Below, in pieces: positions 1 through 64,000 of a stretch of 64,000 nt of DNA; position 1 is the stretch's first letter; every line of letters starts with the position of its first letter. Below the pieces are notes generated by a model that was not told the DNA's origin, ran no database searches, and worked only from the letters and a program-made list of their open reading frames with translations. Origin of the DNA: Methylotenera sp. (GTDB lineage Bacteria > Pseudomonadota > Gammaproteobacteria > Burkholderiales > Methylophilaceae); the NCBI GenBank assembly GCA_013141075.1, contig JABFRQ010000005.1:496001-560000 (forward strand). The letters run 5' to 3'. A program made the translations under genes and the position numbers.

Positions 1-50
1 AAATGACAGTGGTATTACCTAAACAAGTGATGATAGAGAGTGTTATTTGA
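1..50 (+). CDS. C-terminal end of a sensor histidine kinase (partial)
   Basis: An open frame enters from the left edge and ends at TGA 48-50. The last residues read MTVVLPKQVMIESVI; a run like TVVLP is the usual last strand of a histidine-kinase ATPase domain. The stop overlaps a possible TTG start (47-49) of the response-regulator gene that follows, so the two were probably translated together as a two-component pair. Only 16 codons are visible, so the assignment rests mostly on the neighbour. Confidence 0.5.
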   Translation, partial: MTVVLPKQVMIESVI

Positions 51-52
51 AA

Positions 53-688
53 ATGAGCATAAAACTGTTACTGGTTGATGATCACGCTGTTGTTAGATCA
101 GGCTTGCGGCGACTATTAGAACTGAATAACCGTATAGGCATTATTATTGAAGCAGATTCTGGTGAGCAAGCCTACCAGTACTATGGAGAGCACAAGCCTG
201 ACATTGTTGTGATGGATATTTCCATGCCTGGCATGGGAGGTTTAGAGGCATCAAGGCGTATTATTAAACGCTACCCATCAGCAAAAATTATCATTTTTTC
301 TATGCATGAAACAGCCTCTTTTGCGGCCCAAGCACTTAAATCTGGTGTTAAAGGATATGTTGCCAAAAATGGCCCAGCAGAAGACTTAGCGCGCGCGGTG
401 ATAGAGGTTGCCAATGGAAAAACCTACTTGAGCGCTGAAGTCGCGCAAAAAATCGCATTAGAAACACTATCAGGTCAAGGCGACCCTATACATTTACTTT
501 CTGGAAGAGAGTTTGAGGTATTTAGATTGTTAGCAGGAGGTAAAACTGTAGAAGACGTTGCCGAGATGCTTAAAATCAGTCAAAAAACTGTAGCGAATTA
601 CTATACCAGTATTAAGCAAAAATTAGGGGTAACAAGCCCAATTGATATGGTGCGTTTTGCTATGCGCCATGGGTTAGTAGATGGTTAG
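53..688 (+). CDS. LuxR/FixJ-family response regulator (MxaB-like)
   Basis: This is a cytoplasmic transcription regulator of about 211 residues. An N-terminal receiver carries the DD pair in LLVDDHAVV and the phosphoacceptor Asp in VVMDISMPGMGG (about residue 55); a LuxR-type helix-turn-helix fills the last 60 residues (LSGREFEVFRLLAGGKTVEDVA). The start could be ATG 53, or TTG 47, which overlaps the stop of the upstream kinase; a purine-rich AGAGAG at 35-40 fits either. It lies upstream of the mxa accessory genes, where methylotrophs often keep a regulator, and is paralogous to the regulator at 14805-15455. I infer that it controls methanol-oxidation promoters, possibly through the RGGA-N5-TCCY sites described below. 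The family is certain; the target is not. Confidence 0.85.
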   Translation: MSIKLLLVDDHAVVRSGLRRLLELNNRIGIIIEADSGEQAYQYYGEHKPDIVVMDISMPGMGGLEASRRIIKRYPSAKIIIFSMHETASFAAQALKSGVKGYVAKNGPAEDLARAVIEVANGKTYLSAEVAQKIALETLSGQGDPIHLLSGREFEVFRLLAGGKTVEDVAEMLKISQKTVANYYTSIKQKLGVTSPIDMVRFAMRHGLVDG

Positions 689-737
689 TTTTAAGACAAT
701 CTTATGTTAAGTTAAAACGGTTTTTACAAGGAAGTAT

Positions 738-1562
738 ATGAAAAGAAAATTATTAAACAGTATGTTAGTTGCATTGATGGCGTTTGCTTCTTGTGAGAGC
801 ATTGCTGGTTTTGAAGAAGGTAAAGCCGCATTTATGGCGCGAGATTTCACAACTGCACTGAAAGAGTTCAAGCCTTTGGCAGATAAAGGCGATAAGCAGT
901 CACAACACATCATGGGCATGATGTACGACGAAGGCCAAGGTGTAAAACAAGATTACGCTGCAGCGGCGGAGTGGTATAAAAAAGCAGCTTCGCAAGGCAA
1001 TCAGGATTCGCAGTACAACTTAGGCGTGATGTATGCGCAGGCGCAAGGTGTAAAGCAAGATGATGTGGAATCATTCAAGTGGTTCGAAAAAGCTGCTAAG
1101 CAAGGGCATATATTGTCTCAATTTGCACTTGGTCGGCTCTATACGGTTGGGCGTGGCACGAAGCCAGATGGAAAATTAGCTTGTGATTGGTATCGTAAGG
1201 CAGCAGAGCAAAATCACTATAAGGCGCAACTGGCGTTAGGTAAAAATTATTTAGATGGAAACGGTATTAAAAAAGATGTAGTGCTGGCAGAAAGTTGGAT
1301 TCGTAAATCTGCTGAGCAAGGTCACCACAAAGCGGAATATGAATTAGGCATGCTATACCGCGATGGCATCGCAGTGAAAAAAGATGCGAAAGAAGCTTAT
1401 ATGTGGTTTGAGCTTGCAGGCAAGCAAAACCATGAAGGTGCTAAACTAGCAGCAGACACGCTGGCTAAAACCATGAAGGCAGAAGATATTGCCGCGGCTA
1501 AATTAGCCGCGAGCAACTGGCATGCAAAGTTGCCTGCTGATGCTAAACCAGTCGCGCATTAG
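738..1562 (+). CDS. Secreted Sel1-like (SLR) repeat protein
   Basis: The 274-residue product begins with a Sec signal peptide (MKRKLLNSMLVALMAFASCE) and then holds about six Sel1-like repeats of roughly 36 residues, with the recurring pattern A..WY.KAA.QG...AQ..LG.MY. Such repeats form an alpha-solenoid that binds other proteins. It should be periplasmic. An AAGGA ribosome site sits just upstream of the ATG. It lies 49 bases after the response-regulator gene, so the two may be one transcript, and a hairpin at 1577-1604 ends it. SLR proteins often act as adaptors or as inputs to signalling systems; here it may sense or help assemble periplasmic methanol-oxidation proteins, which is inference from context only. 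Confidence 0.85.
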   Translation: MKRKLLNSMLVALMAFASCESIAGFEEGKAAFMARDFTTALKEFKPLADKGDKQSQHIMGMMYDEGQGVKQDYAAAAEWYKKAASQGNQDSQYNLGVMYAQAQGVKQDDVESFKWFEKAAKQGHILSQFALGRLYTVGRGTKPDGKLACDWYRKAAEQNHYKAQLALGKNYLDGNGIKKDVVLAESWIRKSAEQGHHKAEYELGMLYRDGIAVKKDAKEAYMWFELAGKQNHEGAKLAADTLAKTMKAEDIAAAKLAASNWHAKLPADAKPVAH

Positions 1563-1576
1563 GTATGTGAAAAAAT

Positions 1577-1604
1577 AGCCACGCAAATTGCTTTGCGTGG
1601 CTTT
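1577..1604 (+). terminator. Rho-independent-like hairpin after the Sel1 gene
   Basis: AGCCACGCAA and TTTGCGTGGCT form a 10-11 bp stem with a short loop, followed by a weak T stretch. It lies 15 bases after the stop codon. Confidence 0.65.
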
Positions 1605-1673
1605 GAACTTATTGCTAGTTAACTTTGGAGATTAACTAGGTGTAATTTTAGCCGCTCATAGTTGGGCTGATAA

Positions 1674-1708
1674 GGGAACGATTCACCAAATTGCTAGGAA
1701 TTTATCCC
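1674..1708 (+). promoter_or_regulatory. Paired RGGA-N5-TCCY operator, distal pair upstream of mxaR
   Basis: Two 13-bp dyads, GGGAACGATTCAC (1674-1686) and AGGAATTTATCCC (1696-1708), have centres 22 bp apart. The second matches the motif shared by several promoters in this window. There is no good -10 at the usual distance, so this pair may be an auxiliary site for the mxaR promoter. Confidence 0.55.
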
Positions 1709-1811
1709 AAGCTTGTTGTTAGTTAAAAAGCAACATCAATTAAATCTGCTTTAAGTCACAGCAAAAGCGAGCCTTGGACCATTGAAAATAGTTAAGCTGG
1801 ACTACTCCGTG

Positions 1812-1876
1812 TAGCCAATATCCCAGTACAAATCGGGAATTTATCCCTAAATTAAAATCTGTCTTTAGCGTGTAAT
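1812..1876 (+). promoter_or_regulatory. mxaR promoter with RGGA-N5-TCCY operator
   Basis: A perfect dyad, GGGAATTTATCCC, lies at 1835-1847. A half-matching copy (ending ATCCC) lies at 1812-1824, centred 23 bp upstream. A -10-like TGTAAT is at 1871-1876, starting 30 bp after the dyad centre. This is the same geometry seen at four other promoters here. The rest of the 395-base gap (1563-1957) shows no convincing gene; a 63-codon reverse frame in it has no family features. Confidence 0.65.
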
Positions 1877-1957
1877 AGAGCCACTTAATAAATCTAGCCA
1901 CGTATTTATTTTTTTTAATACGGTTAAACATTGGGCTAAAAAATTTCAGGGGCTGCT

Positions 1958-2973
1958 ATGTCGGAAATCATGCTTGAAGATTGGCGCAATCGCGCTTTAA
2001 CATATGAAAAAGAGTTAAATGGCACGGTCATAGGTTTAGCACCTGCGATACGGTCTTTAGTGATTGCTATTTTTGCGCGTGGTCATGTGTTGTTAGAAGG
2101 CAATGTGGGCGTAGGTAAAACCACGCTATTACGTGCAGCGGCGCGTGGCTTGGGCGGTGGTTATCAACGCATAGAAGGCACGATTGATTTAATGCCGCAA
2201 GATTTGATTTATCACACTTATATTGATCAAGACGGCAAGCCGCGTGTGGATCCTGGGCCAATTTTAGGTCAAGGCGAAAATTTATCGGTATTTTTCTTTA
2301 ATGAAATTAACCGCGCTCGTCCGCAAGTACACTCACTATTGTTGCGTGTGATGGCAGAGCGTAGCATTACTGCGTTTAATCGTGAGTATTACTTTCCGCA
2401 TTTGTTGGTGTTTGCAGATCGTAACGCGGTGGAAAAAGAAGAAACATTCGAGTTGCCTGGCGCGGCGCGCGACCGCTTTTTGATGGAGTTGGAAATTAAC
2501 CCCGCTAATGACAGCGCGGTGCATAAAGCATTGACGTTTGACTCGCGTTTTCACGATACTGATAAATTGATAGAGCAAGTCACGGCGGGCAATGTTGGCT
2601 TTGATGCGCTCACGCCGTTTGCGCCTGTAATACAAAATTCTGTGACCGCAGGTGATGCGGTGCAAGATTTTGTGGAGCACTTACGTAAAGCCACGCATCG
2701 CCCACAAGATTACGGCATTCAATTGCCCGATGTGGATATGGATGAACTGATGATTGCAGGTATGGGCCCACGTGGCACGAGCATGTTAGTGCGCGCGGCG
2801 AAAGTTTCAGCATGGCTAGATGGTCGTTTGGTGCTGCGCCACAAGATGTGGCGGCAGTGTTTCATCAAGTGGTGGCGCATCGCGTGTTTTTTACGCCAAT
2901 TTATGAGCTGCAACGTAGCTGGTTGGCGAAGGCTTATACGCAAGCGATTTTGCAAAACGTACCTACGCCTTAG
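1958..2973 (+). CDS. mxaR: MoxR-family AAA+ ATPase MxaR, with a frameshift near the 3' end
   Basis: MoxR-type AAA+ ATPase, which in methylotrophs helps mature and activate methanol dehydrogenase together with the VWA proteins MxaC/MxaL and the DUF58 protein MxaS. Walker A is GNVGVGKTT (about residue 48), Walker B is FFFNEINRA, and the sensor/arginine-finger region GAARDRFLMEL is intact. The frame as it stands runs on to 2992 with a basic, non-family tail. Shifting frame at about 2831-2834 restores a normal MoxR lid domain (PQDVAAVFHQVVAHRVFF ... QRSWLAKAYTQAILQ) that stops at TAG 2971-2973. One lost base, for example GTGGCT read as GTGCT, explains it. The corrected protein would be about 338 residues. 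It is first gene of the mxaRSACKL run. Whether the shift is real or a sequence error cannot be told here. Confidence 0.88.
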
Positions 2974-3010
2974 TGATTATGAAAATAATTAGTAATTTTG
3001 CTATCGCCTT

Positions 3011-3067
3011 TGTAGGAGCGGTCTGTGACCGCGAACCAGTGCTTCGCGGTCACAGACCGCTCCTACA
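3011..3067. repeat. 25-bp perfect inverted repeat (REP-like) between mxaR and mxaS
   Basis: TGTAGGAGCGGTCTGTGACC (start of the left arm, 3011-3035) pairs perfectly with 3043-3067 around a 7-base loop. The TGTAGGAGCGG...CCGCTCCTACA shape is that of extragenic REP elements moved by RAYT transposases. It lies inside the mxa operon and could alter its mRNA stability. Confidence 0.8.
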
Positions 3068-3079
3068 GAAACCGTAACT

Positions 3080-3934
3080 ATGGCACAGCAACCCTTAATT
3101 CACTATCACGTCCGCTGGCGGCCTTCTGGGCATCAACCTGGGGCAAGCCATGGTTTGGTGGCTGGCATAGGTGACCAACTGCGCTCAGTTGTACTATTGC
3201 GCGACAACCCAGATCCACGCCGTTTAGATTTACGTGCAAGTGTACGTGACCCGTTTGAAAATATTTGGGTGCGTGATTTCAACTTAAATTCGGCATTAAA
3301 AGTCATCGTGTTGGTTGATACTTCTGCTTCTATGGGCTATGTGGGCAAGGTAAATCGCATGCACGTGGCACAAGAAGTCGCCTCGCAACTGGCACTTTCA
3401 GCCTATCGCTCAGGTGATGCTTTTGGTTTGTTTGCTGCGGGGGAAGTTATCAATAAACAATGTATGTTGCCGCCAAAAGCTAACCGTGGTGCTTGGTTGT
3501 GGGTGAATCATCACTTTTCAAAACTCACACCGCAAGGCAAACATGCGGATGGCTTGTTACAGGCAGTGCCTTATTTGCCGCAAAAACGTTGCTTGGTATT
3601 TGTGGTGTCAGATTTTCGTTGGCCAGTGGGACAATTAAAACTGTTATTAAAAAAACTCAGCCATCACGATGTCGTCCCCGTCATGCTGCAAGATCCCGCA
3701 GAAATGGATGCGTTGCCTAAAAGCGGCATTGCCATTTTGCGTGATGTTGAAACAGGCGCAGGGCAATTTGTGTGGATGCGGGCTGGCTTACAAAAACAAA
3801 TGCAAGACTTACGTGCGCAACATATTAGAAATGTAGAAGAAGCAAGCCGACTGTATGGAAACAAGCCATTTGTTGTTAAAGGGGCATTTGATACGGCGCT
3901 TTTGACCAAGTATTTTATGGAGCGCAGTACCTAA
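3080..3934 (+). CDS. mxaS: MxaS, DUF58/VWA-like accessory protein
   Basis: The 284-residue protein has the DUF58 layout, including a conserved DLRASVRDPFENIWVRDF stretch and an integrin-like fold with a DTSASMG metal site (about residue 79). There is no signal peptide or clear membrane segment, so it is probably cytoplasmic and works with the MoxR ATPase. In the classical mxa cluster, mxaS follows mxaR and is needed for an active methanol dehydrogenase; the exact step is unknown. Its stop codon overlaps the mxaA start (TAATG at 3932-3936), which argues for translational coupling. A REP-like hairpin separates it from mxaR. Confidence 0.85.
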   Translation: MAQQPLIHYHVRWRPSGHQPGASHGLVAGIGDQLRSVVLLRDNPDPRRLDLRASVRDPFENIWVRDFNLNSALKVIVLVDTSASMGYVGKVNRMHVAQEVASQLALSAYRSGDAFGLFAAGEVINKQCMLPPKANRGAWLWVNHHFSKLTPQGKHADGLLQAVPYLPQKRCLVFVVSDFRWPVGQLKLLLKKLSHHDVVPVMLQDPAEMDALPKSGIAILRDVETGAGQFVWMRAGLQKQMQDLRAQHIRNVEEASRLYGNKPFVVKGAFDTALLTKYFMERST

Positions 3935-4974
3935 TGAAAATTAAATTTGTCTTGCTACTCTGTTCGACACTCTTTTTACAAACCGCTTTCGCTGAGGATG
4001 TTGTTAAAACGTCTGCCATATCAGGTCCAAAAGTTAAAGTCACCATGCGCGATAATGGCTATACGCTTGGCGATATGATTGCCATGCATGCCGAGTTTGA
4101 TTTAGCTAAAGATTTAGTGTTTGACCCCAACAGCGTGCCGCTAAAAGGCCCTGTGAACAATTGGTTAGATTTACGCAATGTATCAATGGCTGAAGCCAAT
4201 AATGCCGATGGCGGGCGTAAAATCAGCATTGATTTTACTTGGCAGATATTTGGTACCGTAGAACATGCGCAAACACTCAAAATACCCGCGATACAACTGC
4301 AAACAATTCCGCTAGATAATAATGAGTCGGCAAAAGACGAGATTGCACAATCATCGAACAGCAAGTCACCAGCCAAACCTTTAGCCATTACGATTCCTGC
4401 GCAAGGTTTTCATTTATCGCCTGTGCTACCACCCACTATTACAGAAAATAAGCACCGCCCACATGCGCCACCTTTGCGCTTTAGTGAGCGCACGCCTCTC
4501 ATGCTCGCTGCACTGTTCTTGAGTTTAGGTTTGCTGTGTGGCGTGCTTTGGCTTTGGCTGGTAGATAAAATTTCATGGTGGCCACGCAACCCTGGCCCGA
4601 TGACACAGTTGTCACGCCAATTACGCCAAGCGGGTGTGGCGCAACAATCAAACTTTAGCTCCGAGAATTTACGCACCATTCATGCAGGTTTGGCAAGGTG
4701 TGCTGGGCAAAGCTTATACCCGAACACTTTAGCCAATCTGTTTAAAAAAAGCCCTTATCTAAGGGCTGAAAAAGACGCGATTACGCAGTTTTTTAATGCG
4801 TCATGGCAGGCGTTTTATGAAAAGACCAGTCAAGTCAACACCAGCTACATTTCTGTAGCTGATACTTTACGTTGGATTAACCGAGCTGCAATGGCGGAAC
4901 GCTTATCTCGCAGGCAAACCAATAAAATAGCGCATCAAAAGTCTATCGCAACCAATAAAGTAGCCAAAGTTTAA
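3934..4974 (+). CDS. mxaA: MxaA, calcium-insertion accessory protein
   Basis: This 346-residue protein has a signal peptide (MKIKFVLLLCSTLFLQTAFA), a periplasmic beta-rich domain, one strong membrane segment around residues 188-210 (LAALFLSLGLLCGVLWLWLV) and a cytoplasmic C-terminal domain. MxaA is known from Methylobacterium genetics to be needed, with MxaK and MxaL, for placing Ca2+ in MxaF-type methanol dehydrogenase. The assignment is by order (after mxaS, before mxaC) and topology, since the family is poorly conserved. It overlaps mxaS and ends 3 bases before mxaC. Its role in an organism whose visible dehydrogenases are lanthanide type is an open question. Confidence 0.8.
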   Translation: MKIKFVLLLCSTLFLQTAFAEDVVKTSAISGPKVKVTMRDNGYTLGDMIAMHAEFDLAKDLVFDPNSVPLKGPVNNWLDLRNVSMAEANNADGGRKISIDFTWQIFGTVEHAQTLKIPAIQLQTIPLDNNESAKDEIAQSSNSKSPAKPLAITIPAQGFHLSPVLPPTITENKHRPHAPPLRFSERTPLMLAALFLSLGLLCGVLWLWLVDKISWWPRNPGPMTQLSRQLRQAGVAQQSNFSSENLRTIHAGLARCAGQSLYPNTLANLFKKSPYLRAEKDAITQFFNASWQAFYEKTSQVNTSYISVADTLRWINRAAMAERLSRRQTNKIAHQKSIATNKVAKV

Positions 4975-4977
4975 GCG

Positions 4978-6000
4978 ATGAACGCCCTCCATTTTTTCAA
5001 ACCAGAATTGTTGTGGTTGTTGCCTTTGGCTTTGTTGCCCATGATTTCTTATGGGGTAAAGCAATTTAACTTCCCAGGTTTAGAAGATTGGCCTAAAGAT
5101 TTACTTTCTGACTGGCTGCGTTGGGGTGTACGGGCAATCGCAGCTTTAACGTTGGTGAGCCTGATCATTGCCGCTGCTGCGCCATTTACCGAAGGTGGCA
5201 CGGTGACGAAAGTGGGGGAAGGTGCGGAAATTGTGGTGGTGCTAGACCGTAGCGGCAGTATGTCTGAAAACCTGCAAAGCGATAATCAAAGCATCAATGC
5301 TAAACCTGTGAGTAAAATTGAAGCTGCTCGCAAAGTATTGCTTAAATTTATGGAGCAACGCCCAGCGGATACGTTTGGCTTGGTTGCGTTTAACGCGGCA
5401 CCTATTAGCGTTGCACCACTTTCGGCAGACCGAGAACTCGCCAAGGCTGCAATCAAAAGTGCAGAAAGTAATAGCTCGGGCTTTACTGCGTTAAACCGTG
5501 CATTAGCGATGGGGTTAGATTACTTTAACGGCAGGCCGTTTACCGCAACGCGCTTGATTATGCTGGTGTCTGACGGCGACGCCGTGATTGAGCCTGCTGA
5601 TAGAGAAATTTTAAAAAATCAATTTAAGCAATACCGCGCAAAACTCATTTGGGTGTATGTACACGCAGGGGTAGAAAAAAATATTTTAGATAGCGTGATT
5701 GCAGGTGATAACGAAATTATCACCAACGCTCAAAAGCAAGAAGTAGAGATTAACCAAAACGTTGCGATGAATCGCCTGTTTGAAGAGCTGGACATTCCCT
5801 ACCAAGCGTTTGAAGTCAATAGCGAAGCGGGTTTACAGCAAGCGGTAGCAGAAATTGGCCGCGCCACCAATAAGCCGACGCGCTACGAATACCGCTTGCC
5901 GCGCCAAGATTATGCCATCTATTTTTATGTATTGACCATGTTGTTATTAGGCGCGCTGTTTTGGCTAAAACAAATTGAGATTAAAGCTTGGAAGGCGTAA
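4978..6000 (+). CDS. mxaC: MxaC, membrane-anchored VWA protein
   Basis: The 340-residue protein has an N-terminal membrane region (residues 8-25 and 55-72), a von Willebrand A domain with a complete metal site VVVLDRSGSMSE (about residues 83-94), the later TALNRAL and MLVSDGD strands, and a final membrane helix near residues 312-330. This is the BatA-like topology of MxaC, which works with MoxR ATPases in maturation of methanol dehydrogenase. It begins 3 bases after mxaA and ends 6 bases before mxaK, so it is translated within a tight operon. Confidence 0.87.
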   Translation: MNALHFFKPELLWLLPLALLPMISYGVKQFNFPGLEDWPKDLLSDWLRWGVRAIAALTLVSLIIAAAAPFTEGGTVTKVGEGAEIVVVLDRSGSMSENLQSDNQSINAKPVSKIEAARKVLLKFMEQRPADTFGLVAFNAAPISVAPLSADRELAKAAIKSAESNSSGFTALNRALAMGLDYFNGRPFTATRLIMLVSDGDAVIEPADREILKNQFKQYRAKLIWVYVHAGVEKNILDSVIAGDNEIITNAQKQEVEINQNVAMNRLFEELDIPYQAFEVNSEAGLQQAVAEIGRATNKPTRYEYRLPRQDYAIYFYVLTMLLLGALFWLKQIEIKAWKA

Positions 6001-6006
6001 CGAACG

Positions 6007-6609
6007 ATGAAAACACAACATAAAATATTTCAATATTTGTTAGATAAGCTACCAACTAGCTTGTTGGTACTAATGGCGTTGCTAGTGCTTGCTTCAGGTT
6101 ACCAACTCAGTCAATGGTGGGAAGCACACCAACTTAACTTGGCGTATGACAATAAAAGCCTATTAAAACAGCCCTTAAAAAATGATGAATATCTAAAAGC
6201 TTATAGCATAGGATATTTACTCGCCAGTCAAAATAAACCCATCGAGGCCGCTAAAGCTTTCAACATTGCAGAGGTATCGCTAGACCCCGAACTGCGCGCC
6301 CGCGCTAAATATGCCATTGCCAACGTACATTTTGAATCGGCAATGGCTTCTAGCGATATTGAACACGGCGGTTCGCACAGGCGCTCTGTAGAACGCATTT
6401 TACTGGCTCGCGAAGCCTATAAAGGCGCGCTACGCATCAAGCCAGATATGTACAATGCGCGTTATAACCTAGAGTTGATTGATAGACTAAGCCCAGATAA
6501 ACGCGGTCAAGGCTATGAAAACTCGCCAGATGGTACGATTGGTTTGCAACCATATCAACAAAACGGCACGGCATTGATGAAAGATAATACACGCAGGGGT
6601 TTGCCGTGA
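6007..6609 (+). CDS. mxaK: MxaK, membrane-anchored TPR-like protein
   Basis: About 200 residues: one N-terminal membrane helix (LLVLMALLVLASGYQL, about residues 19-34), then a periplasmic part with TPR-like helices (ARAKYAIANVHFESAM; AREAYKGALRIKPDMYNARY). MxaK belongs to the set of factors needed for metal insertion in MxaF-type dehydrogenase. The call rests on size, topology and position between mxaC and mxaL. Confidence 0.8.
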   Translation: MKTQHKIFQYLLDKLPTSLLVLMALLVLASGYQLSQWWEAHQLNLAYDNKSLLKQPLKNDEYLKAYSIGYLLASQNKPIEAAKAFNIAEVSLDPELRARAKYAIANVHFESAMASSDIEHGGSHRRSVERILLAREAYKGALRIKPDMYNARYNLELIDRLSPDKRGQGYENSPDGTIGLQPYQQNGTALMKDNTRRGLP

Positions 6610-6687
6610 ATAAAAATTCAATCTACGCTGTCATTCTCCATTCTCACCTTGCGCACCTTGGAGGCTTAAATTTTTTGAGTGATTTTG

Positions 6688-7710
6688 ATGCACCATAACC
6701 TAAAACATTGGTGGGGACATTTTCGTGTTCACCTGCGTCATGCTATTCAAAATGGCGCGATTTGGTATTTGTTAGCAGGCTTGGTTTTGCTACCAGTGTG
6801 GTTTGAGCCACAATTGCAACTCAAAAGCGTGGTGCAAGATACACTGTTTGTGATTGATATTAGTGAGAGCATGAATGTACGTGATATTGATTTCCCAAAG
6901 CCGCAAACTGATCGTTTAACACTTGCCAAGTTGGCTGTGCGTGAGGGTATGGCAAGCTTACCTTGTGGCTCAAAAGTATCGGTAGCATTGTTTGCGGGTG
7001 ACGAATCTGTCGTATTATTTGAGCCATTGGAAGTTTGCCGTCACTTCCCCGCCATTGAGCAAGTGGTATCTGGCTTAGACAGGCGCATGCGTTGGATAGG
7101 AGATTCTTGGGTCACCAATGCGCTCACAGCCTCAATTATTGAAGCCCAAAAAAGAAAACTTAACTTAGTTTATATTACCGATGGCGATGAAATGCCACAA
7201 CGCTCCGCCCCTATTGTGACTGATTTGGCTAAATTAAGAGGTAGAGTTAAAGGTCTATTGCTAGGCGTTGGCGGTGATGCTTTGCAACCAATTCCCCGTT
7301 TAAATCAAAAAGATGAAATTATTGGCTATTGGACGCGTGAAGATGCGGTGCTAGAAGGCAATTATCCCAATCTACTTCCCACCGTGCGCAATTTAGCACC
7401 AGGCGAAAAAGCACCAGATGGGATGCTAGATGAAGTCACTGAGCATATATCCTCGTTCAATAAAGTGTTCATGCAAGCGCTCTCACAAGCATCTGGCCTT
7501 GCCTTGGTGCGCATCAACACACCTGCGGATGCAGTGAAAGCCATTAAAAATAATGATTATCAAAAAGAAGCCATGGCAGAAAGAGACGCTCGCTGGATAT
7601 TTGGCTTGTTTGCGGCGGTGTTCATTTTAATAGGTTGGTTTTGGCAAATAATTCGAACATTTATTGCAAAAAAACGCATATTTAAGCGCAAGTTTGGCTT
7701 AAGCCATTAA
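6688..7710 (+). CDS. mxaL: MxaL, membrane-anchored VWA protein
   Basis: About 340 residues with an N-terminal membrane helix (GAIWYLLAGLVLLPVWF), a VWA domain whose metal site reads LFVIDISESMN, the strand LVYITDGDE, and a C-terminal helix (FGLFAAVFILIGWFW). MxaL is the BatB-like partner of MxaC and is needed for metal insertion in MxaF. The start could be GTG 6679 or ATG 6688; I chose the ATG because GAGTGA sits at a normal distance. About 78 bases separate it from mxaK, looser than the rest of the operon. The last 53 bases of its C-terminal helix region (7621-7673) recur exactly at 12272-12324. No terminator is seen just after it. Confidence 0.85.
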   Translation: MHHNLKHWWGHFRVHLRHAIQNGAIWYLLAGLVLLPVWFEPQLQLKSVVQDTLFVIDISESMNVRDIDFPKPQTDRLTLAKLAVREGMASLPCGSKVSVALFAGDESVVLFEPLEVCRHFPAIEQVVSGLDRRMRWIGDSWVTNALTASIIEAQKRKLNLVYITDGDEMPQRSAPIVTDLAKLRGRVKGLLLGVGGDALQPIPRLNQKDEIIGYWTREDAVLEGNYPNLLPTVRNLAPGEKAPDGMLDEVTEHISSFNKVFMQALSQASGLALVRINTPADAVKAIKNNDYQKEAMAERDARWIFGLFAAVFILIGWFWQIIRTFIAKKRIFKRKFGLSH

Positions 7711-7767
7711 TCGATTATATACAACATTAATCCAGCAATAAATTTCTTTATGGCTAAGTCAATCTTC

Positions 7768-7810
7768 AGGAATTTATCCTGTATCAATAGGTGAATTGTG
7801 CGCATATAAT
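7768..7810 (+). promoter_or_regulatory. Promoter with RGGA-N5-TCCY operator before the secreted repeat protein
   Basis: The perfect dyad AGGAATTTATCCT (7768-7780) is followed by a consensus -10 TATAAT at 7805-7810, which starts 31 bp from the dyad centre. That would place the operator near -43 from the start of transcription, a position typical of class II activation. No second copy is visible 22-23 bp upstream. Confidence 0.7.
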
Positions 7811-7879
7811 GTTTCGTTAGGTTGCGTTTTAATGCAACGTCCCCTAATTTTGGGTGGCTAACTAACAAAAGGTTTATTT

Positions 7880-9805
7880 ATGCACATTCGTAAGCAAGTG
7901 TTGATTGCTGTTATTTCGACTTTAAATGTAGTAACTGCTACTGCCGCTTGTACCAAGCAGTCTGCCAGCACGGTGGTTTGTAAAGGTAATCTCAATCACG
8001 GCTATCTTGCACGTGTAAATCAAACCATTATTAATACTAGCAACTTAAGTGAAACCAACCCTAATGCCCCAGAAGGCAAAAATTTGCTGAATAAATTAAC
8101 GGTGAATATTGCTGAAGACGCAAAAGTTTTAGCAAATCCACGTGTTCAGCTTTGGACAACGAATGATCAAACAGGTGCTGTTGCCACACCAATTTTCACT
8201 GTATCCATACTGGTTAATGCGGATAGCACGATAAACAACCGTGGTGCGATTGAAAATAACAGCGTAAGTAAAGTGAATAACGTTGCCGTGCTTCTTGGTG
8301 GTAATCAGGCTAAGTTAGTGAATCTTGCCGGTGGTGTAGTGTCAGCTGAAATTAGCGCAAAAAATCTAACAAAACCAATTTCGACCTCTACCGTAAGCAC
8401 CACCACTACTTTTACTGACAGTACACCTACCATTGTAAGTGGCGCGCCACATGGAGTGTTAAATGGTCCAGTCACAACCTATGGGTTTGATGCTGCTGCA
8501 ATTGGTGTGGATACTGAGTTGCACGGTCATAACGCAGTTGAAAACCACGGTGTGATTAGTGCGCGCCACGCTGGAACTGGCAAAGTGTGGGCGGTGGCGG
8601 CTGCAGGTAAAGCGGATACTTTTTCTTTAGAAAACTACGGCACTATATCAGCAGAACGCACTCAGCCTTTGATATTAACCACTAACACCGCCGCCAGTTT
8701 AAAAGGCACAGTAAAAGGTGCTGAAAAATTAAAAGTGGCTAGTACCAGTTACGGTGAAGCGCGCAATATTGCTTATGCGGCAGGTTTTTTTACTGAAGAA
8801 GAGCAAATGGAGTCCACTGTCCATAATCACAAAGGCGGCACAATTTCAGGCAGTGGAGATTTAGTAGCGGCCTTATACATGCGCTCAAACCTCTTAAATA
8901 TCACTAATGAAGGCACGATTAGCTACAACAAAGGCTCTGACAGTTTTGGTGGCGGAGTGGCGATTGTGAGCTACGAAGCACCATTTAACGAAGTGGAAGA
9001 CGGCTTTTTACAAATCAGCATCGGCAAAACTTCATTTAAAAATACCGGAAATATCATCGGCGATATTCGCATGGTTGATGTGAATGGTTTGGCTGAAATG
9101 GCTTCAAGAGTGGCAGGTTACGACCAAGCCTTTATGAAAGTAGCTGGCAGACGCGACAGCGTGATTGATAACAGCGGTAGTATGCAAAACCTAGTGTTAG
9201 GCACAGGCAATCACACGCTTACCAACAGCGGCATGATTGATGGCAATATCAATGTAAACCATAAATTCATCTACAAATATGCCGCCACTAACGCCACCAA
9301 CAACTATCCAGTGGGTACTTTTGCTGCAGGACAAGCGGCTACAGTTTGCTTAGCGCCTGATGTGCCACTCAAAGGTTGCTTGCCTTCCAAATGGTTTATG
9401 GCTGGTGATGAAGAGCACAGCTACAACACCGAAGCAGACTTTTTAGCAGCTAACCCAGATAAAACCTTTGTGCTAGAAAACAGTGGCACGATTACTGGCG
9501 ATGTGACTGTTGCCACTGTTGCTGGTAGCCAAATCACGCTAAGTCCAGTCATTGCGGGTGAGAACATTGGCACTATTCAAGGCGTTCTAAAATTTTCCGA
9601 TGTCAACGGGGCAAGCACTGCAGATAGTACAGCCGTGATTAAACCGATCGTTAGAAACCCTGCTTTAGTAAAAACAGGGAAAAGCTACCAAGTAGCCAAG
9701 CAGTTTTTTGGTGAGGCATTACCAAAAGTAGAAAGTAGTGGAAATATCAGTTGGAGAGCCCAAAAGGTCAGCAATGCGCTAGTGATTGTGGCGACTGTTA
9801 AATAG
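7880..9805 (+). CDS. Secreted beta-helix-like repeat protein (autotransporter passenger without a barrel)
   Basis: The 641-residue product has a Sec signal (MHIRKQVLIAVISTLNVVTATA) and then many short units of the type N.G.I (NNRGAIENN, NHGVISARH, NYGTISAE, NEGTISYN, NTGNIIGD, NSGSMQNL, NSGMIDGN, NSGTITGD). These are typical of right-handed beta-helix passengers of autotransporters. There is no C-terminal 12-strand beta-barrel, so it must be released, held by another protein, or anchored in an unknown way. It ends 32 bases before a TonB-dependent receptor with a strong ribosome site, so the two form an operon. Its promoter carries the shared dyad. A surface or metal-capture role is only a guess. 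Confidence 0.75.
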   Translation: MHIRKQVLIAVISTLNVVTATAACTKQSASTVVCKGNLNHGYLARVNQTIINTSNLSETNPNAPEGKNLLNKLTVNIAEDAKVLANPRVQLWTTNDQTGAVATPIFTVSILVNADSTINNRGAIENNSVSKVNNVAVLLGGNQAKLVNLAGGVVSAEISAKNLTKPISTSTVSTTTTFTDSTPTIVSGAPHGVLNGPVTTYGFDAAAIGVDTELHGHNAVENHGVISARHAGTGKVWAVAAAGKADTFSLENYGTISAERTQPLILTTNTAASLKGTVKGAEKLKVASTSYGEARNIAYAAGFFTEEEQMESTVHNHKGGTISGSGDLVAALYMRSNLLNITNEGTISYNKGSDSFGGGVAIVSYEAPFNEVEDGFLQISIGKTSFKNTGNIIGDIRMVDVNGLAEMASRVAGYDQAFMKVAGRRDSVIDNSGSMQNLVLGTGNHTLTNSGMIDGNINVNHKFIYKYAATNATNNYPVGTFAAGQAATVCLAPDVPLKGCLPSKWFMAGDEEHSYNTEADFLAANPDKTFVLENSGTITGDVTVATVAGSQITLSPVIAGENIGTIQGVLKFSDVNGASTADSTAVIKPIVRNPALVKTGKSYQVAKQFFGEALPKVESSGNISWRAQKVSNALVIVATVK

Positions 9806-9837
9806 TGAAATAAAAAATAAATACATAGGGGAAACAA

Positions 9838-12108
9838 ATGCAACAAACAAATTTTAAACTTAGTCATATTAAATTAGCTGTGCTAATAGCGTTGACAACG
9901 TCGCCTTTATTCGCATCTGCCGAAGATCAAGCCACAGCAACAGAAATAACCTTACCATCAGTCAACGTTCGTGCCACGATTGAAACGGGTGGGCTTTATC
10001 AACCTGCAATTTCTAAATCAGCAGCTAAGATTGATGTACCTTTAATGGACCTTCCTATTACTGTGAACGTTGTAACTAAAGAAACCTTTCGTGATCAAGG
10101 CGCACGATCATTGAATGATGCTTTACATAGCGTTCCTGGAGTGAGCGTATTGGCGGGTGATGGCGCACGCGACCAAGTGTATATTCGTGGTTTTAACACT
10201 CAAAACGATAATTATATTGATGGTTTCCGTGATGACTCTACCTACTACCGTGATTTATCCAATATTGAAACCATAGAGGTTCTCAAAGGCCCCGCAGCTG
10301 CGCTTTACGGTCGTGGTTCATCAGGTGGCATTATCAATCGCATCACCAAAAAACCAATGTTTAAAAATCAATATGAAATTGGGGGAACCGTTGGGTCATA
10401 CAATGTAAAACGAGGTGAGATAGATGTTAACCAAAAATTGAGCGATCAAATCGCTGTTAGATTAACCGGTGCTTTAGAAGATTCTGAAAGTTTTCGTGAT
10501 CAATATTTTATGGAGCGCCACATGATAGCGCCCTCTATTTTGTTTAAGGCTTCAGAACAAACCAGCATTTTGGTACAAATGGACTATTTAAACGACAACC
10601 GTTTAGACGATTTAGGTGTGCCAGCGCAATTAGGTGCGCCAATTAATGTATCACGAAGCACATATTATGGCTCCCTAAATGGCAAAAAGGATGATTACAT
10701 TAAAACAATTGTTAAGGGTGGCAGCATTAGTTTTGACCATACCTTTGATAATAATGTGAAAATTAAAAGCGTGTTCAGAGCAGCCAATTCAGACCAAGAC
10801 AGAAACGATACGCGCGCACCTGGTTTTAATACCACACAATTCACGCGTCAACACACGCACATTTTGCGTGATGAAACCAGTCTTTTCAACCAAACAGACT
10901 TAATGTTCAAGGCAGATGCGTTTGGCATGAACCATAACATGCTGGCTGGACTAGAACTTAACCGTCAGGACAAAGATTCATGGGGAAGTCGCTTTGATAT
11001 TGGTAGTGTAGATAAATTTAACCCTGTATTAACGCCTATTGTTTATGGCACTGCTACTACACCAACATTCGCAGATTTTAATACACGCTGGTTTACGCCA
11101 TTACCTGGTGGTACAAAACTCAAAAGCGTATCAAATACTAACCATCTAACTAAAACGGTTGGTATTTATGCACAAGATTTAATCACATTAAATCCTGCGT
11201 GGAAGGTGCTAGCAGGCATCCGTTATGATAATTTTGATCAAACTACCGAAAATTACATGCTTCTAACAAGCAATGTCAACAGAACCTTGAAACACAAAGA
11301 TAATACATGGAGCCCTCGTCTTGGTGTTGTGTATCAACCAAATAGTGCTGCAAGTATTTATGCCTCAGTAAGCCGCTCATATCAGCCTTCTGGCGAAATT
11401 AGCGCTTTGTCTGCAGCAAATGTGAATATGGATCCTGAACGCACACAAAACTTTGAAGTAGGTACAAAACTTGATTTGTTTGATGGCAATGTTTCTGCAA
11501 TGGCTTCAATATTTAGATTAGAAAGAACCAATATTAAAGCCACAGATGCCGCAACAAATACTCTTGTGCAAGTGGGTGAGCAACGCACAAACGGTCTTGA
11601 ATTGTCATTGTCAGGCCGTCCAGCTGAAGGTGTTGACGTCATTGCTGCTTACACTTACATGGATGCTATCGTTTCCAAATCAAAAGCTAATCAGTCGAAC
11701 GTATGTAGTTCTGCAGCGGGCTCTGACGGTGTTTCGGCTGCAACCAATGCTGCATTGTGTGCCACCATTCCAACTAATGTTTCATTGCAAGGCAAACGAG
11801 TGCCAATGGTGGCAAAAAATAGTGCTAACCTTTGGATTACCAAACGCTTCGCTAATGGTTTTGGATTTGGTGGTGGCTCTACGTTCACCGACAAGCGCTA
11901 TGGCTCTGCGATTGAGCAAAGCTACATTCCAAAATACATTCGTTTTGATGCCACAGCTTTTTTCGAAGCAAAAAAATACGAGGTTCGCTTAAATGTATAT
12001 AACTTGTTTGATAAGCACTATACTGATGCTGCCACTGGTGGCAATGAGAACGCGGCCATTCCTGGCGTGCCATTAAGTGCATTGTTATCAGCAAAATATA
12101 GATTTTAG
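9838..12108 (+). CDS. TonB-dependent siderophore-type outer-membrane receptor
   Basis: The 756-residue protein has a signal peptide, a plug domain (SLNDALHSVPGVSVLAGDGA, then VYIRGF, IETIEVLKGPAAALYGRGS and GGIINRITKKP) and a long beta-barrel ending in a C-terminal aromatic (SALLSAKYRF). That is the siderophore-receptor branch of TonB receptors. The ribosome site AGGGGAAAC precedes the ATG and the gene follows the secreted repeat protein within 32 bases. Because it is under the same operator as methanol-oxidation genes, its cargo may be a metal chelate used by them, possibly a lanthanide complex, as shown for other TonB receptors in methylotrophs. That cargo is inference. A hairpin terminator follows at 12157-12183. 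Confidence 0.88.
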   Translation: MQQTNFKLSHIKLAVLIALTTSPLFASAEDQATATEITLPSVNVRATIETGGLYQPAISKSAAKIDVPLMDLPITVNVVTKETFRDQGARSLNDALHSVPGVSVLAGDGARDQVYIRGFNTQNDNYIDGFRDDSTYYRDLSNIETIEVLKGPAAALYGRGSSGGIINRITKKPMFKNQYEIGGTVGSYNVKRGEIDVNQKLSDQIAVRLTGALEDSESFRDQYFMERHMIAPSILFKASEQTSILVQMDYLNDNRLDDLGVPAQLGAPINVSRSTYYGSLNGKKDDYIKTIVKGGSISFDHTFDNNVKIKSVFRAANSDQDRNDTRAPGFNTTQFTRQHTHILRDETSLFNQTDLMFKADAFGMNHNMLAGLELNRQDKDSWGSRFDIGSVDKFNPVLTPIVYGTATTPTFADFNTRWFTPLPGGTKLKSVSNTNHLTKTVGIYAQDLITLNPAWKVLAGIRYDNFDQTTENYMLLTSNVNRTLKHKDNTWSPRLGVVYQPNSAASIYASVSRSYQPSGEISALSAANVNMDPERTQNFEVGTKLDLFDGNVSAMASIFRLERTNIKATDAATNTLVQVGEQRTNGLELSLSGRPAEGVDVIAAYTYMDAIVSKSKANQSNVCSSAAGSDGVSAATNAALCATIPTNVSLQGKRVPMVAKNSANLWITKRFANGFGFGGGSTFTDKRYGSAIEQSYIPKYIRFDATAFFEAKKYEVRLNVYNLFDKHYTDAATGGNENAAIPGVPLSALLSAKYRF

Positions 12109-12156
12109 TGGTATTAACTTTATGCGTACGTTAGTATTTTTCGTATGAAAAATCTT

Positions 12157-12183
12157 AAAAAGCGAGCCAATGGCTCGCTTTTT
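12157..12183 (+). terminator. Rho-independent terminator after the first TonB receptor
   Basis: AAAAAGCGAGCC-aat-GGCTCGCTTTTT forms a perfect stem followed by a T run, 48 bases after the stop codon. Confidence 0.9.
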
Positions 12184-12262
12184 AATTTGCCATAGTTATT
12201 AATTATTGGGGGAGTTTTTCAACACTAAAAGTGAATTTTTGGCATATCTGCCATTAACTGTT

Positions 12263-12359
12263 GCGGCAGTATTCATTTTAATAGGTTGGTTTTGGCAAAT
12301 AATTCGAACATTTATTGCAAAAAAGTCGTTGACCGATTTCGGGAAATTATCACACAAAT
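12263..12359 (+). pseudogene. Relic of the mxaL 3' end
   Basis: Bases 12272-12324 are identical to 7621-7673 in the last helix of mxaL, and the flanking 9 bases differ at two positions. The frame still reads AAVFILIGWFWQIIRTFIAKK and then diverges to a stop shortly after. The 328-base gap 12109-12436 otherwise holds the terminator above, this relic, and a weak operator-like GGGAAATTATCAC at 12341-12353. The repeat flanks a 4.6-kb segment carrying the secreted repeat protein and the first TonB receptor. Confidence 0.75.
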
Positions 12360-12436
12360 AAAGTGAACTATAGGAGTGGTTACGATTTAGATCAAACTTC
12401 ATAATCAAAGTACGTTTATTACTAGGTAGTTACATT

Positions 12437-14689
12437 ATGTCGTTTAAAAGAAAGCTAATCGTTTCCTTGGTTGCATCCTTATTAGCTCAGCAAGCGTTTG
12501 CTGAGGACGCTAAAAATATTAAGTCTAAAGAAGTGTCACTGGATGTTGTGACCGTAAAAGGCATCTTGCCTGATAGGTTGGAATCTGTACCAGGTTCGTT
12601 TGCAGTGGTGGACGAAAAAGAGTTAGAAGTAAGAAGACCTTTCTCAATAAAAGAAGCATTAAACACCGTACCTGGCGTAAACATTGTTGCTAATGAAGAC
12701 CCACTTGGATTGGCTCTTAATATCGGTATTCGTGGTATGGACCCTCGTCGCACAGCGCGCACTTTGTTGATGGAAGATGGTATGCCTTTACATCTTGCAC
12801 CTTATGGTGACCCATCAGCCCATTACTCAACTCCTTTAGAGCGAGTAGGTCGTATTGAAGTGGTTAAAGGTTCTGGGCAAATACTTTACGGCCCTCAAAC
12901 GGTTGGCGGCATGATTAACTTTGTCACCAAACCAGTCCCTAGAAACGGTTTAGCTGGTAGCGTAATGGCGACAGGTGGAAATAATGACTTTTGGGGTTTA
13001 CATGGCAACGTAGGTTACGGCACGGAGCGTGGTGGCTTTATGATCGACGCCTTAAAGAAAAAAGGCGATGGCATTCGAGATAATCACGATTTTGATGTGC
13101 AGGAATTTACAATAAAAAGTGAGGTTGATTTAACTGACAGCCAAACTTTAATTGCAAAAGTAGGTTATTACGAAGAGGATTCACATGTGTCCGAGACGGG
13201 TTTAGGCACTATTGACTATGCCAATAACAAGTTTCAGGCACCTACAGGCAAGAATGATCGATTTCAACATGAGCGTAAATCAATTCAATTACAACATATC
13301 CTTAAAGTTGATGAAGGTATCAAGTTAAGCACCAACGCCTATTACATTGATTCATGGCGTTCATCTTATCGTCAAACAGACACAGCTGGGGGCTGGGATG
13401 ATGAGTTCGGTACTGCCACAGGTGTAACAGCGATAGATAGAGATGGCGCTCCTGGATGCGATATTAGCACCCCAAATGCTTGTGGTGGCCGTCATCGTCC
13501 TCGTTCGTACCAAGTTTGGGGTATCGAGCCACGTGTTGACTTTAGCCATAAATTATTTGGTCTAGACAACGATGCAGTTGTTGGATTTCGCTACCACGAT
13601 GAGGATATTCAGCGTGATCAATTTAGAGACGACAGCCCGTTAACCATCAATGACTTAGCTTGGACAAAGGCAAATGGAACGCATCGCGAAAGTTTACATC
13701 ATACCGTTAAAGCCCAATCTGCTTATGTTCAAAATACATTTCACATCAATGATTGGTCGCTAACGCCAGGGCTACGAGTTGAAAAATTTAAAACTAAGCA
13801 AAGTATTTTGGTTGCGGGTAGCGACCCTATTGGCCCTGATGGAGCGCCTGGTGGTGTTGGTGGTTTACACGGTACTAAGAGTCAAACGGAAGTGTTGCCA
13901 GGCTTGGGAGCGACTTGGAGCGGTATTGCAAATACGACAGTGTTTGGTGGTATACACCGTGGTTTTGCGCCACCTCGTCCAGATAGAGATTTAGCTTCTG
14001 ATCCAATCACAGGTAATTTTGTTACAGACAAAACTACGCCAGAGCTTTCTACTAATTTTGAATTAGGTTTGCGCTCTAAGTACTTTAAAGGCATTTCATT
14101 TGAATCAACTTTATTTCATACTAAGTTTGATGACATTGTCATCAAGTCAGTTGCAGGTAGTTATGTGAATGCTGGTGAAGCAGCCATGTCTGGCCTTGAG
14201 TTTGCTGGCCGTGTTGATTTTGGCACTATTTACAACACAGCACACAACGTTTACTTAGTGGGTTCATACACCAATCTATTTACTGCCAAATTTAAGAAAG
14301 ATGGCTTAAATACAACGGATGGCGTTATTGCAGGCAACAGACTACCTTACTCGCCAAAACATTTAGCCTCAGTCAGTTTGGGCTATCAACACCCAGTTGG
14401 TATTGATGCTCGAGTTGGTGCCGATTTTGTAAGTAGCCAAGAGCCAGATGCCTATACTAATGGTAGCCTTTTTGCTCCAGGAATGGCGTTGTTAGCAGGT
14501 TATGCTGGCACGATTCCATCTTACACGCTGTTTAATGCTTCTATCAACTTTAAACCTGTAAACTCAAAAGCAACGTACTTTTTAAGCGGACATAACTTAA
14601 CTGATAAAGAGTATCTTGCAAGTCGTGTTGATGGCATGTTTGCGGGGCGTAGTCGCCAAGTATTTGGTGGAGTGAAATTAGATTTTTAA
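12437..14689 (+). CDS. TonB-dependent receptor, FecA-like
   Basis: The 750-residue protein has a signal peptide (MSFKRKLIVSLVASLLAQQAFA), a plug with SIKEALNTVPGVNIVA, GIRGMDPRR, RIEVVKGSGQILYGPQT and GGMINFVTKP, and a barrel ending FGGVKLDF. The plug resembles ferric dicitrate (FecA-like) receptors. It is separated from the first receptor by a terminator and the mxaL relic, so it should have its own promoter; only a poor match to the shared operator is seen (12341). Cargo unknown; iron citrate or another metal-organic acid complex is plausible. A strong terminator at 14741-14792 ends it. Confidence 0.88.
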   Translation: MSFKRKLIVSLVASLLAQQAFAEDAKNIKSKEVSLDVVTVKGILPDRLESVPGSFAVVDEKELEVRRPFSIKEALNTVPGVNIVANEDPLGLALNIGIRGMDPRRTARTLLMEDGMPLHLAPYGDPSAHYSTPLERVGRIEVVKGSGQILYGPQTVGGMINFVTKPVPRNGLAGSVMATGGNNDFWGLHGNVGYGTERGGFMIDALKKKGDGIRDNHDFDVQEFTIKSEVDLTDSQTLIAKVGYYEEDSHVSETGLGTIDYANNKFQAPTGKNDRFQHERKSIQLQHILKVDEGIKLSTNAYYIDSWRSSYRQTDTAGGWDDEFGTATGVTAIDRDGAPGCDISTPNACGGRHRPRSYQVWGIEPRVDFSHKLFGLDNDAVVGFRYHDEDIQRDQFRDDSPLTINDLAWTKANGTHRESLHHTVKAQSAYVQNTFHINDWSLTPGLRVEKFKTKQSILVAGSDPIGPDGAPGGVGGLHGTKSQTEVLPGLGATWSGIANTTVFGGIHRGFAPPRPDRDLASDPITGNFVTDKTTPELSTNFELGLRSKYFKGISFESTLFHTKFDDIVIKSVAGSYVNAGEAAMSGLEFAGRVDFGTIYNTAHNVYLVGSYTNLFTAKFKKDGLNTTDGVIAGNRLPYSPKHLASVSLGYQHPVGIDARVGADFVSSQEPDAYTNGSLFAPGMALLAGYAGTIPSYTLFNASINFKPVNSKATYFLSGHNLTDKEYLASRVDGMFAGRSRQVFGGVKLDF

Positions 14690-14740
14690 GAGTTAATCAG
14701 GTGCGTGGTAGCCTATCCTTATAATAGACTACTATCTCAC

Positions 14741-14792
14741 AGCGAGCCTATTTTGTTCCCCTAGGAAGGATTTATAGGCTCGCTTCTTTTTT
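14741..14792 (+). terminator. Terminator between convergent TonB-receptor and regulator genes
   Basis: AGCGAGCCTAT (14741-14751) pairs with ATAGGCTCGCT (14774-14784), followed by CTTTTTT. It lies between convergent genes and could serve both strands. Confidence 0.75.
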
Positions 14793-14804
14793 GCTCGCAT
14801 AAAA

Positions 14805-15455
14805 TTAAACAGGCATAATATTCAATTTAACGGCAGCCAAAATCAGTTGCGAACGATTTTTGACATTGAGTTTCTGTAAAAGATTGGTTTGATGGTTAGC
14901 AACGGTTTTGTAATTAAGGTTAAGCGTATCGGCAACCTCGTCCAGTGTCAGCCCTTTTGCTAATAGCCTAAATACCTCAAATTCTCGTGGTGTTAAGCTA
15001 TTCAAAGCACTGTCATGCTTTAGCCCTTGAGTTGAAATCTTGTGCGCAAGATCATGGCTTATATATCTTTTATTGTTAGCAACGGCAAATACGGCCTCCA
15101 CTAAAATGCTGGGGGCACTTAATTTTGTCACGTATCCGCAAGCCCCTGCCGACATTGTGCGAGAACAAAAAACTACATCGTCATGCATACTAAATACGAG
15201 AATTTTGAGATGTTTATTTTTTAAGAGCATTTTTTTAATGGTTTCTATCCCGCCCATGCCTGGCATAGATAAATCCATAATCACAACATCTGGTTTTATT
15301 TCCTCAAAGTTTTTGTAGGCCTCTTCGCCACTTTCTGCTTCAGCGACTACCTTAATATTGGCTTTTTCAAGCAGGTTTTTATAACCTTCGCGCACCACTG
15401 CGTGGTCATCAACCAAATAGACTTTAACCGTATTTTTTAAGTCAGAATGATTCAT
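14805..15455 (-). CDS. LuxR/FixJ-family response regulator (MxaX-like)
   Basis: The 216-residue regulator has a receiver (VYLVDDHAVV; phosphoacceptor near Asp61 in VVIMDLSMPGMGG; the Lys region VTKLSAP) and a C-terminal LuxR-type DNA-binding domain (LTPREFEVFRLLAKGLTLDEVA). Its start overlaps the stop of the upstream kinase gene by 4 bases, so the pair is translationally coupled. It is divergent from a PQQ dehydrogenase and is a paralogue of the regulator at 53-688. The kinase/LuxR-regulator arrangement recalls the MxaYX pair of Paracoccus. It is a strong candidate to bind the RGGA-N5-TCCY dyads, because several copies lie in its own upstream region. Confidence 0.9.
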   Translation of the reverse strand: MNHSDLKNTVKVYLVDDHAVVREGYKNLLEKANIKVVAEAESGEEAYKNFEEIKPDVVIMDLSMPGMGGIETIKKMLLKNKHLKILVFSMHDDVVFCSRTMSAGACGYVTKLSAPSILVEAVFAVANNKRYISHDLAHKISTQGLKHDSALNSLTPREFEVFRLLAKGLTLDEVADTLNLNYKTVANHQTNLLQKLNVKNRSQLILAAVKLNIMPV

Positions 15456-16420
15456 TGTGCTAACTCATTTAATGTAACTGTATTGATTTGAACGTAAATT
15501 TTTGTGCCAGTGTTGCCTTGGTTGACATCAGCTTGGCTGGTAATTGTCAAGTCACCGCCTAGTGCATCAATGCGTTCAGCCATGCCCTGCAAGCCGTACC
15601 CAGAACTTTGCTTGCTTAAGTTAAAGCCAACGCCGTCATCCTTTATTTCAATGGATAAACAATTTGGCTGGTTGTGAATGTGAATAAAAACGCGAGTCGC
15701 TTGTGCATGTTTGGAAACATTGTTGAGTGCTTCTTGCACAACTCTGAACACAGCGATGTTGATAGTTTCGTTAAATTGATCAATATTCCCACGGATGTTG
15801 AGGTGATAACTGGTTGGATTTTGGCTTGTTACATTCATATTACTAACGGAGCTTAAGGACCGCCATGAATCAACCAAGTGTTCTAATGCTGCCGCCAGCC
15901 CAAGATCATCTAAAGCGACGGGGCGCAAGGCTCGTATTAAATGATGCGTAGCGTGAAAGGCATGACTTGCGCTTGAAACAATGCGCTCTGCAGTTAATTT
16001 TGCACTTACAGAGCAATCATTATCCATCATCAAACTTGAAGCTTGCGCGTTAATAGCACTGAGGTATTGCCCTAAATCATCATGTAAATCACGTGCGATG
16101 CGTTTACGCTCGCTTTCTTGCACTTCTAATACTCGTTGTAATAATGCGTGATTTTTCTTAATCAAAATCCTGGATTCATTGATGCGTCGTTTAGCAAACC
16201 ACAGCATGGCGACTAAGCTTGCCAACAGCGCGGGTAGCCACTCATCAACATCAACACTCTGCTCATATTGCCTAGCCCAAGTATAAAAATTGTCTGAAAA
16301 ATTGTAATGACTAGAAATAGCATACACACTTAAAAAAGCCACAATAACCCACAACGAATCAAGTGCAACCTTGCGCCAGTATATTTTTTGACTAGTCAAC
16401 TGTTGAGTTTTGTCTGCCAA
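15452..16420 (-). CDS. Membrane sensor histidine kinase (MxaY-like)
   Basis: About 322 residues with two membrane helices (near 19-36 and 62-76) enclosing a short periplasmic loop, then a HisKA_3 dimerisation/phosphoacceptor region (ERKRIARDLHDDLGQ, His in RDLHDD) and a HATPase domain with VVQEALNNVSKHAQA and DDGVGF..GYGLQGM. This is the NarX/DegS-type kinase class that pairs with LuxR-type regulators. With 14805-15455 it forms a complete two-component system. The signal is unknown; the small periplasmic loop suggests sensing in or near the membrane, or via a partner protein. Gene context suggests an alcohol- or metal-related signal (inference). Confidence 0.9.
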   Translation of the reverse strand: MADKTQQLTSQKIYWRKVALDSLWVIVAFLSVYAISSHYNFSDNFYTWARQYEQSVDVDEWLPALLASLVAMLWFAKRRINESRILIKKNHALLQRVLEVQESERKRIARDLHDDLGQYLSAINAQASSLMMDNDCSVSAKLTAERIVSSASHAFHATHHLIRALRPVALDDLGLAAALEHLVDSWRSLSSVSNMNVTSQNPTSYHLNIRGNIDQFNETINIAVFRVVQEALNNVSKHAQATRVFIHIHNQPNCLSIEIKDDGVGFNLSKQSSGYGLQGMAERIDALGGDLTITSQADVNQGNTGTKIYVQINTVTLNELAQ

Positions 16421-16481
16421 TGCTTACTTTATTTCAATGTACAAGCTTCAAGCATGCGATGGTTAGTGTTTTTTCACAACT

Positions 16482-16515
16482 GGGTTATTCACCCTAAAGC
16501 ATAGGATTATTTCCC
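16482..16515. promoter_or_regulatory. Two RGGA-N5-TCCY-like sites proximal to the kinase gene
   Basis: GGGTTATTCACCC (16482-16494) and AGGATTATTTCCC (16503-16515) have centres 21 bp apart. They lie 60-95 bases upstream of the kinase start on the reverse strand, so the two-component system may regulate itself. I could not find a good -10 for that strand at the expected distance. Confidence 0.5.
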
Positions 16516-16559
16516 TAAAATCAACAAACCACTCCGTTGTAAGCAAGAGAGTGGTCAGC

Positions 16560-16647
16560 AGGTTTTAATTCCTGAGTTTAGCGGGAAAATGTCCCAGTCT
16601 ATTGAGGGACTAATTCTGAGTGGCTAAAAATAAAACAAGCATATAGT
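16560..16647 (+). promoter_or_regulatory. Triple-operator promoter of the divergent PQQ dehydrogenase
   Basis: Three 13-bp sites are spaced exactly 23 bp apart: AGGTTTTAATTCC (16560), GGGAAAATGTCCC (16583) and GGGACTAATTCTG (16606). A -10-like TATAGT lies at 16642-16647, 30 bp after the centre of the last site. The middle copy is the best dyad. This is the fullest example of the shared promoter design and fits a protein array bound on one face of the helix. Confidence 0.7.
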
Positions 16648-16737
16648 TTGCATACGTTGCCTTGGTAATATTTTGTAACATTCTGATTACAAAATATTAC
16701 GGTGGCAGACGAAATTTTTATTAACCGCGGAGGACGT

Positions 16738-18639
16738 ATGAAACAAAATTGGACATTAAAAGCCATGTTTGTTGCGCTTGGTGCCGTAGCCATGATTGGT
16801 ATGGTTGGGCAAGCATCAGCAAATGAAGAGATTATTAAACGCAGTAAAGATCATAACATGTGGGCTGCCCCTGGCCAAAACTTGGCAATGCATCGTCACA
16901 GCCAATTAAAAGACATTAACACAAAAAACGTTAAAAACTTGCAAATGATTTGGTCACAATCTTCAGGTACATTGCGCGGTCATGAAGGTCAGCCAGTGGT
17001 GGTTGAGCATAACGGCAAGCCAATGATGTACATGGTTTCAGGCTGGCCAAACATTGTTCAGGCTTTAGATTTATCTGATCCTGATCATCCAAAACAAATC
17101 TGGAACTACACTAAAAAATCTGACCGTGATGAATCAGCCGTGCCTCGTGCATGTTGCGATACCATTAACCGTGGTTTGAACTATGCTGATGGTCGCGTGG
17201 TGTTCCATACTTTAGATGGCTTCTTGATTTCACTTGATGCTACTACAGGTAAAGAACAATGGGTGACTAAACATGCGTTCCCAGAAAAAGGTGAAACACA
17301 TTCAGGCCCAGCAATGGTTGCTGAAGGTTTAGTGGTTGCTGGTTTCGGTGGTGACGAGTTCGCCGCACGTGGCCGTACTGTAGCCTATGACCTAAAAACA
17401 GGTAAAGAAGTTTGGAAATGTCATAGTACAGGTTCTGATGCAGACATCTGTATGGATAAAGACACTAACAAAGCGAACCCACACTACGGCGTGGCAGGCA
17501 ATAAAGTTGGTGAAACTTACCCAGGTGACGAGTGGAAAATTGGTGGTGGTTCACCATGGGCTTGGTTCACTTATGACCCTAAATTACGTTTAATGTACGC
17601 AGGTACAGGTAACCCAGGTCACTGGTCTCCAGCTTATCGTTGCGGTGAAACAGGTGCAAACTTGACGCACGAAAAATGTAACGAAGTTGACCCAAAAACA
17701 AATGTTGGCAAATACGACAATAAATGGTCTATGACGATTATGGCGCGTAATATCGACACTGGTAAATTGGTTTGGGCTTACCAAAAAACACCATTTGACC
17801 AATGGGATTACGACGGTGTGAACGAAAACATCTTGGTTGATAACCTAAAAGTTGACGGTAAATCAGTGAACGCTTTAGTGAACTTTGACCGTAACGGCTT
17901 TGCTTACGTGTTAGATCGTAAAGACGGTACATTGTTACGTGCTACTAAGTTCGTGACAGTAAACTGGGCTGAAAAAGTTGACTTAAAAACAGGTCGTCCT
18001 GTAAAAGTGAAAGAACACTCACCATTTGCACGTGATGTTAATACTCAAGCTTGTCCATCTGCAATGGGTGGTAAAGACCAACAACCAGCAGCAGTTGACC
18101 CGAAAGAACCTAACGTGTTCTACGTGCCAACCAACAACTGGTGTATGGAAGATGAGCCGCAAGAACGTACGCACACACAACAAGGTACTGTGTATGTGTT
18201 TGCTAACGTTTACATGTATCCTGAAAAACCAGGCATTACTGGTAAATTCAAGAAATATGACGTTGTGACTGGTAAAACCATCTGGGAAATCCCTGATCCA
18301 TATCCAAACTGGGGCGGTGCTTTAGTGACTGACGGTGGCCTAGCATTCTACGGTTCATTGGGTGGTGACTTCCGCGCAGTTGACCGTAATTCAGGTAAAG
18401 TGCTTTGGAGTCGTAAATTAGCTTCTGGCATTATCGGCAACCCAATCACTTACAAAATCAAAGGCAAACAATACGTATCTACTTGGACAGGTATTGGCGG
18501 CTGGATTGGTTTACCTATAACTGCTGGTTTGGACATGGAAGATAAATACGGCGCAATCGGTGCAACTGCGATGGCTAAAGCTTCTGGTTTAGACAAAGTG
18601 CCACAAGGCGGTACATTGTTTACATTCCGTGTTGACTAG
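16738..18639 (+). CDS. PQQ-dependent alcohol dehydrogenase, divergent lanthanide (XoxF-like) type
   Basis: A periplasmic quinoprotein of about 633 residues with a signal peptide (residues 1-28, ending GQASA) and an eight-bladed propeller. Seen: the vicinal disulfide Cys139-Cys140 (RACCDTINRG), metal ligands Glu207 (GGDEF) and Asn292 (GTGNPGHW), the catalytic Asp357, and Asp359 in WDYDG. The extra Asp two residues after the catalytic one marks lanthanide-dependent enzymes; MxaF has Ala there. It differs from the xoxF at 37766 by a rewritten N-terminus and extra cysteines (Cys228, Cys238, Cys302, Cys314) in inserted loops. ATG 16738 follows GGAGG; an earlier in-frame start lacks one. Downstream lie its likely partners: a MoxJ-like protein and a cytochrome. 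Methanol is a likely substrate but another alcohol or aldehyde is possible. Confidence 0.88.
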   Translation: MKQNWTLKAMFVALGAVAMIGMVGQASANEEIIKRSKDHNMWAAPGQNLAMHRHSQLKDINTKNVKNLQMIWSQSSGTLRGHEGQPVVVEHNGKPMMYMVSGWPNIVQALDLSDPDHPKQIWNYTKKSDRDESAVPRACCDTINRGLNYADGRVVFHTLDGFLISLDATTGKEQWVTKHAFPEKGETHSGPAMVAEGLVVAGFGGDEFAARGRTVAYDLKTGKEVWKCHSTGSDADICMDKDTNKANPHYGVAGNKVGETYPGDEWKIGGGSPWAWFTYDPKLRLMYAGTGNPGHWSPAYRCGETGANLTHEKCNEVDPKTNVGKYDNKWSMTIMARNIDTGKLVWAYQKTPFDQWDYDGVNENILVDNLKVDGKSVNALVNFDRNGFAYVLDRKDGTLLRATKFVTVNWAEKVDLKTGRPVKVKEHSPFARDVNTQACPSAMGGKDQQPAAVDPKEPNVFYVPTNNWCMEDEPQERTHTQQGTVYVFANVYMYPEKPGITGKFKKYDVVTGKTIWEIPDPYPNWGGALVTDGGLAFYGSLGGDFRAVDRNSGKVLWSRKLASGIIGNPITYKIKGKQYVSTWTGIGGWIGLPITAGLDMEDKYGAIGATAMAKASGLDKVPQGGTLFTFRVD

Positions 18640-18672
18640 TTGCTAGTTAGCTTGGAAGTGTAAGGCGAAAAT

Positions 18673-18706
18673 AAAGCAGGTGACGTTTAGGCGTCACCTG
18701 CTTTTT
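18673..18706 (+). terminator. Rho-independent terminator after the PQQ dehydrogenase
   Basis: AAAGCAGGTGACG and CGTCACCTGCTTTTT form a perfect 12-13 bp stem with a 6-base loop and a T run. Confidence 0.92.
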
Positions 18707-18717
18707 GTATGCTGAGG

Positions 18718-18759
18718 TTTTTATGGTGGCGGGAAATGTCAATCGCGCCACCATAAAAA
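18718..18759. repeat. 14-bp perfect inverted repeat upstream of the MoxJ-ankyrin gene
   Basis: TTTTTATGGTGGCG pairs with CGCCACCATAAAAA around a 14-base loop. On either strand it looks like a terminator; placed just after a strong terminator it may instead guard or regulate the next gene. The loop boundary includes GGGAAATGTCAAT, a weak match to the shared operator. Confidence 0.6.
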
Positions 18760-18881
18760 CTTTAAATTTAGCATGAACTTATTAAAAGATAAATGCTCTC
18801 AATATGACGTTAAAATTCATTAACTTCTGTTAAATATACGTTAAATAATTAAATTATAATCATAACTCTATGAGGTTTTAG

Positions 18882-20536
18882 ATGTCAAAATCGTCCGTTT
18901 TTAAGCAAACTTTACTCGCTATTGCCTTGGCCGCAGTTGTTTTTCCCGTGGTGGCTGAAGAAGTGCAGGTGCCAGCATCCATCAAAAAGATGGGCTCACT
19001 CCGCATTTGTGCAGATCCAGGCAATATGCCGCTATCAAGCGATAAAGGTGAAGGCTTTGAAAATAAAATTGCCACCATCATTGCTGAAGGCATGGGTACG
19101 CATACCAGCTATTTTTATCGTCCGTATTTAGAGCGCGGCTTAACACGCCAAACGTTTGATAATAATGAGTGTGACATTTTGATGGATATGTCGCCCGATG
19201 ATGAGCGCATGATGACGACTATGCCTGTTTACAAAAGTACTTTTGTATTGGCATATCGTAATGACAAAGGCATAGATATTAGATCATTTGATGATTCTAA
19301 GTTGCTTAACGAGTACAAAGTTGGAGTGTTTCAACATTCCGCTATTCGCACCGTGTTACAAGAGCATGGCTTTAATCGAGCAAATTCTGTGGTGCGCGTT
19401 CTATTTCTCACGATGCAGATTTGCAGCCAAACCGCGCACCGCACATGACTGTACAACAAATGATAGACGGTGAGTTTGATGTGGCCGCCGTTTGGGGTCC
19501 TTATGCGGGCTGGTATAAAGCCAAGAAAAATGCGCCGATTACTGTGGTGCCTGTGAATACGATGGAACATAACATGCCGCTTGAGTTTGGCTTATCTATT
19601 GGTATGCGTAAAAACGCCAAAGAGCTTAAAGCGGCCATTGAAGCGGTGATGATCAAAGAAAAAGACAAAATCAAAAAAGTATTAGATGAATACGGCGTGC
19701 CTTTGGTGCAATGTAAAGAGTGTGCCGTTTCTGGTGATTTACCTTCGCACGGTGCATATAAGCCGCGTATTAAAACCGCACAATCTGCATTAGTTCCCAA
19801 GCAGTCTGACCTTGCTATGTTGCCCGCCATGATAGATGAAGCCCTGAAGCAAGGCTCAACGTTAGAGGGTGAGTTGCATAATGCCACCATTGCGCGTGAC
19901 TCTACACGCATAGAGTATTTACTTAAACGTGGCGCAAAAATTGATGCGCGCGATACTGAGCAACAAACACCGCTTATCGTAGCGGCAAAAGGTGGCGATT
20001 TAAGTGTGATGAATGGCTTGTTGGAGTACAAAGCCAACCCGAATGTGCAAGATGACGATGGCTGGACAGCCGCCATGCACGCTGTGCGTTCAAATGAGCC
20101 TAAAGTTTTCCGCCTATTAGGTAAACACAAGGCGGATTTCAACATTGTAAATAAAGATGGCGTAACCGCCTTAGCTATGGCGGTGAATGATAATAAAGCC
20201 AATGCGGCAGTAGCGATGCTTGATAACAATGCCAACCCAAACTTTGTAATGGGGGCAGGTAAATACAACGCTTTAATGTTAGCTGTGACTAAAGGTAACC
20301 TCGTGATGGCGCAAACTTTATTGCAATATAAAGCTAATCCTAACGCAAAAAATTCAGGTGGTGTAACGCCGCTAATGATTGCGGCACATAAAGACCAAGA
20401 CATGATTATCAGTTTGCTATTAAAAGCAGGCGCAAAAGCGGATATGAAAGATGATGAAGGCAAAACCGCATTGCAGATAGCCAAAGCCAATGACGCACAA
20501 AAGGCGGTTGCAATGTTAGAAAAACCTGCGGAATAG
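18882..20536 (+). CDS. MoxJ/XoxJ-like periplasmic binding protein fused to ankyrin repeats, frameshifted
   Basis: The first part (signal peptide, then LRICADPGNMPLSS and GFENKIATIIAE) is a quinoprotein-associated solute-binding-protein fold like MxaJ/XoxJ. The frame breaks at about 19398-19400; the next frame continues the same domain (ISHDADLQPNRAPHMTVQQM, then DVAAVWGPYAGWY and LSIGMRKNAKELK). One missing base, for example a lost T in GTTCT, restores a protein of about 551 residues. After the binding domain (to about residue 300) come about five ankyrin repeats (RGAKIDARDTEQQTPLIVAA, KANPNVQDDDGWTAAMHAV, KANPNAKNSGGVTPLMIAA). A MoxJ-ankyrin fusion is unusual; the repeats may dock the dehydrogenase or cytochrome in the periplasm. 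Its shift may be an error or real decay. Confidence 0.82.
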
Positions 20537-20552
20537 TCACTGCCACCATAGC

Positions 20553-20617
20553 AGGATTAAATCCTACGATTTATAGGATTTAATCCGTCATACCAAACTA
20601 GCCATACAGCGTTAAAT
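20553..20617 (+). promoter_or_regulatory. Paired-operator promoter of the lipoprotein cytochrome c gene
   Basis: AGGATTAAATCCT (20553-20565) and AGGATTTAATCCG (20575-20587) have centres 22 bp apart. A -10-like TTAAAT at 20612-20617 starts 31 bp after the second centre. Both dyads are near-perfect, so this is one of the clearest examples of the shared design. Confidence 0.7.
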
Positions 20618-20712
20618 GATTAGTTGGCTATAAACCAATTTTTGTAGTTTTTTTACAGTACTTATGTTTTACGGTACTTAGAGAGTTGTTTAATTTTTTG
20701 AAAGGCTTTGAA

Positions 20713-21402
20713 ATGAAATTTCGTTATGTTGGCATCATTGCCATGTTAAGTATGTTATCGATGACTGCGTGTGCGGCTGGCACAGATAAATCGGCAGCAA
20801 AGGCTGCAGATAATGCAAAACCAGAGGTTGTAGCAGAAATTAAAAAAGTAGAAGCGGTATCAGAAAAAGTAGTCGTGGCTGCAGCAGAAACTCCAGCAAC
20901 ACCAGAAGCCGCCGCCGCGCCTGCAGTAGGCGCAGATGGTTTTGCACTGCCAGTGCAAAAGAAAAAATCTACTGCCCCAGAAATTAAGCCTTTAGCTTCA
21001 GATAAATCACCACATGACGTGGCAACAGATGCTGCCAAAGGTACATTAAAAAACCCGTACTCATATACAACGATGAATCCAGATTTAGTTGAGGCAGGCA
21101 AGAGAAAATACATGGGTGTGAGCTGTAATGGCTGCCATGGCGGTAATGGCGGTGGCGGTATGTGCCCACCACTTTCTAACGAAACTTGGGTATATGGTGC
21201 AGATGACGATACTTTATTTCGCTTAGTGGCTTTAGGTAGCGATGAGTTAATGAAGCAAGGCTACACACGCAAAGGCCGTGAAAACGTAGTAGGCCCGATG
21301 CCTGCGCACGGAAAACTTGTGAAAACTGAAGATGATTTGTGGCGCATTATTTACTTTATCCGTGGCAACTTCCGTGGTGAAGCTAAAAACATTAAGTGGT
21401 AA
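20713..21402 (+). CDS. Lipoprotein cytochrome c, probable electron acceptor of the PQQ dehydrogenase
   Basis: About 229 residues from ATG 20713; an upstream TTG frame is less likely because the signal begins at MKFRYVGIIAMLSMLSMTAC. The lipobox (SMTAC) predicts a lipid-anchored Cys. A low-complexity Ala/Val/Glu/Lys linker follows (to about residue 110), then a class I cytochrome domain with one haem site CNGCHG and the axial Met probably in VVGPMPAHG. The stretch GGNGGGGMCPPLSNETWVYG is like cytochromes cL/XoxG that serve methanol dehydrogenases. The lipid anchor and linker suggest a tethered, flexible carrier at the membrane. It has its own paired-operator promoter. Confidence 0.85.
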   Translation: MKFRYVGIIAMLSMLSMTACAAGTDKSAAKAADNAKPEVVAEIKKVEAVSEKVVVAAAETPATPEAAAAPAVGADGFALPVQKKKSTAPEIKPLASDKSPHDVATDAAKGTLKNPYSYTTMNPDLVEAGKRKYMGVSCNGCHGGNGGGGMCPPLSNETWVYGADDDTLFRLVALGSDELMKQGYTRKGRENVVGPMPAHGKLVKTEDDLWRIIYFIRGNFRGEAKNIKW

Positions 21403-21412
21403 ATAGGCTTTA

Positions 21413-22394
21413 ATGTTGATTCAGCCAAAATCAAAAAGACTGTCGGTATCGTTAGGCAGTCTTTTTAAGTGCTCATTTTATTGTTAATGCCGCACCATAT
21501 GCTTATGTGACTAATCAGGGCGACCACACTGTGTCAGTGGTGGATTTAGCCAGTAATACAGTGAGTGCAACCGTGCAGGTTGGTAAATCACCTGTTGGCG
21601 TAGCTATAGATGCGCTGTCTAACCGCGCCTATATCACCAATGTAGATAGTCGTTCAGTTTCGGTGTTAGATATTGGTAGCAACAAAGTCATACACGAAAT
21701 TAAGCTAGACAAAGTAGCACCTGTTGGCGTTGCTTTAAATAAGAGTGGTGGACAACTGTTTGTAGCAGATTGGTTTCATGACCAAATTATGGTGATAGAA
21801 ACGCAGAGCTATAAACAGCTTACAACCATAAGTATGGGTAAAGCACCAGCGGGGATGGTCTTGAGTCGAGAAGGTGCAAGCCTATATGTGGCAAACCGAG
21901 ACAGCAATGAGGTGGGCGTAATTGATGCAAGAAATCACAAACCCTTGCATAAAATCGCAGTAGGTAAGCATCCATTTGGCATGACCTTATCTGGCGATGG
22001 AAAGCTGTTATATGTGGTGAATGTAGAAAGTAATTCGGTTTCGGTGATTGACGTAAGGCGTGATGTTGTGACAGCAACCATACCTGTCGGTGAACACCCC
22101 TATTGCGTTACCACCAATGCTGATGGCTCAACCGTTTATGTGACCAATACACATGAAGACACCGTATCAGTCATTGATGCAAAAACGCAAAGAGTGACTG
22201 CGACGATACGTGTAGGTGGTACGCCAGAGGGTATTGCGTATGACAATAAACACCAACGCGTGTATGTGGCGAGTTGGATGGACAACGCTTTGACTGTGAT
22301 AGATGCAAAAACAAACAAAGTGGTAGATACCATTAAAACAGGCGCGCAAAGCCGCGCATTTGGGCAATTTATAGCAACGCTTATTCAGAAATAG
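21413..22394 (+). CDS. Secreted YVTN-repeat beta-propeller, frameshifted in the signal peptide
   Basis: The main open frame has only a GTG start (21507) and begins inside the mature domain (VTNQGDHTVSVVDLASNTVS). Just upstream, ATG 21413 opens a perfect signal peptide (MLIQPKSKRLSVSLGSLF) in another frame; adding one T to the T5 run at 21462-21466 joins them as ...GSLFLSAHFIVNA-APYAYV. The mature protein has about seven YVTN/SVIDA repeats of 42 residues, a seven-bladed propeller. It resembles the PQQ-associated propeller at 24999. The 10-bp inverted repeat 21433-21466 overlaps the signal-peptide codons. Downstream genes follow closely. Function is unknown; such propellers are common beside quinoproteins. 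Confidence 0.78.
21433..21466 (+). terminator. Terminator-like inverted repeat overlapping a signal-peptide coding region
   Basis: AAAAAGACTG and CAGTCTTTTT are a perfect 10-bp stem around a 14-base loop, ending in five Ts, 30 bases after the cytochrome stop. It would end the cytochrome mRNA but also lies within the first codons of the beta-propeller gene, so it may act as an attenuator between the two. Confidence 0.6.
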
Positions 22395-22428
22395 TGACAA
22401 TTTATAAATAAATATTATTAGGAGAAAA

Positions 22429-22968
22429 ATGAAATTTATTACACAACTTTTACTTGTGGCTAGCTTTTTGCCACTTTCAGTGACGGCTGCAAATGCCCCA
22501 ACGCAACAAAAAGTGATTAGAGAAGTGGTCATTAAATCTGAGCCAGCCAAAGTGTGGGCAGTGGTTAAAGATTTTGGTGGTATTCACAAATGGCACCCTG
22601 CTGTAGAGAGTACCAAAACCGAAACAAAGGCTGACCAAGATGGGGTTCAATTACCGCATCGTTTGCTGACTTTAAAAGGTGGCGGCACTATTTTAGAAAA
22701 GCAAACCATCAACTCAGATGAGGAAATGAAATTAGAGTACAAAATTGTAGAAGGCGTATTACCAGTGAGTGGTTATCGCGCGGTGATGACGGTAAAAGCG
22801 GGCCCAGCAGTGGGAGAGTCAACGGTGACATGGACAGGCCGTTTTTACAATAAGGCTAATGATGTACACCCAAAACCAGGTGAAGACAACGAAACTGCCG
22901 TAAAAGCGGTTGAAGGTGTTTATGACGCTGGCTTGCCTAACTTGAAAAAAGTCATTGAAGCACAATAA
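22429..22968 (+). CDS. MxaD-like periplasmic SRPBCC protein (copy 1)
   Basis: The 179-residue protein has a signal peptide (MKFITQLLLVASFLPLSVTA) and a START/SRPBCC fold (VIKSEPAKVWAVVKDFGGIH, then HPAVESTK and late helix AGLPNLKKVI). This matches MxaD, a 17-kDa periplasmic protein reported in Methylobacterium to improve transfer of electrons from methanol dehydrogenase to cytochrome cL. It follows the beta-propeller by 34 bases with an AGGAG ribosome site and is followed by a paralogue, so it sits in a periplasmic electron-transfer operon. Confidence 0.82.
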   Translation: MKFITQLLLVASFLPLSVTAANAPTQQKVIREVVIKSEPAKVWAVVKDFGGIHKWHPAVESTKTETKADQDGVQLPHRLLTLKGGGTILEKQTINSDEEMKLEYKIVEGVLPVSGYRAVMTVKAGPAVGESTVTWTGRFYNKANDVHPKPGEDNETAVKAVEGVYDAGLPNLKKVIEAQ

Positions 22969-23001
22969 TTTTAACTCATTTAGTAAAAGGAAAGCGAAGT
23001 A

Positions 23002-23547
23002 ATGAAAAAGTTTTTATCAATGTTAGTCGTGGCTTGTTTATTGCCTGTAGCAGCCCTTGCACATGGCCCTAGTGGGCAAAAAGTTGTAAAAGAATTTGAA
23101 GTGAAGGCCGAGCCAGCAAAAACATGGGCTTTACTCAAAGACTTTGGTGCAATTGGCAAATGGCATCCTGATGTGACGAATGTGAAATTGGAAGATAGAA
23201 AAGATGAGGAATCTGGTAAGACATTGTCACACCGCTTAGTGACTCTAAAAAATGGCACCACATTTTTAGAAAAGCTACGCGAAGCCAATGATGCTGACAT
23301 GAAGCTTGATTACAAATTAGTAGATGGCAAAGACAGTACCATTGCCGTGAGTAACTACCGCACTGTAGCACAAGTGAAAGCAGGCAAATCCTCAGGGCAA
23401 TCTACAGTGACGCTAACCGCGCGTTTTTATAACAAAGCGAATACGATGGAAGCACCTGAAGGCCAAGATAACCCAGCGGCCAATAAAGCGATTAATGAGT
23501 TATACGACGAGGCGGCGGTGGGTTTGAAAAAAGCACTTGAAAAGTAA
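23002..23547 (+). CDS. MxaD-like periplasmic SRPBCC protein (copy 2)
   Basis: The 181-residue paralogue of the preceding gene has a signal peptide (MKKFLSMLVVACLLPVAALA) and the same fold (EVKAEPAKTWALLKDFGAIG, then HPDVTNVKLE and late helix AAVGLKKALEK). The two share order and spacing, so they arose by tandem duplication and have since drifted. Two copies may serve two dehydrogenases or two cytochromes (inference). An inverted repeat at 23597-23640 follows. Confidence 0.82.
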   Translation: MKKFLSMLVVACLLPVAALAHGPSGQKVVKEFEVKAEPAKTWALLKDFGAIGKWHPDVTNVKLEDRKDEESGKTLSHRLVTLKNGTTFLEKLREANDADMKLDYKLVDGKDSTIAVSNYRTVAQVKAGKSSGQSTVTLTARFYNKANTMEAPEGQDNPAANKAINELYDEAAVGLKKALEK

Positions 23548-23596
23548 ATGCACAAGAAGCTAGGTAATAAAAAATCAACAAAACGATTTGCGGATT

Positions 23597-23640
23597 AAAA
23601 TGCTGTTTAGTGTGATGGTAGTCACATTAAACAGCATTTT
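23597..23640. terminator. Inverted repeat ending the MxaD-like operon
   Basis: AAAATGCTGTTTAGTGTGA and TCACATTAAACAGCATTTT form a 19-bp stem with one wobble or mismatch. The T-rich 3' side suits a terminator on the + strand; it is near-symmetric and could act both ways. Confidence 0.75.
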
Positions 23641-23695
23641 AAAAGAAGATAATGAATTTTAACTGCATTTTAATAGCATAATTCTGGAGTGTAAA

Positions 23696-24780
23696 ATGAA
23701 ATTCTTACGCAAAAGTTTAATTAACGCAACACTAGCATTTTCATTTTCTGCTAGCTTAATGTTGCCCATGCTCACTTCACCAGCCATGGCGGCAGAAAAA
23801 TGCCAGCCGCAAAACCTGCCGTTCAAGGCGAATTTGAAAACCAATGTGTGATGGGCTTGGCAGAAGGCAAGCGCATCAAAACCGATTGCTCAGTCAATAC
23901 CGTGTTTGAAGGCAAAACCTATTGCTTTCGCACAGAAGATGCCAAAGTGGCGTTTAACAAAGACCCCAAGCGCAATTTAGAGCGTGCCAAAGACCATTAT
24001 GCTGCGGGTGAAGTCAGTCAAACTGGTGACGACATGGGCAAATATAGTGTGGATGATGTTAAAACATGGATAGACCAACATATTCAAATCGAATCTAAAA
24101 AGAATAATGGCATTTATTTTGTGCATGATTCACTTACGGGTGAAAAATTACCCTTGAAGTACAAAAATATTGATTTTATGCGTACCTTGCACGGGTATGG
24201 TTTTTTCCCAGAAGCGATTTTTACCGCGAAAGATGATGAAAATAAAAAGTATTTGATTGATTTTTGGGTAAAGCCAAAAAACGGAAAACTCGATTTATTT
24301 GATGTGCGCATTTATAAATCACCGCGCAAGGAGGGCGAAAACTGGACGCTAGTCAAGCGTCAGCCCAAACCTTGGTGGTGGATTCCCGCTTCTGAACATC
24401 CAGGTGAGTCTGAGCAAAAACGTAGTTGGGAAGTGATGTCGGCAATTGAAGAGCACATCGTGTCATCAAAATCCGCCAATACGGGCTTATATAAATTGAC
24501 TGACGACAAAACGGGCAAAGAGGTGGAGCTGGAGTTTATTGGCGTACATCAACCTGTGCGTAAATTAAAAGACAACGGGCAATTTTTTGCCTGTACGGAT
24601 TTTCGCAAAAAAGGCAGTAAAGACGAAATTTATGACATTGATTTTTGGTTGGATGAAAGCACGGGAAAAATTAAAGTGGGTACGGTGCGTGTACATAAAG
24701 TGCCTGAAATGCGCGATGGCGACATTATCCAAGTGCCACGATACAACCATGACCCAAGCAAAACCGAGTTAGTGCCATAA
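23696..24780 (+). CDS. Secreted YHS-like domain protein with two repeated domains, frameshifted
   Basis: ATG 23696, after GGAG, opens a signal peptide (MKFLRKSLINATLAFSFSAS ... PAMA-AEK). The frame then hits a stop, but adding one A to the A5 run at 23796-23800 joins it to the long frame starting MPAAKPAVQGEFENQ. The mature part begins with a YHS-like module (NQCVMGLAEGKRIKTDCSVN ... YCFRTEDAKVAF), a fold often binding metal through cysteines. Two copies of another domain follow, each with a helix, an LTG/DTG turn and a DFWV/DFWL strand (about residues 115-215 and 240-325). I do not recognise the family of that domain. Placed by MxaD-like genes, it may act in metal delivery or maturation (inference). 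Confidence 0.7.
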
Positions 24781-24851
24781 ACATAGCCAACCTAGCTTGT
24801 AACATCACGCCTCCCATCAGCAACCCTAAGTAGGGCTGCCAATCACTTTTC

Positions 24852-24916
24852 AGGATTATATCCCATGCAATTTTAGGATTTATTTGGTATCTCAGCCGTG
24901 AATACCTAGCTATGAT
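24852..24916 (+). promoter_or_regulatory. Paired-operator promoter of the second beta-propeller gene
   Basis: AGGATTATATCCC (24852-24864) and the half-matching AGGATTTATTTGG (24875-24887) have centres 23 bp apart. A -10 TATGAT at 24911-24916 starts 30 bp after the proximal centre, the same layout as elsewhere. Confidence 0.65.
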
Positions 24917-24998
24917 GACATCTATCATTTCCCAATTTTATGCGCCAAATATCTGAAAATGTTTGGCTGTTTTTGTCAAATTAGCAAGGTAAATAAAT

Positions 24999-25982
24999 AT
25001 GAAATCAAATAAAGCAGCATCCATGAAGTTTAAACAAACGACGATATTGCTTGTGGCGGCTTTATCTGCCAGTGGGCTGGCCTTGGCAGCACCGTATGCT
25101 TATGTACCCAATGAGAAAGATGGCACAGTTTCTGTGATTGATACAGAGACGGATACCGTGACACACACCTTGCCGGCCAAAGGATCTTTAGGAAAGAAAA
25201 TTCAAGGCATTGCGCTAGATCCTGAAGCTAAAACTTTGTTTGTGGTTGATGCTACAAGTGGTGCGCATAAAGTGGTTAATCTCACAACGCAAAAATTACA
25301 GGAAAAAATACCTGTGGGCGAAAGCCCAGAAGGTATTAGCTTTTCTCCAGATGGCAAAACCTTAGCTATTTGTTTAGAGGAAGAAAATAAAGTGGCTTTT
25401 GTTGATTTTAATTCACTAAAAATGACTAAAAAAGTAAAGATTCAAGGTAAAAATCCAGAGCATTGTGTGTATTCGCCAGATGGGAAATGGCTGCTAGCAA
25501 GCAACGAGGAGAGTAGCGATGTGGATGTGTTAGAGGTAGCCAGCAAAAAATCCGTGGCGCGTATTAAATCTGCTGGTCACCCTCGTGGCATAGGATTTTT
25601 ACCTAATGGCAAATTTGCTTACATAGCAAATGAAGAGTCCAATACGGTAGATGTCATTGATACAGCAACTTGGGCAGCGATTAAAAGTATTCCTGCTCAA
25701 GGTGAAAGAACCAATGGCATTGCGGTGTCGCCTGATGGAGCTACTGTTTATGCATCAAACGGTGCGGGTAGTGTTAGTGTGATTGAAACAGCAGGGAATA
25801 CGGTCACTACAACTATCCAAGTTGGCAAACGCCCGTGGAATATGGCAATTACACCAGATGGTAAGAAACTTTATGTTGCAAATGGTCGCTCTGATAATAT
25901 TTCTGTAATCGACACGGCTACACAACAAGTGATACAGACAATCGCTGTTGGTAAGTTACCTTGGGGGGTGGTTATTCGCTGA
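24999..25982 (+). CDS. Secreted YVTN-family beta-propeller, PQQ-associated type
   Basis: About 327 residues: signal peptide (cleaved near ALA-APYAYV), then seven repeats with YVPNEKDGTVSVIDTETDTV-like units and recurrent SPDGKTL/TPDGKKLYVAN. The composition fits the family of beta-propellers encoded with PQQ-dependent catabolic operons. It starts after AGCAAGGTAAATAA; an internal Met (residue 9) is an alternative. It carries the shared operator promoter and is the last gene before the mobile-element scar at 26.0-26.5 kb. It resembles the product of 21413-22394, so the locus holds two propellers. Confidence 0.85.
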   Translation: MKSNKAASMKFKQTTILLVAALSASGLALAAPYAYVPNEKDGTVSVIDTETDTVTHTLPAKGSLGKKIQGIALDPEAKTLFVVDATSGAHKVVNLTTQKLQEKIPVGESPEGISFSPDGKTLAICLEEENKVAFVDFNSLKMTKKVKIQGKNPEHCVYSPDGKWLLASNEESSDVDVLEVASKKSVARIKSAGHPRGIGFLPNGKFAYIANEESNTVDVIDTATWAAIKSIPAQGERTNGIAVSPDGATVYASNGAGSVSVIETAGNTVTTTIQVGKRPWNMAITPDGKKLYVANGRSDNISVIDTATQQVIQTIAVGKLPWGVVIR

Positions 25983-25997
25983 GGACTCGGGGTGTTG

Positions 25998-26200
25998 AAT
26001 TGCACTCAGAATTGACCCACCTAGCGATATAAATTGCACTAGAAATTGACCCACGTACCGATACTATTCTGCTCAACCTATGAGCAGGAGAATGGGAGTG
26101 ATCACCGTGGAACTATTAAGTGTAATCAGACGCTGGCATTTAAAGCGTTACAAACTGGAACTACTTGAATGTCTAGTGAAACGGGTGATTACCACCCTGT
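25998..26200 (+). mobile_element. Remnant of an IS21-family insertion sequence (left end and start of istA)
   Basis: Two direct repeats of about 26 bases, sharing AATTGCACT and AATTGACCCAC (starting near 25998 and 26032), resemble the multiple terminal repeats of IS21 elements. A frame starting near 26099 reads MITVELLSVIRRWHLK, the typical N-terminus of the IS21 transposase IstA, and then degenerates to a stop. Nothing of istB is seen. A weak inverse match (GGGTCA) near 26315 might be a decayed right end. Confidence 0.7.
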
Positions 26201-26474
26201 ACTAGCTGATTACATTTACGAATCAATACTTAGTAAAGTTATACAAGGCACTGAAATACAAAGCTAGGGTACATCTTTATTATTAGTAAACAACAGGCTA
26301 GGTATAATCTTACAAATGGGTCACTAATTAGAATGGCAGACGTTTAGAATTGTTTACTAAAGAAGTTCAACAGTAGTTCAACGCCATAGTTAGATAACAA
26401 CTAAATATAGTAATGTATTGTTACTTAAGCTGTTGTATTGTAAGGTAATGTTAGTTATAGTGAAGTGAAATTAA

Positions 26475-26522
26475 GGACTCATAATCCGTTGGTGCTGTGT
26501 TCGACTCACAGGGGGGCCACCA
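26475..26522 (+). tRNA. 3' half of a tRNA-Met (CAU) gene; attachment-site scar
   Basis: The sequence from the anticodon stem-loop (GGACTCATAATCC, anticodon CAT) through a T-arm (CTGTG-TTCGACT-CACAG) to an acceptor strand GGGGGCC-A-CCA is that of an elongator tRNA-Met. The 5' half (acceptor 5' strand, D-arm) is missing: no complementary GGCCCCC is found upstream. A 3' fragment with a complete CCA end is the usual product of site-specific integration in the 3' end of a tRNA gene. Confidence 0.8.
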
Positions 26523-26528
26523 AAATAG

Positions 26529-26566
26529 AAAAAGCTCCCTCAGACTTAATCTGAGGGAGCTTTTTT
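26529..26566 (+). terminator. Rho-independent terminator after the tRNA fragment
   Basis: AAAAAGCTCCCTCAGA and TCTGAGGGAGCTTTTTT form a perfect 16-bp stem with a 5-base loop. It is likely the original tRNA terminator and may also serve the convergent fadL-like gene. Confidence 0.93.
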
Positions 26567-26596
26567 ATGACTACTTTTAATTATAAACTTTTTTAG

Positions 26597-27814
26597 TTAA
26601 AAGTTGTGTGTGTATTGCAAACTTAGAATATTTACGCTGCCATCATACGAGCCCGTTAGCGTGCCGTTCGCAGCGCCTTCGTTTTTATTGATGCTGGCTT
26701 TGTTGATAAATAAGTGTGAATAACCTACATCAACGCTTGAATGTGGCGTAACTTTCCAGTTTGCGCCTAATGAAACCCACTTCCTATCATTGCCTGGAAT
26801 GCGCGCGGTACGGAATTGGTCACTAATCGCTTCTTCATCAAACGCTAAGCCCGCGCGTAATTTAAGGGCATCGCTGTAATGATAGTTTGCACCTACTGAG
26901 TAACGTAAGGTATTGCTCCAGTTCTCAGGGGTTACTGAATCTGGTACAGCATTGGCGAAGTCTATGCGTAATTCTTTAAATCTGCTCCAATGCGTCCAAG
27001 TGACATCGCCCATTAAATCAAATTGATCATTTAAACGGCTAAATGCGCTGACAGAGAAAGTTTCTGGCAGTGCGACTTTAGCGGTAACATCAGTATTGAG
27101 TGGCGCAGCTAATGGAGATCTAGATGTGCCTTCTAATGTTTGATTTACTTTTGAGCGATAGGCAATACTCATGCGCGTATCAGCCGTAGCTTGATATATA
27201 GCCCCTAAGTTATAGCCAAAGCCCCAGTCCGTACCTGTAACATTTACTGTGGTTTCAGCAGGCCCTAAATTAACTGCGCGGCTAAGTGTCGCTTGCGCCC
27301 ACATTGCAGATAAGCCTGCACCTAGGGAAAGTTGATCATTCACTTTAAAAGCCACTGCTGGGTTGAAATTTACGGTTTTCACCTCTGATTTGATGGCATG
27401 AAAACGACCTAACCAAGTTGGGTCATATTCTGTTTTTAGTCCAAATGGTGCATTGATACCAACTCCTAATTTAACTGCATCGTTTAAATCCATTTTGAAA
27501 TAGAGGTTAGGTACAAACGCTAAATCACCAGCATTGCTGCCATCGCCGCCAACTGGGCGACCATTGGGCGTTAGAGTGCCGCTGAACTCCGCATTAGGTT
27601 TAATTAGATGCAAGGCGTTCACTAATTGCGTACCTTGAATGTAGGTCATGCCAGCGGGGTTGAAAAAGATGGTGCTAGCATCTTCAGCCACGGCACCACC
27701 GCCAGCATAGGCATTCCCCATGCCGCTGCCGCTTTGTTCAATTAAGGCAAATCCAGCAGCTTGTGCTGCCAAAGGTGTTGTAAAAATCGCAAAAGATAAC
27801 AGTATTTTTTTCAT
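26597..27814 (-). CDS. FadL/OmpP1/TodX-family outer-membrane transporter
   Basis: The 405-residue protein has a signal peptide (MKKILLSFAIFTTPLAAQAA) and the family N-terminus GFALIEQSGSGMGNAYAGGG followed by EDASTIFFNPAGM, which form the hatch domain. A 14-strand barrel ends in SLQYTHNF, a normal barrel C-terminus. FadL-type channels take up long-chain fatty acids or aromatic hydrocarbons. The gene is divergent from the DSF synthase gene rpfF, so import or release of fatty-acid signals is a reasonable inference; general lipid uptake is the alternative. Confidence 0.9.
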   Translation of the reverse strand: MKKILLSFAIFTTPLAAQAAGFALIEQSGSGMGNAYAGGGAVAEDASTIFFNPAGMTYIQGTQLVNALHLIKPNAEFSGTLTPNGRPVGGDGSNAGDLAFVPNLYFKMDLNDAVKLGVGINAPFGLKTEYDPTWLGRFHAIKSEVKTVNFNPAVAFKVNDQLSLGAGLSAMWAQATLSRAVNLGPAETTVNVTGTDWGFGYNLGAIYQATADTRMSIAYRSKVNQTLEGTSRSPLAAPLNTDVTAKVALPETFSVSAFSRLNDQFDLMGDVTWTHWSRFKELRIDFANAVPDSVTPENWSNTLRYSVGANYHYSDALKLRAGLAFDEEAISDQFRTARIPGNDRKWVSLGANWKVTPHSSVDVGYSHLFINKASINKNEGAANGTLTGSYDGSVNILSLQYTHNF

Positions 27815-28065
27815 AATAATTATGGTTTTCTTAAGGTTAAGTTAATAAAAGTTTAAAAAGAATATCATATCAATGACTTATTAGGCCTAATTTTTACCTG
27901 TAAACGGATGGTTAAAATAGCATTTGTTGCAATATTACAACGGTAAGATATATAGAAAATGAATTTTAATAATTTACACCCTTGAGGCGCGTACTCATTA
28001 AGCCTATAGTAGCCAGTATAAATATTAAGTTTTATCAATCACATTACAAAACTAGGGGTATTACT

Positions 28066-28965
28066 ATGAACACTATTGTAGATTTTAATAAATATAGCAT
28101 TTCAAATTTTCAGCAAGTTGATACACGCTTTGATGATGAGTATGGCGTGATGTGGTCTTATATGAAACCAGAGCCACGGCCTTGTTTTAACATGACCTGT
28201 CTTAATGAATTATTGCAATATCATAACTATATACAGAACTCACAGGGTGAGATTATTTCACAAGGCAAGGTGCAGAAGCTCAATTATTCAGTTTTTGCTT
28301 CAAGTATGGAGGGCGTATTTAATTTAGGTGGTGATTTAACGGCGTTCAGAGAGTTAATCTTAGCCCAAGATAGAGCACATTTATTTGAGTATGCAAAATT
28401 ATGCATTGAAAGCATATGGATTCTTTACAACATGCAAGCACCAGTGACTACAATTTCTTTGGTACAGGGGCAAGCAATGGGGGGTGGTTTTGAAGGTGCC
28501 TTATCTACTCATATTTTGGTTGCTGAAAAAAGCTCTCTAATGGGTTTCCCTGAAGTGTTGTTTAATCTATTCCCAGGTATGGGTGCGTTAAGCTTTTTGT
28601 CCCGTAAAATTGGGATGCAAGCCGCAGAAAAAATGGTGCGCTCAGGGAAAATCTATACAGGTGAAGAGCTTTACCAAATGGGTGTGGTAGATGTGTTGGC
28701 AGAAGATGGTCAAGGCGAATATGCATTGAATAACTGGATTAAAAAGAATCACCGCTCACTTAATTCATTTCAGGCGATTAACCGCGCAAAACAACGTGTT
28801 AACCCACTTACAGTTCAAGAACTTTATGACATAGTTGATATTTGGGTAGATGCTGCATTGCGCTTAGATGAGCGTAATTTAAAAGTAATGGAGCGTTTAG
28901 TGCGTGCGCAGAACCAAAAAGTAGGCGCGGATGTTGTGCATATTCAAGAAAAACAAACAGCGTAA
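28066..28965 (+). CDS. rpfF: RpfF, diffusible signal factor (DSF) synthase
   Basis: A crotonase-fold enzyme of about 299 residues that makes cis-2-unsaturated fatty-acid signals from acyl-ACP by dehydration and thioester cleavage. The signature runs are present: NLGGDL, QGQAMGGGFEGALS (with the conserved catalytic Glu), FPEVLFNLFPGMGA, and the C-terminal DIWVDAALRLDERNLKVMER. These are close to Xanthomonas/Burkholderia RpfF. ATG 28066 is chosen over an upstream start because AGGGG precedes it and family members start there. It faces an rpfC-receiver-rpfG set on the other strand. Confidence 0.93.
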   Translation: MNTIVDFNKYSISNFQQVDTRFDDEYGVMWSYMKPEPRPCFNMTCLNELLQYHNYIQNSQGEIISQGKVQKLNYSVFASSMEGVFNLGGDLTAFRELILAQDRAHLFEYAKLCIESIWILYNMQAPVTTISLVQGQAMGGGFEGALSTHILVAEKSSLMGFPEVLFNLFPGMGALSFLSRKIGMQAAEKMVRSGKIYTGEELYQMGVVDVLAEDGQGEYALNNWIKKNHRSLNSFQAINRAKQRVNPLTVQELYDIVDIWVDAALRLDERNLKVMERLVRAQNQKVGADVVHIQEKQTA

Positions 28966-28992
28966 TTGATGATAGGCATGCTGAACTAGTGT

Positions 28993-29056
28993 CGTCATTG
29001 CGAGCGTAGCGCGGCAATCTACAAAGTTTGATTGCCGCGCTACGTTCGCAATGACG
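28993..29056. repeat. 27-bp inverted repeat downstream of rpfF
   Basis: The arms 28993-29019 and 29030-29056 (starting CGTCATTGCGAGCG and GATTGCCGCG) pair with one mismatch. The CGTCATTGCGAGCG...CGCAATGACG shape is a widespread extragenic palindrome. A second, looser repeat with GATTCTGAAACAAGTTCAG lies at about 29120-29142. Together they fill the gap between the convergent rpfF and rpfC genes. Confidence 0.8.
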
Positions 29057-29197
29057 GGTGGTTTTGTTATGCTGAATTTATTTCAGCATCTTGTGCGGGC
29101 TGGTTTTGCATTCTGTGTATGAGATTCTGAAACAAGTTCAGAATGACAGTTCAGGTAATAGTGCTTTGCATCACAAGGCACCATAAGTTTCACAAAT

Positions 29198-31399
29198 TTA
29201 CTTTTTTAAAGCGGCTTCTGGGCGTTTTAGGTAAGCATCAATTGTAGTGCATAGTGTAGAAAAGTCACTATTTAAAGCACTTAATACTTTAGGCGCAAGG
29301 CTTGCGTGTGTAGAGGCAGTCAGTTGATTAAATGCTTCAATTGTATTGGCAAGTTGTAATGCGCCTACGCTTAAGCTGTTGCCCTTTAATGCATGGCAAT
29401 AATCTTGTATTGCACCGTATTGTTTTTGTTTAACGGCAGATTCAATATTGGCAATCTGTAAGCTAGTATCTGCAATGTAATTTTTAAGTAACCTGTGCAT
29501 AAATAGGTCATCACCTGCGCCAATGCTTTCAAGCGCGTTTATTGTGGCTAAATCAAGTGCAGTATTGTCTGCCGCTAATTTATATTCAGTATTGCTGGGT
29601 TTATTAAGTGCGTTGTTCAACCATTGTGTTGCGGTGTTTGGTGCTAAGTTGAGTATGCGCTCTATGGTATTAAACAAAGTGGCAGCATCAATGGGTTTTG
29701 TTAAAAAGGCATCAAAGCCAGCATCGTTTGCAATTTCTCTGGCAAAAGTGCTTGCATCAGCGGTAAATAAAATAAAGCGCGTGTCGATATCTGTAGGTTG
29801 GGTGAATCTGTATAGTTTTAATGCTTCGGCGCCGTTCATACCCGCCATGTTGAGGTCGGTAATCACTAAGTCAAATTTTCTAAATTCAAGCGCATCAAGC
29901 ATTTCTTCACCATTGCTGGCGATTTCTACGTGGTGGCCAGGTAACGATAGTAAACGTGTGATTATTTTTTGATTGGTGCTTTCGTCTTCGCACACTAGAA
30001 TATTTAGCGCAGCGCTATTTTCAACTTTAGTGAGTGGCTCAATTGCTACCGTTGCAGGTTTTTCATGGGTTACAGTCAACTCTGGTTCAATTGGGCTATA
30101 TTGTCGTTGTGCGCTATTAACGTTCACTTTGTCTAGCTCAAGCACAAACCAAAAGCGGCTACCTACGCCCTCTGTACTTTGGAAGCTTAACGTGCTGCCC
30201 ATTTCTTCTACCATGTGTTTTGCAATAGTGAGCCCTAAGCCACTACCACCAAATTTTTTGGTGGTAGATGAGTCGGCTTGGGTGAAGCTTTCAAAGATTT
30301 TATCTTGCTTATTGGCTGGAATACCAACGCCTGTATCGGCCACTTCAAAGCGTAGCGTTGATTTTTCAGCATCTTCTGCCAATACTGTAGCTGAAATCGT
30401 CACACTACCGCTTTGTGTAAATTTAACAGCATTGCCCATTAAGTTTGCTAGTACTTGACGTAGCACCACAACATCGCCATTGAGTGTGCCTATGGTGTTA
30501 GTAACACTTACACCTAGCTGTATGCCTTTGGCTTTAGCTTGTGAGCGGAAAATTTCTAGCGTGTCATGTACGGCTTCTTCGGCAGAAAAAGCAACATTTT
30601 CAATGGTGAATTTACGCTCTTCAATTTTTGTGAAATCCAATACATTATTCAGTAGTGAAAGTAGTAGTTTAGAAGAGCCTTCTAGCGTTTTAAGTAAATC
30701 TTGTTGATCCGCATTGAGTGGAGTGGTTTTGAATAAGGTGCTAATACCGATAATGCCATTAAGCGGGGTGCGAATTTCATGGCTCATATTGGCCACAAAT
30801 TGTGTTTTAGCTAAGCTTGCATCATTCGCTTTTTGACGTTCTATTTCAACTTTATGGGTTGCATCATGCAGACGTGTGATGAGTTTAGCCACGTAAAGTG
30901 GCAGTACTATAAGCATTACAATTAGGCTGTAGCCTATAGTTTGGTGCATTTTCCAATATGGACTAATATTAGTCGCGATTATAAATCCAACTATACTAAG
31001 TGCCTGCGCATGGTAAAGGTATTTCCTCCCATATCTAAAGCCGTTGCCAAAAATAACCCATAAATATATGACAACAAACATAACTCCGATGTCAGAAGTG
31101 AGTGCTAAGAAAGCGGATGCGGCACCGATATCTAACCAAGCCCCAATAATTCTTCTCACAATAGGTTTAAATTTATTTTTTAGAATCGTAATGAATATAC
31201 CAATAGAAAGTACTTCAAAAATAAAAATTATTTTAAATACAATAAGCTCTTTGGCAATAAATTGATGCGAAAAATAATTGTATAGAAAGTAGCCAAAAGC
31301 TACTAACCCTACGATAATTCTTAATCGACCCTGCTCAAGTTCAAGCGGGTCACAATGGCTTGCGGCATTTTTGTACCAATTTTTTATTGATGTCAGCAT
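29198..31399 (-). CDS. rpfC: RpfC-like hybrid sensor kinase for DSF
   Basis: The 733-residue protein has about five N-terminal membrane helices (residues 25-180), a HisKA domain (ANMSHEIRTPLNGIIG), a HATPase (VLANLMGNAVKF, DTGVGIP, GGSGLGLTI), a receiver (ILVCEDE and ITDLNMAGMNG) and a C-terminal HPt domain (YCHALKGNSLSVGA). That is the domain order of RpfC, which senses DSF in the membrane and phosphorylates RpfG. It is directly downstream of a stand-alone receiver and RpfG in one operon. The DSF link rests on the company of rpfF and rpfG as well as on domain order. Confidence 0.88.
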   Translation of the reverse strand: MLTSIKNWYKNAASHCDPLELEQGRLRIIVGLVAFGYFLYNYFSHQFIAKELIVFKIIFIFEVLSIGIFITILKNKFKPIVRRIIGAWLDIGAASAFLALTSDIGVMFVVIYLWVIFGNGFRYGRKYLYHAQALSIVGFIIATNISPYWKMHQTIGYSLIVMLIVLPLYVAKLITRLHDATHKVEIERQKANDASLAKTQFVANMSHEIRTPLNGIIGISTLFKTTPLNADQQDLLKTLEGSSKLLLSLLNNVLDFTKIEERKFTIENVAFSAEEAVHDTLEIFRSQAKAKGIQLGVSVTNTIGTLNGDVVVLRQVLANLMGNAVKFTQSGSVTISATVLAEDAEKSTLRFEVADTGVGIPANKQDKIFESFTQADSSTTKKFGGSGLGLTIAKHMVEEMGSTLSFQSTEGVGSRFWFVLELDKVNVNSAQRQYSPIEPELTVTHEKPATVAIEPLTKVENSAALNILVCEDESTNQKIITRLLSLPGHHVEIASNGEEMLDALEFRKFDLVITDLNMAGMNGAEALKLYRFTQPTDIDTRFILFTADASTFAREIANDAGFDAFLTKPIDAATLFNTIERILNLAPNTATQWLNNALNKPSNTEYKLAADNTALDLATINALESIGAGDDLFMHRLLKNYIADTSLQIANIESAVKQKQYGAIQDYCHALKGNSLSVGALQLANTIEAFNQLTASTHASLAPKVLSALNSDFSTLCTTIDAYLKRPEAALKK

Positions 31400-31408
31400 A
31401 TTTATACC

Positions 31409-31858
31409 TTAATCCGTTAGCCCTAGGCTGTAATGATGTTTACTTTTATCAAGCAAGGTTCGTGCCATTTCTGCTAATTGTTGTGGGTTTGCTGGTTTTG
31501 TTAAACATGCTACTGCGCCAGCTGCTAGTAGCTCTTGATGAATAGTTTCATCTTTAATGGCTGTGACTACGATAATAGAATCCCAATAAGATACCATATA
31601 ATTGCATGCTTGTTTTATGGATTGTATAAACTGTATACCATCCATTTGGTGCATACGAAAGTCGGTAATAATTAAATCTACTTGTTTATTTTGCATCCAA
31701 AGTTGCGCTTCAACGGGGTCAGTCATTTTTACAATTTTGAGATTCATTTTAAGTGACTTTAAAATCGCCGCATGAATATCTAGTACCGTTGCTTGGTCGT
31801 CTATCAACAAAACAGTTTGTCTAAACTTAGACGCACTTCGTATATTACTGACGCTCAT
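31409..31858 (-). CDS. Stand-alone receiver-domain protein
   Basis: 149 residues forming one receiver domain (VLLIDDQATVLD, then IITDFRMHQMDG with the phosphoacceptor Asp, and CLTKPANP with the conserved Lys). It has no output domain. It sits between rpfG and rpfC, ending 9 bases before rpfC, and could act as a phosphate sink or a shuttle between the hybrid kinase and RpfG. No close named family is recognised. Confidence 0.85.
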   Translation of the reverse strand: MSVSNIRSASKFRQTVLLIDDQATVLDIHAAILKSLKMNLKIVKMTDPVEAQLWMQNKQVDLIITDFRMHQMDGIQFIQSIKQACNYMVSYWDSIIVVTAIKDETIHQELLAAGAVACLTKPANPQQLAEMARTLLDKSKHHYSLGLTD

Positions 31859-31910
31859 GTTTATAGCTACCGCTTAATAAATGGTGTGAATGAAACTGCA
31901 GGTTTAATGA

Positions 31911-32984
31911 TTAGGGTTGGGTGGTAATTGAGTTTTCAGAATAAATTCTTTCAAATACTGAGCGAATTGAAATCATGGCATTCACTATGTTTGGGTCAAA
32001 ATGTTTGCCACTTTCTTCATGAATATATTTGAATGCGCTATCAAAACTCCACGCAATTTTGTAGGGGCGGGTGCTGGTCAGCGCGTCAAAAACATCTGCA
32101 ATTGCCACAATGCGCGCCGCAAGTGGAATTTCATTGCCAGCTAGCCCGTGAGGGTAGCCTGAGCCGTCGTATTTTTCGTGGTGTGAAAGTGCGATTTCAC
32201 CACCCATTTGTAAGTATTTAGAGGGGCTATCTTCTAAAATTTTATAGCCAATTTGCGGATGTTTGCGCATGATTCTTAATTCTTCATCATCTAGTGCGCC
32301 GTTCTTTAGCAAAATATTGTCGGGCGTGCCAATTTTACCAATGTCGTGCAATGGCGCAGCTAGTTCGATGGTTTCGGCTTCTTCTTCATTTAAGCCAATC
32401 GCATCTGCGAGCGCTCGGCTATATAAAGACATGCGCTGTAAGTGCATGGCGGTATCATAATCTTTATGCTCACCTGCGCGCGCAAGGCGCATTAAGGTTT
32501 CTTTTTCACGCGCCTTAACGTCAGCAGTGGCTTCATTTACTAAGCTTTCAAGCAAAATACTTCTATTTTGCAATGTAACGTGTTGAACATGCATAGTGAG
32601 TAAGTTTGTGCTGCGGGCAACGCATTCATGCATATCAACAGGTTTGTTAATAAAGTCTGTAACACCTGCTTCTAGGGCTGCGTAGCGCGTGTCAGCATCT
32701 TTTTTGATGGTAATCATCATCACAGGCACAGATTCAAACTGATGTAATAATTTAAGCTGGCGAACAAACTCAATGCCGTTCATTTCTGGCATTAAATAAT
32801 CTACAAACACTAAGTCTGCCTCATGCTCGGCCGCCCAAGTTAAAGCTAATTGAGGGCTGTTTTTTTCTACAACGGTAATATTGGGGTTGATGCTTTTGAC
32901 AACTTGCGAAAGTATTGCGCGGCTCGTTGATTGGTCGTCAACAATAAGCACGACGCAGTCGTCAAATGATTGAATATTGATCAC
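31911..32984 (-). CDS. rpfG: RpfG-like response regulator with HD-GYP phosphodiesterase
   Basis: The 357-residue protein has a receiver (VVLIVDDQSTSRA; phosphoacceptor in LVFVDYLMPEMNG) and an HD-GYP domain (APLHDIGKIGTPD, then LSHHEKYDGSGYPHGLAGNE, and DVFDALTSTRPYK). HD-GYP enzymes degrade cyclic di-GMP; in RpfG this converts DSF perception to lower c-di-GMP. All metal-binding His/Asp motifs are present, so it should be active. It is probably the first gene of the rpfG-receiver-rpfC operon. Confidence 0.92.
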   Translation of the reverse strand: MINIQSFDDCVVLIVDDQSTSRAILSQVVKSINPNITVVEKNSPQLALTWAAEHEADLVFVDYLMPEMNGIEFVRQLKLLHQFESVPVMMITIKKDADTRYAALEAGVTDFINKPVDMHECVARSTNLLTMHVQHVTLQNRSILLESLVNEATADVKAREKETLMRLARAGEHKDYDTAMHLQRMSLYSRALADAIGLNEEEAETIELAAPLHDIGKIGTPDNILLKNGALDDEELRIMRKHPQIGYKILEDSPSKYLQMGGEIALSHHEKYDGSGYPHGLAGNEIPLAARIVAIADVFDALTSTRPYKIAWSFDSAFKYIHEESGKHFDPNIVNAMISIRSVFERIYSENSITTQP

Positions 32985-33369
32985 AGATGTTTCCCCTAAT
33001 GCTAGTCAATTTTTATAAACTTCAATTGGACAAGCAATTTTAATGCCGAATTTCGTTAAAATCGACAAAACTGTAAATTTTTGTAAGCCAAAATTATATA
33101 GCTTAATTAAAACAATAGCTAAACTAGTTTTTAAGGGGGAGCGTCAGATTTTCGACTAACAAGTTATTTGAATTTATTGCTTAAGATCGGCGTTTTTATT
33201 GGCGGCATCGCAGTTGCATGTCTAATTTTCGTCAGTTTAGTGTCAAATTTCGACACATTTTTTGACTGGGTATTTCTAATAAATTAACTTTGCGAGCATC
33301 TACTTTGCGGCTTGCCTGCTTAAATCAAAACGACACCACACTGTGTTGCTTACAAAAAATAACCTAGGA

Positions 33370-33480
33370 AAGGTCTGCATAACTTCGTTCGCATTGAGCT
33401 TGTCGAAATGCTCTCTAAAACAATAGTTTAGAGAAGGCTTCGACAGGCTCAGCCCGAATAGCAGGAGTTATGCAGACCTT
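33370..33480. repeat. Nested palindromic element of about 111 bp
   Basis: Outer arms AAGGTCTGCATAACT (33370-33384) and AGTTATGCAGACCTT (33466-33480) are perfect. Inside them, TTGAGCTTGTCGAA pairs with TTCGACAGGCTCAG and CTCTCTAAA with TTTAGAGAAG, so the whole element can fold as one long hairpin. It lies in the 577-base gap 32985-33561, which otherwise shows only a short membrane-like frame without a ribosome site (33168-33287). Confidence 0.75.
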
Positions 33481-33561
33481 CCCCAAAAACCCCCGAGAGA
33501 AAAACGCTGCCCTGCAAGCCAGTATCTGAGCGGCTTCCAGCCATGCACTAAAGAGTAGGCG

Positions 33562-35094
33562 TCAATAATTAGACCGAATGAAAATATCGCCATCAGGTTT
33601 TAAGTCAAACGCGATGCAAATGCGCTCTTCATTTGAGGTGAATGGAATAGTGCGATGAAATAGTGATGACGGGAATAATACAATATCGCCCACCTTGGGT
33701 GAGGCAATACCTGTAGGAAAGTTTTGATGTTGTTGCGGGTAGTTGTCGCCATGCAAGCCGTATTCAAAGCAGCCTTCTAGCGGGTCTTTTTTATCTTTTG
33801 GCAATACCAAATAAACCGCGCCGCTAATCCAGCCAACCTCGTGAATGTGCCTATCTACATAACCGCCGCGGCGTAAACGCACATACCATGAGCTGGTGAA
33901 TTCTAATTCATTGGGAAATGATTTAATTAGCTCGCAATCTGCGCCCGCAAATTGATTTTTGTAGTTAAGAAATTCTTGCTTAACAATTTCGCCTAGCTTT
34001 CTAAAAGAGGCTTCTGGGCGTTTAAATAAATTACCTGCTGATTGCTTGCCGTTAATAATCATGCCCTGTGCACGCACTTCAATGGCGGTGTTGTCGATGT
34101 CATTGAGCAAGTCTTGCAGAAACTGACTGTTTGGTTCGGCAAGCTCAGGAATGCTTTTTTGGTAGACAAAGTCAAAGCCATTTTTGCAAAAATTATATTG
34201 GTCTTCAACACCAAAGTTTTTTGCAAAATGCGTGGATAATGTTTGCAGAAATGGCGCATTGTGCTTGGCGTGCGTTTTTACAATATTGTCTAACTTGGCT
34301 TTAAATGCTTCAAAATGTTCTGCTTTGTAAGTGCAATACAATGCACGTTCTTGCCAGTCATCTAATTTTGAGCGCTCTAAATAATCTACCGCTTCATCAA
34401 AGCGGCCTGCGAGGTATAAAAACTCGCCCATATTGTAGTTTGCGCCCGCATGATTTTTGTTGAGGGCAAGCGTATCAAAGTAGCATTTAATCGCATCTTC
34501 CATATTGCCTTGATCGCGATAACATTCACCCAAGTAATTGTGTGCGTCAGCGTAGTTGGGGAACATCGCAATCGCACGTTTAAAATGCGTAATCGCTTCG
34601 TCTAGCTTACCTTCGTCGCGTAAAGCAGTGCCTAGGTTGAAGTGGCCTCTAGGGTCTTCATGAATGCTAAGCGCTTGGCGGTAGCTCTTAATGGCATCTT
34701 CTAACTTGCCTTGCTTTTGCAAGAGCGTGCCTAAATTGCCGTGCGCCTCAAAAAACTGTGGCTGTAAAGCAATCGCCTTGCGATAACTGTTTGCGGCTTC
34801 GTCAAATTTGTTGACGTTAGTGAGCGCAATGCCTAAGTTGAAGTGTAAATCTGGCGTGTTAGGCTGTATGACAAGCGCTTTTGTGTAGCTTTCAACCGCA
34901 TCTGCAAATTTAGATAAGCCATCTTGTGAAATGCCTAAAATTTGGTAGAGAATAAATGTATTGGGAAAGCGAGCTGCTAAAACTTTAGCTGCCGCCTCAG
35001 CCTCAGCCAGCTTTCCAGCGTTAAATAGTGCTAGCACAGGCTGCATCTCAAGCTGGGTTGGTTGTGGGCTAAATGCTGAAGGTTGTTTTGCCAT
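33562..35094 (-). CDS. TPR protein with a C-terminal 2OG-Fe(II) oxygenase domain
   Basis: About 510 residues. The first 290 hold roughly seven TPRs (LHFNLGIALTNVNKFDEAA; AHGNLGTLLQKQGKLEDAI; AHNYLGECYRDQGNMEDAI). The C-terminal 200 residues resemble the putative 2OG-Fe(II) oxygenase family: SWYVRLRRGGYVDRHIHEVG gives an H.H-type metal pair, and VLFPSSLFHRTIPF the distal His with an Arg-rich end. Such proteins hydroxylate unknown targets. ATG 35094 is preferred to an upstream TTG. The gene stands alone between a palindromic repeat and the YihY-cNMP gene. Confidence 0.85.
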   Translation of the reverse strand: MAKQPSAFSPQPTQLEMQPVLALFNAGKLAEAEAAAKVLAARFPNTFILYQILGISQDGLSKFADAVESYTKALVIQPNTPDLHFNLGIALTNVNKFDEAANSYRKAIALQPQFFEAHGNLGTLLQKQGKLEDAIKSYRQALSIHEDPRGHFNLGTALRDEGKLDEAITHFKRAIAMFPNYADAHNYLGECYRDQGNMEDAIKCYFDTLALNKNHAGANYNMGEFLYLAGRFDEAVDYLERSKLDDWQERALYCTYKAEHFEAFKAKLDNIVKTHAKHNAPFLQTLSTHFAKNFGVEDQYNFCKNGFDFVYQKSIPELAEPNSQFLQDLLNDIDNTAIEVRAQGMIINGKQSAGNLFKRPEASFRKLGEIVKQEFLNYKNQFAGADCELIKSFPNELEFTSSWYVRLRRGGYVDRHIHEVGWISGAVYLVLPKDKKDPLEGCFEYGLHGDNYPQQHQNFPTGIASPKVGDIVLFPSSLFHRTIPFTSNEERICIAFDLKPDGDIFIRSNY

Positions 35095-35196
35095 AATCAA
35101 TATTGTGCGTGTTGTAGTGCATGTATTTTAGAATAAATTGACGCCATTTGTATGGCTGAGTATTTGTATTCATGTGAATTTTTAATATTGCGCATT

Positions 35197-36509
35197 TTAA
35201 TCGCTGTGCGTTTGTAGCCTGGTGGCCATTAGGCGCAAAAATTTCATCGCAACTTTTGGCTCGTCCAAAAGCAATGTTTCAATATTATCAGGGTAAATCA
35301 ACACAACTTCAGCTTGTGCTGAAGTCACAATTGCGTCTGCAACAGCGGGCAGGTTGGAGAGTAGCGCCATTTCGCCAAAGTATTCGCCTGCTTCAATGGT
35401 ACGTATTACTGTGCCATTTTTGACTAATTGTACCTGTCCGCTTACCAAGTAATGCAAATTGCGCGTTAAATCGCCATGGTCAAATATATGTTCGTCCTGT
35501 TGGTACGTTCTGCCATAGCGTTGCATCAATTTTGCCAAGTAATTGGCTTGCAGATTAGGCTCGGGCTGAGGCTTGCTGTACATATCGTTTGCAAATAAAT
35601 TTTTGATGATGAGCACATCTTTTTTGCGAAGTGTGGCGATAAGCTCTGTGCCAAGTAAAAAACAGTAAAGTTAAAATATAACCAAGTAATGGAGATGAAT
35701 AAATTTTTCATGCTGCCAAATATCGAGCCATAATTTTCATTCATGGATAAAAATAAAGTGAACGCAGGCCGCATGAGCAGCCAAAGCACGGCGGTAAATA
35801 ACGCGCCAATGAAAATATGTTTAATGTACAAACGAACAGGAAAAAACACAAAATAGAATGCTGCGATGAGTAAGGTGGTTAATGCCAGTGAGGTAAGCGC
35901 GGCAACAATGTCATACTTAAAAATTTGACTATTTGCGCCTAAAAAAGTAACAACTTTTTCTAACATAAGGCCAGCAAAGGTAAACAAAAAGAATAGCAAC
36001 AACATGCCAATTACAGCAATGAGGTCTTTTAACTTGCGGCGAATAAAGGATGGCGACTCAACTAATGTGGCAATGGTATAAAAAGTGGAGCGCATAGCGC
36101 TCGCAAGCGGCGTGACAGCCCACAACAGCACAAACAAACCCGCAGCACCCCAAACGGCTTTTTGTTGCGCAGCGTTATACACTTCAACCATAATCGCACT
36201 GCTAAATTTTGGCACTAAATTGCCTGTAATAATGGCGAGCTTAACCACAGCATAATCAGAGCTAAAAACAAGCTGGCTAATAACAAAAAACATGAGCAAT
36301 ACCATGGGGATAAGCGCAAACATGGCGTAAAAAGATAGCGATGCTGATAAGCCAAGCGCATTGTGCCGCCTAAAGGCGCCAAACATTTCATGCATCACAA
36401 ATAATGGCGTGCTATAACGCTGTTTAGCATATGCTCTGCGAGGTATATTTAATGCGCCTCGCAGGCCATCTGCTAATTTATTCTTGCTGGCTTTTGGCTG
36501 ATCAGTCAA
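35197..36509 (-). CDS. YihY/BrkB membrane protein fused to a cyclic-nucleotide-binding domain, frameshifted
   Basis: The first part has about six membrane helices of the YihY family (SLSFYAMFALIPMVLLMFF; WLLMRPAFTLFLSMNENYGS). The frame breaks at about 35650-35652: in the next frame the family sequence continues as GTELIATLRKKDVLIIKNLF and leads to a cNMP-binding domain (HIFDHGDLTRNLHYLVSGQV, then GEYFGEMALLSNLPA). One G lost from GGG restores a single protein of about 437 residues. The membrane-plus-cNMP fusion is thus one gene, not two. It overlaps the end of the peptidase gene upstream by 8 bases. The role of YihY proteins is unclear. Confidence 0.82.
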
Positions 36510-37467
36510 TTTTACTAAATGCCTTAAATTGTTCAGTGGCCGCCACCAAGGCTGAAGTAACGCCTACTTCCATGGCGGAATGCCCAGCATCTGGGATAAT
36601 ATGTAAAGTCGCGTGCGGCATTGCGCGGCTTAGCTCCCAAGCGGTAATCGGCGGACAAACCATATCGTACCTACCTTGAATAATTTGTGTTGGAATGTGA
36701 GATAACTTTTCTTGAGCCTCAGCCAGCAAATCGCGTTCACCCACAAAACAATGATTTTGAATGTAATGAATTTGTACCCTAGCGCGCGCGAGTTCGACCT
36801 CACCATTAACTTCAGCAGTGTTAGCAGGCCTCGGGAGCAAGCTCATAATGCTGCTCTCAAAGGCATTCCAGCGGATTGCAGCGGGAATGCTAATGCTAGT
36901 GTTGTTAGAGAATATAAGCACTTCGTACGCCATAATAGGATTATGCCGCTGATTGGCTGGCAAGAATTCGCAAAGTAGATGCCAAGGCTCAGGGTAAAAT
37001 TGTTTAACCTCTCCCAAAAACCAATGCAACTCAGAAGGGCGACTTAAAAATATGCCGCGCAAAATTAAACCCGTTACGTGACTAGGAAAAGTAATCGCAT
37101 AACAAAGCGCTAACGTGCTGCCCCAAGAGCCGCCAAATACCAACCACTCTTTAATGTTTAGCGCCTGCCTAATGGCATCAATGTCATTGACTAAATCATC
37201 GGTAGTATTATGCGTAATAGCACCCAGCGGTTTGCTACGCCCACAACCGCGTTGGTCAATTAAAATAATGCGGTAATAAGTGGGGTCAAAAAAACGCCGC
37301 TGTGTAGGGCTGCAACCGCTGCCTGGCCCACCATGTAAAAAAACCACAGGCGTGCCCGTTGGGTTGCCACAAACTTCATAATAAACTTCGTGAGAATCTC
37401 CCGCATTCAGAAATTTTGACTCAATGATTTCTAATTCAGGATATAAATTGTAAGTGACGTCTTGCAT
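36502..37467 (-). CDS. pip: Proline iminopeptidase
   Basis: The 321-residue alpha/beta hydrolase removes N-terminal proline from peptides. It shows the oxyanion loop HGGPGSGCSPTQRRFFDP, the nucleophile elbow FGGSWGSTLAL (Ser), and late Asp (GRYDMVCP) and His (PDAGHSAME) residues of the triad. No signal peptide, so it is cytoplasmic. It ends overlapping the start of the YihY-cNMP gene. A long AT-rich intergenic region separates it from the divergent xoxF. Confidence 0.93.
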   Translation of the reverse strand: MQDVTYNLYPELEIIESKFLNAGDSHEVYYEVCGNPTGTPVVFLHGGPGSGCSPTQRRFFDPTYYRIILIDQRGCGRSKPLGAITHNTTDDLVNDIDAIRQALNIKEWLVFGGSWGSTLALCYAITFPSHVTGLILRGIFLSRPSELHWFLGEVKQFYPEPWHLLCEFLPANQRHNPIMAYEVLIFSNNTSISIPAAIRWNAFESSIMSLLPRPANTAEVNGEVELARARVQIHYIQNHCFVGERDLLAEAQEKLSHIPTQIIQGRYDMVCPPITAWELSRAMPHATLHIIPDAGHSAMEVGVTSALVAATEQFKAFSKID

Positions 37468-37765
37468 GGTGTTGTTGGCGCTTTCTATTTGATTATAAAT
37501 ACTATTATATTTATTTTTGCATCGGCCTTATATTATATGGTAATAGCAAAAAACCTGATTAAAATAAATGTAAAACTAAATGTAAGTAAATTGTAACGAA
37601 TGTATTGCAATTCGTGTGCGACTGGAATATAGTTCTGTACGCACATGAAAATGTGAGTCGAAATAGACTCTATTATTTGTTAAATTTTGAGAATACATCA
37701 AAAAATAACTAGTAAAAGAAACTGTTTTATAAACAACCCTTAGTAGTTCAACTTTGGAGATTAAT
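37468..37765. promoter_or_regulatory. Divergent pip/xoxF regulatory region
   Basis: The 298-base region is AT-rich with an imperfect palindrome CGAATGTATTGCAATTCG at 37597-37614. The RGGA-N5-TCCY operator of the 1.6-25 kb block is absent, so xoxF appears to be under another control. A ribosome site TGGAGA precedes the xoxF start. I could not fix the -10 and -35 boxes with confidence. Confidence 0.4.
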
Positions 37766-39643
37766 ATGCAAATCAACAAGATCAAATTAGCACTAGGTTT
37801 AGTGGCTGGTTTATCAGTGGCAATGCCAATGGTAGCATCAGCAGCAGCAGACCAAGAAGCAGCAATGGCAAACGCCAACAACTGGGCTCACCCACGCGGT
37901 CAACATAACAACCAAGGTTACAGTGCTTTAGCGCAAGTTAACAAAGGCAACGTTAAAAACCTAAAAGCAGCATGGTCATTCGCTACTGGTGTAAACCGTG
38001 GTCACGAAGGTTCACCAGTTGTTGTAGGTAACATGATGTTCGTACACACTGCGTTCCCAAACAACGTATACGCACTAGATTTAAACGATAACCAAAAAAT
38101 CGTTTGGTCTTATTTCCCAAAACAAGATCCATCAGTACAAGCTGTTTTATGTTGCGATAACGTAAACCGCGGTTTAGGTTACGGCGACGGTAAAATCTAT
38201 CTTCAACAAAATGATGGTAACTTAGTTGCTTTAGACGCTAAAACAGGCGCTAAAGTATGGTCAACATTGGTAAATGATCCAAAAGTTGGCGCTACTAACA
38301 CTAATGCTCCACACGTAATTAAAGATAAAGTGCTTACAGGTTGTTCAGGTGCTGAGTTCGGTGTACGTTGCTTTATCGCAGCTTACAATATCAAAGATGG
38401 TTCATTAGCATGGAAAGCATACTCAACAGGTCCTGATGCTGAAATGTTAATCGGCGCAGACTTCAACAAAGAAAATCCACAATACAGCGCATTGTCAGTT
38501 TACCAAGACGTAAACGGCGGCAACAAACAAGGTGGTTCTTTCGCTAAAGTTCCTAATGACAAATTAGAAATCGGCGTTAAAGATCTAGGCGTTAAAACAT
38601 GGTTAAAACCACAAGCAGTTAAAGATGGTTGGCAACATGGTGGTGGCTCTGTATGGGGCTGGTGGCCGTATGATGCACGTACAAACTTAGTGTATTACGG
38701 AACAGGCAACCCTTCAGTATGGAACCCAGATGTCCGTCCAGGCGATAACAAATGGTCTATGACTGTTTTTGCTCGTGACTTAGACACAGGCGTTGCTAAA
38801 TGGGGCATGCAAATGACTCCACATGATGAGTGGGATTATGATGGTATTAACGAAGTAATCTTGTTCGACAAAGGTGGTAAAACATACGCATGGCATCATG
38901 ACCGTAACGGTTTTGCTTACACTTGGAATGCATCAAACGGTACATTAGTTGCTGCACAAAAAGTTCACCCATTTGTTAACTGGGCAACTGATGTTGATAT
39001 GAAAACTGGCGTGCCAAACAAATTGGCTACAGCTTCAACTCACCAAGACTACAATGCTAAAGGCGTTTGCCCTGCAGCTTTGGGTACTAAAGACCAACAA
39101 CCAGCTGCTTACTCACCAAAAACTGGTTTAATTTACACTCCATTGAACCACGTATGTATGACATACGAGCCAGTTGAGTCTAAATATGTTGCTGGTCAAC
39201 CATGGGTTGGTGCAACATTAACTATGTTCCCTGGTCCAGACGGCGTAATGGGTGGCTTTGCTGCTTATGATCCTATGACTAACAAAAAAGTTTGGTATAA
39301 CAAAGAGAAATTCTCTGCTTGGGGTGGTGCTTTAACAACTGCTTCAAACTTAGTATTCTTTGGTACTTTAGACCGTTGGTTTAAAGCTGTTGATGCAACA
39401 TCAGGTAAAGAACTTTGGAAATTCCAAGTAGGTTCTGGCGTGATTGGTAATGCATTCACATACGGTAACAAAGGTAAACAACACGTTGGCGTGCTATCAG
39501 GTATCGGTGGCTGGGCTGGCGTTGCGATGAACCTTGGTATGACTAACCCAACAGACGCTTTAGGCGCTGCTGGTGGTTATGCTGAATTAACAAAATACAA
39601 CGCTGCTCCTGGCGGCGGTGCATTAACAGTATTCAGCCTATAA
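37766..39643 (+). CDS. xoxF: XoxF lanthanide-dependent methanol dehydrogenase
   Basis: A periplasmic PQQ enzyme of about 625 residues oxidising methanol to formaldehyde (some XoxF enzymes go on to formate). Signal peptide ends VASAA. Seen: Cys129-Cys130 disulfide (LCCDNVNRG), Glu197 (CSGAEFG), Asn315 (GTGNPSVW), catalytic Asp357 and lanthanide-ligand Asp359 (WDYDG), and a normal end GGALTVFSL. Compared with MxaF there is a long loop at about residues 241-290 (YQDVNGGNKQGGSF ... LKPQAVKDGW). Sequence and host type suggest the XoxF4 clade, inferred not tested. Codon choice is strongly biased, as for an abundant protein. ATG 37766 follows TGGAG; an upstream TTG is unlikely. xoxJ and two cytochromes follow. 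Confidence 0.95.
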   Translation: MQINKIKLALGLVAGLSVAMPMVASAAADQEAAMANANNWAHPRGQHNNQGYSALAQVNKGNVKNLKAAWSFATGVNRGHEGSPVVVGNMMFVHTAFPNNVYALDLNDNQKIVWSYFPKQDPSVQAVLCCDNVNRGLGYGDGKIYLQQNDGNLVALDAKTGAKVWSTLVNDPKVGATNTNAPHVIKDKVLTGCSGAEFGVRCFIAAYNIKDGSLAWKAYSTGPDAEMLIGADFNKENPQYSALSVYQDVNGGNKQGGSFAKVPNDKLEIGVKDLGVKTWLKPQAVKDGWQHGGGSVWGWWPYDARTNLVYYGTGNPSVWNPDVRPGDNKWSMTVFARDLDTGVAKWGMQMTPHDEWDYDGINEVILFDKGGKTYAWHHDRNGFAYTWNASNGTLVAAQKVHPFVNWATDVDMKTGVPNKLATASTHQDYNAKGVCPAALGTKDQQPAAYSPKTGLIYTPLNHVCMTYEPVESKYVAGQPWVGATLTMFPGPDGVMGGFAAYDPMTNKKVWYNKEKFSAWGGALTTASNLVFFGTLDRWFKAVDATSGKELWKFQVGSGVIGNAFTYGNKGKQHVGVLSGIGGWAGVAMNLGMTNPTDALGAAGGYAELTKYNAAPGGGALTVFSL

Positions 39644-39645
39644 TT

Positions 39646-39732
39646 TAATGTTGCTATTTTGTAGCAACATTAAAGTTATAACTTAATACAAGTTAGTTCA
39701 AAAAACGCCCCGATTCGTCGGGGCGTTTTTTT
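39646..39732 (+). terminator. Two successive terminator hairpins after xoxF
   Basis: TAATGTTGCTA pairs with TAGCAACATTA (39646-39672), and AAAAAACGCCCCGA with TCGGGGCGTTTTTTT (39700-39732). The second is a classic intrinsic terminator. The 303-base gap to xoxJ (39644-39946) holds no gene; xoxJ probably has its own promoter or is reached by read-through. Confidence 0.88.
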
Positions 39733-39946
39733 ATGTGTGTAAGTCATTAAATGTAAGAATTCACGTCGGAGTTACAGAAAAAATCCTTAAAAAGCAGCAA
39801 ATTAGTTACAATAGAGAGTTGGTTGCGTGCTGTTCTTAGCGGGCATAAATGATAAAAATTATAAGTAAGAACTTTTTAATTAGATAAGTACTCTATAGAT
39901 GCAAGCGGCTTTTTATAAGCTGAATATTTGACGATAAGGAACAAAA

Positions 39947-40882
39947 ATGTTGAAACAAGTTAAAAAGCAGTTAGGCGTCATTGCGCTATTAGCATTAACA
40001 GCAAATGTCAGCCATGCTGCAAATCCTGATATCCCATCACTAAACCCAGATGAAGGCCGTATTGGTGAAGTGAGGCGTGTAGTGGATGAATCAGAATTTA
40101 AAGTATGTGCAGACCCAGAAAATATGCCGTATTCAACTTCAAAACAAGAAGGCTTTGAAGATAAAATTGCTGAGCTATTAGCTAAAGATTTAGGTAAAAA
40201 ACTTACTTTTACATATGCATATAGCCGTCAAGGTTTCTTCAGAAATACGTTGGGGGCTAATCGTTGTGATGTTGTGATTGGGACTACGTCAGATAGCGAT
40301 ATGATGAGAACTTCTAAGCCATATTACCGTGCTGGCCATGTGTTTGTATGGCGTAAAGACAGTAACTTCAACATTACAGATTGGACTTCACCAGATTTGC
40401 GTAAAGGATTTATTGGTGTGATTGATCATAGCCCTGCTACTATTCCAATGGACGCAAATGGCTTAATTCAAAATGCGCGACCATACCGCATTCAGCGCGA
40501 TTTAAATTTACCATCTAGCTTTATGATTGATGATTTAGCAAAAGGTGATATTGATATTGCTATTGCTTGGGGGCCTATTGGTGGTTATTTCGCTAAGCAA
40601 TCAAAAGTACCTATGGTGGTTGCGCCAATTCCAGAATATGAAACACAAAATGCAAAAGGCAAAGAGTATTGGAATATTTCAGTCGGCGTACGTAAAAAAG
40701 ATAAAGACCGTATGGCAATGATTCAAGGCGCGTTAGATAGAAACCAAGCCGCAATTATGAAGATTTTAGATGATTACGGCATTCCACACGTACCAGTGGT
40801 TGAGGGTGATAGCCTAATGAAGTCATATCAAAAATATGGTGCAAACAAAAAAGGCGTCGATGATAAAGAAGTTCAAAAATAA
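39947..40882 (+). CDS. xoxJ: XoxJ, periplasmic binding protein of the methanol dehydrogenase operon
   Basis: The 311-residue protein has a signal peptide (cleaved near SHA-ANPD) and the quinoprotein-associated solute-binding fold: FKVCADPENMPYSTSKQEGF, then NRCDVVIGTTSDSDMM and DIDIAIAWGPIGGY. XoxJ is needed with XoxF; structural work on the family suggests a role in activating or folding the dehydrogenase rather than transport. It aligns well by eye with the first half of the MoxJ-ankyrin protein at 18882, but lacks ankyrin repeats. It is followed by two cytochrome genes. Confidence 0.9.
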   Translation: MLKQVKKQLGVIALLALTANVSHAANPDIPSLNPDEGRIGEVRRVVDESEFKVCADPENMPYSTSKQEGFEDKIAELLAKDLGKKLTFTYAYSRQGFFRNTLGANRCDVVIGTTSDSDMMRTSKPYYRAGHVFVWRKDSNFNITDWTSPDLRKGFIGVIDHSPATIPMDANGLIQNARPYRIQRDLNLPSSFMIDDLAKGDIDIAIAWGPIGGYFAKQSKVPMVVAPIPEYETQNAKGKEYWNISVGVRKKDKDRMAMIQGALDRNQAAIMKILDDYGIPHVPVVEGDSLMKSYQKYGANKKGVDDKEVQK

Positions 40883-41010
40883 GTGTAAAATCACGCAATT
40901 ATTTCGGTTTGAAGTCAACCGAGTAAAATATTAGTACGTTAGATGCTTACACGGTCGATGATGCAAAGCAAAATTGACCGTAGCAAAATTCATTACATAA
41001 GGGATATGAC

Positions 41011-41577
41011 ATGTTAGGTTTTAAATCAATTAAAGCAGCGTTATTAATTTCAATGCTTGGTTTTGCAGGTTTAACTGCAACAACACAAGCAAGTGCAGCT
41101 TGTAATTTAGTGAACACAAAAGACGGTAAGCCATTGGTTATTAAAGCAACAGAAACCGATACGCCACAAGCGAAAGAGTTTTTGGAAACATGTGTTAACC
41201 CATACACAAAAGCTTATATCAAGGATCCAACTTTAATTAAAACTGGTGGCAGAAAAGTATATATGTACAATGGTTGCAGCGGCTGCCACGGTGGTAAGTT
41301 AGAAGGTGTGATGGCACCGTCGCTTGCTAAAAATGGTGGTCAAGGCGCATTTGATACAAAATGGGCTTATGCTAAACACTCTACAGACAAAGGTATGTTT
41401 GAAACAATCGCCTCTGGTGGCACTACACCAGGCGCTTCAGGTGCTGTAATGCCTACTTGGCATGCGCAAGTAGCTGACCATGTAAGTGACGGCTTAAGTA
41501 CCGATGATATATTGAAAGTGGTTGCGTATATTCGTACTGGTTACTTGGGTGACGGCGAAAAAGATTGGTTGAAATAA
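41011..41577 (+). CDS. xoxG: XoxG-like cytochrome c (copy 1)
   Basis: A 188-residue soluble periplasmic cytochrome with a signal peptide (cleaved near ASA-ACNL) and one haem site, NGCSGCHGG (CSGCH). The axial Met is likely in GAVMPTWHAQV, and the C-terminal helix is DDILKVVAYIRTGYLGDGEK. It takes electrons from XoxF. The family is similar to cytochrome cL but shorter. It follows xoxJ; a terminator at 41639-41674 comes before a second, lipid-anchored copy. Confidence 0.88.
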   Translation: MLGFKSIKAALLISMLGFAGLTATTQASAACNLVNTKDGKPLVIKATETDTPQAKEFLETCVNPYTKAYIKDPTLIKTGGRKVYMYNGCSGCHGGKLEGVMAPSLAKNGGQGAFDTKWAYAKHSTDKGMFETIASGGTTPGASGAVMPTWHAQVADHVSDGLSTDDILKVVAYIRTGYLGDGEKDWLK

Positions 41578-41638
41578 ACGCTTAATTTAGTGCAAAATTA
41601 GCCACAAGCTAATCAACTAAACAAGTTTGTAACAAAAT

Positions 41639-41674
41639 AAAACGGCTGCTGTATAATTACAGCAGCCGTTTTTT
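41639..41674 (+). terminator. Rho-independent terminator after the first xoxG
   Basis: AAAACGGCTGCTGT pairs with ACAGCAGCCGTTTT, followed by a T run. It is closely similar to the terminator after the next cytochrome gene. Confidence 0.9.
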
Positions 41675-41803
41675 ATGCGCCAAGCTAACTAAAGGCGAAC
41701 ATGTTTCTTTGTAGTTAGAATTTGTATCTGATTGAGCCAAGCTTTAAGCGCTCGTATATTGAACTTAGATTTTGGACTTAAAATTTATATTGGGAGATTG
41801 GAA

Positions 41804-42385
41804 ATGAGTAAAGGTAAGTTGAGTTTAGCATTAGTGCTTGCATTAGCATTAAGTGCATGTGGCGATAAAACAGCAGGCACTTCGGGTTCAACCGCATCAG
41901 TAGGTTCAACAGAAACTTGTAGTTTAGTTTCAACGAAAGATAATAGCCCATTAGCCATTAAGGTTACCGCTACAGATACACCAGAAGCCAAAGAGTTTTT
42001 AGCAACTTGCATCAATCCATATACAAAAAAATATGCTGCGGATGCTGAAGCTGCAAAAGTTGGTAAAAAAGTATTGTCATATAACGGTTGTACTGGTTGT
42101 CATGGCGGCAATTTGGGTGGCCTGATGGCGCCTTCATTGGTTAAAAATGGCGGTACAGGTGCTTTTGATACTAAATGGGTGTATGAAAAAAATGCGACTG
42201 ATAAAGGTATGTTTGAAACAATTTCAGGTGGCACACCAGGCACTTCTGGCGGCACTATGTTTGTTTGGCATAATCAGCTACCAGGTAAAACAGGCGATGG
42301 TTTATCAACAGATGATATATTAAAAGCAATAGCTTATATTCGTACTGTATATAAAGGTGACGGCGAGAAAACTTGGATGAAATAA
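41804..42385 (+). CDS. XoxG-like lipoprotein cytochrome c (copy 2)
   Basis: About 193 residues from ATG 41804, after GGGAGATTGG; an earlier in-frame start adds residues before a proper signal (MSKGKLSLALVLALALSAC). The lipobox LSAC predicts a lipid-anchored Cys. The rest closely parallels copy 1: TCSLVSTKDNSPLAIKVTAT, haem site NGCTGCHGG, DTKWVYEKNATDKGMFE and DDILKAIAYIRTVYKGDGEK. One clear difference is GGTMFVWHN in place of AVMPTWHA. It arose by duplication of xoxG together with its terminator. The anchor would hold it to the membrane, perhaps passing electrons onward. Confidence 0.87.
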   Translation: MSKGKLSLALVLALALSACGDKTAGTSGSTASVGSTETCSLVSTKDNSPLAIKVTATDTPEAKEFLATCINPYTKKYAADAEAAKVGKKVLSYNGCTGCHGGNLGGLMAPSLVKNGGTGAFDTKWVYEKNATDKGMFETISGGTPGTSGGTMFVWHNQLPGKTGDGLSTDDILKAIAYIRTVYKGDGEKTWMK

Positions 42386-42439
42386 GGATTAATTAAGTAA
42401 GCGATTAGTCAAAAAATAATTGCCTACTATAATCACTTG

Positions 42440-42474
42440 AACGGCTACTGTATAATCGCAGTAGCCGTTTTTTT
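42440..42474 (+). terminator. Rho-independent terminator after the second xoxG-like gene
   Basis: AACGGCTACTG pairs with CAGTAGCCGTT, then TTTTT. The stem and loop resemble the terminator at 41639-41674, as expected from a duplication that included it. Confidence 0.9.
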
Positions 42475-42507
42475 ATTCATTACTATCAATTTTTGTTGAA
42501 GGCTATC

Positions 42508-43854
42508 TTGGAAAATACTACAAAAAATTCACTGCATCATGTTGTTATTGTTGGTGGCGGGGCAGGCGGCCTAGAGCTCGCGACTAAGCTTGGCGATTCG
42601 TTAGGTCGTAAAGGTAAGGCGCTGATTACTCTAATTGATAAATCTACCACGCATGTGTGGAAGCCACTTCTGCACGAAATTGCAGCGGGTAGTATGAACC
42701 CAGAAAAGCACGAGTTGGTGTACCTTGCACAGGCACATTGGCATCACTTTCAGTTTCGCTTAGGCAGTATGGATCAATTAGATAGAGCCAAGCGTGAAAT
42801 ATCCATCGCCCCACATTATGATGAAGATGGCGTAGAAGTGATTCCACGCCGTAGTTTTCAATACGATACTTTAATTATGGCGGTGGGTAGTACGACCAAT
42901 GATTTTGGCGTAAAAGGCGCAAGTGAATACGCGATTGCTTTAGATACGCAAGAGCAAGCAGAGAAATTTCATCGTCGCCTACACAATGCCTTACTACGTG
43001 CGCAAACACAAACGGTAGCAGTGCAAGCGGGGCAATTAGAAGTCGTCATTGTAGGCGCAGGGGCAACGGGCGTAGAGCTATCCGCCGAGCTACACAATAC
43101 TACGCGTGAGTTAGCGGCTTATGGGCTGGATAAAATTGATGTAGAACACGATATTAAAATCTCCTTGATTGAGGCTGGAGAGCGCGTATTACCTGCGTTA
43201 CCTGCTAAATTATCAAACTCGGTAGATATAGAGCTAAAGAAATTAAATGTACATGTGTTCACAGGCGAGCGCGTGACTGAAGTCACCAACAAAGGTGTTT
43301 TTACGCATAGCGGCATGTTTATACCATCTGCCTTGGTGGTGTGGGCGGCTGGAATTAAAGCGCCTGAATTTTTGCGCGAAATCGATGGGCTAGAAACCAA
43401 CCGCATTAACCAACTTGTAGTCAAAAGAACATTACAAACAACTTTAGATGATAATGTTTTTGCTTTTGGTGATTGTGCAGCCTGCCCAATGGCTGGCAAC
43501 GAGCCAGAACGAGTGGGCGACAATGTGCCACCGCGTGCCCAAGCCGCGCACCAGCAGGCCTCTATGTTGCTTAAAACCATTAAAAATCGCGTGGCTGGCA
43601 AAACTACGTTGCCTGAGTATACTTATCGAGATTACGGTTCTTTGGTGAATTTAGGACGCTATACAACGGTGGGTAATTTGATGGGGTCTATTTCTGGCGG
43701 TAGCTTGTTTATTGAAGGTATGGTTGCAAGATTAATGTATAAATCGCTTTATAAAATGCATTTAATGGCGTTACACGGATTTTGGTGTACAGCGCTACAA
43801 ACGCTTTCACGCATTATTTCGCGGCGCACTGAGGCGCAAGTAAAATTACATTAA
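42508..43854 (+). CDS. ndh: Type II NADH dehydrogenase (NDH-2)
   Basis: About 448 residues. A non-pumping flavoprotein that passes electrons from NADH to quinone at the cytoplasmic membrane. The FAD-binding motif is VVIVGGGAGGLELATKLGD, the NAD motif VVIVGAGATGVELSAEL, and the C-terminal FAD contact VFAFGDCAACP. The family run PRAQAAHQQASML follows, and a C-terminal amphipathic segment (MVARLMYKSLYKMHLMALHG) suits membrane binding. I chose TTG 42508 because TGAAGG lies 5 bases before it; a TTG 15 bases earlier is the alternative. It probably reoxidises NADH made by formate dehydrogenase. Confidence 0.92.
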   Translation: MENTTKNSLHHVVIVGGGAGGLELATKLGDSLGRKGKALITLIDKSTTHVWKPLLHEIAAGSMNPEKHELVYLAQAHWHHFQFRLGSMDQLDRAKREISIAPHYDEDGVEVIPRRSFQYDTLIMAVGSTTNDFGVKGASEYAIALDTQEQAEKFHRRLHNALLRAQTQTVAVQAGQLEVVIVGAGATGVELSAELHNTTRELAAYGLDKIDVEHDIKISLIEAGERVLPALPAKLSNSVDIELKKLNVHVFTGERVTEVTNKGVFTHSGMFIPSALVVWAAGIKAPEFLREIDGLETNRINQLVVKRTLQTTLDDNVFAFGDCAACPMAGNEPERVGDNVPPRAQAAHQQASMLLKTIKNRVAGKTTLPEYTYRDYGSLVNLGRYTTVGNLMGSISGGSLFIEGMVARLMYKSLYKMHLMALHGFWCTALQTLSRIISRRTEAQVKLH

Positions 43855-43883
43855 ATTTTGTAGAGTTTTAACCTTACCTAATT

Positions 43884-43928
43884 GCAATGCCCTGCGAGCC
43901 GCTATTTACTTGGCTCTCAGGGCATTGC
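43884..43928. repeat. Hairpin repeat shared with 58785-58820
   Basis: GCAATGCCCTGCGAGCC (43884-43900) pairs with GGCTCTCAGGGCATTGC (43912-43928) with one mismatch. The 21 bases 43889-43909 occur again, reverse-complemented, at 58797-58817. It lies between convergent genes. Confidence 0.75.
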
Positions 43929-43981
43929 CTTATTCTCGCATATATTTAATGGTAATTAGTGCCGCTGTTGGTGGAAATAAG

Positions 43982-45163
43982 CTAAGGTTCTAAGCCTTTT
44001 TGTTGTACATGTTTGCGGTAAAGGTGTGTAATGGAACCCATGCTGATAATGATAAAAACACCAAAAATAATCACAATACTATTGATGCTCATTTGATAAT
44101 GCACCATGAGCGCATAAGCCCCGAGCATGATGGCGATGCCGATGTTTTCATTAAAGTTTTGTACGGCAATGGAGTGCCCTGCACCGAGTAGTTCGTGACC
44201 ACGATGCTGCAAAAGTGAGTTGAGCGGTACAAGAAAATAGCCAGCCAAAACACCAATCGAAAATAGTAAAATGGCCGCAATAATAGGATCATGAACAATA
44301 ACCATACAAATAACGAGTATGCCCATATAGATGCCTGAAGGTAGTACTTTAGCAGCCTGCTCTAGCTTGACATAAAGAGACGCTAACACAGAGCCAACGG
44401 CAATGCCTACCGCAAGAATGCCGATGAGAATGGCGGATGATTCTTTATCAAACCCTAGCCGAACTTCTGCCCAGCTCAATACCACAAATTGCAGTGTTGC
44501 ACCTGCGCCCCAAAATAGCGTGGTGACCGCTAGTGAAACTTGGCCTTGCGTATCGCGCCATAGCGTAGTGAAAGCGTGCCAGAAATCATGTAATAAGTAA
44601 TTTAAATCGCGCTTTGGTAACGCGTGGTCAATTGGCATTTTAGGGATGCGAAAATTGAAATAAGCTGCCAATAAATAAATGCCAGTAATAACGCCGATGC
44701 CAAATATTGGATTACTTTTTGCTAGCATGGTGCCAAATATAGGGCCTATAACAATGGCCGCAACCGTGGTGCCTTCCATCCAAGCATTAGCTTTAATGAG
44801 TAAGTTGGAGGGCAACATTTCAGTGAGTATGCCGTACTTAGCGGGTGAATAAGCGGCCGCGCCAAAACCTACAATCGCATAGACATACAGCGGTGGTAAT
44901 CCTAATAGGGCTAATACACACCCGAAAAATTTAATACCATTACTCAAAAACATAACGCGACCCTTGGGTTGCGCATCGGCAAATGGGCCTACAAATGGGG
45001 CGAGTACAATGTAAGAAATCACGAAAACCCATTTGAGCATGGGCGTGTGCCATAGCGGCGCATCAAGCATCGAGAGCATGGAAATTAAAGCAAATAGCAG
45101 TGCATTGTCAGCTACTGCAGATAAAAATTGCGCAATTAAAAGGGTGTAAAAACCTTTGGTCAT
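43982..45163 (-). CDS. lplT: Lysophospholipid transporter LplT (MFS)
   Basis: About 393 residues with 12 membrane helices of the major facilitator family. The start MTKGFYTLLIAQFLSAVADN and the later run GPFADAQPKGRVMFLSNGIK are characteristic of LplT, which flips lysophospholipids across the inner membrane for reacylation. The acyltransferase Aas that is often fused or adjacent is not seen here. ATG 45163 is chosen; the open frame further upstream overlaps the PhoH gene. It is 4 bases downstream of that gene, so they may be cotranscribed. Confidence 0.9.
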   Translation of the reverse strand: MTKGFYTLLIAQFLSAVADNALLFALISMLSMLDAPLWHTPMLKWVFVISYIVLAPFVGPFADAQPKGRVMFLSNGIKFFGCVLALLGLPPLYVYAIVGFGAAAYSPAKYGILTEMLPSNLLIKANAWMEGTTVAAIVIGPIFGTMLAKSNPIFGIGVITGIYLLAAYFNFRIPKMPIDHALPKRDLNYLLHDFWHAFTTLWRDTQGQVSLAVTTLFWGAGATLQFVVLSWAEVRLGFDKESSAILIGILAVGIAVGSVLASLYVKLEQAAKVLPSGIYMGILVICMVIVHDPIIAAILLFSIGVLAGYFLVPLNSLLQHRGHELLGAGHSIAVQNFNENIGIAIMLGAYALMVHYQMSINSIVIIFGVFIIISMGSITHLYRKHVQQKGLEP

Positions 45164-45167
45164 TGAC

Positions 45168-46565
45168 TTATAGCGCTTCTGCAGCAAAGTCGGCCAAGCG
45201 TGAGCGTTCACCACGCACCAAGGTAATGTGGCCGTTATGTCCCCAGCCTTTAAATCTATCCACCACATAGGTTAAGCCTGAGCTGCCTTCAGTTAAATAG
45301 GGCGTATCAATCTGTGCAATGTTGCCTAAGCAAACTACTTTAGTGCCAGGCCCAGCGCGGGTGATGAGCGTTTTCATTTGCTTAGGCGTTAAGTTTTGTG
45401 CTTCATCGATAATTAAAAATTTATTCAAAAAGGTACGCCCGCGCATAAAGTTAAGTGATTTCACTTTAATTCGGCTACGAATTAAATCTTGCGTGGCGGC
45501 GCGTCCCCATTCGCCTGCATCGCCATCGCTCTTATTGAGTACATCTAAATTATCGTCTAGCGCACCCATCCAAGGCCCCATTTTTTCTTCTTCTGTGCCT
45601 GGTAAAAAGCCAATATCTTCACCTACTGAAACCGTTACGCGTGTCATGATAATTTCAGAATAGCGTTTTGAATCTAACACTTGCGTGAGCGCCGCAGCCA
45701 AGGTGAGTAAGGTTTTGCCAGTACCTGCTTGGCCAAGCAAACTCACAAAATCAATTTCAGGGTCTAACAACAAATTAAGCGCAAAATTTTGCTCACGATT
45801 GCGTGCGTTAATGCCCCATACATTGTGTTTTGGTTGTATGTGGTCTTTTACAATCTCAAGCACCGCTGTATTACCTTCTACGCTGCGCACCATGGCGTGA
45901 AAAGGTTTTTCAAATTCGTAATACACAAATTCGTTGACTAAAAAGCTTTTGCAAAGAGGCCCGCGAATGCGATAAAACATGCGGCCAGCTTCTTGCCATG
46001 ATTCCATTTCTTTACTGTGTTTCTCCCAAAAATCCTCAGGTAGCTCTTTCATGCCGCTATATAAAAGGTCGGTGTCCTCTAACACTTTGTCGTTAAAGTA
46101 ATCTTCAGTCGGCATACCAATGGCGCGGGCTTTGATGCGCACATTGATGTCTTTACTCACTAAAATAACTTGGCGACTTGGGAATTGATTTTTTAAATCT
46201 AAGGCGACTGCTAAAATTTGATTATCTGCTTTTAAGCCCGCCAAACTTGGCAACTCGGTAGTGACTTGCTTGGTTTGCAAAAACAAACGCCCTGTAAGAT
46301 GTTTATTGCCGTTCACATTTAACGGGCAACCTAGCTCAAGATTAACTAAATCTGCCCCTACAATTTCTTCTAAATTGCGGCTCGCTTGGCGCGCATTACG
46401 GGCAACCTCTGTTAAGCCTTTTTTGTTGTTATCTAGCTCTTCTAACGTGACCATCGGCAGAAAAATATCATGTTCTTCAAAGCGGAAAAGGCTTGAAGGG
46501 TCATGAATCAGTACATTGGTATCAAGTACAAAAAGTTTAGTGCCACTTAACGTTTTTTTTGCCAT
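45168..46565 (-). CDS. PIN-PhoH fusion ATPase/nuclease (PhoH2-like)
   Basis: The 465-residue protein has an N-terminal PIN domain (LFVLDTNVLIHDPSSLFRFE; conserved acidic residues in VTLEELDNNKKG and VSKDINVRIKA) and a C-terminal PhoH ATPase (LLGQAGTGKTLLTLAAAL Walker A; LIIDEAQNLTPKQMKTLITR Walker B). This PIN-PhoH order matches PhoH2/YlaK proteins, with RNA-unwinding and RNase activity. The ends are intact. It is followed at 4 bases by lplT. Confidence 0.92.
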   Translation of the reverse strand: MAKKTLSGTKLFVLDTNVLIHDPSSLFRFEEHDIFLPMVTLEELDNNKKGLTEVARNARQASRNLEEIVGADLVNLELGCPLNVNGNKHLTGRLFLQTKQVTTELPSLAGLKADNQILAVALDLKNQFPSRQVILVSKDINVRIKARAIGMPTEDYFNDKVLEDTDLLYSGMKELPEDFWEKHSKEMESWQEAGRMFYRIRGPLCKSFLVNEFVYYEFEKPFHAMVRSVEGNTAVLEIVKDHIQPKHNVWGINARNREQNFALNLLLDPEIDFVSLLGQAGTGKTLLTLAAALTQVLDSKRYSEIIMTRVTVSVGEDIGFLPGTEEEKMGPWMGALDDNLDVLNKSDGDAGEWGRAATQDLIRSRIKVKSLNFMRGRTFLNKFLIIDEAQNLTPKQMKTLITRAGPGTKVVCLGNIAQIDTPYLTEGSSGLTYVVDRFKGWGHNGHITLVRGERSRLADFAAEAL

Positions 46566-46604
46566 GGTTACTTTCTATATTTAAAGTTAATTTAACAGTG
46601 CTAT

Positions 46605-47060
46605 TTAAAGCGCTTTAATAAAATCAAGTACTTCGGCCACGTGGCCTTCTACTTTAACGCCGCGCCATTCTTTGACTAAAATGCCATTTTTATCAATCAC
46701 AAAAGTGCTACGCTCTATGCCACGCACTTGCTTACCATACATATTTTTCATTTTTATTACGCCAAATAGCGCGCAGGCGAGTTCTTCGGTATCTGCGAGC
46801 AATTCAAATGGAAAAGTAAATTTTGCTTTGAAATTTTCATGAGATTTTAAACTGTCACGCGAAATGCCAAAAATTTCGGTATTGAGCGCCTGAAAGTCTG
46901 CATATGCATCTCTGAATTGCACGCCCTGTGTGGTACAACCTGGGGTTGAATCTTTAGGATAAAAATACAGCACTACATGTTTACTTAGATAGTTTGAAAG
47001 TTGAAAAGTGGTTCCGCTGGTAGCTGGCAATTGAAAATCTGGCACTGCAAGATTGAGCAT
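46605..47060 (-). CDS. bcp: Thioredoxin-dependent peroxiredoxin Bcp
   Basis: The 151-residue cytoplasmic peroxiredoxin reduces peroxides. The active site is YFYPKDSTPGCTTQGVQFRD, where the peroxidatic Cys is in PGCTT; the resolving Cys expected five residues later is Gln/Val here (GCTTQGV), so it may act as a 1-Cys type or use another Cys (EELACALFG). The length is usual. Thioredoxin, a likely electron donor, is encoded at 62714. Confidence 0.92.
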   Translation of the reverse strand: MLNLAVPDFQLPATSGTTFQLSNYLSKHVVLYFYPKDSTPGCTTQGVQFRDAYADFQALNTEIFGISRDSLKSHENFKAKFTFPFELLADTEELACALFGVIKMKNMYGKQVRGIERSTFVIDKNGILVKEWRGVKVEGHVAEVLDFIKAL

Positions 47061-47163
47061 TTAAATCCCTATCGCGTAAATTAAAGTCTTCTACTATTGT
47101 TGATAAAAAGCCAGATTAAGGCAATAGCCTAATGCAATTATTTGACAATATTAAATCGGAAAT

Positions 47164-48627
47164 TTAATTTTCTGCTAGGTTCAATGCTACAGGTAGCATG
47201 ATGGTAATTATAGTGCCGCCATTTGGCCTAGCATCAAATTTGAGTTCACCGCCTAAAGCATCACACACCTTAAAAGCAAACGGAATACCGATACCTGTGC
47301 CAAAGCGCTTGGTAGTAGGCGCACTAATAGCGCTGGGGTCAGGCGTAAATGGCATGCCGCAGCCGCGGTCTAGCAGTTGTAAAATGTATATTCCATCAGT
47401 CAATTTTAGTGTGATTTCTAAGCTACTCGCCTTTTTTGAGGCATCAATCGCGTTTAATAATAAGTTGTAAATTACTTGCTCGAGCAAATGCTGGTCTGTA
47501 AAGATATGGGTATTTTCTGGCCAAGCTGGTAAGCTGATTTGTATAGATTTCTCTTTAATTTTTTGCTGCAAGGGCGCTAAAGCCCCTTCAACTATCACCT
47601 GAAAATTGGCATTGCCAGGTTGCGGTTTAAGCGGCAATAAATAGGCCAAAAGCGCGCCAGTCCAGCGTTCTAGCCTATCAACGGTATCTATAATGCCATG
47701 TAGTGATTCTCGCGTTTCGGTGTCGTGGGCGGGGTCTTCCATCACCTGTGCGGTGGCGCGAATGCTGGCTAATGGGTTGCGAATATTATGGGCGAGCATC
47801 GGCACTAATAAGCCTTGTGCGGCTTGTTTTTCGGTACGTACCAGCGCTTCTTGGCTGGCGGCTAATTTATCGGCCATATCGTTAATGGCTTGCGATACAG
47901 CGGTGAGCTCAGCAACGCCTTCTTCAGGTGCTTTGTGGTTAAGATTGCCCGCGCTAATTTCTGCAGTGGCTTTTAATACGCTTTCAAGAGGCTTTACAAT
48001 GGCGCGTTTTAAAAATATTCTTGAAAAAATCAACAATAAAACCGCTAATAACATCGGAATAATTAACAAGATAGTGGCTGTGCGCTTAGTGTTGACTAGC
48101 TGTTTATTAAGGTCTGATTGTTTTTGGCTAAGTAGATTTTCAGTGCGTGCCAGAATGTCTTCATATCGAGAAAATAAGCCTGTTTCTATGTCGGTATTTA
48201 AAGCATGCTTGGTAGCGGCATTACTCGCACGTTGGTATTGATCAAATAACTTAGGTGTTTCAACGACAAACTGTTGGTAGCTAGCATGTAATTCGTCAAT
48301 GGCAGATTTTTCTGCTGCATCAATCGCCAAAGTATTCAGTAATGTAAAATGTTTTTCAACCGAGGCAGTAAACATTACATATTCATTGCGTGCGGTTGCA
48401 TCATCTAAAAAATAAACGTCAAATAGCTCTTTCATTTGGCGATACAAATCGCCACGAGTTTGCTGCACCTCAGTTACTAGCGCACTAATACGGCTGGCTT
48501 CTTGGCTGGATTTTTCCCATAAATGTATGCCGATTGCGCCCGCCGTAGCAGCTAAGATAATGAGCAAAATAAACGCCAGCTCATGAATGAGCAATAAGTC
48601 TTTTAGAGATTTATTTTTTTTAATCAT
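47164..48627 (-). CDS. Orphan sensor histidine kinase with HAMP domain
   Basis: About 487 residues: a membrane helix at 13-34, a long periplasmic four-helix-type sensor, a second helix near 187-207, a HAMP domain, a HisKA-like region (LAHNIRNPLASIRATAQVM; phospho-His in AHNIRNP) and a HATPase (NLLLNAIDASKKA, DRGCGMPF, GTGIGIPFAFKV). The AHNIRNPL form is like NtrB/NtrY-type kinases. No response regulator is next to it, so its partner is elsewhere. Signal unknown. Confidence 0.88.
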   Translation of the reverse strand: MIKKNKSLKDLLLIHELAFILLIILAATAGAIGIHLWEKSSQEASRISALVTEVQQTRGDLYRQMKELFDVYFLDDATARNEYVMFTASVEKHFTLLNTLAIDAAEKSAIDELHASYQQFVVETPKLFDQYQRASNAATKHALNTDIETGLFSRYEDILARTENLLSQKQSDLNKQLVNTKRTATILLIIPMLLAVLLLIFSRIFLKRAIVKPLESVLKATAEISAGNLNHKAPEEGVAELTAVSQAINDMADKLAASQEALVRTEKQAAQGLLVPMLAHNIRNPLASIRATAQVMEDPAHDTETRESLHGIIDTVDRLERWTGALLAYLLPLKPQPGNANFQVIVEGALAPLQQKIKEKSIQISLPAWPENTHIFTDQHLLEQVIYNLLLNAIDASKKASSLEITLKLTDGIYILQLLDRGCGMPFTPDPSAISAPTTKRFGTGIGIPFAFKVCDALGGELKFDARPNGGTIITIMLPVALNLAEN

Positions 48628-48687
48628 TAAGTTATTTTAAGTATTTAAGTGACTTTTGGGGGTGTTCAAGATTCTATAATGTATAGC

Positions 48688-49971
48688 CTAAATAACGCCC
48701 TCTAGCACCTGCACTTGCACTAACGCTCCAGCTTCTAAGTTGCCAACAGTTTCATCCAACACAATAAAGCAATTAGCGAGTGACATTGAGCTTAACATGG
48801 CCGAACCCTGCGCGCCTGTTGGCTTTACTTGCCAAACACCTGCATCATTCGCAAATAAAATGCCACGTTGAAATTCCGTGCGACCCGTTGCCTTTTTAAT
48901 AGCCTCTGTACATATTACGTTGAACATTGGCAATGGTGCTGGCCTAGGCTGCCCCATTAATGCCAGCAATGCCTCGCGCACAAATTGGTAAAATGTCACC
49001 ATCACCGCTACAGGGTTACCTGGTAGGCCAAAATAATGCGCTTGCCCTACTTTGCCATAAGCGAGCGGACGACCAGGTTTCATGGCAATTTTCCAAAACA
49101 TCACTTGGCCGTGTTTCGCTAATAGTAGCTTCATATAATCTGCCTCACCTACCGAAACGCCACCGCTGGTAATTACGACATCGGCTTGGTTTGCCGCTGT
49201 AAGTAATGTGCTTTCTAGCAATTCAGGGTTGTCAGGTATTGCGCCAAGGTCAAAAATTTCCACACCCAATCGGCTTAACATGCCGTAAAGCGTGTAGCGG
49301 TTGCTATCGTACACTTGACCTTTTTTGAGCGCCTCACCTATGCCAGCTAACTCATCGCCAGTAGAGAAAAATGCTACTTTTAATTTGCGGTAAACCATTA
49401 CTTCGCCAATGCCAAGCGAGGCAATTAGGCCTAAATCTGCCGCGCGTATTAAATGCCCTGTGGCTAATACCGTTTGACCTTGCTGCAAATCTTCACCCGC
49501 ATAACGTACATTTAAACCGCGTTTTGGCGCTTCGGTAAAAGTGATATGGTCATTTTCAAGTGTAACGCGCTCTTGCATGATTACAGTATCTGTACCTTTG
49601 GGCAGCATGCCGCCCGTCATAATTCGCACGCATTCGTCTTGTTTTAATTCACCCGCAAACGCTTTGCCCGCAAAAACTGTGCCGATGATTTTTAAATGCG
49701 TAGGTTTTTCAGTGTGAATATCATCCGCATTAAACGCATAGCCATCCATCGCCGAGTTGTCGTAATTTGGCACATTGGCTGGCGATAAAATATCCGCCGC
49801 CAACACACGTGCCAAACTTGCGCGCAAGGGCAAACATTCAGTTTGCGCCACAGGGCTTAAAAACTGCTGAATAAACTGCCGCGCTTTAGCCACGGGCATG
49901 GAGTTTGGGTCATAGTCATCCATGCAGCTGACGTTGTTTACTAGTTTAGAAAGTGTGGTTTTATTGGCCAT
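48688..49971 (-). CDS. moeA: MoeA, molybdopterin molybdenumtransferase
   Basis: The 427-residue enzyme inserts molybdate in adenylylated molybdopterin. It shows the family runs NYDNSAMDGYAF, IMTGGMLPKGTDTVIMQE, DSNRYTLYGMLSRLG, ITSGGVSVGEADYMK and the end GNPVAVMVTF. Together with mobA and moaA on the same strand and the facing fds genes, it supplies the cofactor of formate dehydrogenase. A longer N-terminus than usual (about 25 residues before PVAKARQFI) suggests a later start is possible. Confidence 0.95.
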   Translation of the reverse strand: MANKTTLSKLVNNVSCMDDYDPNSMPVAKARQFIQQFLSPVAQTECLPLRASLARVLAADILSPANVPNYDNSAMDGYAFNADDIHTEKPTHLKIIGTVFAGKAFAGELKQDECVRIMTGGMLPKGTDTVIMQERVTLENDHITFTEAPKRGLNVRYAGEDLQQGQTVLATGHLIRAADLGLIASLGIGEVMVYRKLKVAFFSTGDELAGIGEALKKGQVYDSNRYTLYGMLSRLGVEIFDLGAIPDNPELLESTLLTAANQADVVITSGGVSVGEADYMKLLLAKHGQVMFWKIAMKPGRPLAYGKVGQAHYFGLPGNPVAVMVTFYQFVREALLALMGQPRPAPLPMFNVICTEAIKKATGRTEFQRGILFANDAGVWQVKPTGAQGSAMLSSMSLANCFIVLDETVGNLEAGALVQVQVLEGVI

Positions 49972-50010
49972 GTATTGTTTCTATATAAATTAAGTCAGTT
50001 TATATTTTCC

Positions 50011-50121
50011 GTCATTCCCGCGCAGGCGGGAATCCAGTCAAACATCAATTTAACGAATGATTGTTTATAGCGCCAGTGCTTATTGCATGCTTACCTAGAT
50101 TCCCGCCTGCGCGGGAATGAC
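50011..50121. repeat. 24-bp perfect inverted repeats flanking a 63-base core
   Basis: GTCATTCCCGCGCAGGCGGG starts the left arm (50011-50034) and the right arm is 50098-50121. The CGCGCAGGCGGGAAT motif is a widespread bacterial extragenic palindrome. It fills the gap between moeA and mobA, which may therefore be separately transcribed. Confidence 0.85.
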
Positions 50122-50142
50122 AATGTGGTGGGCATAAATTAT

Positions 50143-50724
50143 TCATGCTAGCTTTTCTTCCAAAGCCGCTAAATCTTCAAACGTATTCAAATTTGTAAAT
50201 GCCTCGCTGCAATCACTAAAATCCACCTCAACATAATTCAATCTTTTTTGCCAAGCACTCACGCGGCGCTCGCCTGCCTCTAAATATGCGTTAAGTGATA
50301 GCAACACACTTTTTTTCATCAAACAAAACACAGAGTGCGCATTATAATCGCTGCTCGCAACGGCAATATCCGCGCGGGCTGCAAGCAAGCCTGCCATTAA
50401 ACGCTGCGCTAAATCTAGCGGCAACAAAGGCGAATCACAGGGCACGGTTAATAAATATTCGTGCTTGGCATGCCGCAAACCCAATTGAAAGCCCGCCAAA
50501 GGCCCTAAAAAGTCATCATTTTCATCTTGTAAAACTTGCAAACCAAACGCTTCATAATGCGAAATTTCGCGATTGGCATTGATGAGAATATCATCTACTT
50601 GCGGCTTCAAACGGGTAATCACGTGTTGAATAAGCGGTTCATTTTGTAGTGCTACCAAGCCTTTATCCGCCCCATTCATGCGCGTGGCGCGGCCGCCTGA
50701 TAGAATGATTGCAGAAACTGCCAA
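50143..50724 (-). CDS. mobA: MobA, molybdenum cofactor guanylyltransferase
   Basis: About 193 residues. It attaches GMP to molybdopterin, giving the bis-MGD cofactor used by formate dehydrogenase. The nucleotide-binding start is AIILSGGRATRMNGADKGLV, followed by LLTVPCDSPLLP. TTG 50724 is preferred because it gives the normal family start 7 bases after the moaA stop; the open frame further upstream overlaps moaA. Same strand and order as moaA: moaA-mobA form an operon. Confidence 0.9.
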   Translation of the reverse strand: MAVSAIILSGGRATRMNGADKGLVALQNEPLIQHVITRLKPQVDDILINANREISHYEAFGLQVLQDENDDFLGPLAGFQLGLRHAKHEYLLTVPCDSPLLPLDLAQRLMAGLLAARADIAVASSDYNAHSVFCLMKKSVLLSLNAYLEAGERRVSAWQKRLNYVEVDFSDCSEAFTNLNTFEDLAALEEKLA

Positions 50725-50731
50725 TTTTAAG

Positions 50732-51775
50732 CTACCCGCCAGTATGCGACATAAACCGCACCACCGCAGGCTCTGCACGGCGTAAATCAAAGTCGTGACC
50801 TTTGGGTTTAATAGCCATGCTACCAATAATTGCGGCGATTAAAGGCGCGTCGTCATTCGGATTTTGGCGTAGCAGTGGCATTAAATCTACTTTATCTTCT
50901 TGGCCTAAACACAAGTAAAGTTCGCCTTTGCAGGTGATGCGTACGCGGTTGCAGCTTTCGCAGAAGTTGTGCGAGTGCGGTGAAATGAAGCCGATTTTAG
51001 TCGCAGACTCACCATTATTTTGGGCCACGCGCCAATAACGCGCTGGGCCGCCTGTAGTCTCGGTGCTTGGCAGTAGTGTGTACTTACTTTGCAATAATTT
51101 TAAGGTGTCGGTATTGCTCACAAAGGTGCTTTCTCTTGTGTGGTCAACTTCGCCCAATGGCATTTCTTCAATAAAGCTGATGTCAATTTTTTGGTCGATG
51201 GCAAATTGTACTAAATCGGCTGCTTCATCATCGTTGCTACCACGCATTAACACAGTGTTTAATTTGATGCCCTCAAACCCCGCATGGATACTGGCTTGCA
51301 GACCAGCTAATACTTGCTCGAGGTTTCCGGTACGGGTGATTTTTTTAAATCTCTCAGGTTTTAAGCTATCGATAGAAATATTGATGCGTTTTACACCAGC
51401 TTTTTTAAGTGCGCTAGCTTGGCTTTCTAGCTGGCTGCCGTTGGTAGTAAGCACTAACTCATTTAAGCCTTCTAATTGGCCAACTTCTTCAAACAGCCAC
51501 AGCGCATTTTTGCGTACCAGTGGCTCGCCGCCTGTAATCCGCACTTTACTTACACCTAAGCCCACAAAAGTCTTTACCAATCGCGCGCATTCTTCAAGGC
51601 TAAGAACTTCATTGCGCGGCAAAAACATCATGTCTTCACTCATGCAATACACGCAGCGAAAGTCGCATCTATCGGTAATAGAAAGGCGAATATAATCCAC
51701 CGTACGGCCAAATTGGTCGATGAGTTTAGGTGTTGTTATTACGTTATCTAGCATCATGCTCATTTCAGTGCTCAT
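50732..51775 (-). CDS. moaA: MoaA, GTP 3',8-cyclase (radical SAM)
   Basis: About 347 residues. First step of molybdenum cofactor synthesis. The radical-SAM cluster motif is CDFRCVYCM, followed by RITGGEPLVRK; the second cluster is CESCNRVRITCKGELYLCLG, and the C-terminal end HTGG is the GG tail required for activity. ATG 51775 is the likely start; a TTG six codons earlier is possible. It is divergent from the fds operon with 148 bases to the nearest frame start, suggesting coordinated expression. Confidence 0.94.
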   Translation of the reverse strand: MSTEMSMMLDNVITTPKLIDQFGRTVDYIRLSITDRCDFRCVYCMSEDMMFLPRNEVLSLEECARLVKTFVGLGVSKVRITGGEPLVRKNALWLFEEVGQLEGLNELVLTTNGSQLESQASALKKAGVKRINISIDSLKPERFKKITRTGNLEQVLAGLQASIHAGFEGIKLNTVLMRGSNDDEAADLVQFAIDQKIDISFIEEMPLGEVDHTRESTFVSNTDTLKLLQSKYTLLPSTETTGGPARYWRVAQNNGESATKIGFISPHSHNFCESCNRVRITCKGELYLCLGQEDKVDLMPLLRQNPNDDAPLIAAIIGSMAIKPKGHDFDLRRAEPAVVRFMSHTGG

Positions 51776-51941
51776 ATCATATGAATTATGCAATAAAAAC
51801 GCGGTCTCAAGTCAAACGATAATGTACTTTTTTGACTTTAATTGACGCTTAATTAGGTATATCATACCAAGGCTCAAGCTTTGGCTACATTTGAGTTACA
51901 TTTAGCGCATGGTGTATGACATATAGATTTTGGAGATGTTC

Positions 51942-52421
51942 GTGGTAACCGCATTAACCTCACAAGAATTAGCAAAAATAGAATCGCACATCGCGGCGCA
52001 TAAAAATATGCCAGGCGCGCTGATGCCCTTGCTACATGCCATTCAAGATGATATTGGTTGGATTTCGGAAGAAGCCTATTTACCTATTTCAAAAGCATTG
52101 GCGTTATCAGTGGCTGAGGTGCATGGCGTGGTCACGTTTTACCATCATTTTCACCGTCACCCAGTGGGTAAGCATGTTTTGCAAGTGTGCCGCGCAGAAT
52201 CTTGCCAAGCAATGGGTTCAGAAAAACTCGAAGCGCACATTAAGCAAACGTTAGGCATTGATTATCATGAGACGACCAAAGATGGCGCTGTGACGCTGTT
52301 ACCTGTGTATTGTTTGGGCAATTGTGCGTGTTCGCCAGCGGTGATGATGGATGATGAAGTATATGGTCGCGTGGATGCTGCAAAAGTGGCTGAACTGATT
52401 AGTGAAGCGAGAAATGCATAA
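51942..52421 (+). CDS. fdsG: NAD-dependent formate dehydrogenase, gamma subunit (FdsG)
   Basis: About 159 residues: a thioredoxin-like [2Fe-2S] subunit like NuoE, with Cys in [12 protein letters not shown] (two) and [14 protein letters not shown] (two). It is part of the soluble Mo formate dehydrogenase that gives CO2 and NADH. GTG 51942 is chosen since GGAG lies 6 bases before it; an ATG at 51936 overlaps that ribosome site. Its stop overlaps the fdsB start (TAATG). Confidence 0.93.
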
Positions 52422-53962
52422 TGGTAATTAAAGTATACGTACCACGGGACTCCAGCGCATTAAGCTTGGGCGCAGACCGCACTGCCAAAGCGATTGTGGC
52501 TGAGGCACAAAAACGCGGTATTACAATTGAACTCATTCGCAATGGCTCGCGCGGCCTGTTTTGGCTAGAGCCTTTTGTAGAAGTGGCAACCAGCAAAGGC
52601 CGCGTGGCTTATGCGCCTGTACAGCCAAAAGATGTCGTTAGTTTGTTTGATGCAGATTTTTTAAATGGCGGCGCACATGCGCTGAATTTGGGCTTAACTG
52701 AAGAGCTTGAATGGCTTAAAAAACAGCAGCGCCTCACTTTTGCACGTGTAGGCATTACCGACCCAGTTTCGCTAGAAGATTATTTAGCGCATGACGGCTA
52801 CAAAGGCCTTCAAAACGCGCTTAAATTATCTGGTGTCGAGATTGTAAAAACCGTCACAGATTCTGGTCTAAGAGGCCGTGGCGGTGCAGCTTTTCCCACA
52901 GGTATTAAGTGGAATACCGTATTGGCTTGCAAAGCTGACCAGAAATACATCGTGTGTAACGCAGATGAAGGCGATTCTGGCACGTATTCTGACCGCATGA
53001 TTATGGAAGATGACCCGTTTGTGCTGATTGAAGGCATGACGATTGCAGGCGTTGCCGTTGGTGCAACTCAGGGTTACATTTATTTGCGTAGCGAATATCC
53101 ACACGCATTAAAAGTGCTAAATGAAGCGATTGCAAAAGCGGAAAAAGCAGGTTATTTGGGTGATAAAATTTGCGGCTCAAGCCACACTTTTAACCTAGAA
53201 GTTCGTCGCGCAGCGGGCGCTTATATTTGTGGTGAGGAAACCTCCTTGCTTGAAAGTTTAGAAGGCAAACGCGGGCAAGTGCGGTTTAAGCCGCCATTGC
53301 CAGCTATTGAAGGTTTGTTTGGCAAGCCAACCGTAGTGAATAATGTGATTTCACTCGCCACTGTGCCGATTATTTTAGATAAAGGCGCGCAATATTACGC
53401 TGATTACGGCATGGGTCGTTCGCGCGGCACTTTGCCAATTCAGTTAGCGGGCAACATCAAACACGGTGGTTTGGTCGAATTGGCATTTGGCGCAACTTTA
53501 CGCGAATTACTTTATGATTTTGGCGGCGGCTCAGCCACAGGCAAGCCAATTCGTGCTGTGCAAGTAGGCGGGCCGCTAGGGGCTTTTTTGCCTGAGAGCC
53601 AATTTGATACGCCGCTAGATTACGAAGCGTTTACCAATATTTGGGCAGTGTTAGGTCATGGTGGTATTGTGGCGTTTGATGACACCGTAGACATGGCAAA
53701 AATGGCACGTTACGCGTTTGAGTTTTGCGCCATTGAAAGTTGCGGAAAATGCACGCCTTGCCGCATCGGCTCTACGCGCGGGGTTGAAGTGATTGATAAA
53801 ATTATCGCAGGCACAGACCGTGTGAAAAATATTAAATTGGTGCGCGATTTAAGCGACACCATGTTGAATGGCTCACTTTGCGCGCTGGGAGGCATGACGC
53901 CGTACCCTGTGTTGAGTGCGATGAATCATTTTCCTGAAGACTTTGAAGCTGTCAAATCTTAA
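52421..53962 (+). CDS. fdsB: NAD-dependent formate dehydrogenase, beta subunit (FdsB)
   Basis: The 513-residue diaphorase subunit is a fusion of a thioredoxin-like part (N-terminal 110 residues) with a NuoF-like FMN/NAD domain (GLRGRGGAAFPTGIKW; CNADEGDSGTYSDRMIME; GAYICGEETSLLES) and a C-terminal [4Fe-4S] site (ESCGKCTPCRIGSTRG). It passes electrons from the alpha subunit to NAD+. The start overlaps the fdsG stop, and the stop region overlaps an open frame leading to fdsA. Confidence 0.95.
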   Translation: MVIKVYVPRDSSALSLGADRTAKAIVAEAQKRGITIELIRNGSRGLFWLEPFVEVATSKGRVAYAPVQPKDVVSLFDADFLNGGAHALNLGLTEELEWLKKQQRLTFARVGITDPVSLEDYLAHDGYKGLQNALKLSGVEIVKTVTDSGLRGRGGAAFPTGIKWNTVLACKADQKYIVCNADEGDSGTYSDRMIMEDDPFVLIEGMTIAGVAVGATQGYIYLRSEYPHALKVLNEAIAKAEKAGYLGDKICGSSHTFNLEVRRAAGAYICGEETSLLESLEGKRGQVRFKPPLPAIEGLFGKPTVVNNVISLATVPIILDKGAQYYADYGMGRSRGTLPIQLAGNIKHGGLVELAFGATLRELLYDFGGGSATGKPIRAVQVGGPLGAFLPESQFDTPLDYEAFTNIWAVLGHGGIVAFDDTVDMAKMARYAFEFCAIESCGKCTPCRIGSTRGVEVIDKIIAGTDRVKNIKLVRDLSDTMLNGSLCALGGMTPYPVLSAMNHFPEDFEAVKS

Positions 53963-53984
53963 GTTTGGCAAAGAGAGCGTAAAA

Positions 53985-56921
53985 ATGGACGACATTAAAT
54001 ATAGCAACACGCATCATCAACACGAGCATAGCCGCACTAACTATGATGATCAGCAAGATTACGGCACACCCGCAAGCCAATCTAACGCGCAAATAACACT
54101 GACGATTGATGACCGCGAAATTACTGTGCCTGAAGGCACTTCGATTATGCGAGCCTCAATTTTGGCAGGTATTAACGTGCCTAAATTGTGCGCGACAGAT
54201 TCACTAGAACCATTTGGCTCATGCCGTTTGTGTGTGGTGGAAATTGAAGGTCGCCGTGGTTACCCAGCATCTTGCACCACACCAGTGGCTGAAGGCTTAA
54301 AAGTACATACACAAACGCCAAAACTGGCGGATATTCGTCGCGGTACAATGGAATTGTACATTTCAGACCATCCGCTAGATTGCTTAACCTGCGCCACCAA
54401 TGGCGATTGCGAATTGCAAGATATGGCAGGTGCAGTAGGCTTGCGTGAAGTACGTTATGGATACGAAGGTGAAAATCACTTAAAAGCCGAAAAAGACGAA
54501 AGTAACCCGTATTTTAGCTTTGACCCTAGCAAATGCATTGTCTGCTCACGTTGCGTTCGCGCGTGCGAGGAAACACAAGGTACGTTTGCGCTCACTATCT
54601 CTGGTCGCGGCTTTGGCTCTAAGGTTTCGGCAGGCATTACCGATTTTATGGATTCAGAATGTGTATCTTGTGGCGCGTGCGTGCAGGCTTGCCCAACAGC
54701 CACTTTAATTGAAAAAACTGTGATAGACCACGGCGTACCAGAACATAGCGTGACAACAACTTGCGCCTACTGTGGCGTGGGTTGTAGCTTCAATGCGGAA
54801 ATGAAAGGCGAAGAAGTTATTCGCATGACTCCGAATAAAAACGGTGGCGCAAACCATGGTCATTCATGTGTAAAAGGGCGTTTTGCATGGGGTTATGCAA
54901 CGCATAAAGACCGCATCACTACGCCAATGATACGCAAAAGTATACAAGACCCATGGCAAGTTGTGGGCTGGGATGAGGCCATTAACTACGCGGCGAGCGA
55001 GCTTAAACGCATTGAAACTTCGCACGGTAAGCATGCAATTGGCGGCATTACTTCAAGCCGTTGTACTAACGAAGAAGTCTATGTGACGCAAAAATTGATT
55101 CGCGCTGTCATTGGCACGAATAATGTGGATACTTGCGCGCGTGTTTGTCATTCGCCTACAGGTTATGGACTTAAACAAACGCTAGGTGAATCAGCAGGTA
55201 CGCAAACCTTTGACTCTGTCATGCAATCTGACGTAATTATGATTATTGGCGCAAACCCGACCGATGGTCACCCCGTGTTTGCCTCACAAATGAAGCGCCG
55301 TCTGCGTGAAGGCGCAAAGCTCATTATTGCTGATCCGCGTGAAATAGATTTAGTGGCTAATTCACCGCATATTCGTGCTGATTATCACTTAAATTTACGT
55401 CCTGGCACCAATGTGGCGCTTATTTCTGCCTTGGCGCATGTGATTGTCACAGAAGGTTTAGTGAAAGAAGATTTTGTGAAGGAACGTTGCGAGTGGGATT
55501 CATTCGTTACATGGCGTGACTTTGTAGCAAAAGCAGAAAACTCACCCGAAGCACTCGAAAAAGAATTGGGTGTTAAAGCCCAAACAGTGCGTGATGCTGC
55601 AAGATTATTTGCCACAGGTGGTAATGGCGCTATTTATTACGGCTTAGGTGTGACTGAACATTCTCAAGGTTCCACCATGGTGATGGGCATTGCAAACCTT
55701 GCGATGGCAACAGGCAATGTAGGCCGCGAAGGCGTGGGTGTAAACCCATTGCGTGGTCAAAATAATGTACAAGGCTCATGCGATATGGGTTCTATGCCGC
55801 ATGAATATCCAGGTTATCGCCATGTTTCTGACGAGGCAACCCGTGCGCTATTTGAATCCGCATGGGGCCGCCCATTAAGTAATGAGCCAGGCTTACGCAT
55901 CCCTAACATGCTAGACCAAGCTAGTGAGGGTAGCTTTAAGGCGCTGTATTGCGTAGGTGAAGACATTGTGCAATCTGACCCTAATACGCAACACGTGACC
56001 CACGCGCTAGAGCAAATGGAATGCGTAATTGTGCAAGATTTGTTTTTAAACGAAACGGCCATGTTTGCGCATGTGTTCTTTCCAGGGGCATCTTTCTTAG
56101 AAAAAAGCGGCACGTTTACCAATGCCGAGCGCCGTATTTCACCTGTACGCCGTGTGATGAACCCTAAAAATGGCGCGCTAGTGAATGGTAAGCATGATGC
56201 AGGTTATGAGGATTGGGAAATCACCGCCAAGCTCTCTGAGGCGCTTGGTTATGATATGCACTACAAACATGCCAGCGAAATTATGGATGAAATCGCCGCA
56301 CTAACGCCAACATTTAAAGGCGTGAGCTTCAAAAAATTAGATGAACTTGGCAGCATACAATGGCCATGTAATGATGAAGCGCCAACAGGCACACCAACCA
56401 TGCACATAGACGAATTTGTGCGCGGCAAAGGCAAATTCTTTATTACGCAATATGTGCCAACTACAGAGAAAGTAAACGCGAAATATCCGCTGATATTGAC
56501 CACAGGCCGCATTTTGAGCCAATATAACGTAGGCGCACAAACGCGTCGCACCAAAAATGTAGCATGGCATAGTGAAGATATTGTTGAAATTCACCCACAT
56601 GACGCAGAAGACCGTGGCATTAACGATGGCGACTGGATTGGCATTCAAAGTCGTGCAGGTGAAACCGTGTTGCGTGCTAAGTTAACAGAACGCGTACAAC
56701 CTGGCATTATTTACACGACCTTCCATCACCCTGAATCAGGTGCCAACGTAATTACCACTGAAAATTCAGATTGGGCAACCAACTGCCCAGAGTTTAAAGT
56801 AACCGCCGTGCAAGTAACGCGTGTAAATCAACTATCTGACTGGCAGCAACATTACAAAACCTTTAGTGAAGCGCAATTAGCGTTTGCAGGCAGAGATTTA
56901 GAAGCCGCGAAAATTGACTAA
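53985..56921 (+). CDS. fdsA: NAD-dependent formate dehydrogenase, catalytic alpha subunit (FdsA)
   Basis: About 978 residues: a His-rich N-terminus (HHQHEH), a [2Fe-2S] domain (CATDSLEPFGSCRLCVVE), an HxxxC-C-C [4Fe-4S] site (HPLDCLTCATNGDCELQ), two ferredoxin clusters (CIVCSRCVRAC and CVSCGACVQACP), a further [4Fe-4S] (CAYCGVGCSF) and the bis-MGD catalytic domain, where the Mo ligand is Cys in CARVCHSPTGYG rather than selenocysteine. It ends with the dinucleotide-binding domain. ATG 53985, after AGAGAG, is preferred to a TTG 42 bases upstream. It oxidises formate in the cytoplasm, the last step of C1 oxidation. Confidence 0.95.
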   Translation: MDDIKYSNTHHQHEHSRTNYDDQQDYGTPASQSNAQITLTIDDREITVPEGTSIMRASILAGINVPKLCATDSLEPFGSCRLCVVEIEGRRGYPASCTTPVAEGLKVHTQTPKLADIRRGTMELYISDHPLDCLTCATNGDCELQDMAGAVGLREVRYGYEGENHLKAEKDESNPYFSFDPSKCIVCSRCVRACEETQGTFALTISGRGFGSKVSAGITDFMDSECVSCGACVQACPTATLIEKTVIDHGVPEHSVTTTCAYCGVGCSFNAEMKGEEVIRMTPNKNGGANHGHSCVKGRFAWGYATHKDRITTPMIRKSIQDPWQVVGWDEAINYAASELKRIETSHGKHAIGGITSSRCTNEEVYVTQKLIRAVIGTNNVDTCARVCHSPTGYGLKQTLGESAGTQTFDSVMQSDVIMIIGANPTDGHPVFASQMKRRLREGAKLIIADPREIDLVANSPHIRADYHLNLRPGTNVALISALAHVIVTEGLVKEDFVKERCEWDSFVTWRDFVAKAENSPEALEKELGVKAQTVRDAARLFATGGNGAIYYGLGVTEHSQGSTMVMGIANLAMATGNVGREGVGVNPLRGQNNVQGSCDMGSMPHEYPGYRHVSDEATRALFESAWGRPLSNEPGLRIPNMLDQASEGSFKALYCVGEDIVQSDPNTQHVTHALEQMECVIVQDLFLNETAMFAHVFFPGASFLEKSGTFTNAERRISPVRRVMNPKNGALVNGKHDAGYEDWEITAKLSEALGYDMHYKHASEIMDEIAALTPTFKGVSFKKLDELGSIQWPCNDEAPTGTPTMHIDEFVRGKGKFFITQYVPTTEKVNAKYPLILTTGRILSQYNVGAQTRRTKNVAWHSEDIVEIHPHDAEDRGINDGDWIGIQSRAGETVLRAKLTERVQPGIIYTTFHHPESGANVITTENSDWATNCPEFKVTAVQVTRVNQLSDWQQHYKTFSEAQLAFAGRDLEAAKID

Positions 56922-57723
56922 AATATTAGATGTGTCTTTAAGTACATTTGAAGTCACAGAATGGCAACTGGGCAAGCTTAAAAAGTCACAAGATTGTTTA
57001 GCGGAAGAAACACCAGTCGCCTTAATTTACAATGGCGTTTCGCATGCAGTCATGTTGGCTACCGCGCAAGATTTAGAAGATTTTGCGTTGGGTTTTTCAC
57101 TCAGTGAAGGCATTGTGCAAAATGTGAGCGAGCTTTATAGCGTTGAAGTACAAGTGCAAGAAAATGGTATAGAGCTACATTGCGACATTGCCAGTGAACG
57201 CTTTACGCAGTTAAAAGAGCGCCGTCGCACGCTAGCAGGTAAAACGGGTTGCGGCTTATGTGGGGCAGAAAATTTGGCGCAAGCCATGCACTACCCAGTG
57301 CCATTAAAAATGCAAAAAAAATTTGAAGTAGCTAGTATTACACTTGGCTTACAAGGCATACAATCGCAACAAAAATTGCAACAAAAAACAGGTGCAACAC
57401 ACGCCAGTGCTTACGTACAGGCTGATGGGACAGTAAGTTTAGTGCGTGAAGATGTAGGTCGTCACAACGCGCTAGATAAGCTTGTTGGTGCATTAGCAAA
57501 GCAAGGTGGCGATAAAACGGGCTTTATTATTACCACTAGCCGCGCCAGCTTTGAAATGGTGCAAAAAACCGCCAGCGCGGGCATCAGCATGTTAGTGGCA
57601 GTTTCAGCGCCGACTGGTTTAGCTGTGCGCGTGGCTGAACAATGTGGCTTGTCCTTAGTAGGCTTTGCGAGAGAGAATCGATTTGTGGTGTATAGCCATG
57701 CTGAAAATATTATAAATGAGTAG
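56914..57723 (+). CDS. fdsC: FdhD-family sulfur carrier for formate dehydrogenase (FdsC)
   Basis: About 269 residues. FdhD/FdsC proteins bind bis-MGD and sulfurate the Mo centre before insertion. Seen: the CxxC site KTGCGLCGAEN and later runs REDVGRHNALDKLVGAL and TTSRASFEMVQKTASAG. It uses TTG 56914, which overlaps the end of fdsA, so it is translationally coupled; a TTG start would keep its level low. It lies in the order fdsG-B-A-C-D known from Cupriavidus. Confidence 0.93.
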   Translation: MTKILDVSLSTFEVTEWQLGKLKKSQDCLAEETPVALIYNGVSHAVMLATAQDLEDFALGFSLSEGIVQNVSELYSVEVQVQENGIELHCDIASERFTQLKERRRTLAGKTGCGLCGAENLAQAMHYPVPLKMQKKFEVASITLGLQGIQSQQKLQQKTGATHASAYVQADGTVSLVREDVGRHNALDKLVGALAKQGGDKTGFIITTSRASFEMVQKTASAGISMLVAVSAPTGLAVRVAEQCGLSLVGFARENRFVVYSHAENIINE

Positions 57724-57740
57724 TTAAGAGAAATATAAAA

Positions 57741-57959
57741 ATGGATATTCAACGCTTAATTTCAATGGCCAATCAAATTGGTGATTTTTACGAATCATAC
57801 CCAGACCAAAGTCAGGCCCAGTTAGATATTGCAGAACACATCAATAAGTTTTGGGCATTATCTATGCGCAAACAAATTGCTCAATATGTTGCAGAACAGG
57901 GCGGCGCGGGCTTGCATGTGCAAGTTCAAAATGCGGTTAAGGCACATTTGAAGGTTTAA
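57741..57959 (+). CDS. fdsD: Formate dehydrogenase delta subunit (FdsD)
   Basis: A 72-residue protein with the family start MDIQRLISMANQIGDFYESY and HINKFWALSMRKQIAQYV. FdsD is a small subunit or accessory protein of soluble formate dehydrogenase, needed for assembly. It is the last gene of the fds operon, 17 bases after fdsC. Confidence 0.92.
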   Translation: MDIQRLISMANQIGDFYESYPDQSQAQLDIAEHINKFWALSMRKQIAQYVAEQGGAGLHVQVQNAVKAHLKV

Positions 57960-58017
57960 TTTTAGGCTGGTTTTAGTGGTTTTATTTCGCAATCCCACCT
58001 AAAATCGATTCTTATTC

Positions 58018-58761
58018 ATGCAAATTGACCATCTACTACTCTTAATCCCCCTCATATTTCTAGCCGCACTGTTGTTCTCATCTGTAGGGCATGGTGGCGC
58101 ATCGGGCTATCTAGCGGCGATGGCCTTAGTGGGCGTTATGCCTGCCCAAATGCGGCCTGCGGCGCTAGTGTTGAATGTTTTTGTGGCTTCTATTGCGGTG
58201 TATAAGTTTTATCGAGCTGGTGCTTTTTCATGGCAATTATTTTTACCGTTAGGTTTGGCTTCCATTCCTGCGGCATTCATTGGCGGTACACTGAGCTTGC
58301 CTAGCCATATTTACAAACCCGTCATTGGTGTGGTGTTATTGCTTGCGGCTTGGCACGTATTTAGTCATGCAAAACGCATCGATAATGAGCTGCTAAATAA
58401 AGTGTCCAAAACAGTTTTATTGGGCGTAGGCGCTGTTTTGGGGCTACTTTCTGGTTTAACGGGCGTGGGCGGCGGTATATTTTTAAGCCCACTTTTATTG
58501 TTTTTTAAGTGGGGAGAAACTAGAGTGATTTCTGGCGTATCCGCCGCATTTATCTTAGTGAACTCGATTGCGGGCTTGGTCGGCGTGTTGTTGAAATCAC
58601 CGACATTGCCCAGCGCTCTACCCTATTGGGTGCTTGCAGCGGTGTTTGGTGGCTTAATTGGTGCGGAGTATGGTAGCCGAAAATTGGCGAATCCAAGTAT
58701 CAGGAAGTTGCTAGCTTTGGTGCTATTGTTGGCTGGTAGCAAGATGATTTTTGCTACTTAA
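58018..58761 (+). CDS. TSUP-family (TauE/SafE) membrane permease
   Basis: The 247-residue inner-membrane protein has about eight hydrophobic helices and two copies of the family signature, SVGHGGASGYLA and SGLTGVGGGIFLSPLLL. TSUP proteins export or import sulfite, sulfoacetate and other sulfur or organic anions. It is 58 bases after fdsD, possibly under read-through. The substrate is unknown; a link to formate is only suggested by position. Confidence 0.88.
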   Translation: MQIDHLLLLIPLIFLAALLFSSVGHGGASGYLAAMALVGVMPAQMRPAALVLNVFVASIAVYKFYRAGAFSWQLFLPLGLASIPAAFIGGTLSLPSHIYKPVIGVVLLLAAWHVFSHAKRIDNELLNKVSKTVLLGVGAVLGLLSGLTGVGGGIFLSPLLLFFKWGETRVISGVSAAFILVNSIAGLVGVLLKSPTLPSALPYWVLAAVFGGLIGAEYGSRKLANPSIRKLLALVLLLAGSKMIFAT

Positions 58762-58784
58762 TCAGCATTACTCAATATAGATGC

Positions 58785-58820
58785 TCTGTGAGCCTTGTAA
58801 ATAGCGGCTCGCAGGGCAGT
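58785..58820. repeat. Second copy of the hairpin repeat
   Basis: ATGCTCTGTGAGCC pairs with GGCTCGCAGGGCA around a short loop. Bases 58797-58817 are the exact reverse complement of 43889-43909. Like the first copy, it lies between convergent genes. Confidence 0.7.
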
Positions 58821-58858
58821 CATTTTCTCTCGCACAAGAAATGTTGATAAATTAGAAA

Positions 58859-60514
58859 CTACTTCACTCGCTCAAACAATCTAAAGCTTTCTTTTCTTTC
58901 CGCAGCGCGCTTGCTGCTCCAGATAAGATTCCACTCTTGCCCTGGCTGCATTTTCCCTTCATTTTTGTCATCTTGCAGTATATATAAATCGCAGCTGAGT
59001 TTTTGTGTGGTTTCAAATGGCTGTAGCTTAATGTTGGTGTGATAGTTAAATAATAAACGTTGCGCCCGCCCAAAATTTAAACTATTGATACAGTTGTACT
59101 GTGCAGGTAGTGCGTGGCTTAAACTAGAGAAAACAGGCCGATAACTTTTAGCTGAATCAATCAGCGGCAGCCAAAGTGTCATCAATAGGCTCCAGCCGAA
59201 AGTCATGCCGACAGCCCAATTTGTGACCGTGGATTTATTGGTTTGCTTGGCACGAATGCAAACGAATGCCCAAATTACTGTGATAATAAGCGCCACAATT
59301 AAGGCTAGCCAGTTGGTGTGAATTTCATTTAAACCAGACAAAAACTGCATGCGACTCTTAATTTTTGCTGGATAGCCAGTCACCATTGCGAGCCAGCCTA
59401 GCCAAATTAAGCCGCCAATTAAACCAAATAACAATACTCCAAACCAATTTAGAGCCGCCGCAGTGCTACGTTTTAAATGTTCCACACTGCCTGCGCCAAG
59501 CGCAACAAGCGGTAGAAGTAGTGGAAATGCATTGATGTCTTTAGTATCTTCACCAAAGCCTAAACACATCAAGGTGCATGCAAAAAATACTAGCATGAGC
59601 TGAAATTTTGGCTTACTTAATAATTGTTGGCGATAATGCCACAAGCCCAATAGTGCGAGTGGAAGGGCTGGCCAAGCATACCAAAGCAAAATTCTCGCAA
59701 AATAAAGATGATTAGTTAGATAAAAAGAATTTAAATTTTTACTTACCCAAGCGGCAAATAAACTTGGATTGAAATCATGAAACATGAGTAACCATACAGC
59801 AATAGGCAGGCTGGCTATTAAAATGGCGACACATAAAAATTTAGCAAAACTTGGCGTCCGCCAAGCTTTAAAGAGTAGCGGTAGCATTAGTGCGGTGCTG
59901 AGCAGTATCAGCAGAGGTAAAATGCCATAAGATAAAAAACCAGCACTTAAGGCTACGGCAAATAAGCCACTGGCGCGCCAAGGGCGGCGTTTAACCAAGG
60001 CTAGCGCATAAAAACCAGTGGCGGTGCAAGCTAAGCTTGCAACCTCGGCGCTTAGACTATGTGCACTTATCACCAAGCCTACTGTGCCTATCATAATAAA
60101 GGTTGCATGCCGACCAATGCCACGCGACCATAGTTCACGGCCTGTCATGCCAACCATCAGTAAAATAATGGCGAGCCAAATGGCGTTAATTAGTCTAGCG
60201 CCATCGTGAATACTGATGATTGGGGAAAATATTTTAGCGCTGGCGGCAGCGCTTAGGTAGTATAAAGGTGGTATATCTAGCGAAATTGCACCGCTAGCTA
60301 AAGGCGCAACTAAGCTGCCCCCATCTAAAATACCCTTAACAATGCTGATGCCAGTGGATTCTAATGGCTTCCAAGGTGCATGGCCGACTAAGCCTAGTAA
60401 AACCCAAATGGCGCACAGCACCAGTAATAACTGAATTTTTACGCTCTCACCGATGCGTGCCCGTGGAGCGGACATATTGCCTTGCCAGTCGTGATCTAGT
60501 TGAAAACGTGTCAT
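58859..60514 (-). CDS. ArnT/PMT-like membrane glycosyltransferase
   Basis: The 551-residue protein has about 12 hydrophobic helices and the DG.R pattern of the GT-C fold after the first helix (IHDGARLINAIW). This is the layout of the ArnT/PMT_2 family that moves sugars from lipid carriers to lipid A or proteins. The first loop begins HAPWKPLESTGISI. The specific donor and acceptor cannot be told. It is downstream of rpmE2 on the same strand, separated by a terminator. Confidence 0.78.
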   Translation of the reverse strand: MTRFQLDHDWQGNMSAPRARIGESVKIQLLLVLCAIWVLLGLVGHAPWKPLESTGISIVKGILDGGSLVAPLASGAISLDIPPLYYLSAAASAKIFSPIISIHDGARLINAIWLAIILLMVGMTGRELWSRGIGRHATFIMIGTVGLVISAHSLSAEVASLACTATGFYALALVKRRPWRASGLFAVALSAGFLSYGILPLLILLSTALMLPLLFKAWRTPSFAKFLCVAILIASLPIAVWLLMFHDFNPSLFAAWVSKNLNSFYLTNHLYFARILLWYAWPALPLALLGLWHYRQQLLSKPKFQLMLVFFACTLMCLGFGEDTKDINAFPLLLPLVALGAGSVEHLKRSTAAALNWFGVLLFGLIGGLIWLGWLAMVTGYPAKIKSRMQFLSGLNEIHTNWLALIVALIITVIWAFVCIRAKQTNKSTVTNWAVGMTFGWSLLMTLWLPLIDSAKSYRPVFSSLSHALPAQYNCINSLNFGRAQRLLFNYHTNIKLQPFETTQKLSCDLYILQDDKNEGKMQPGQEWNLIWSSKRAAERKESFRLFERVK

Positions 60515-60556
60515 GTGTTTATTTTAGCGGGTTATTAAATTAGCGGGTAATTAAAT

Positions 60557-60586
60557 AAAAAAGGCAGCCTAAGCTGCCTATTTTTT
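60557..60586 (-). terminator. Terminator after rpmE2
   Basis: AAAAAAGGCAGCCTAAGCTG begins a symmetrical stem (AGGCAGC / GCTGCCT) flanked by A and T runs, so it can end transcription on the reverse strand after rpmE2. Confidence 0.88.
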
Positions 60587-60606
60587 GCAAAAAATCGCAA
60601 ATAATA

Positions 60607-60849
60607 TTACATGCCGTATTTTTTACGGAATTTATCAACACGACCAGCCGTGTCTAAAATCATTTGTTTACCTGTGTAAAACGGGTGTGATTTTGAAGAA
60701 ACTTCAATTTTAACTAGCGGATATTCTTTACCGTCAGTCCATTTGATAGTGTCGCGCGCTGCGATAGTCGAGCGCGTCATAAAACTAAAATCCGCACCGA
60801 TGTCTTGAAAAATAACGTCGCGGTATTCTGGGTGAATTCCATCTTTCAT
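60607..60849 (-). CDS. rpmE2: 50S ribosomal protein L31 type B
   Basis: The 80-residue protein has the type B start [20 protein letters not shown] and [11 protein letters not shown], and lacks the CxxC zinc ligands of type A L31. Type B is often the zinc-independent form. A hairpin (ATGCGCTGT/ACAGCGCAT, 60892-60915) lies in its leader on the reverse strand. Confidence 0.95.
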
Positions 60850-61085
60850 AATATAGCCTCAATTTTGCCGAATGATACGGCCTTAATATAGATGCGCTGT
60901 AAAACAACAGCGCATGATTTTGTGATAGCCGAGCATTATATTGGCATTTTGCCAGTGACGCAAGGTTAAAGCATTAAGTTAAGTAGCTATTATCAAAACT
61001 AATCTTAATGGTTGTTTACAAACAAATAGTAAAAATTTGGCTATGATGCGGCCTTAGATTTTATATAAGTATTTATGGAGTGGAA

Positions 61086-61274
61086 ATGAATAATTTTAAT
61101 GTTGACGAATGTATGCGCGCATTTGTACAGTTTTGTGAAAGTGCTGATAAAACTGGATTGGTTGACGATACTGAGTATCAATATTGGGTTTTTGAACAAG
61201 GCTATATTGCCGCATTAAACGTAATGGCATCGCCAGCTAAATTGATGACACCATTACTTAAGTTGGTTGCTTAA
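61086..61274 (+). CDS. Small protein of unknown function
   Basis: About 62 residues (MNNFNVDECMRAFVQFCESA and VFEQGYIAALNVMA), acidic, with two Cys and no signal or membrane segment. ATG 61086 follows GGAG at 5 bases; a GTG two codons earlier overlaps that site. The strong ribosome site supports a real gene. I do not recognise a family. It is convergent with rho, with a 29-base gap. Confidence 0.6.
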   Translation: MNNFNVDECMRAFVQFCESADKTGLVDDTEYQYWVFEQGYIAALNVMASPAKLMTPLLKLVA

Positions 61275-61303
61275 CCTAATCGCTAGCAAGTAAAAGACTG
61301 AAT

Positions 61304-62563
61304 TTAACCACGACGCATACTGTCAAAAAAGTCAGCATTGTTTTTTGTGGCTTTAATTTTGTCTAGCAAGAACTCCATTGCCTCAATGTCATCCATTGGG
61401 TAGAGCAATTTACGTAGCACCCATATTTTCTGAAGCACGTCTTTTTCAATCAATAATTCTTCGCGACGCGTGCCAGATTTATTCACATTGATAGCTGGAT
61501 ATTGACGTTTTTCTGCCATTTTACGGTCAAGGTGAATTTCCATATTGCCCGTACCTTTAAATTCCTCATAGATTACGTCATCCATGCGCGAGCCAGTATC
61601 TACAAGGGCGGTGGCGATAATGGTGAGCGAACCACCTTCTTCAATATTACGCGCGGCACCAAAAAAGCGTTTAGGGCGTTGCAGGGCGTTTGCATCTACG
61701 CCGCCAGTTAATACCTTGCCTGATGATGGAATCACAGTGTTGTAAGCGCGCGCTAAACGGGTAATTGAATCTAGCAAAATCACCACATCTTTTTTATGTT
61801 CTACCAAGCGTTTTGCTTTTTCAAGTACCATTTCAGCTACTTGTACGTGGCGCGTAGCGGGTTCATCAAACGTTGAAGCAACAACTTCACCTTTCACAGA
61901 GCGGGTCATTTCTGTCACTTCTTCTGGGCGCTCATCAATCAGCAACACAATTAAAATTACATCAGGATGGTTGGCAGTAATAGCGTGCGCAATATTTTGC
62001 ATCATCACAGTTTTACCACTTTTTGGGCTGGCGACTAACAGGCCACGCTGACCGCGACCAATAGGTGCAATCATATCAATCACGCGGCTGGTGATATTTT
62101 CTACACCTTTAATATCGCGCTCTAAAGTGAGTGGAATAGTAGGGAAAAGCGGCGTTAAGTTTTCAAATAATATTTTATGTTTAGTGTTTTCAGGGGCATC
62201 GCCATTCACAACATCTACTTTGACTAGTGCAAAATAACGCTCGCCATCTTTTGGAATGCGGATTTCGCCCTGAATGCTGTCGCCCGTGTGCAGATTAAAT
62301 CTACGGATTTGCGAAGGTGAAACGTAAATATCATCTGGACCAGCTAAATAAGATGAATCTGGTGAGCGTAAAAAGCCGAAACCATCTTGTAATACTTCAA
62401 GTGTGCCGTCACCAAAAATGCTATCACCTTTTTTTGCTTTATGTTTCAAAATGGCAAAAATCAAATCTTGCTTGCGCATGCGGCTAGCATTTTCGATTTC
62501 GTCGGCAATTGCCATATCAACTAGCTCGGTAACGGGTAGGTGCTTAAGGTCAGATAAGTGCAT
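61304..62563 (-). CDS. rho: Transcription termination factor Rho
   Basis: The 419-residue RNA-dependent ATPase has an N-terminal helix domain ([20 protein letters not shown]), an RNA-binding cold-shock-like domain ([20 protein letters not shown]), Walker A ([12 protein letters not shown]), the Walker B region ([16 protein letters not shown]) and the Q/R loops ([12 protein letters not shown]). The length is standard. It lies after trxA on the same strand, separated by a long inverted repeat. Confidence 0.97.
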
Positions 62564-62637
62564 GGAGGCTCACTAAAACAAGAGTTTGTGGGGTGGTTTG
62601 AAAATTACGGGTTTTATAGTAAAGGATGGGTGTTGCA

Positions 62638-62686
62638 AATACTTGGTTTAAATTTGATTTAAACTGTTTAATTTAAACCAAGTATT
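62638..62686. repeat. 17-bp perfect AT-rich inverted repeat between trxA and rho
   Basis: AATACTTGGTTTAAATT (62638-62654) pairs perfectly with AATTTAAACCAAGTATT (62670-62686). The 15-base loop contains another GATTTAAAC. It has no clear T run on either side, so it may be a protein-binding site or an mRNA hairpin rather than a simple terminator. Confidence 0.7.
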
Positions 62687-62713
62687 GTAAATATTTCGTA
62701 CAGCGTAAAGCGT

Positions 62714-63040
62714 TTAGATGTTGCTGTCAATAAAGGCGGTTAATTGAGACTTTGATAATGCGCCAACTTTGGTCGCTTCAACATTACCATTTTTAAATAA
62801 CATTAAAGTTGGAATGCCGCGAATACCGTATTTTGGCGGTGTAAGTTGGTTGTCATCAATATTAAGCTTGCCCACTTTTAGGCGGCCAGCATATTCCTTT
62901 GAAATTTCATCTAAAATCGGTGCAATCATTTTGCATGGGCCGCACCATTCTGCCCAGTAATCAACTAAAACAGGCAGTTGCGATTGTAGAACATCTTGTT
63001 CAAAACTCGCGTCGTTTAAGTGGGTGATATGCTCGCTCAT
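62714..63040 (-). CDS. trxA: Thioredoxin
   Basis: The 108-residue protein has the active site [13 protein letters not shown] and the cis-Pro strand [11 protein letters not shown], with the usual length. It reduces disulfides in the cytoplasm and is a likely donor to the Bcp peroxiredoxin at 46605. Order trxA-rho is common in proteobacteria. Confidence 0.97.
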
Positions 63041-63163
63041 GAAAAACCTCTTTAAAATAATACTTTGATGTAAATGTGTATCGTAACGAAAAAAACAGCT
63101 TTAGTGAAGCGTCTTCTGCTTTAAATTATACAATGACGTTTAGACTATGTTAATAAATTGCGC

Positions 63164-64000
63164 CTAACTAATCACGCTATATTGTATACGCTCAAATAAA
63201 TGTGAGCGCTCTACAAGTTTTGTGAGCATAATTAAATGCGTATTGCCGTTATATGTAACTGAAATTTGACGTGCTGGCTCATAAGTGCCAACGCGCGCAA
63301 CAATGGTTGCCAGTTGTTTTACAGCCACAATTTCTGGTAATAACAAGGCCATTTCATCATATTGACTATTGCCAATGCGCACCATAGCGCTTTGTACGCG
63401 AGATGCTATGATTTGTACGCCAATGTCTAAGCGGTCTTTACTGCCACAACTGGCCCAGCGCACCAAGCCGAGTGACCAATTTTTCTCATCTTTAGCTTTA
63501 AAGCTGATTAAGCCGCCGATGCGAATATTTTTTTCTGCGGTTGGATGGCGACGCACAGACATGCCTACCGCGCTGATGTTGATGATATGCCAGCGTGAAG
63601 GGTGAATAGCAGGTTGCGCATTTTCTTGCGTAGTAGCGTTGGCTGACTTTAAGTTTTCTACATTATTAGATGTATTGTTATTAGTCACTTGATAGATAGC
63701 AGGCAACCCTGAAACTAATTCAATATCACCGTTTGTTTGTGTACGATTAAAAATGCGTTTTTGCGTAAGTCCCCAATGTTTGATGAGGTAAGTAAGTAAA
63801 TCAATATACTCATCAATATTCGCATTTGCAGGAATACCGCCGTTTTTTGGTAATTGATTACTTTGTAAGGTGTTTAAATCTTGATGAATGCCAATCACTA
63901 AATCTAATGTTTGCAGTAAAATATCTACATCTGGGTTGGGCGCATCTTTTTGTTTGCTGTATGGAATAGGCGGCTTGTTGGATGTTAAATTGACTATAAA
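63164..64000 (-). CDS. PilZ-like domain protein, N-terminus beyond the window
   Basis: The frame is open to the right edge; the GTG at 63898 is not a likely start because in-frame sequence continues (NPDVDILLQTLDLVIGIHQD). At least 278 residues are coded. A central stretch, RWHIINISAVGMSVRRHP with GLISFKAKDEKNWSLGLVRW and LDIGVQIIA, has the pattern of a PilZ domain (N.S..G, G.V.W, G..I), which binds c-di-GMP. The classical RxxxR is not clear in the visible part. It may answer the c-di-GMP set by the RpfG phosphodiesterase (inference). Confidence 0.7.
   Translation of the reverse strand, partial: FIVNLTSNKPPIPYSKQKDAPNPDVDILLQTLDLVIGIHQDLNTLQSNQLPKNGGIPANANIDEYIDLLTYLIKHWGLTQKRIFNRTQTNGDIELVSGLPAIYQVTNNNTSNNVENLKSANATTQENAQPAIHPSRWHIINISAVGMSVRRHPTAEKNIRIGGLISFKAKDEKNWSLGLVRWASCGSKDRLDIGVQIIASRVQSAMVRIGNSQYDEMALLLPEIVAVKQLATIVARVGTYEPARQISVTYNGNTHLIMLTKLVERSHLFERIQYSVIS

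Follow-up and report, generated by a model that had tools for sequence, protein, structure and literature searches.

We describe a short inverted repeat, RGGA-N5-TCCY, that recurs with fixed geometry before the genes of a methanol dehydrogenase block in Methylotenera sp. and that is probably bound as an operator by LuxR-type regulators partnered with MxaY-type kinases, serving an activated regulon under a lanthanide signal. The site recurs beside the same type of sensor-regulator pair in many unrelated proteobacteria, and it is therefore very probably the regulator's docking site. The window, i.e., the whole 64,000-nucleotide stretch analysed, contains the following dyads (unstranded, with matches counted over the eight fixed positions) and -10-like boxes:

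1674..1708, unstranded: distal phased dyad pair in the gap before the moxR-like operon (GGGAACGATTCAC at 1674, 7/8; 1696 exact)
1812..1847, unstranded: proximal pair, a half site at 1812 (5/8) and the exact copy at 1835, whose centre lies 30 bp before TGTAAT
1871..1876, + strand: -10-like box TGTAAT of the moxR-like operon, kept in 4/4 promoters read
7768..7780, unstranded: exact dyad before the gene at 7880 (protein of unknown family), with a TonB receptor gene next
7805..7810, + strand: -10-like box TATAAT, 31 bp past the centre of the 7768 dyad
12208..12220, unstranded: decayed dyad in front of the TonB receptor at 12437; G023, G015, G006 and G032 have it exact
16482..16515, unstranded: distal pair in the xoxF1 gap (16482, 6/8; 16503 exact)
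16560..16618, unstranded: proximal triplet in the xoxF1 gap (16560, 6/8; 16583 exact; 16606, 6/8; 23+23 bp)
16642..16647, + strand: -10-like box TATAGT of xoxF1, 30 bp past the 16606 centre
20553..20587, unstranded: tandem dyads ahead of the gene for cytochrome c (20553 exact; 20575, 7/8)
20612..20617, + strand: -10-like box TTAAAT, 31 bp past the 20575 centre
24852..24887, unstranded: tandem dyads ahead of the gene for the YVTN beta-propeller (24852 exact; 24875 half)
24911..24916, + strand: -10-like box TATGAT, 30 bp past the 24875 centre

Seven exact copies occur in the 64-kb window (1696, 1835, 7768, 16503, 16583, 20553 and 24852), compared with a mean of 0.93 and a maximum of 4 in 100 dinucleotide shuffles, and all seven are intergenic, in gaps that make up about 3.6 kb of the first 27 kb. 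An earlier note on this DNA had placed the motif only in gaps of the first 25 kb: this is true of the exact copies (7/7), but 7 of the 12 single-mismatch (7/8) sites in the first 27 kb fall inside genes. The other copies that it listed are degenerate, matching 5-7 of the 8 fixed positions (7/8 at 1674 and 20575; 6/8 at 16482, 16560 and 16606; 5/8 at 1812 and 24875). Its phasing of 21-23 bp was confirmed, with centre-to-centre distances of 22 (1674-1696), 23 (1812-1835), 21 (16482-16503), 23+23 (16560-16583-16606), 22 (20553-20575) and 23 bp (24852-24875), and all five -10-like boxes were found where it had put them, 30, 31, 30, 31 and 30 bp past the proximal centre.

At these five promoters, hexamers at spacers of 15-19 match TTGACA at three or fewer of six positions, and the copy adjoining the -10 box is often degenerate, with the perfect copy 22-23 bp farther upstream. 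We propose that two dimers bind one face of the helix with a separation of 22-23 bp, or two turns: the perfect distal copy would anchor the protein, and the dimer on the often weaker proximal copy, centred ~42-43 bp before the predicted start, would replace the -35 element and contact RNA polymerase, so that the regulon would be activated. It is rather improbable that the protein is a repressor, or that it represses some targets and activates others. PedR2 is reported to activate pedE and repress pedH (PMC6115532, in part), and MxaY lowers xoxF in Methylotuvimicrobium buryatense (PMC5018670, in part), so the sign may differ between organisms; but a centre ~42-43 bp before the predicted start without a good -35 is an activator position, and the LuxR-type CrbR acts as an activator through a repeat spanning -52 to -36 (PMC5715377, in part).

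The genes that would read or obey these sites are, with their neighbours:

47..688, + strand: RR2, receiver plus LuxR/GerE response regulator with recognition helix KTVAN; proposed site reader
C1:494692-496047: HK2, presumed RR2 kinase (LapD_MoxY_N, HAMP and HisKA_3), its end overlapping the RR2 start
14805..15455, - strand: RR1, paralogous LuxR-type response regulator with KTVAN helix
15452..16420, - strand: HK1, HisKA_3 histidine kinase, presumed RR1 partner
1958..7710, + strand: MoxR-like ATPase, DUF58, VWA and TPR-type proteins (methanol dehydrogenase assembly-type operon); presumed target
9838..12108, + strand: TonB-dependent receptor, encoded after the gene at 7880; presumed target
12437..14689, + strand: TonB-dependent receptor; uncertain as a target here, since its dyad (12208) is decayed, but a target in relatives
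16702..18639, + strand: XoxF1-type PQQ methanol dehydrogenase (7o6z_A, E 4.9e-248); presumed target
18882..20536, + strand: MoxJ-type binding protein with ankyrin extension, in two frames here
20686..21402, + strand: cytochrome c with a weak MoxG match; presumed target
24999..25982, + strand: YVTN/lactonase-type beta-propeller; presumed target

Judged by sequence, the block encodes a XoxF1-type methanol dehydrogenase: its best solved relative is 7o6z_A (827.9 bits versus 569 for the next), and 7O6Z is a XoxF1-type enzyme, a type for which an extra aspartate, Asp172 in M. thermophilum, is diagnostic (PMC8546591). An Asp in a GGDEF stretch of the window protein is aligned and identical, its equation with Asp172 being an estimate, and a Ser aligns with the presumed companion Cys, whose position was assumed. 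An eighth exact copy lies just outside the window at C1:494624, 55 bp before the HK2 gene, with its box at 28 bp as against 30-31 at the five window promoters. The predicted targets are xoxF1, its cytochrome, the MoxR assembly operon, the YVTN propeller and TonB receptors, together with the kinase-regulator operon. The methanol-oxidation regulon suggested previously is supported, and extends to the kinase-regulator operon and, in relatives, to TonB receptors.

Both RR1 and RR2 consist of Response_reg and GerE domains, and HK2 carries a LapD_MoxY_N sensor domain, HAMP and HisKA_3, the combination that we take to mark an MxaY-type kinase. The dyad would be the operator of a LuxR/FixJ-type subfamily (helix KT[VI]AN) paired with MoxY/MxaY-type HisKA_3 kinases, with RR2 as its chief reader here and the paralog RR1 probably acting on the same site. 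Both regulators had been put forward before; from protein comparisons, RR2 (47-688) appears more likely than RR1 (14805-15455), as an RR2 ortholog (at least 62%) is present in 13/13 genus genomes with the tandem site, while RR1 lacks a close ortholog in 2 of 9 checked. RR2-like proteins also occur in 11 genus genomes without a tandem site. HK2-RR2 borders the MoxR/XoxF1 block; it stands before xoxF1, with one Sel1 gene between, in G036, G025, G065 and G071, and in G006 and G023 RR2 is elsewhere on the same contig. We think it unlikely that the main reader is the local pair transcribed away from xoxF1, RR1/HK1 (14805-16420), with RR2 serving other genes. RR1 adjoins xoxF1, has the same KTVAN helix and has orthologs at 67-78% in 6/8 relatives, but G036 and G025 retain the sites with a best RR1 match of 48-49%, and the class-wide association described below was obtained with HK2, the kinase adjoining RR2, as sole query.

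Among 40 promoters examined in nine genomes, which were picked because at least one genome carried a copy, 39 have an exact copy while the inner bases change. Exact copies are found in 9/9 xoxF1 promoters of the genus group, 8/8 cytochrome c promoters and 7/7 YVTN propeller promoters; the MoxR promoter has one at the equivalent place in G023, G015 and G006, and the equivalent of the 7768 site in G023 comprises two exact phased copies. The tandem form occurs in 13/52 genus genomes (control, 1/52), namely the 12 with XoxF1 and G034, in which a short contig carries the ankyrin-cytochrome part of the cluster. Across the source genome (2.48 Mb scanned, 90% complete) there are 21 exact copies versus 13 of the reversed pattern. 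Eight of these are in the block; the 13 outside it, equal to the reversed-control number, are distributed among rRNA genes (4), ORF interiors (7) and gaps (2).

The association with the kinase extends beyond the genus. With HK2 alone as query, 20 of the 29 best loci of 60 matching genomes carry the dyad, 32 copies in all (mean 5.1 and maximum 13 in shuffles), and 9/29 have no exact copy. Over whole kinase loci, GGA ranks only 12th of 64 triplet palindromes, 11 of the other 63 exceeding it, which we ascribe to base composition, and the spacer control is the sole meaningful one there: 64 copies at spacer 5 versus 8-27 at the other spacers from 0 to 13. The 30 best GacA loci hold 3 copies, in 3 loci, against a shuffle mean of 4.6, ruling out for GacA the dyad as a general marker of NarL/GacA-type regulators, and the KT[VI]AN helix is found in 83/107 regulators of related loci versus 0/30 GacA loci.

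As a class-wide detector the bare tandem failed: two perfect copies gave 23 sites versus ~32 in the control across 370 genomes, so the bare pattern is not specific. Among six of these loci that were inspected, TonB receptor or kinase-regulator genes adjoin L159, L162 and L165 but not L153, L154 and L156. An AT-core pattern gave 52 copies versus 9 reversed in eight named genomes, and 22 of the 52 were examined in their context. In Methylophilus aquaticus (8 of 11 read), three precede cytochrome, MoxR and kinase genes; in Hyphomicrobium zavarzinii (7/7), one precedes a PQQ dehydrogenase and one a TonB receptor; in Methylocella silvestris (6/6), one precedes a methyltransferase gene and the other five are inside ORF models, including one from the xoxF1 neighbourhood; and the single copy of Methylorubrum rhodinum (1/1) has no gene model behind it. 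Several others precede genes of no evident relation (phosphomannomutase, Na/H exchanger, chemotaxis receptor). Five of seven copies in Methylotenera mobilis 13 have coordinates in the xox region, and the xoxF1 promoter of M. silvestris strain TVC has only a 6-base-spacer variant and a phased half site.

The motif is not confined to Methylophilaceae but is common to several classes of Proteobacteria. Outside that family, the 350 bp upstream of 23/57 XoxF1 genes hold a copy; an exact copy is absent from that interval at the other 34/57, and at 3/19 Methylophilaceae-like XoxF1 loci (4 of 80 loci, L100, L121, L128 and L148, were excluded for too little upstream DNA). Upstream of the 57 genes, GGA comes first among the 64 triplet palindromes (next, 8/57), and only spacer 5 stands out from 0 to 13 (23 versus at most 4). 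Copies occur in 20/37 of these loci with a LuxR regulator in the examined flank and in 3/20 without. Outside the family, 63 sites give 25 site counts with a phased second copy at 22-23 bp, against a background of 1.7 per offset. The -10 offset also recurs there, on small counts: 7 and 5 of 116 site-gene pairs at +53 and +31, respectively, with a background of 0.57 per offset, and none of the 116 at +30. TonB receptors make up 17/111 downstream genes outside the family, and many of the 62 scanned downstream genes there have no evident lanthanide or methanol link (1 of 63 unclassified genes, L113, was left out of alignment A1). The earlier note held that equal frequency inside genes or before unrelated genes would count against the motif; the exact copies behave otherwise, with 7/7 in gaps in the window and, at related loci, 123/342 (36%) inside genes versus 368/453 (81%) when the dyad is given seven other spacers instead. 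ORF models followed a simple longest-ORF scheme with no trained gene finder, and the gene/gap count excluded eight loci from already-included genomes; L235-L238, which were picked by the tandem pattern, were kept in the gene/gap, downstream-gene and phasing counts and dropped from the -10 count.

That the repeats are a chance or structural feature with no regulatory meaning is extremely improbable. The copies outside the block equal the control number and the bare tandem is not enriched class-wide, but the restriction to gaps, the specificity for one spacer and the recurrence in several classes speak against it, and chance is ruled out by the shuffles, the reversed pattern, the other 63 triplets upstream of XoxF1 and the other spacers. 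A site common to all PQQ dehydrogenases is likewise ruled out by XoxF4-like and plasmid loci: the two XoxF4-like genes of the source genome have no exact copy at their loci, and four named plasmid loci with related dehydrogenases have 0 copies close before the gene, the adjoining regulator at one of the four having KTVQN.

By analogy with MxaY, the signal would be lanthanide supply, with the regulator active under scarcity. Lanthanum lowers xoxF1 of M. silvestris together with its cytochrome and the LutBAH homologs next to it, and MxaY/MxaB are implicated (PMC9291206, in part). A less favoured possibility, to which we give a minority share of belief, is that the regulators bind the site in response to alcohol, formaldehyde or PQQ-enzyme turnover. 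Related LuxR-type systems such as AgmR/ErbR of Pseudomonas are alcohol-linked (PMC12997753, in part), and some sites precede genes without a known lanthanide role; against this stand the MoxY-type sensor domain of HK2, the frequency of TonB receptors downstream outside the family and the lanthanum repression in M. silvestris. Whether RGGA-N5-TCCY is the Proteobacteria-wide operator of MxaY-type two-component systems, and so supplies the DNA element still missing from the lanthanide switch, we regard as evenly balanced. If it is, the lanthanide regulon of Alpha-, Beta- and Gammaproteobacteria, methylotroph or otherwise, would become predictable from the site, along with TonB receptors not yet described and their partners. 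Identifying the MxaY regulon may uncover further lanthanide-responsive genes (PMC5018670, Discussion, in part), and the mechanism governing the PedH/PedE switch is described as still unknown (PMC11845868, in part). An operator of fixed geometry would make the route from lanthanide-linked kinases to promoters directly testable; it could also be used to search for candidate rare-earth uptake receptors and as a regulated promoter part for methylotrophs.

Full-text searches of an open-access library showed no published operator for such regulators. GacA/UvrY is the top-scoring curated NCBIfam model for RR2 and RR1 (184.3 and 160.5 bits), but neither reaches the cut-off of 280, the GacA helix is KTVNSY/KTVSTY-like rather than KTVAN, and GacA loci lack dyad enrichment. 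CrbR of Pseudomonas fluorescens is, like RR2, a LuxR-family response regulator, and its ACTU element is an imperfect inverted repeat at -52 to -36 of an RpoD promoter and essential for activation; it differs in sequence (e.g., TACTACCATCGTCGAAT), in controlling acetate genes and in that no phased tandem was seen in the portion of PMC5715377 consulted, and by eye the window copies are unlike the examples TACTACCATCGTCGAAT and TACGACTAAAGTCTAAA given there. PedS2/PedR2 and EraS/EraR (ExaDE) of Pseudomonas similarly combine a LuxR-type regulator and a kinase over PQQ alcohol dehydrogenases with a lanthanide-dependent switch, and the part of PMC6115532 available to us gives no binding site. MxaY/MxaB of M. 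buryatense and M. silvestris are likewise a sensor kinase and a response regulator over methanol dehydrogenase genes, for which no operator is given in the accessible parts of PMC5018670 and PMC9291206, and HK2 has the Pfam domain named after MoxY; unlike that system, which is reported to lower xoxF in M. buryatense (PMC5018670, in part), the regulon proposed here is that of Methylotenera and joins the XoxF1 cluster to TonB receptors.

The exact 13-bp dyad RGGA-N5-TCCY occurs seven times in the window (496001-560000 of contig 1, in a genome of 2.48 Mb), compared to a mean of 0.93 and never more than four in 100 shuffles. All seven exact copies lie in intergenic gaps of the first 25 kb, as the earlier note had claimed, and gaps make up only about 3.6 of 27 kb. 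The remaining copies listed in that note proved to be degenerate, matching at five to seven of the eight fixed positions. Its geometry held when measured in the window: centers of phased copies are 21-23 bp apart, and each of the five named -10-like boxes (1871, 7805, 16642, 20612 and 24911) lies 30-31 bp downstream of the proximal center. A good -35 is absent at all five promoters. The block encodes the following:

XoxF1-type methanol dehydrogenase, most similar among solved structures to 7o6z_A (827.9 bits; 569 for the runner-up), described as an XoxF1-type enzyme (PMC8546591)
47-688 (+), LuxR-type response regulator RR2
14805-15455 (-), paralogous LuxR-type response regulator RR1
18882-20536, MoxJ-type protein with ankyrins
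c-type cytochrome
MoxR/DUF58/VWA assembly-type genes
two TonB receptors
beta-propellers

The MoxJ-ankyrin gene occupies two overlapping frames here and one continuous frame across the junction in the related genome G009, which points to an apparent frameshift or sequence error near 19390-19410 in the window's copy. The gene at 7880-9805, with a dyad directly upstream and a TonB receptor gene downstream, encodes a 641-aa protein without a match in Pfam or NCBIfam at 0.001. Two adjoining paralogs at 22429-23547, of 179 and 181 aa, share 49% identity and are retained in the XoxF1 cluster; the former of the two matches Polyketide_cyc2.

Genome-wide, there are 21 exact copies vs 13 of the reversed pattern that served as control. 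Eight of the 21 fall in the methanol-dehydrogenase block, the others being in rRNA genes (four), ORFs (seven) and gaps (two). The eighth block copy (C1:494624) lies beyond the window, upstream of the gene for HK2 (C1:494692-496047), the presumed kinase of RR2, whose gene it overlaps; because this position was invisible to the earlier note, the copy represents an out-of-sample success, with its -10-like box at 28 bp compared to 30-31 elsewhere. HK2 contains LapD_MoxY_N (sensor), HAMP and HisKA_3 domains, and MxaY (MoxY) has been described as a lanthanide-switch kinase (PMC5018670). The exact dyad is absent from the loci of two further PQQ dehydrogenases (37778-39637 and G000:C2:45338-47179; 636 aa, about 42-47% to XoxF1), which are probably XoxF4. 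Across extracted loci, 123 of 342 copies are in genes; when the spacer is changed to any of seven other lengths, 368 of 453 copies are.

Within the genus, 39 of 40 promoters from nine cluster-bearing genomes possess the exact dyad while its inner five bases vary, a figure that reflects conservation rather than discovery because the promoters were chosen for having a copy in at least one genome. The single exception is the window's own promoter of TonB receptor 12437, which retains only a decayed dyad at 12208. The tandem form (two phased dyads) occurs in 13 of 52 genus genomes, compared to one of 52 for the reversed control, and all 12 genomes with XoxF1 are among these 13; in the remaining one, G034, a short contig carries the ankyrin-cytochrome portion of the cluster. 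In G006, G023 and G036, a second cluster about 20-30 kb upstream of xoxF1 combines a PQQ dehydrogenase of 607-608 aa with a kinase and a regulator of its own, and exact dyads occur near the dehydrogenase gene.

Loci selected on the kinase alone tie the dyad most strongly to the HK2/RR2-like kinase-regulator family. Querying 370 genomes of the class with HK2 gave matches in 60 of them at 1e-30, and the best 29 loci (the window's own excluded) contained 32 dyads in 20 loci (shuffle mean 5.1, maximum 13), with other spacers yielding one to eight copies. In contrast, the 30 best loci of the GacA regulator family held three copies in three loci, in line with the shuffled level.

Among 80 loci collected on XoxF1, 76 had sufficient upstream DNA. 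Of the 19 Methylophilaceae-like loci, 16 had the exact dyad within 350 bp upstream of XoxF1, as did 23 of the 57 from elsewhere, among them loci of Hyphomicrobium, Methylophaga, Methylorubrum rhodinum, Enterovibrio and Photobacterium; this leaves 37 of 76 with no exact copy inside 350 bp. At the 57 non-family loci, GGA ranked first of 64 triplet palindromes with 23 loci (second-best, eight), and among spacers of 0-13 a spacer of five gave 23, all others at most four. At these same loci, the dyad was found in 20 of 37 with a LuxR regulator in the extracted flank vs three of 20 without (Fisher p 0.005). Across the class, the bare tandem pattern showed no enrichment; AT-core copies were enriched in eight named genomes (52 vs 9 in the control), and many of the 22 of 52 inspected in context were not upstream of relevant genes.

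A copy 22 or 23 bp away was found in every group when a phased second copy was scored at six or more of eight positions (both members of a pair may count): 10 and 32 of 92 Methylophilaceae sites (background 0.85 per offset), 16 and 9 of 63 at other XoxF1 loci (background 1.7), and 5 and 2 of 30 at kinase loci (background 0.56), the last leaving out four loci picked by pattern. This 22-23 bp spacing plus the 30-31 bp from center to -10 gives an offset of +53, at which a strong -10 occurs in 30 of 115 Methylophilaceae pairs, many of them orthologs, with 10 at +30 (background 1.2). Outside the family, counts are small yet fall at the predicted offsets, with seven at +53, five at +31 and none at +30 among 116 pairs (background 0.57).

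An RR2 ortholog (62% or more) occurs in all 13 tandem-site genomes, and an RR2-like protein at 1e-70 in eleven further genus genomes without the tandem site; presence of the regulator thus does not require that of the cluster. A close RR1 ortholog is absent in G036 and G025, both of which retain sites. RR1 and RR2 have the recognition helix KTVAN in common, and the helix KT[VI]AN is present in 83 of 107 related regulators at extracted loci vs none at 30 GacA loci. From these distributions we propose RR2-type proteins as readers of the dyad, with RR1 likely a second reader.

Of 111 genes downstream of non-family copies, 21 encode XoxF1 and 20 a kinase or regulator, both counts being biased by locus selection, and three resemble TonB receptor 12437 by blastp. 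Scanning 62 further downstream proteins gave 14 matches to TonB receptor models, five to DUF3450 and three to SoxYZ; one downstream protein matches a PQQ-system binding protein, and many of the remaining non-family genes have no evident relation. Two TonB receptors (L211:5155-7491, with no solved relative by phmmer, and L235:7380-9809) adjoin kinase-regulator genes with dyads in between, and are candidate rare-earth uptake receptors. Similar genes for 255-258 aa proteins near the kinase gene (L214:8466-9236, L221:8652-9428, L224:10737-11513, L228:8420-9187) start 1-10 bp from a dyad, and we take their products to be among the DUF3450 matches.

The spacing suggests that two dimers would bind on the same side of the helix, and that the proximal dimer, near -43, would replace a -35 and activate transcription; for CrbR, a LuxR-type activator, the repeat from which it acts is reported to span -52 to -36 (PMC5715377). 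In Methylocella silvestris, lanthanum has been reported to lower xoxF1 transcription 24-fold, its promoter activity 6-fold, and LutBAH homologs beside xoxF1 3- to 5-fold, with MxaY/MxaB implicated (PMC9291206). The xoxF1 promoter of M. silvestris strain TVC (the study strain was BL2) has only a variant with a 6-base spacer plus a phased half site, and in Methylotuvimicrobium buryatense, MxaY reportedly lowers xoxF (PMC5018670); lanthanide scarcity is therefore no more than a plausible activating signal. Searches of an open-access full-text library, which includes only a minority of subscription papers, gave no report of this operator, so the "unreported" of the earlier note is likely but not proven. 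Operators of LuxR-type regulators are already known as a kind, but the identity, geometry and breadth of this dyad appear new.
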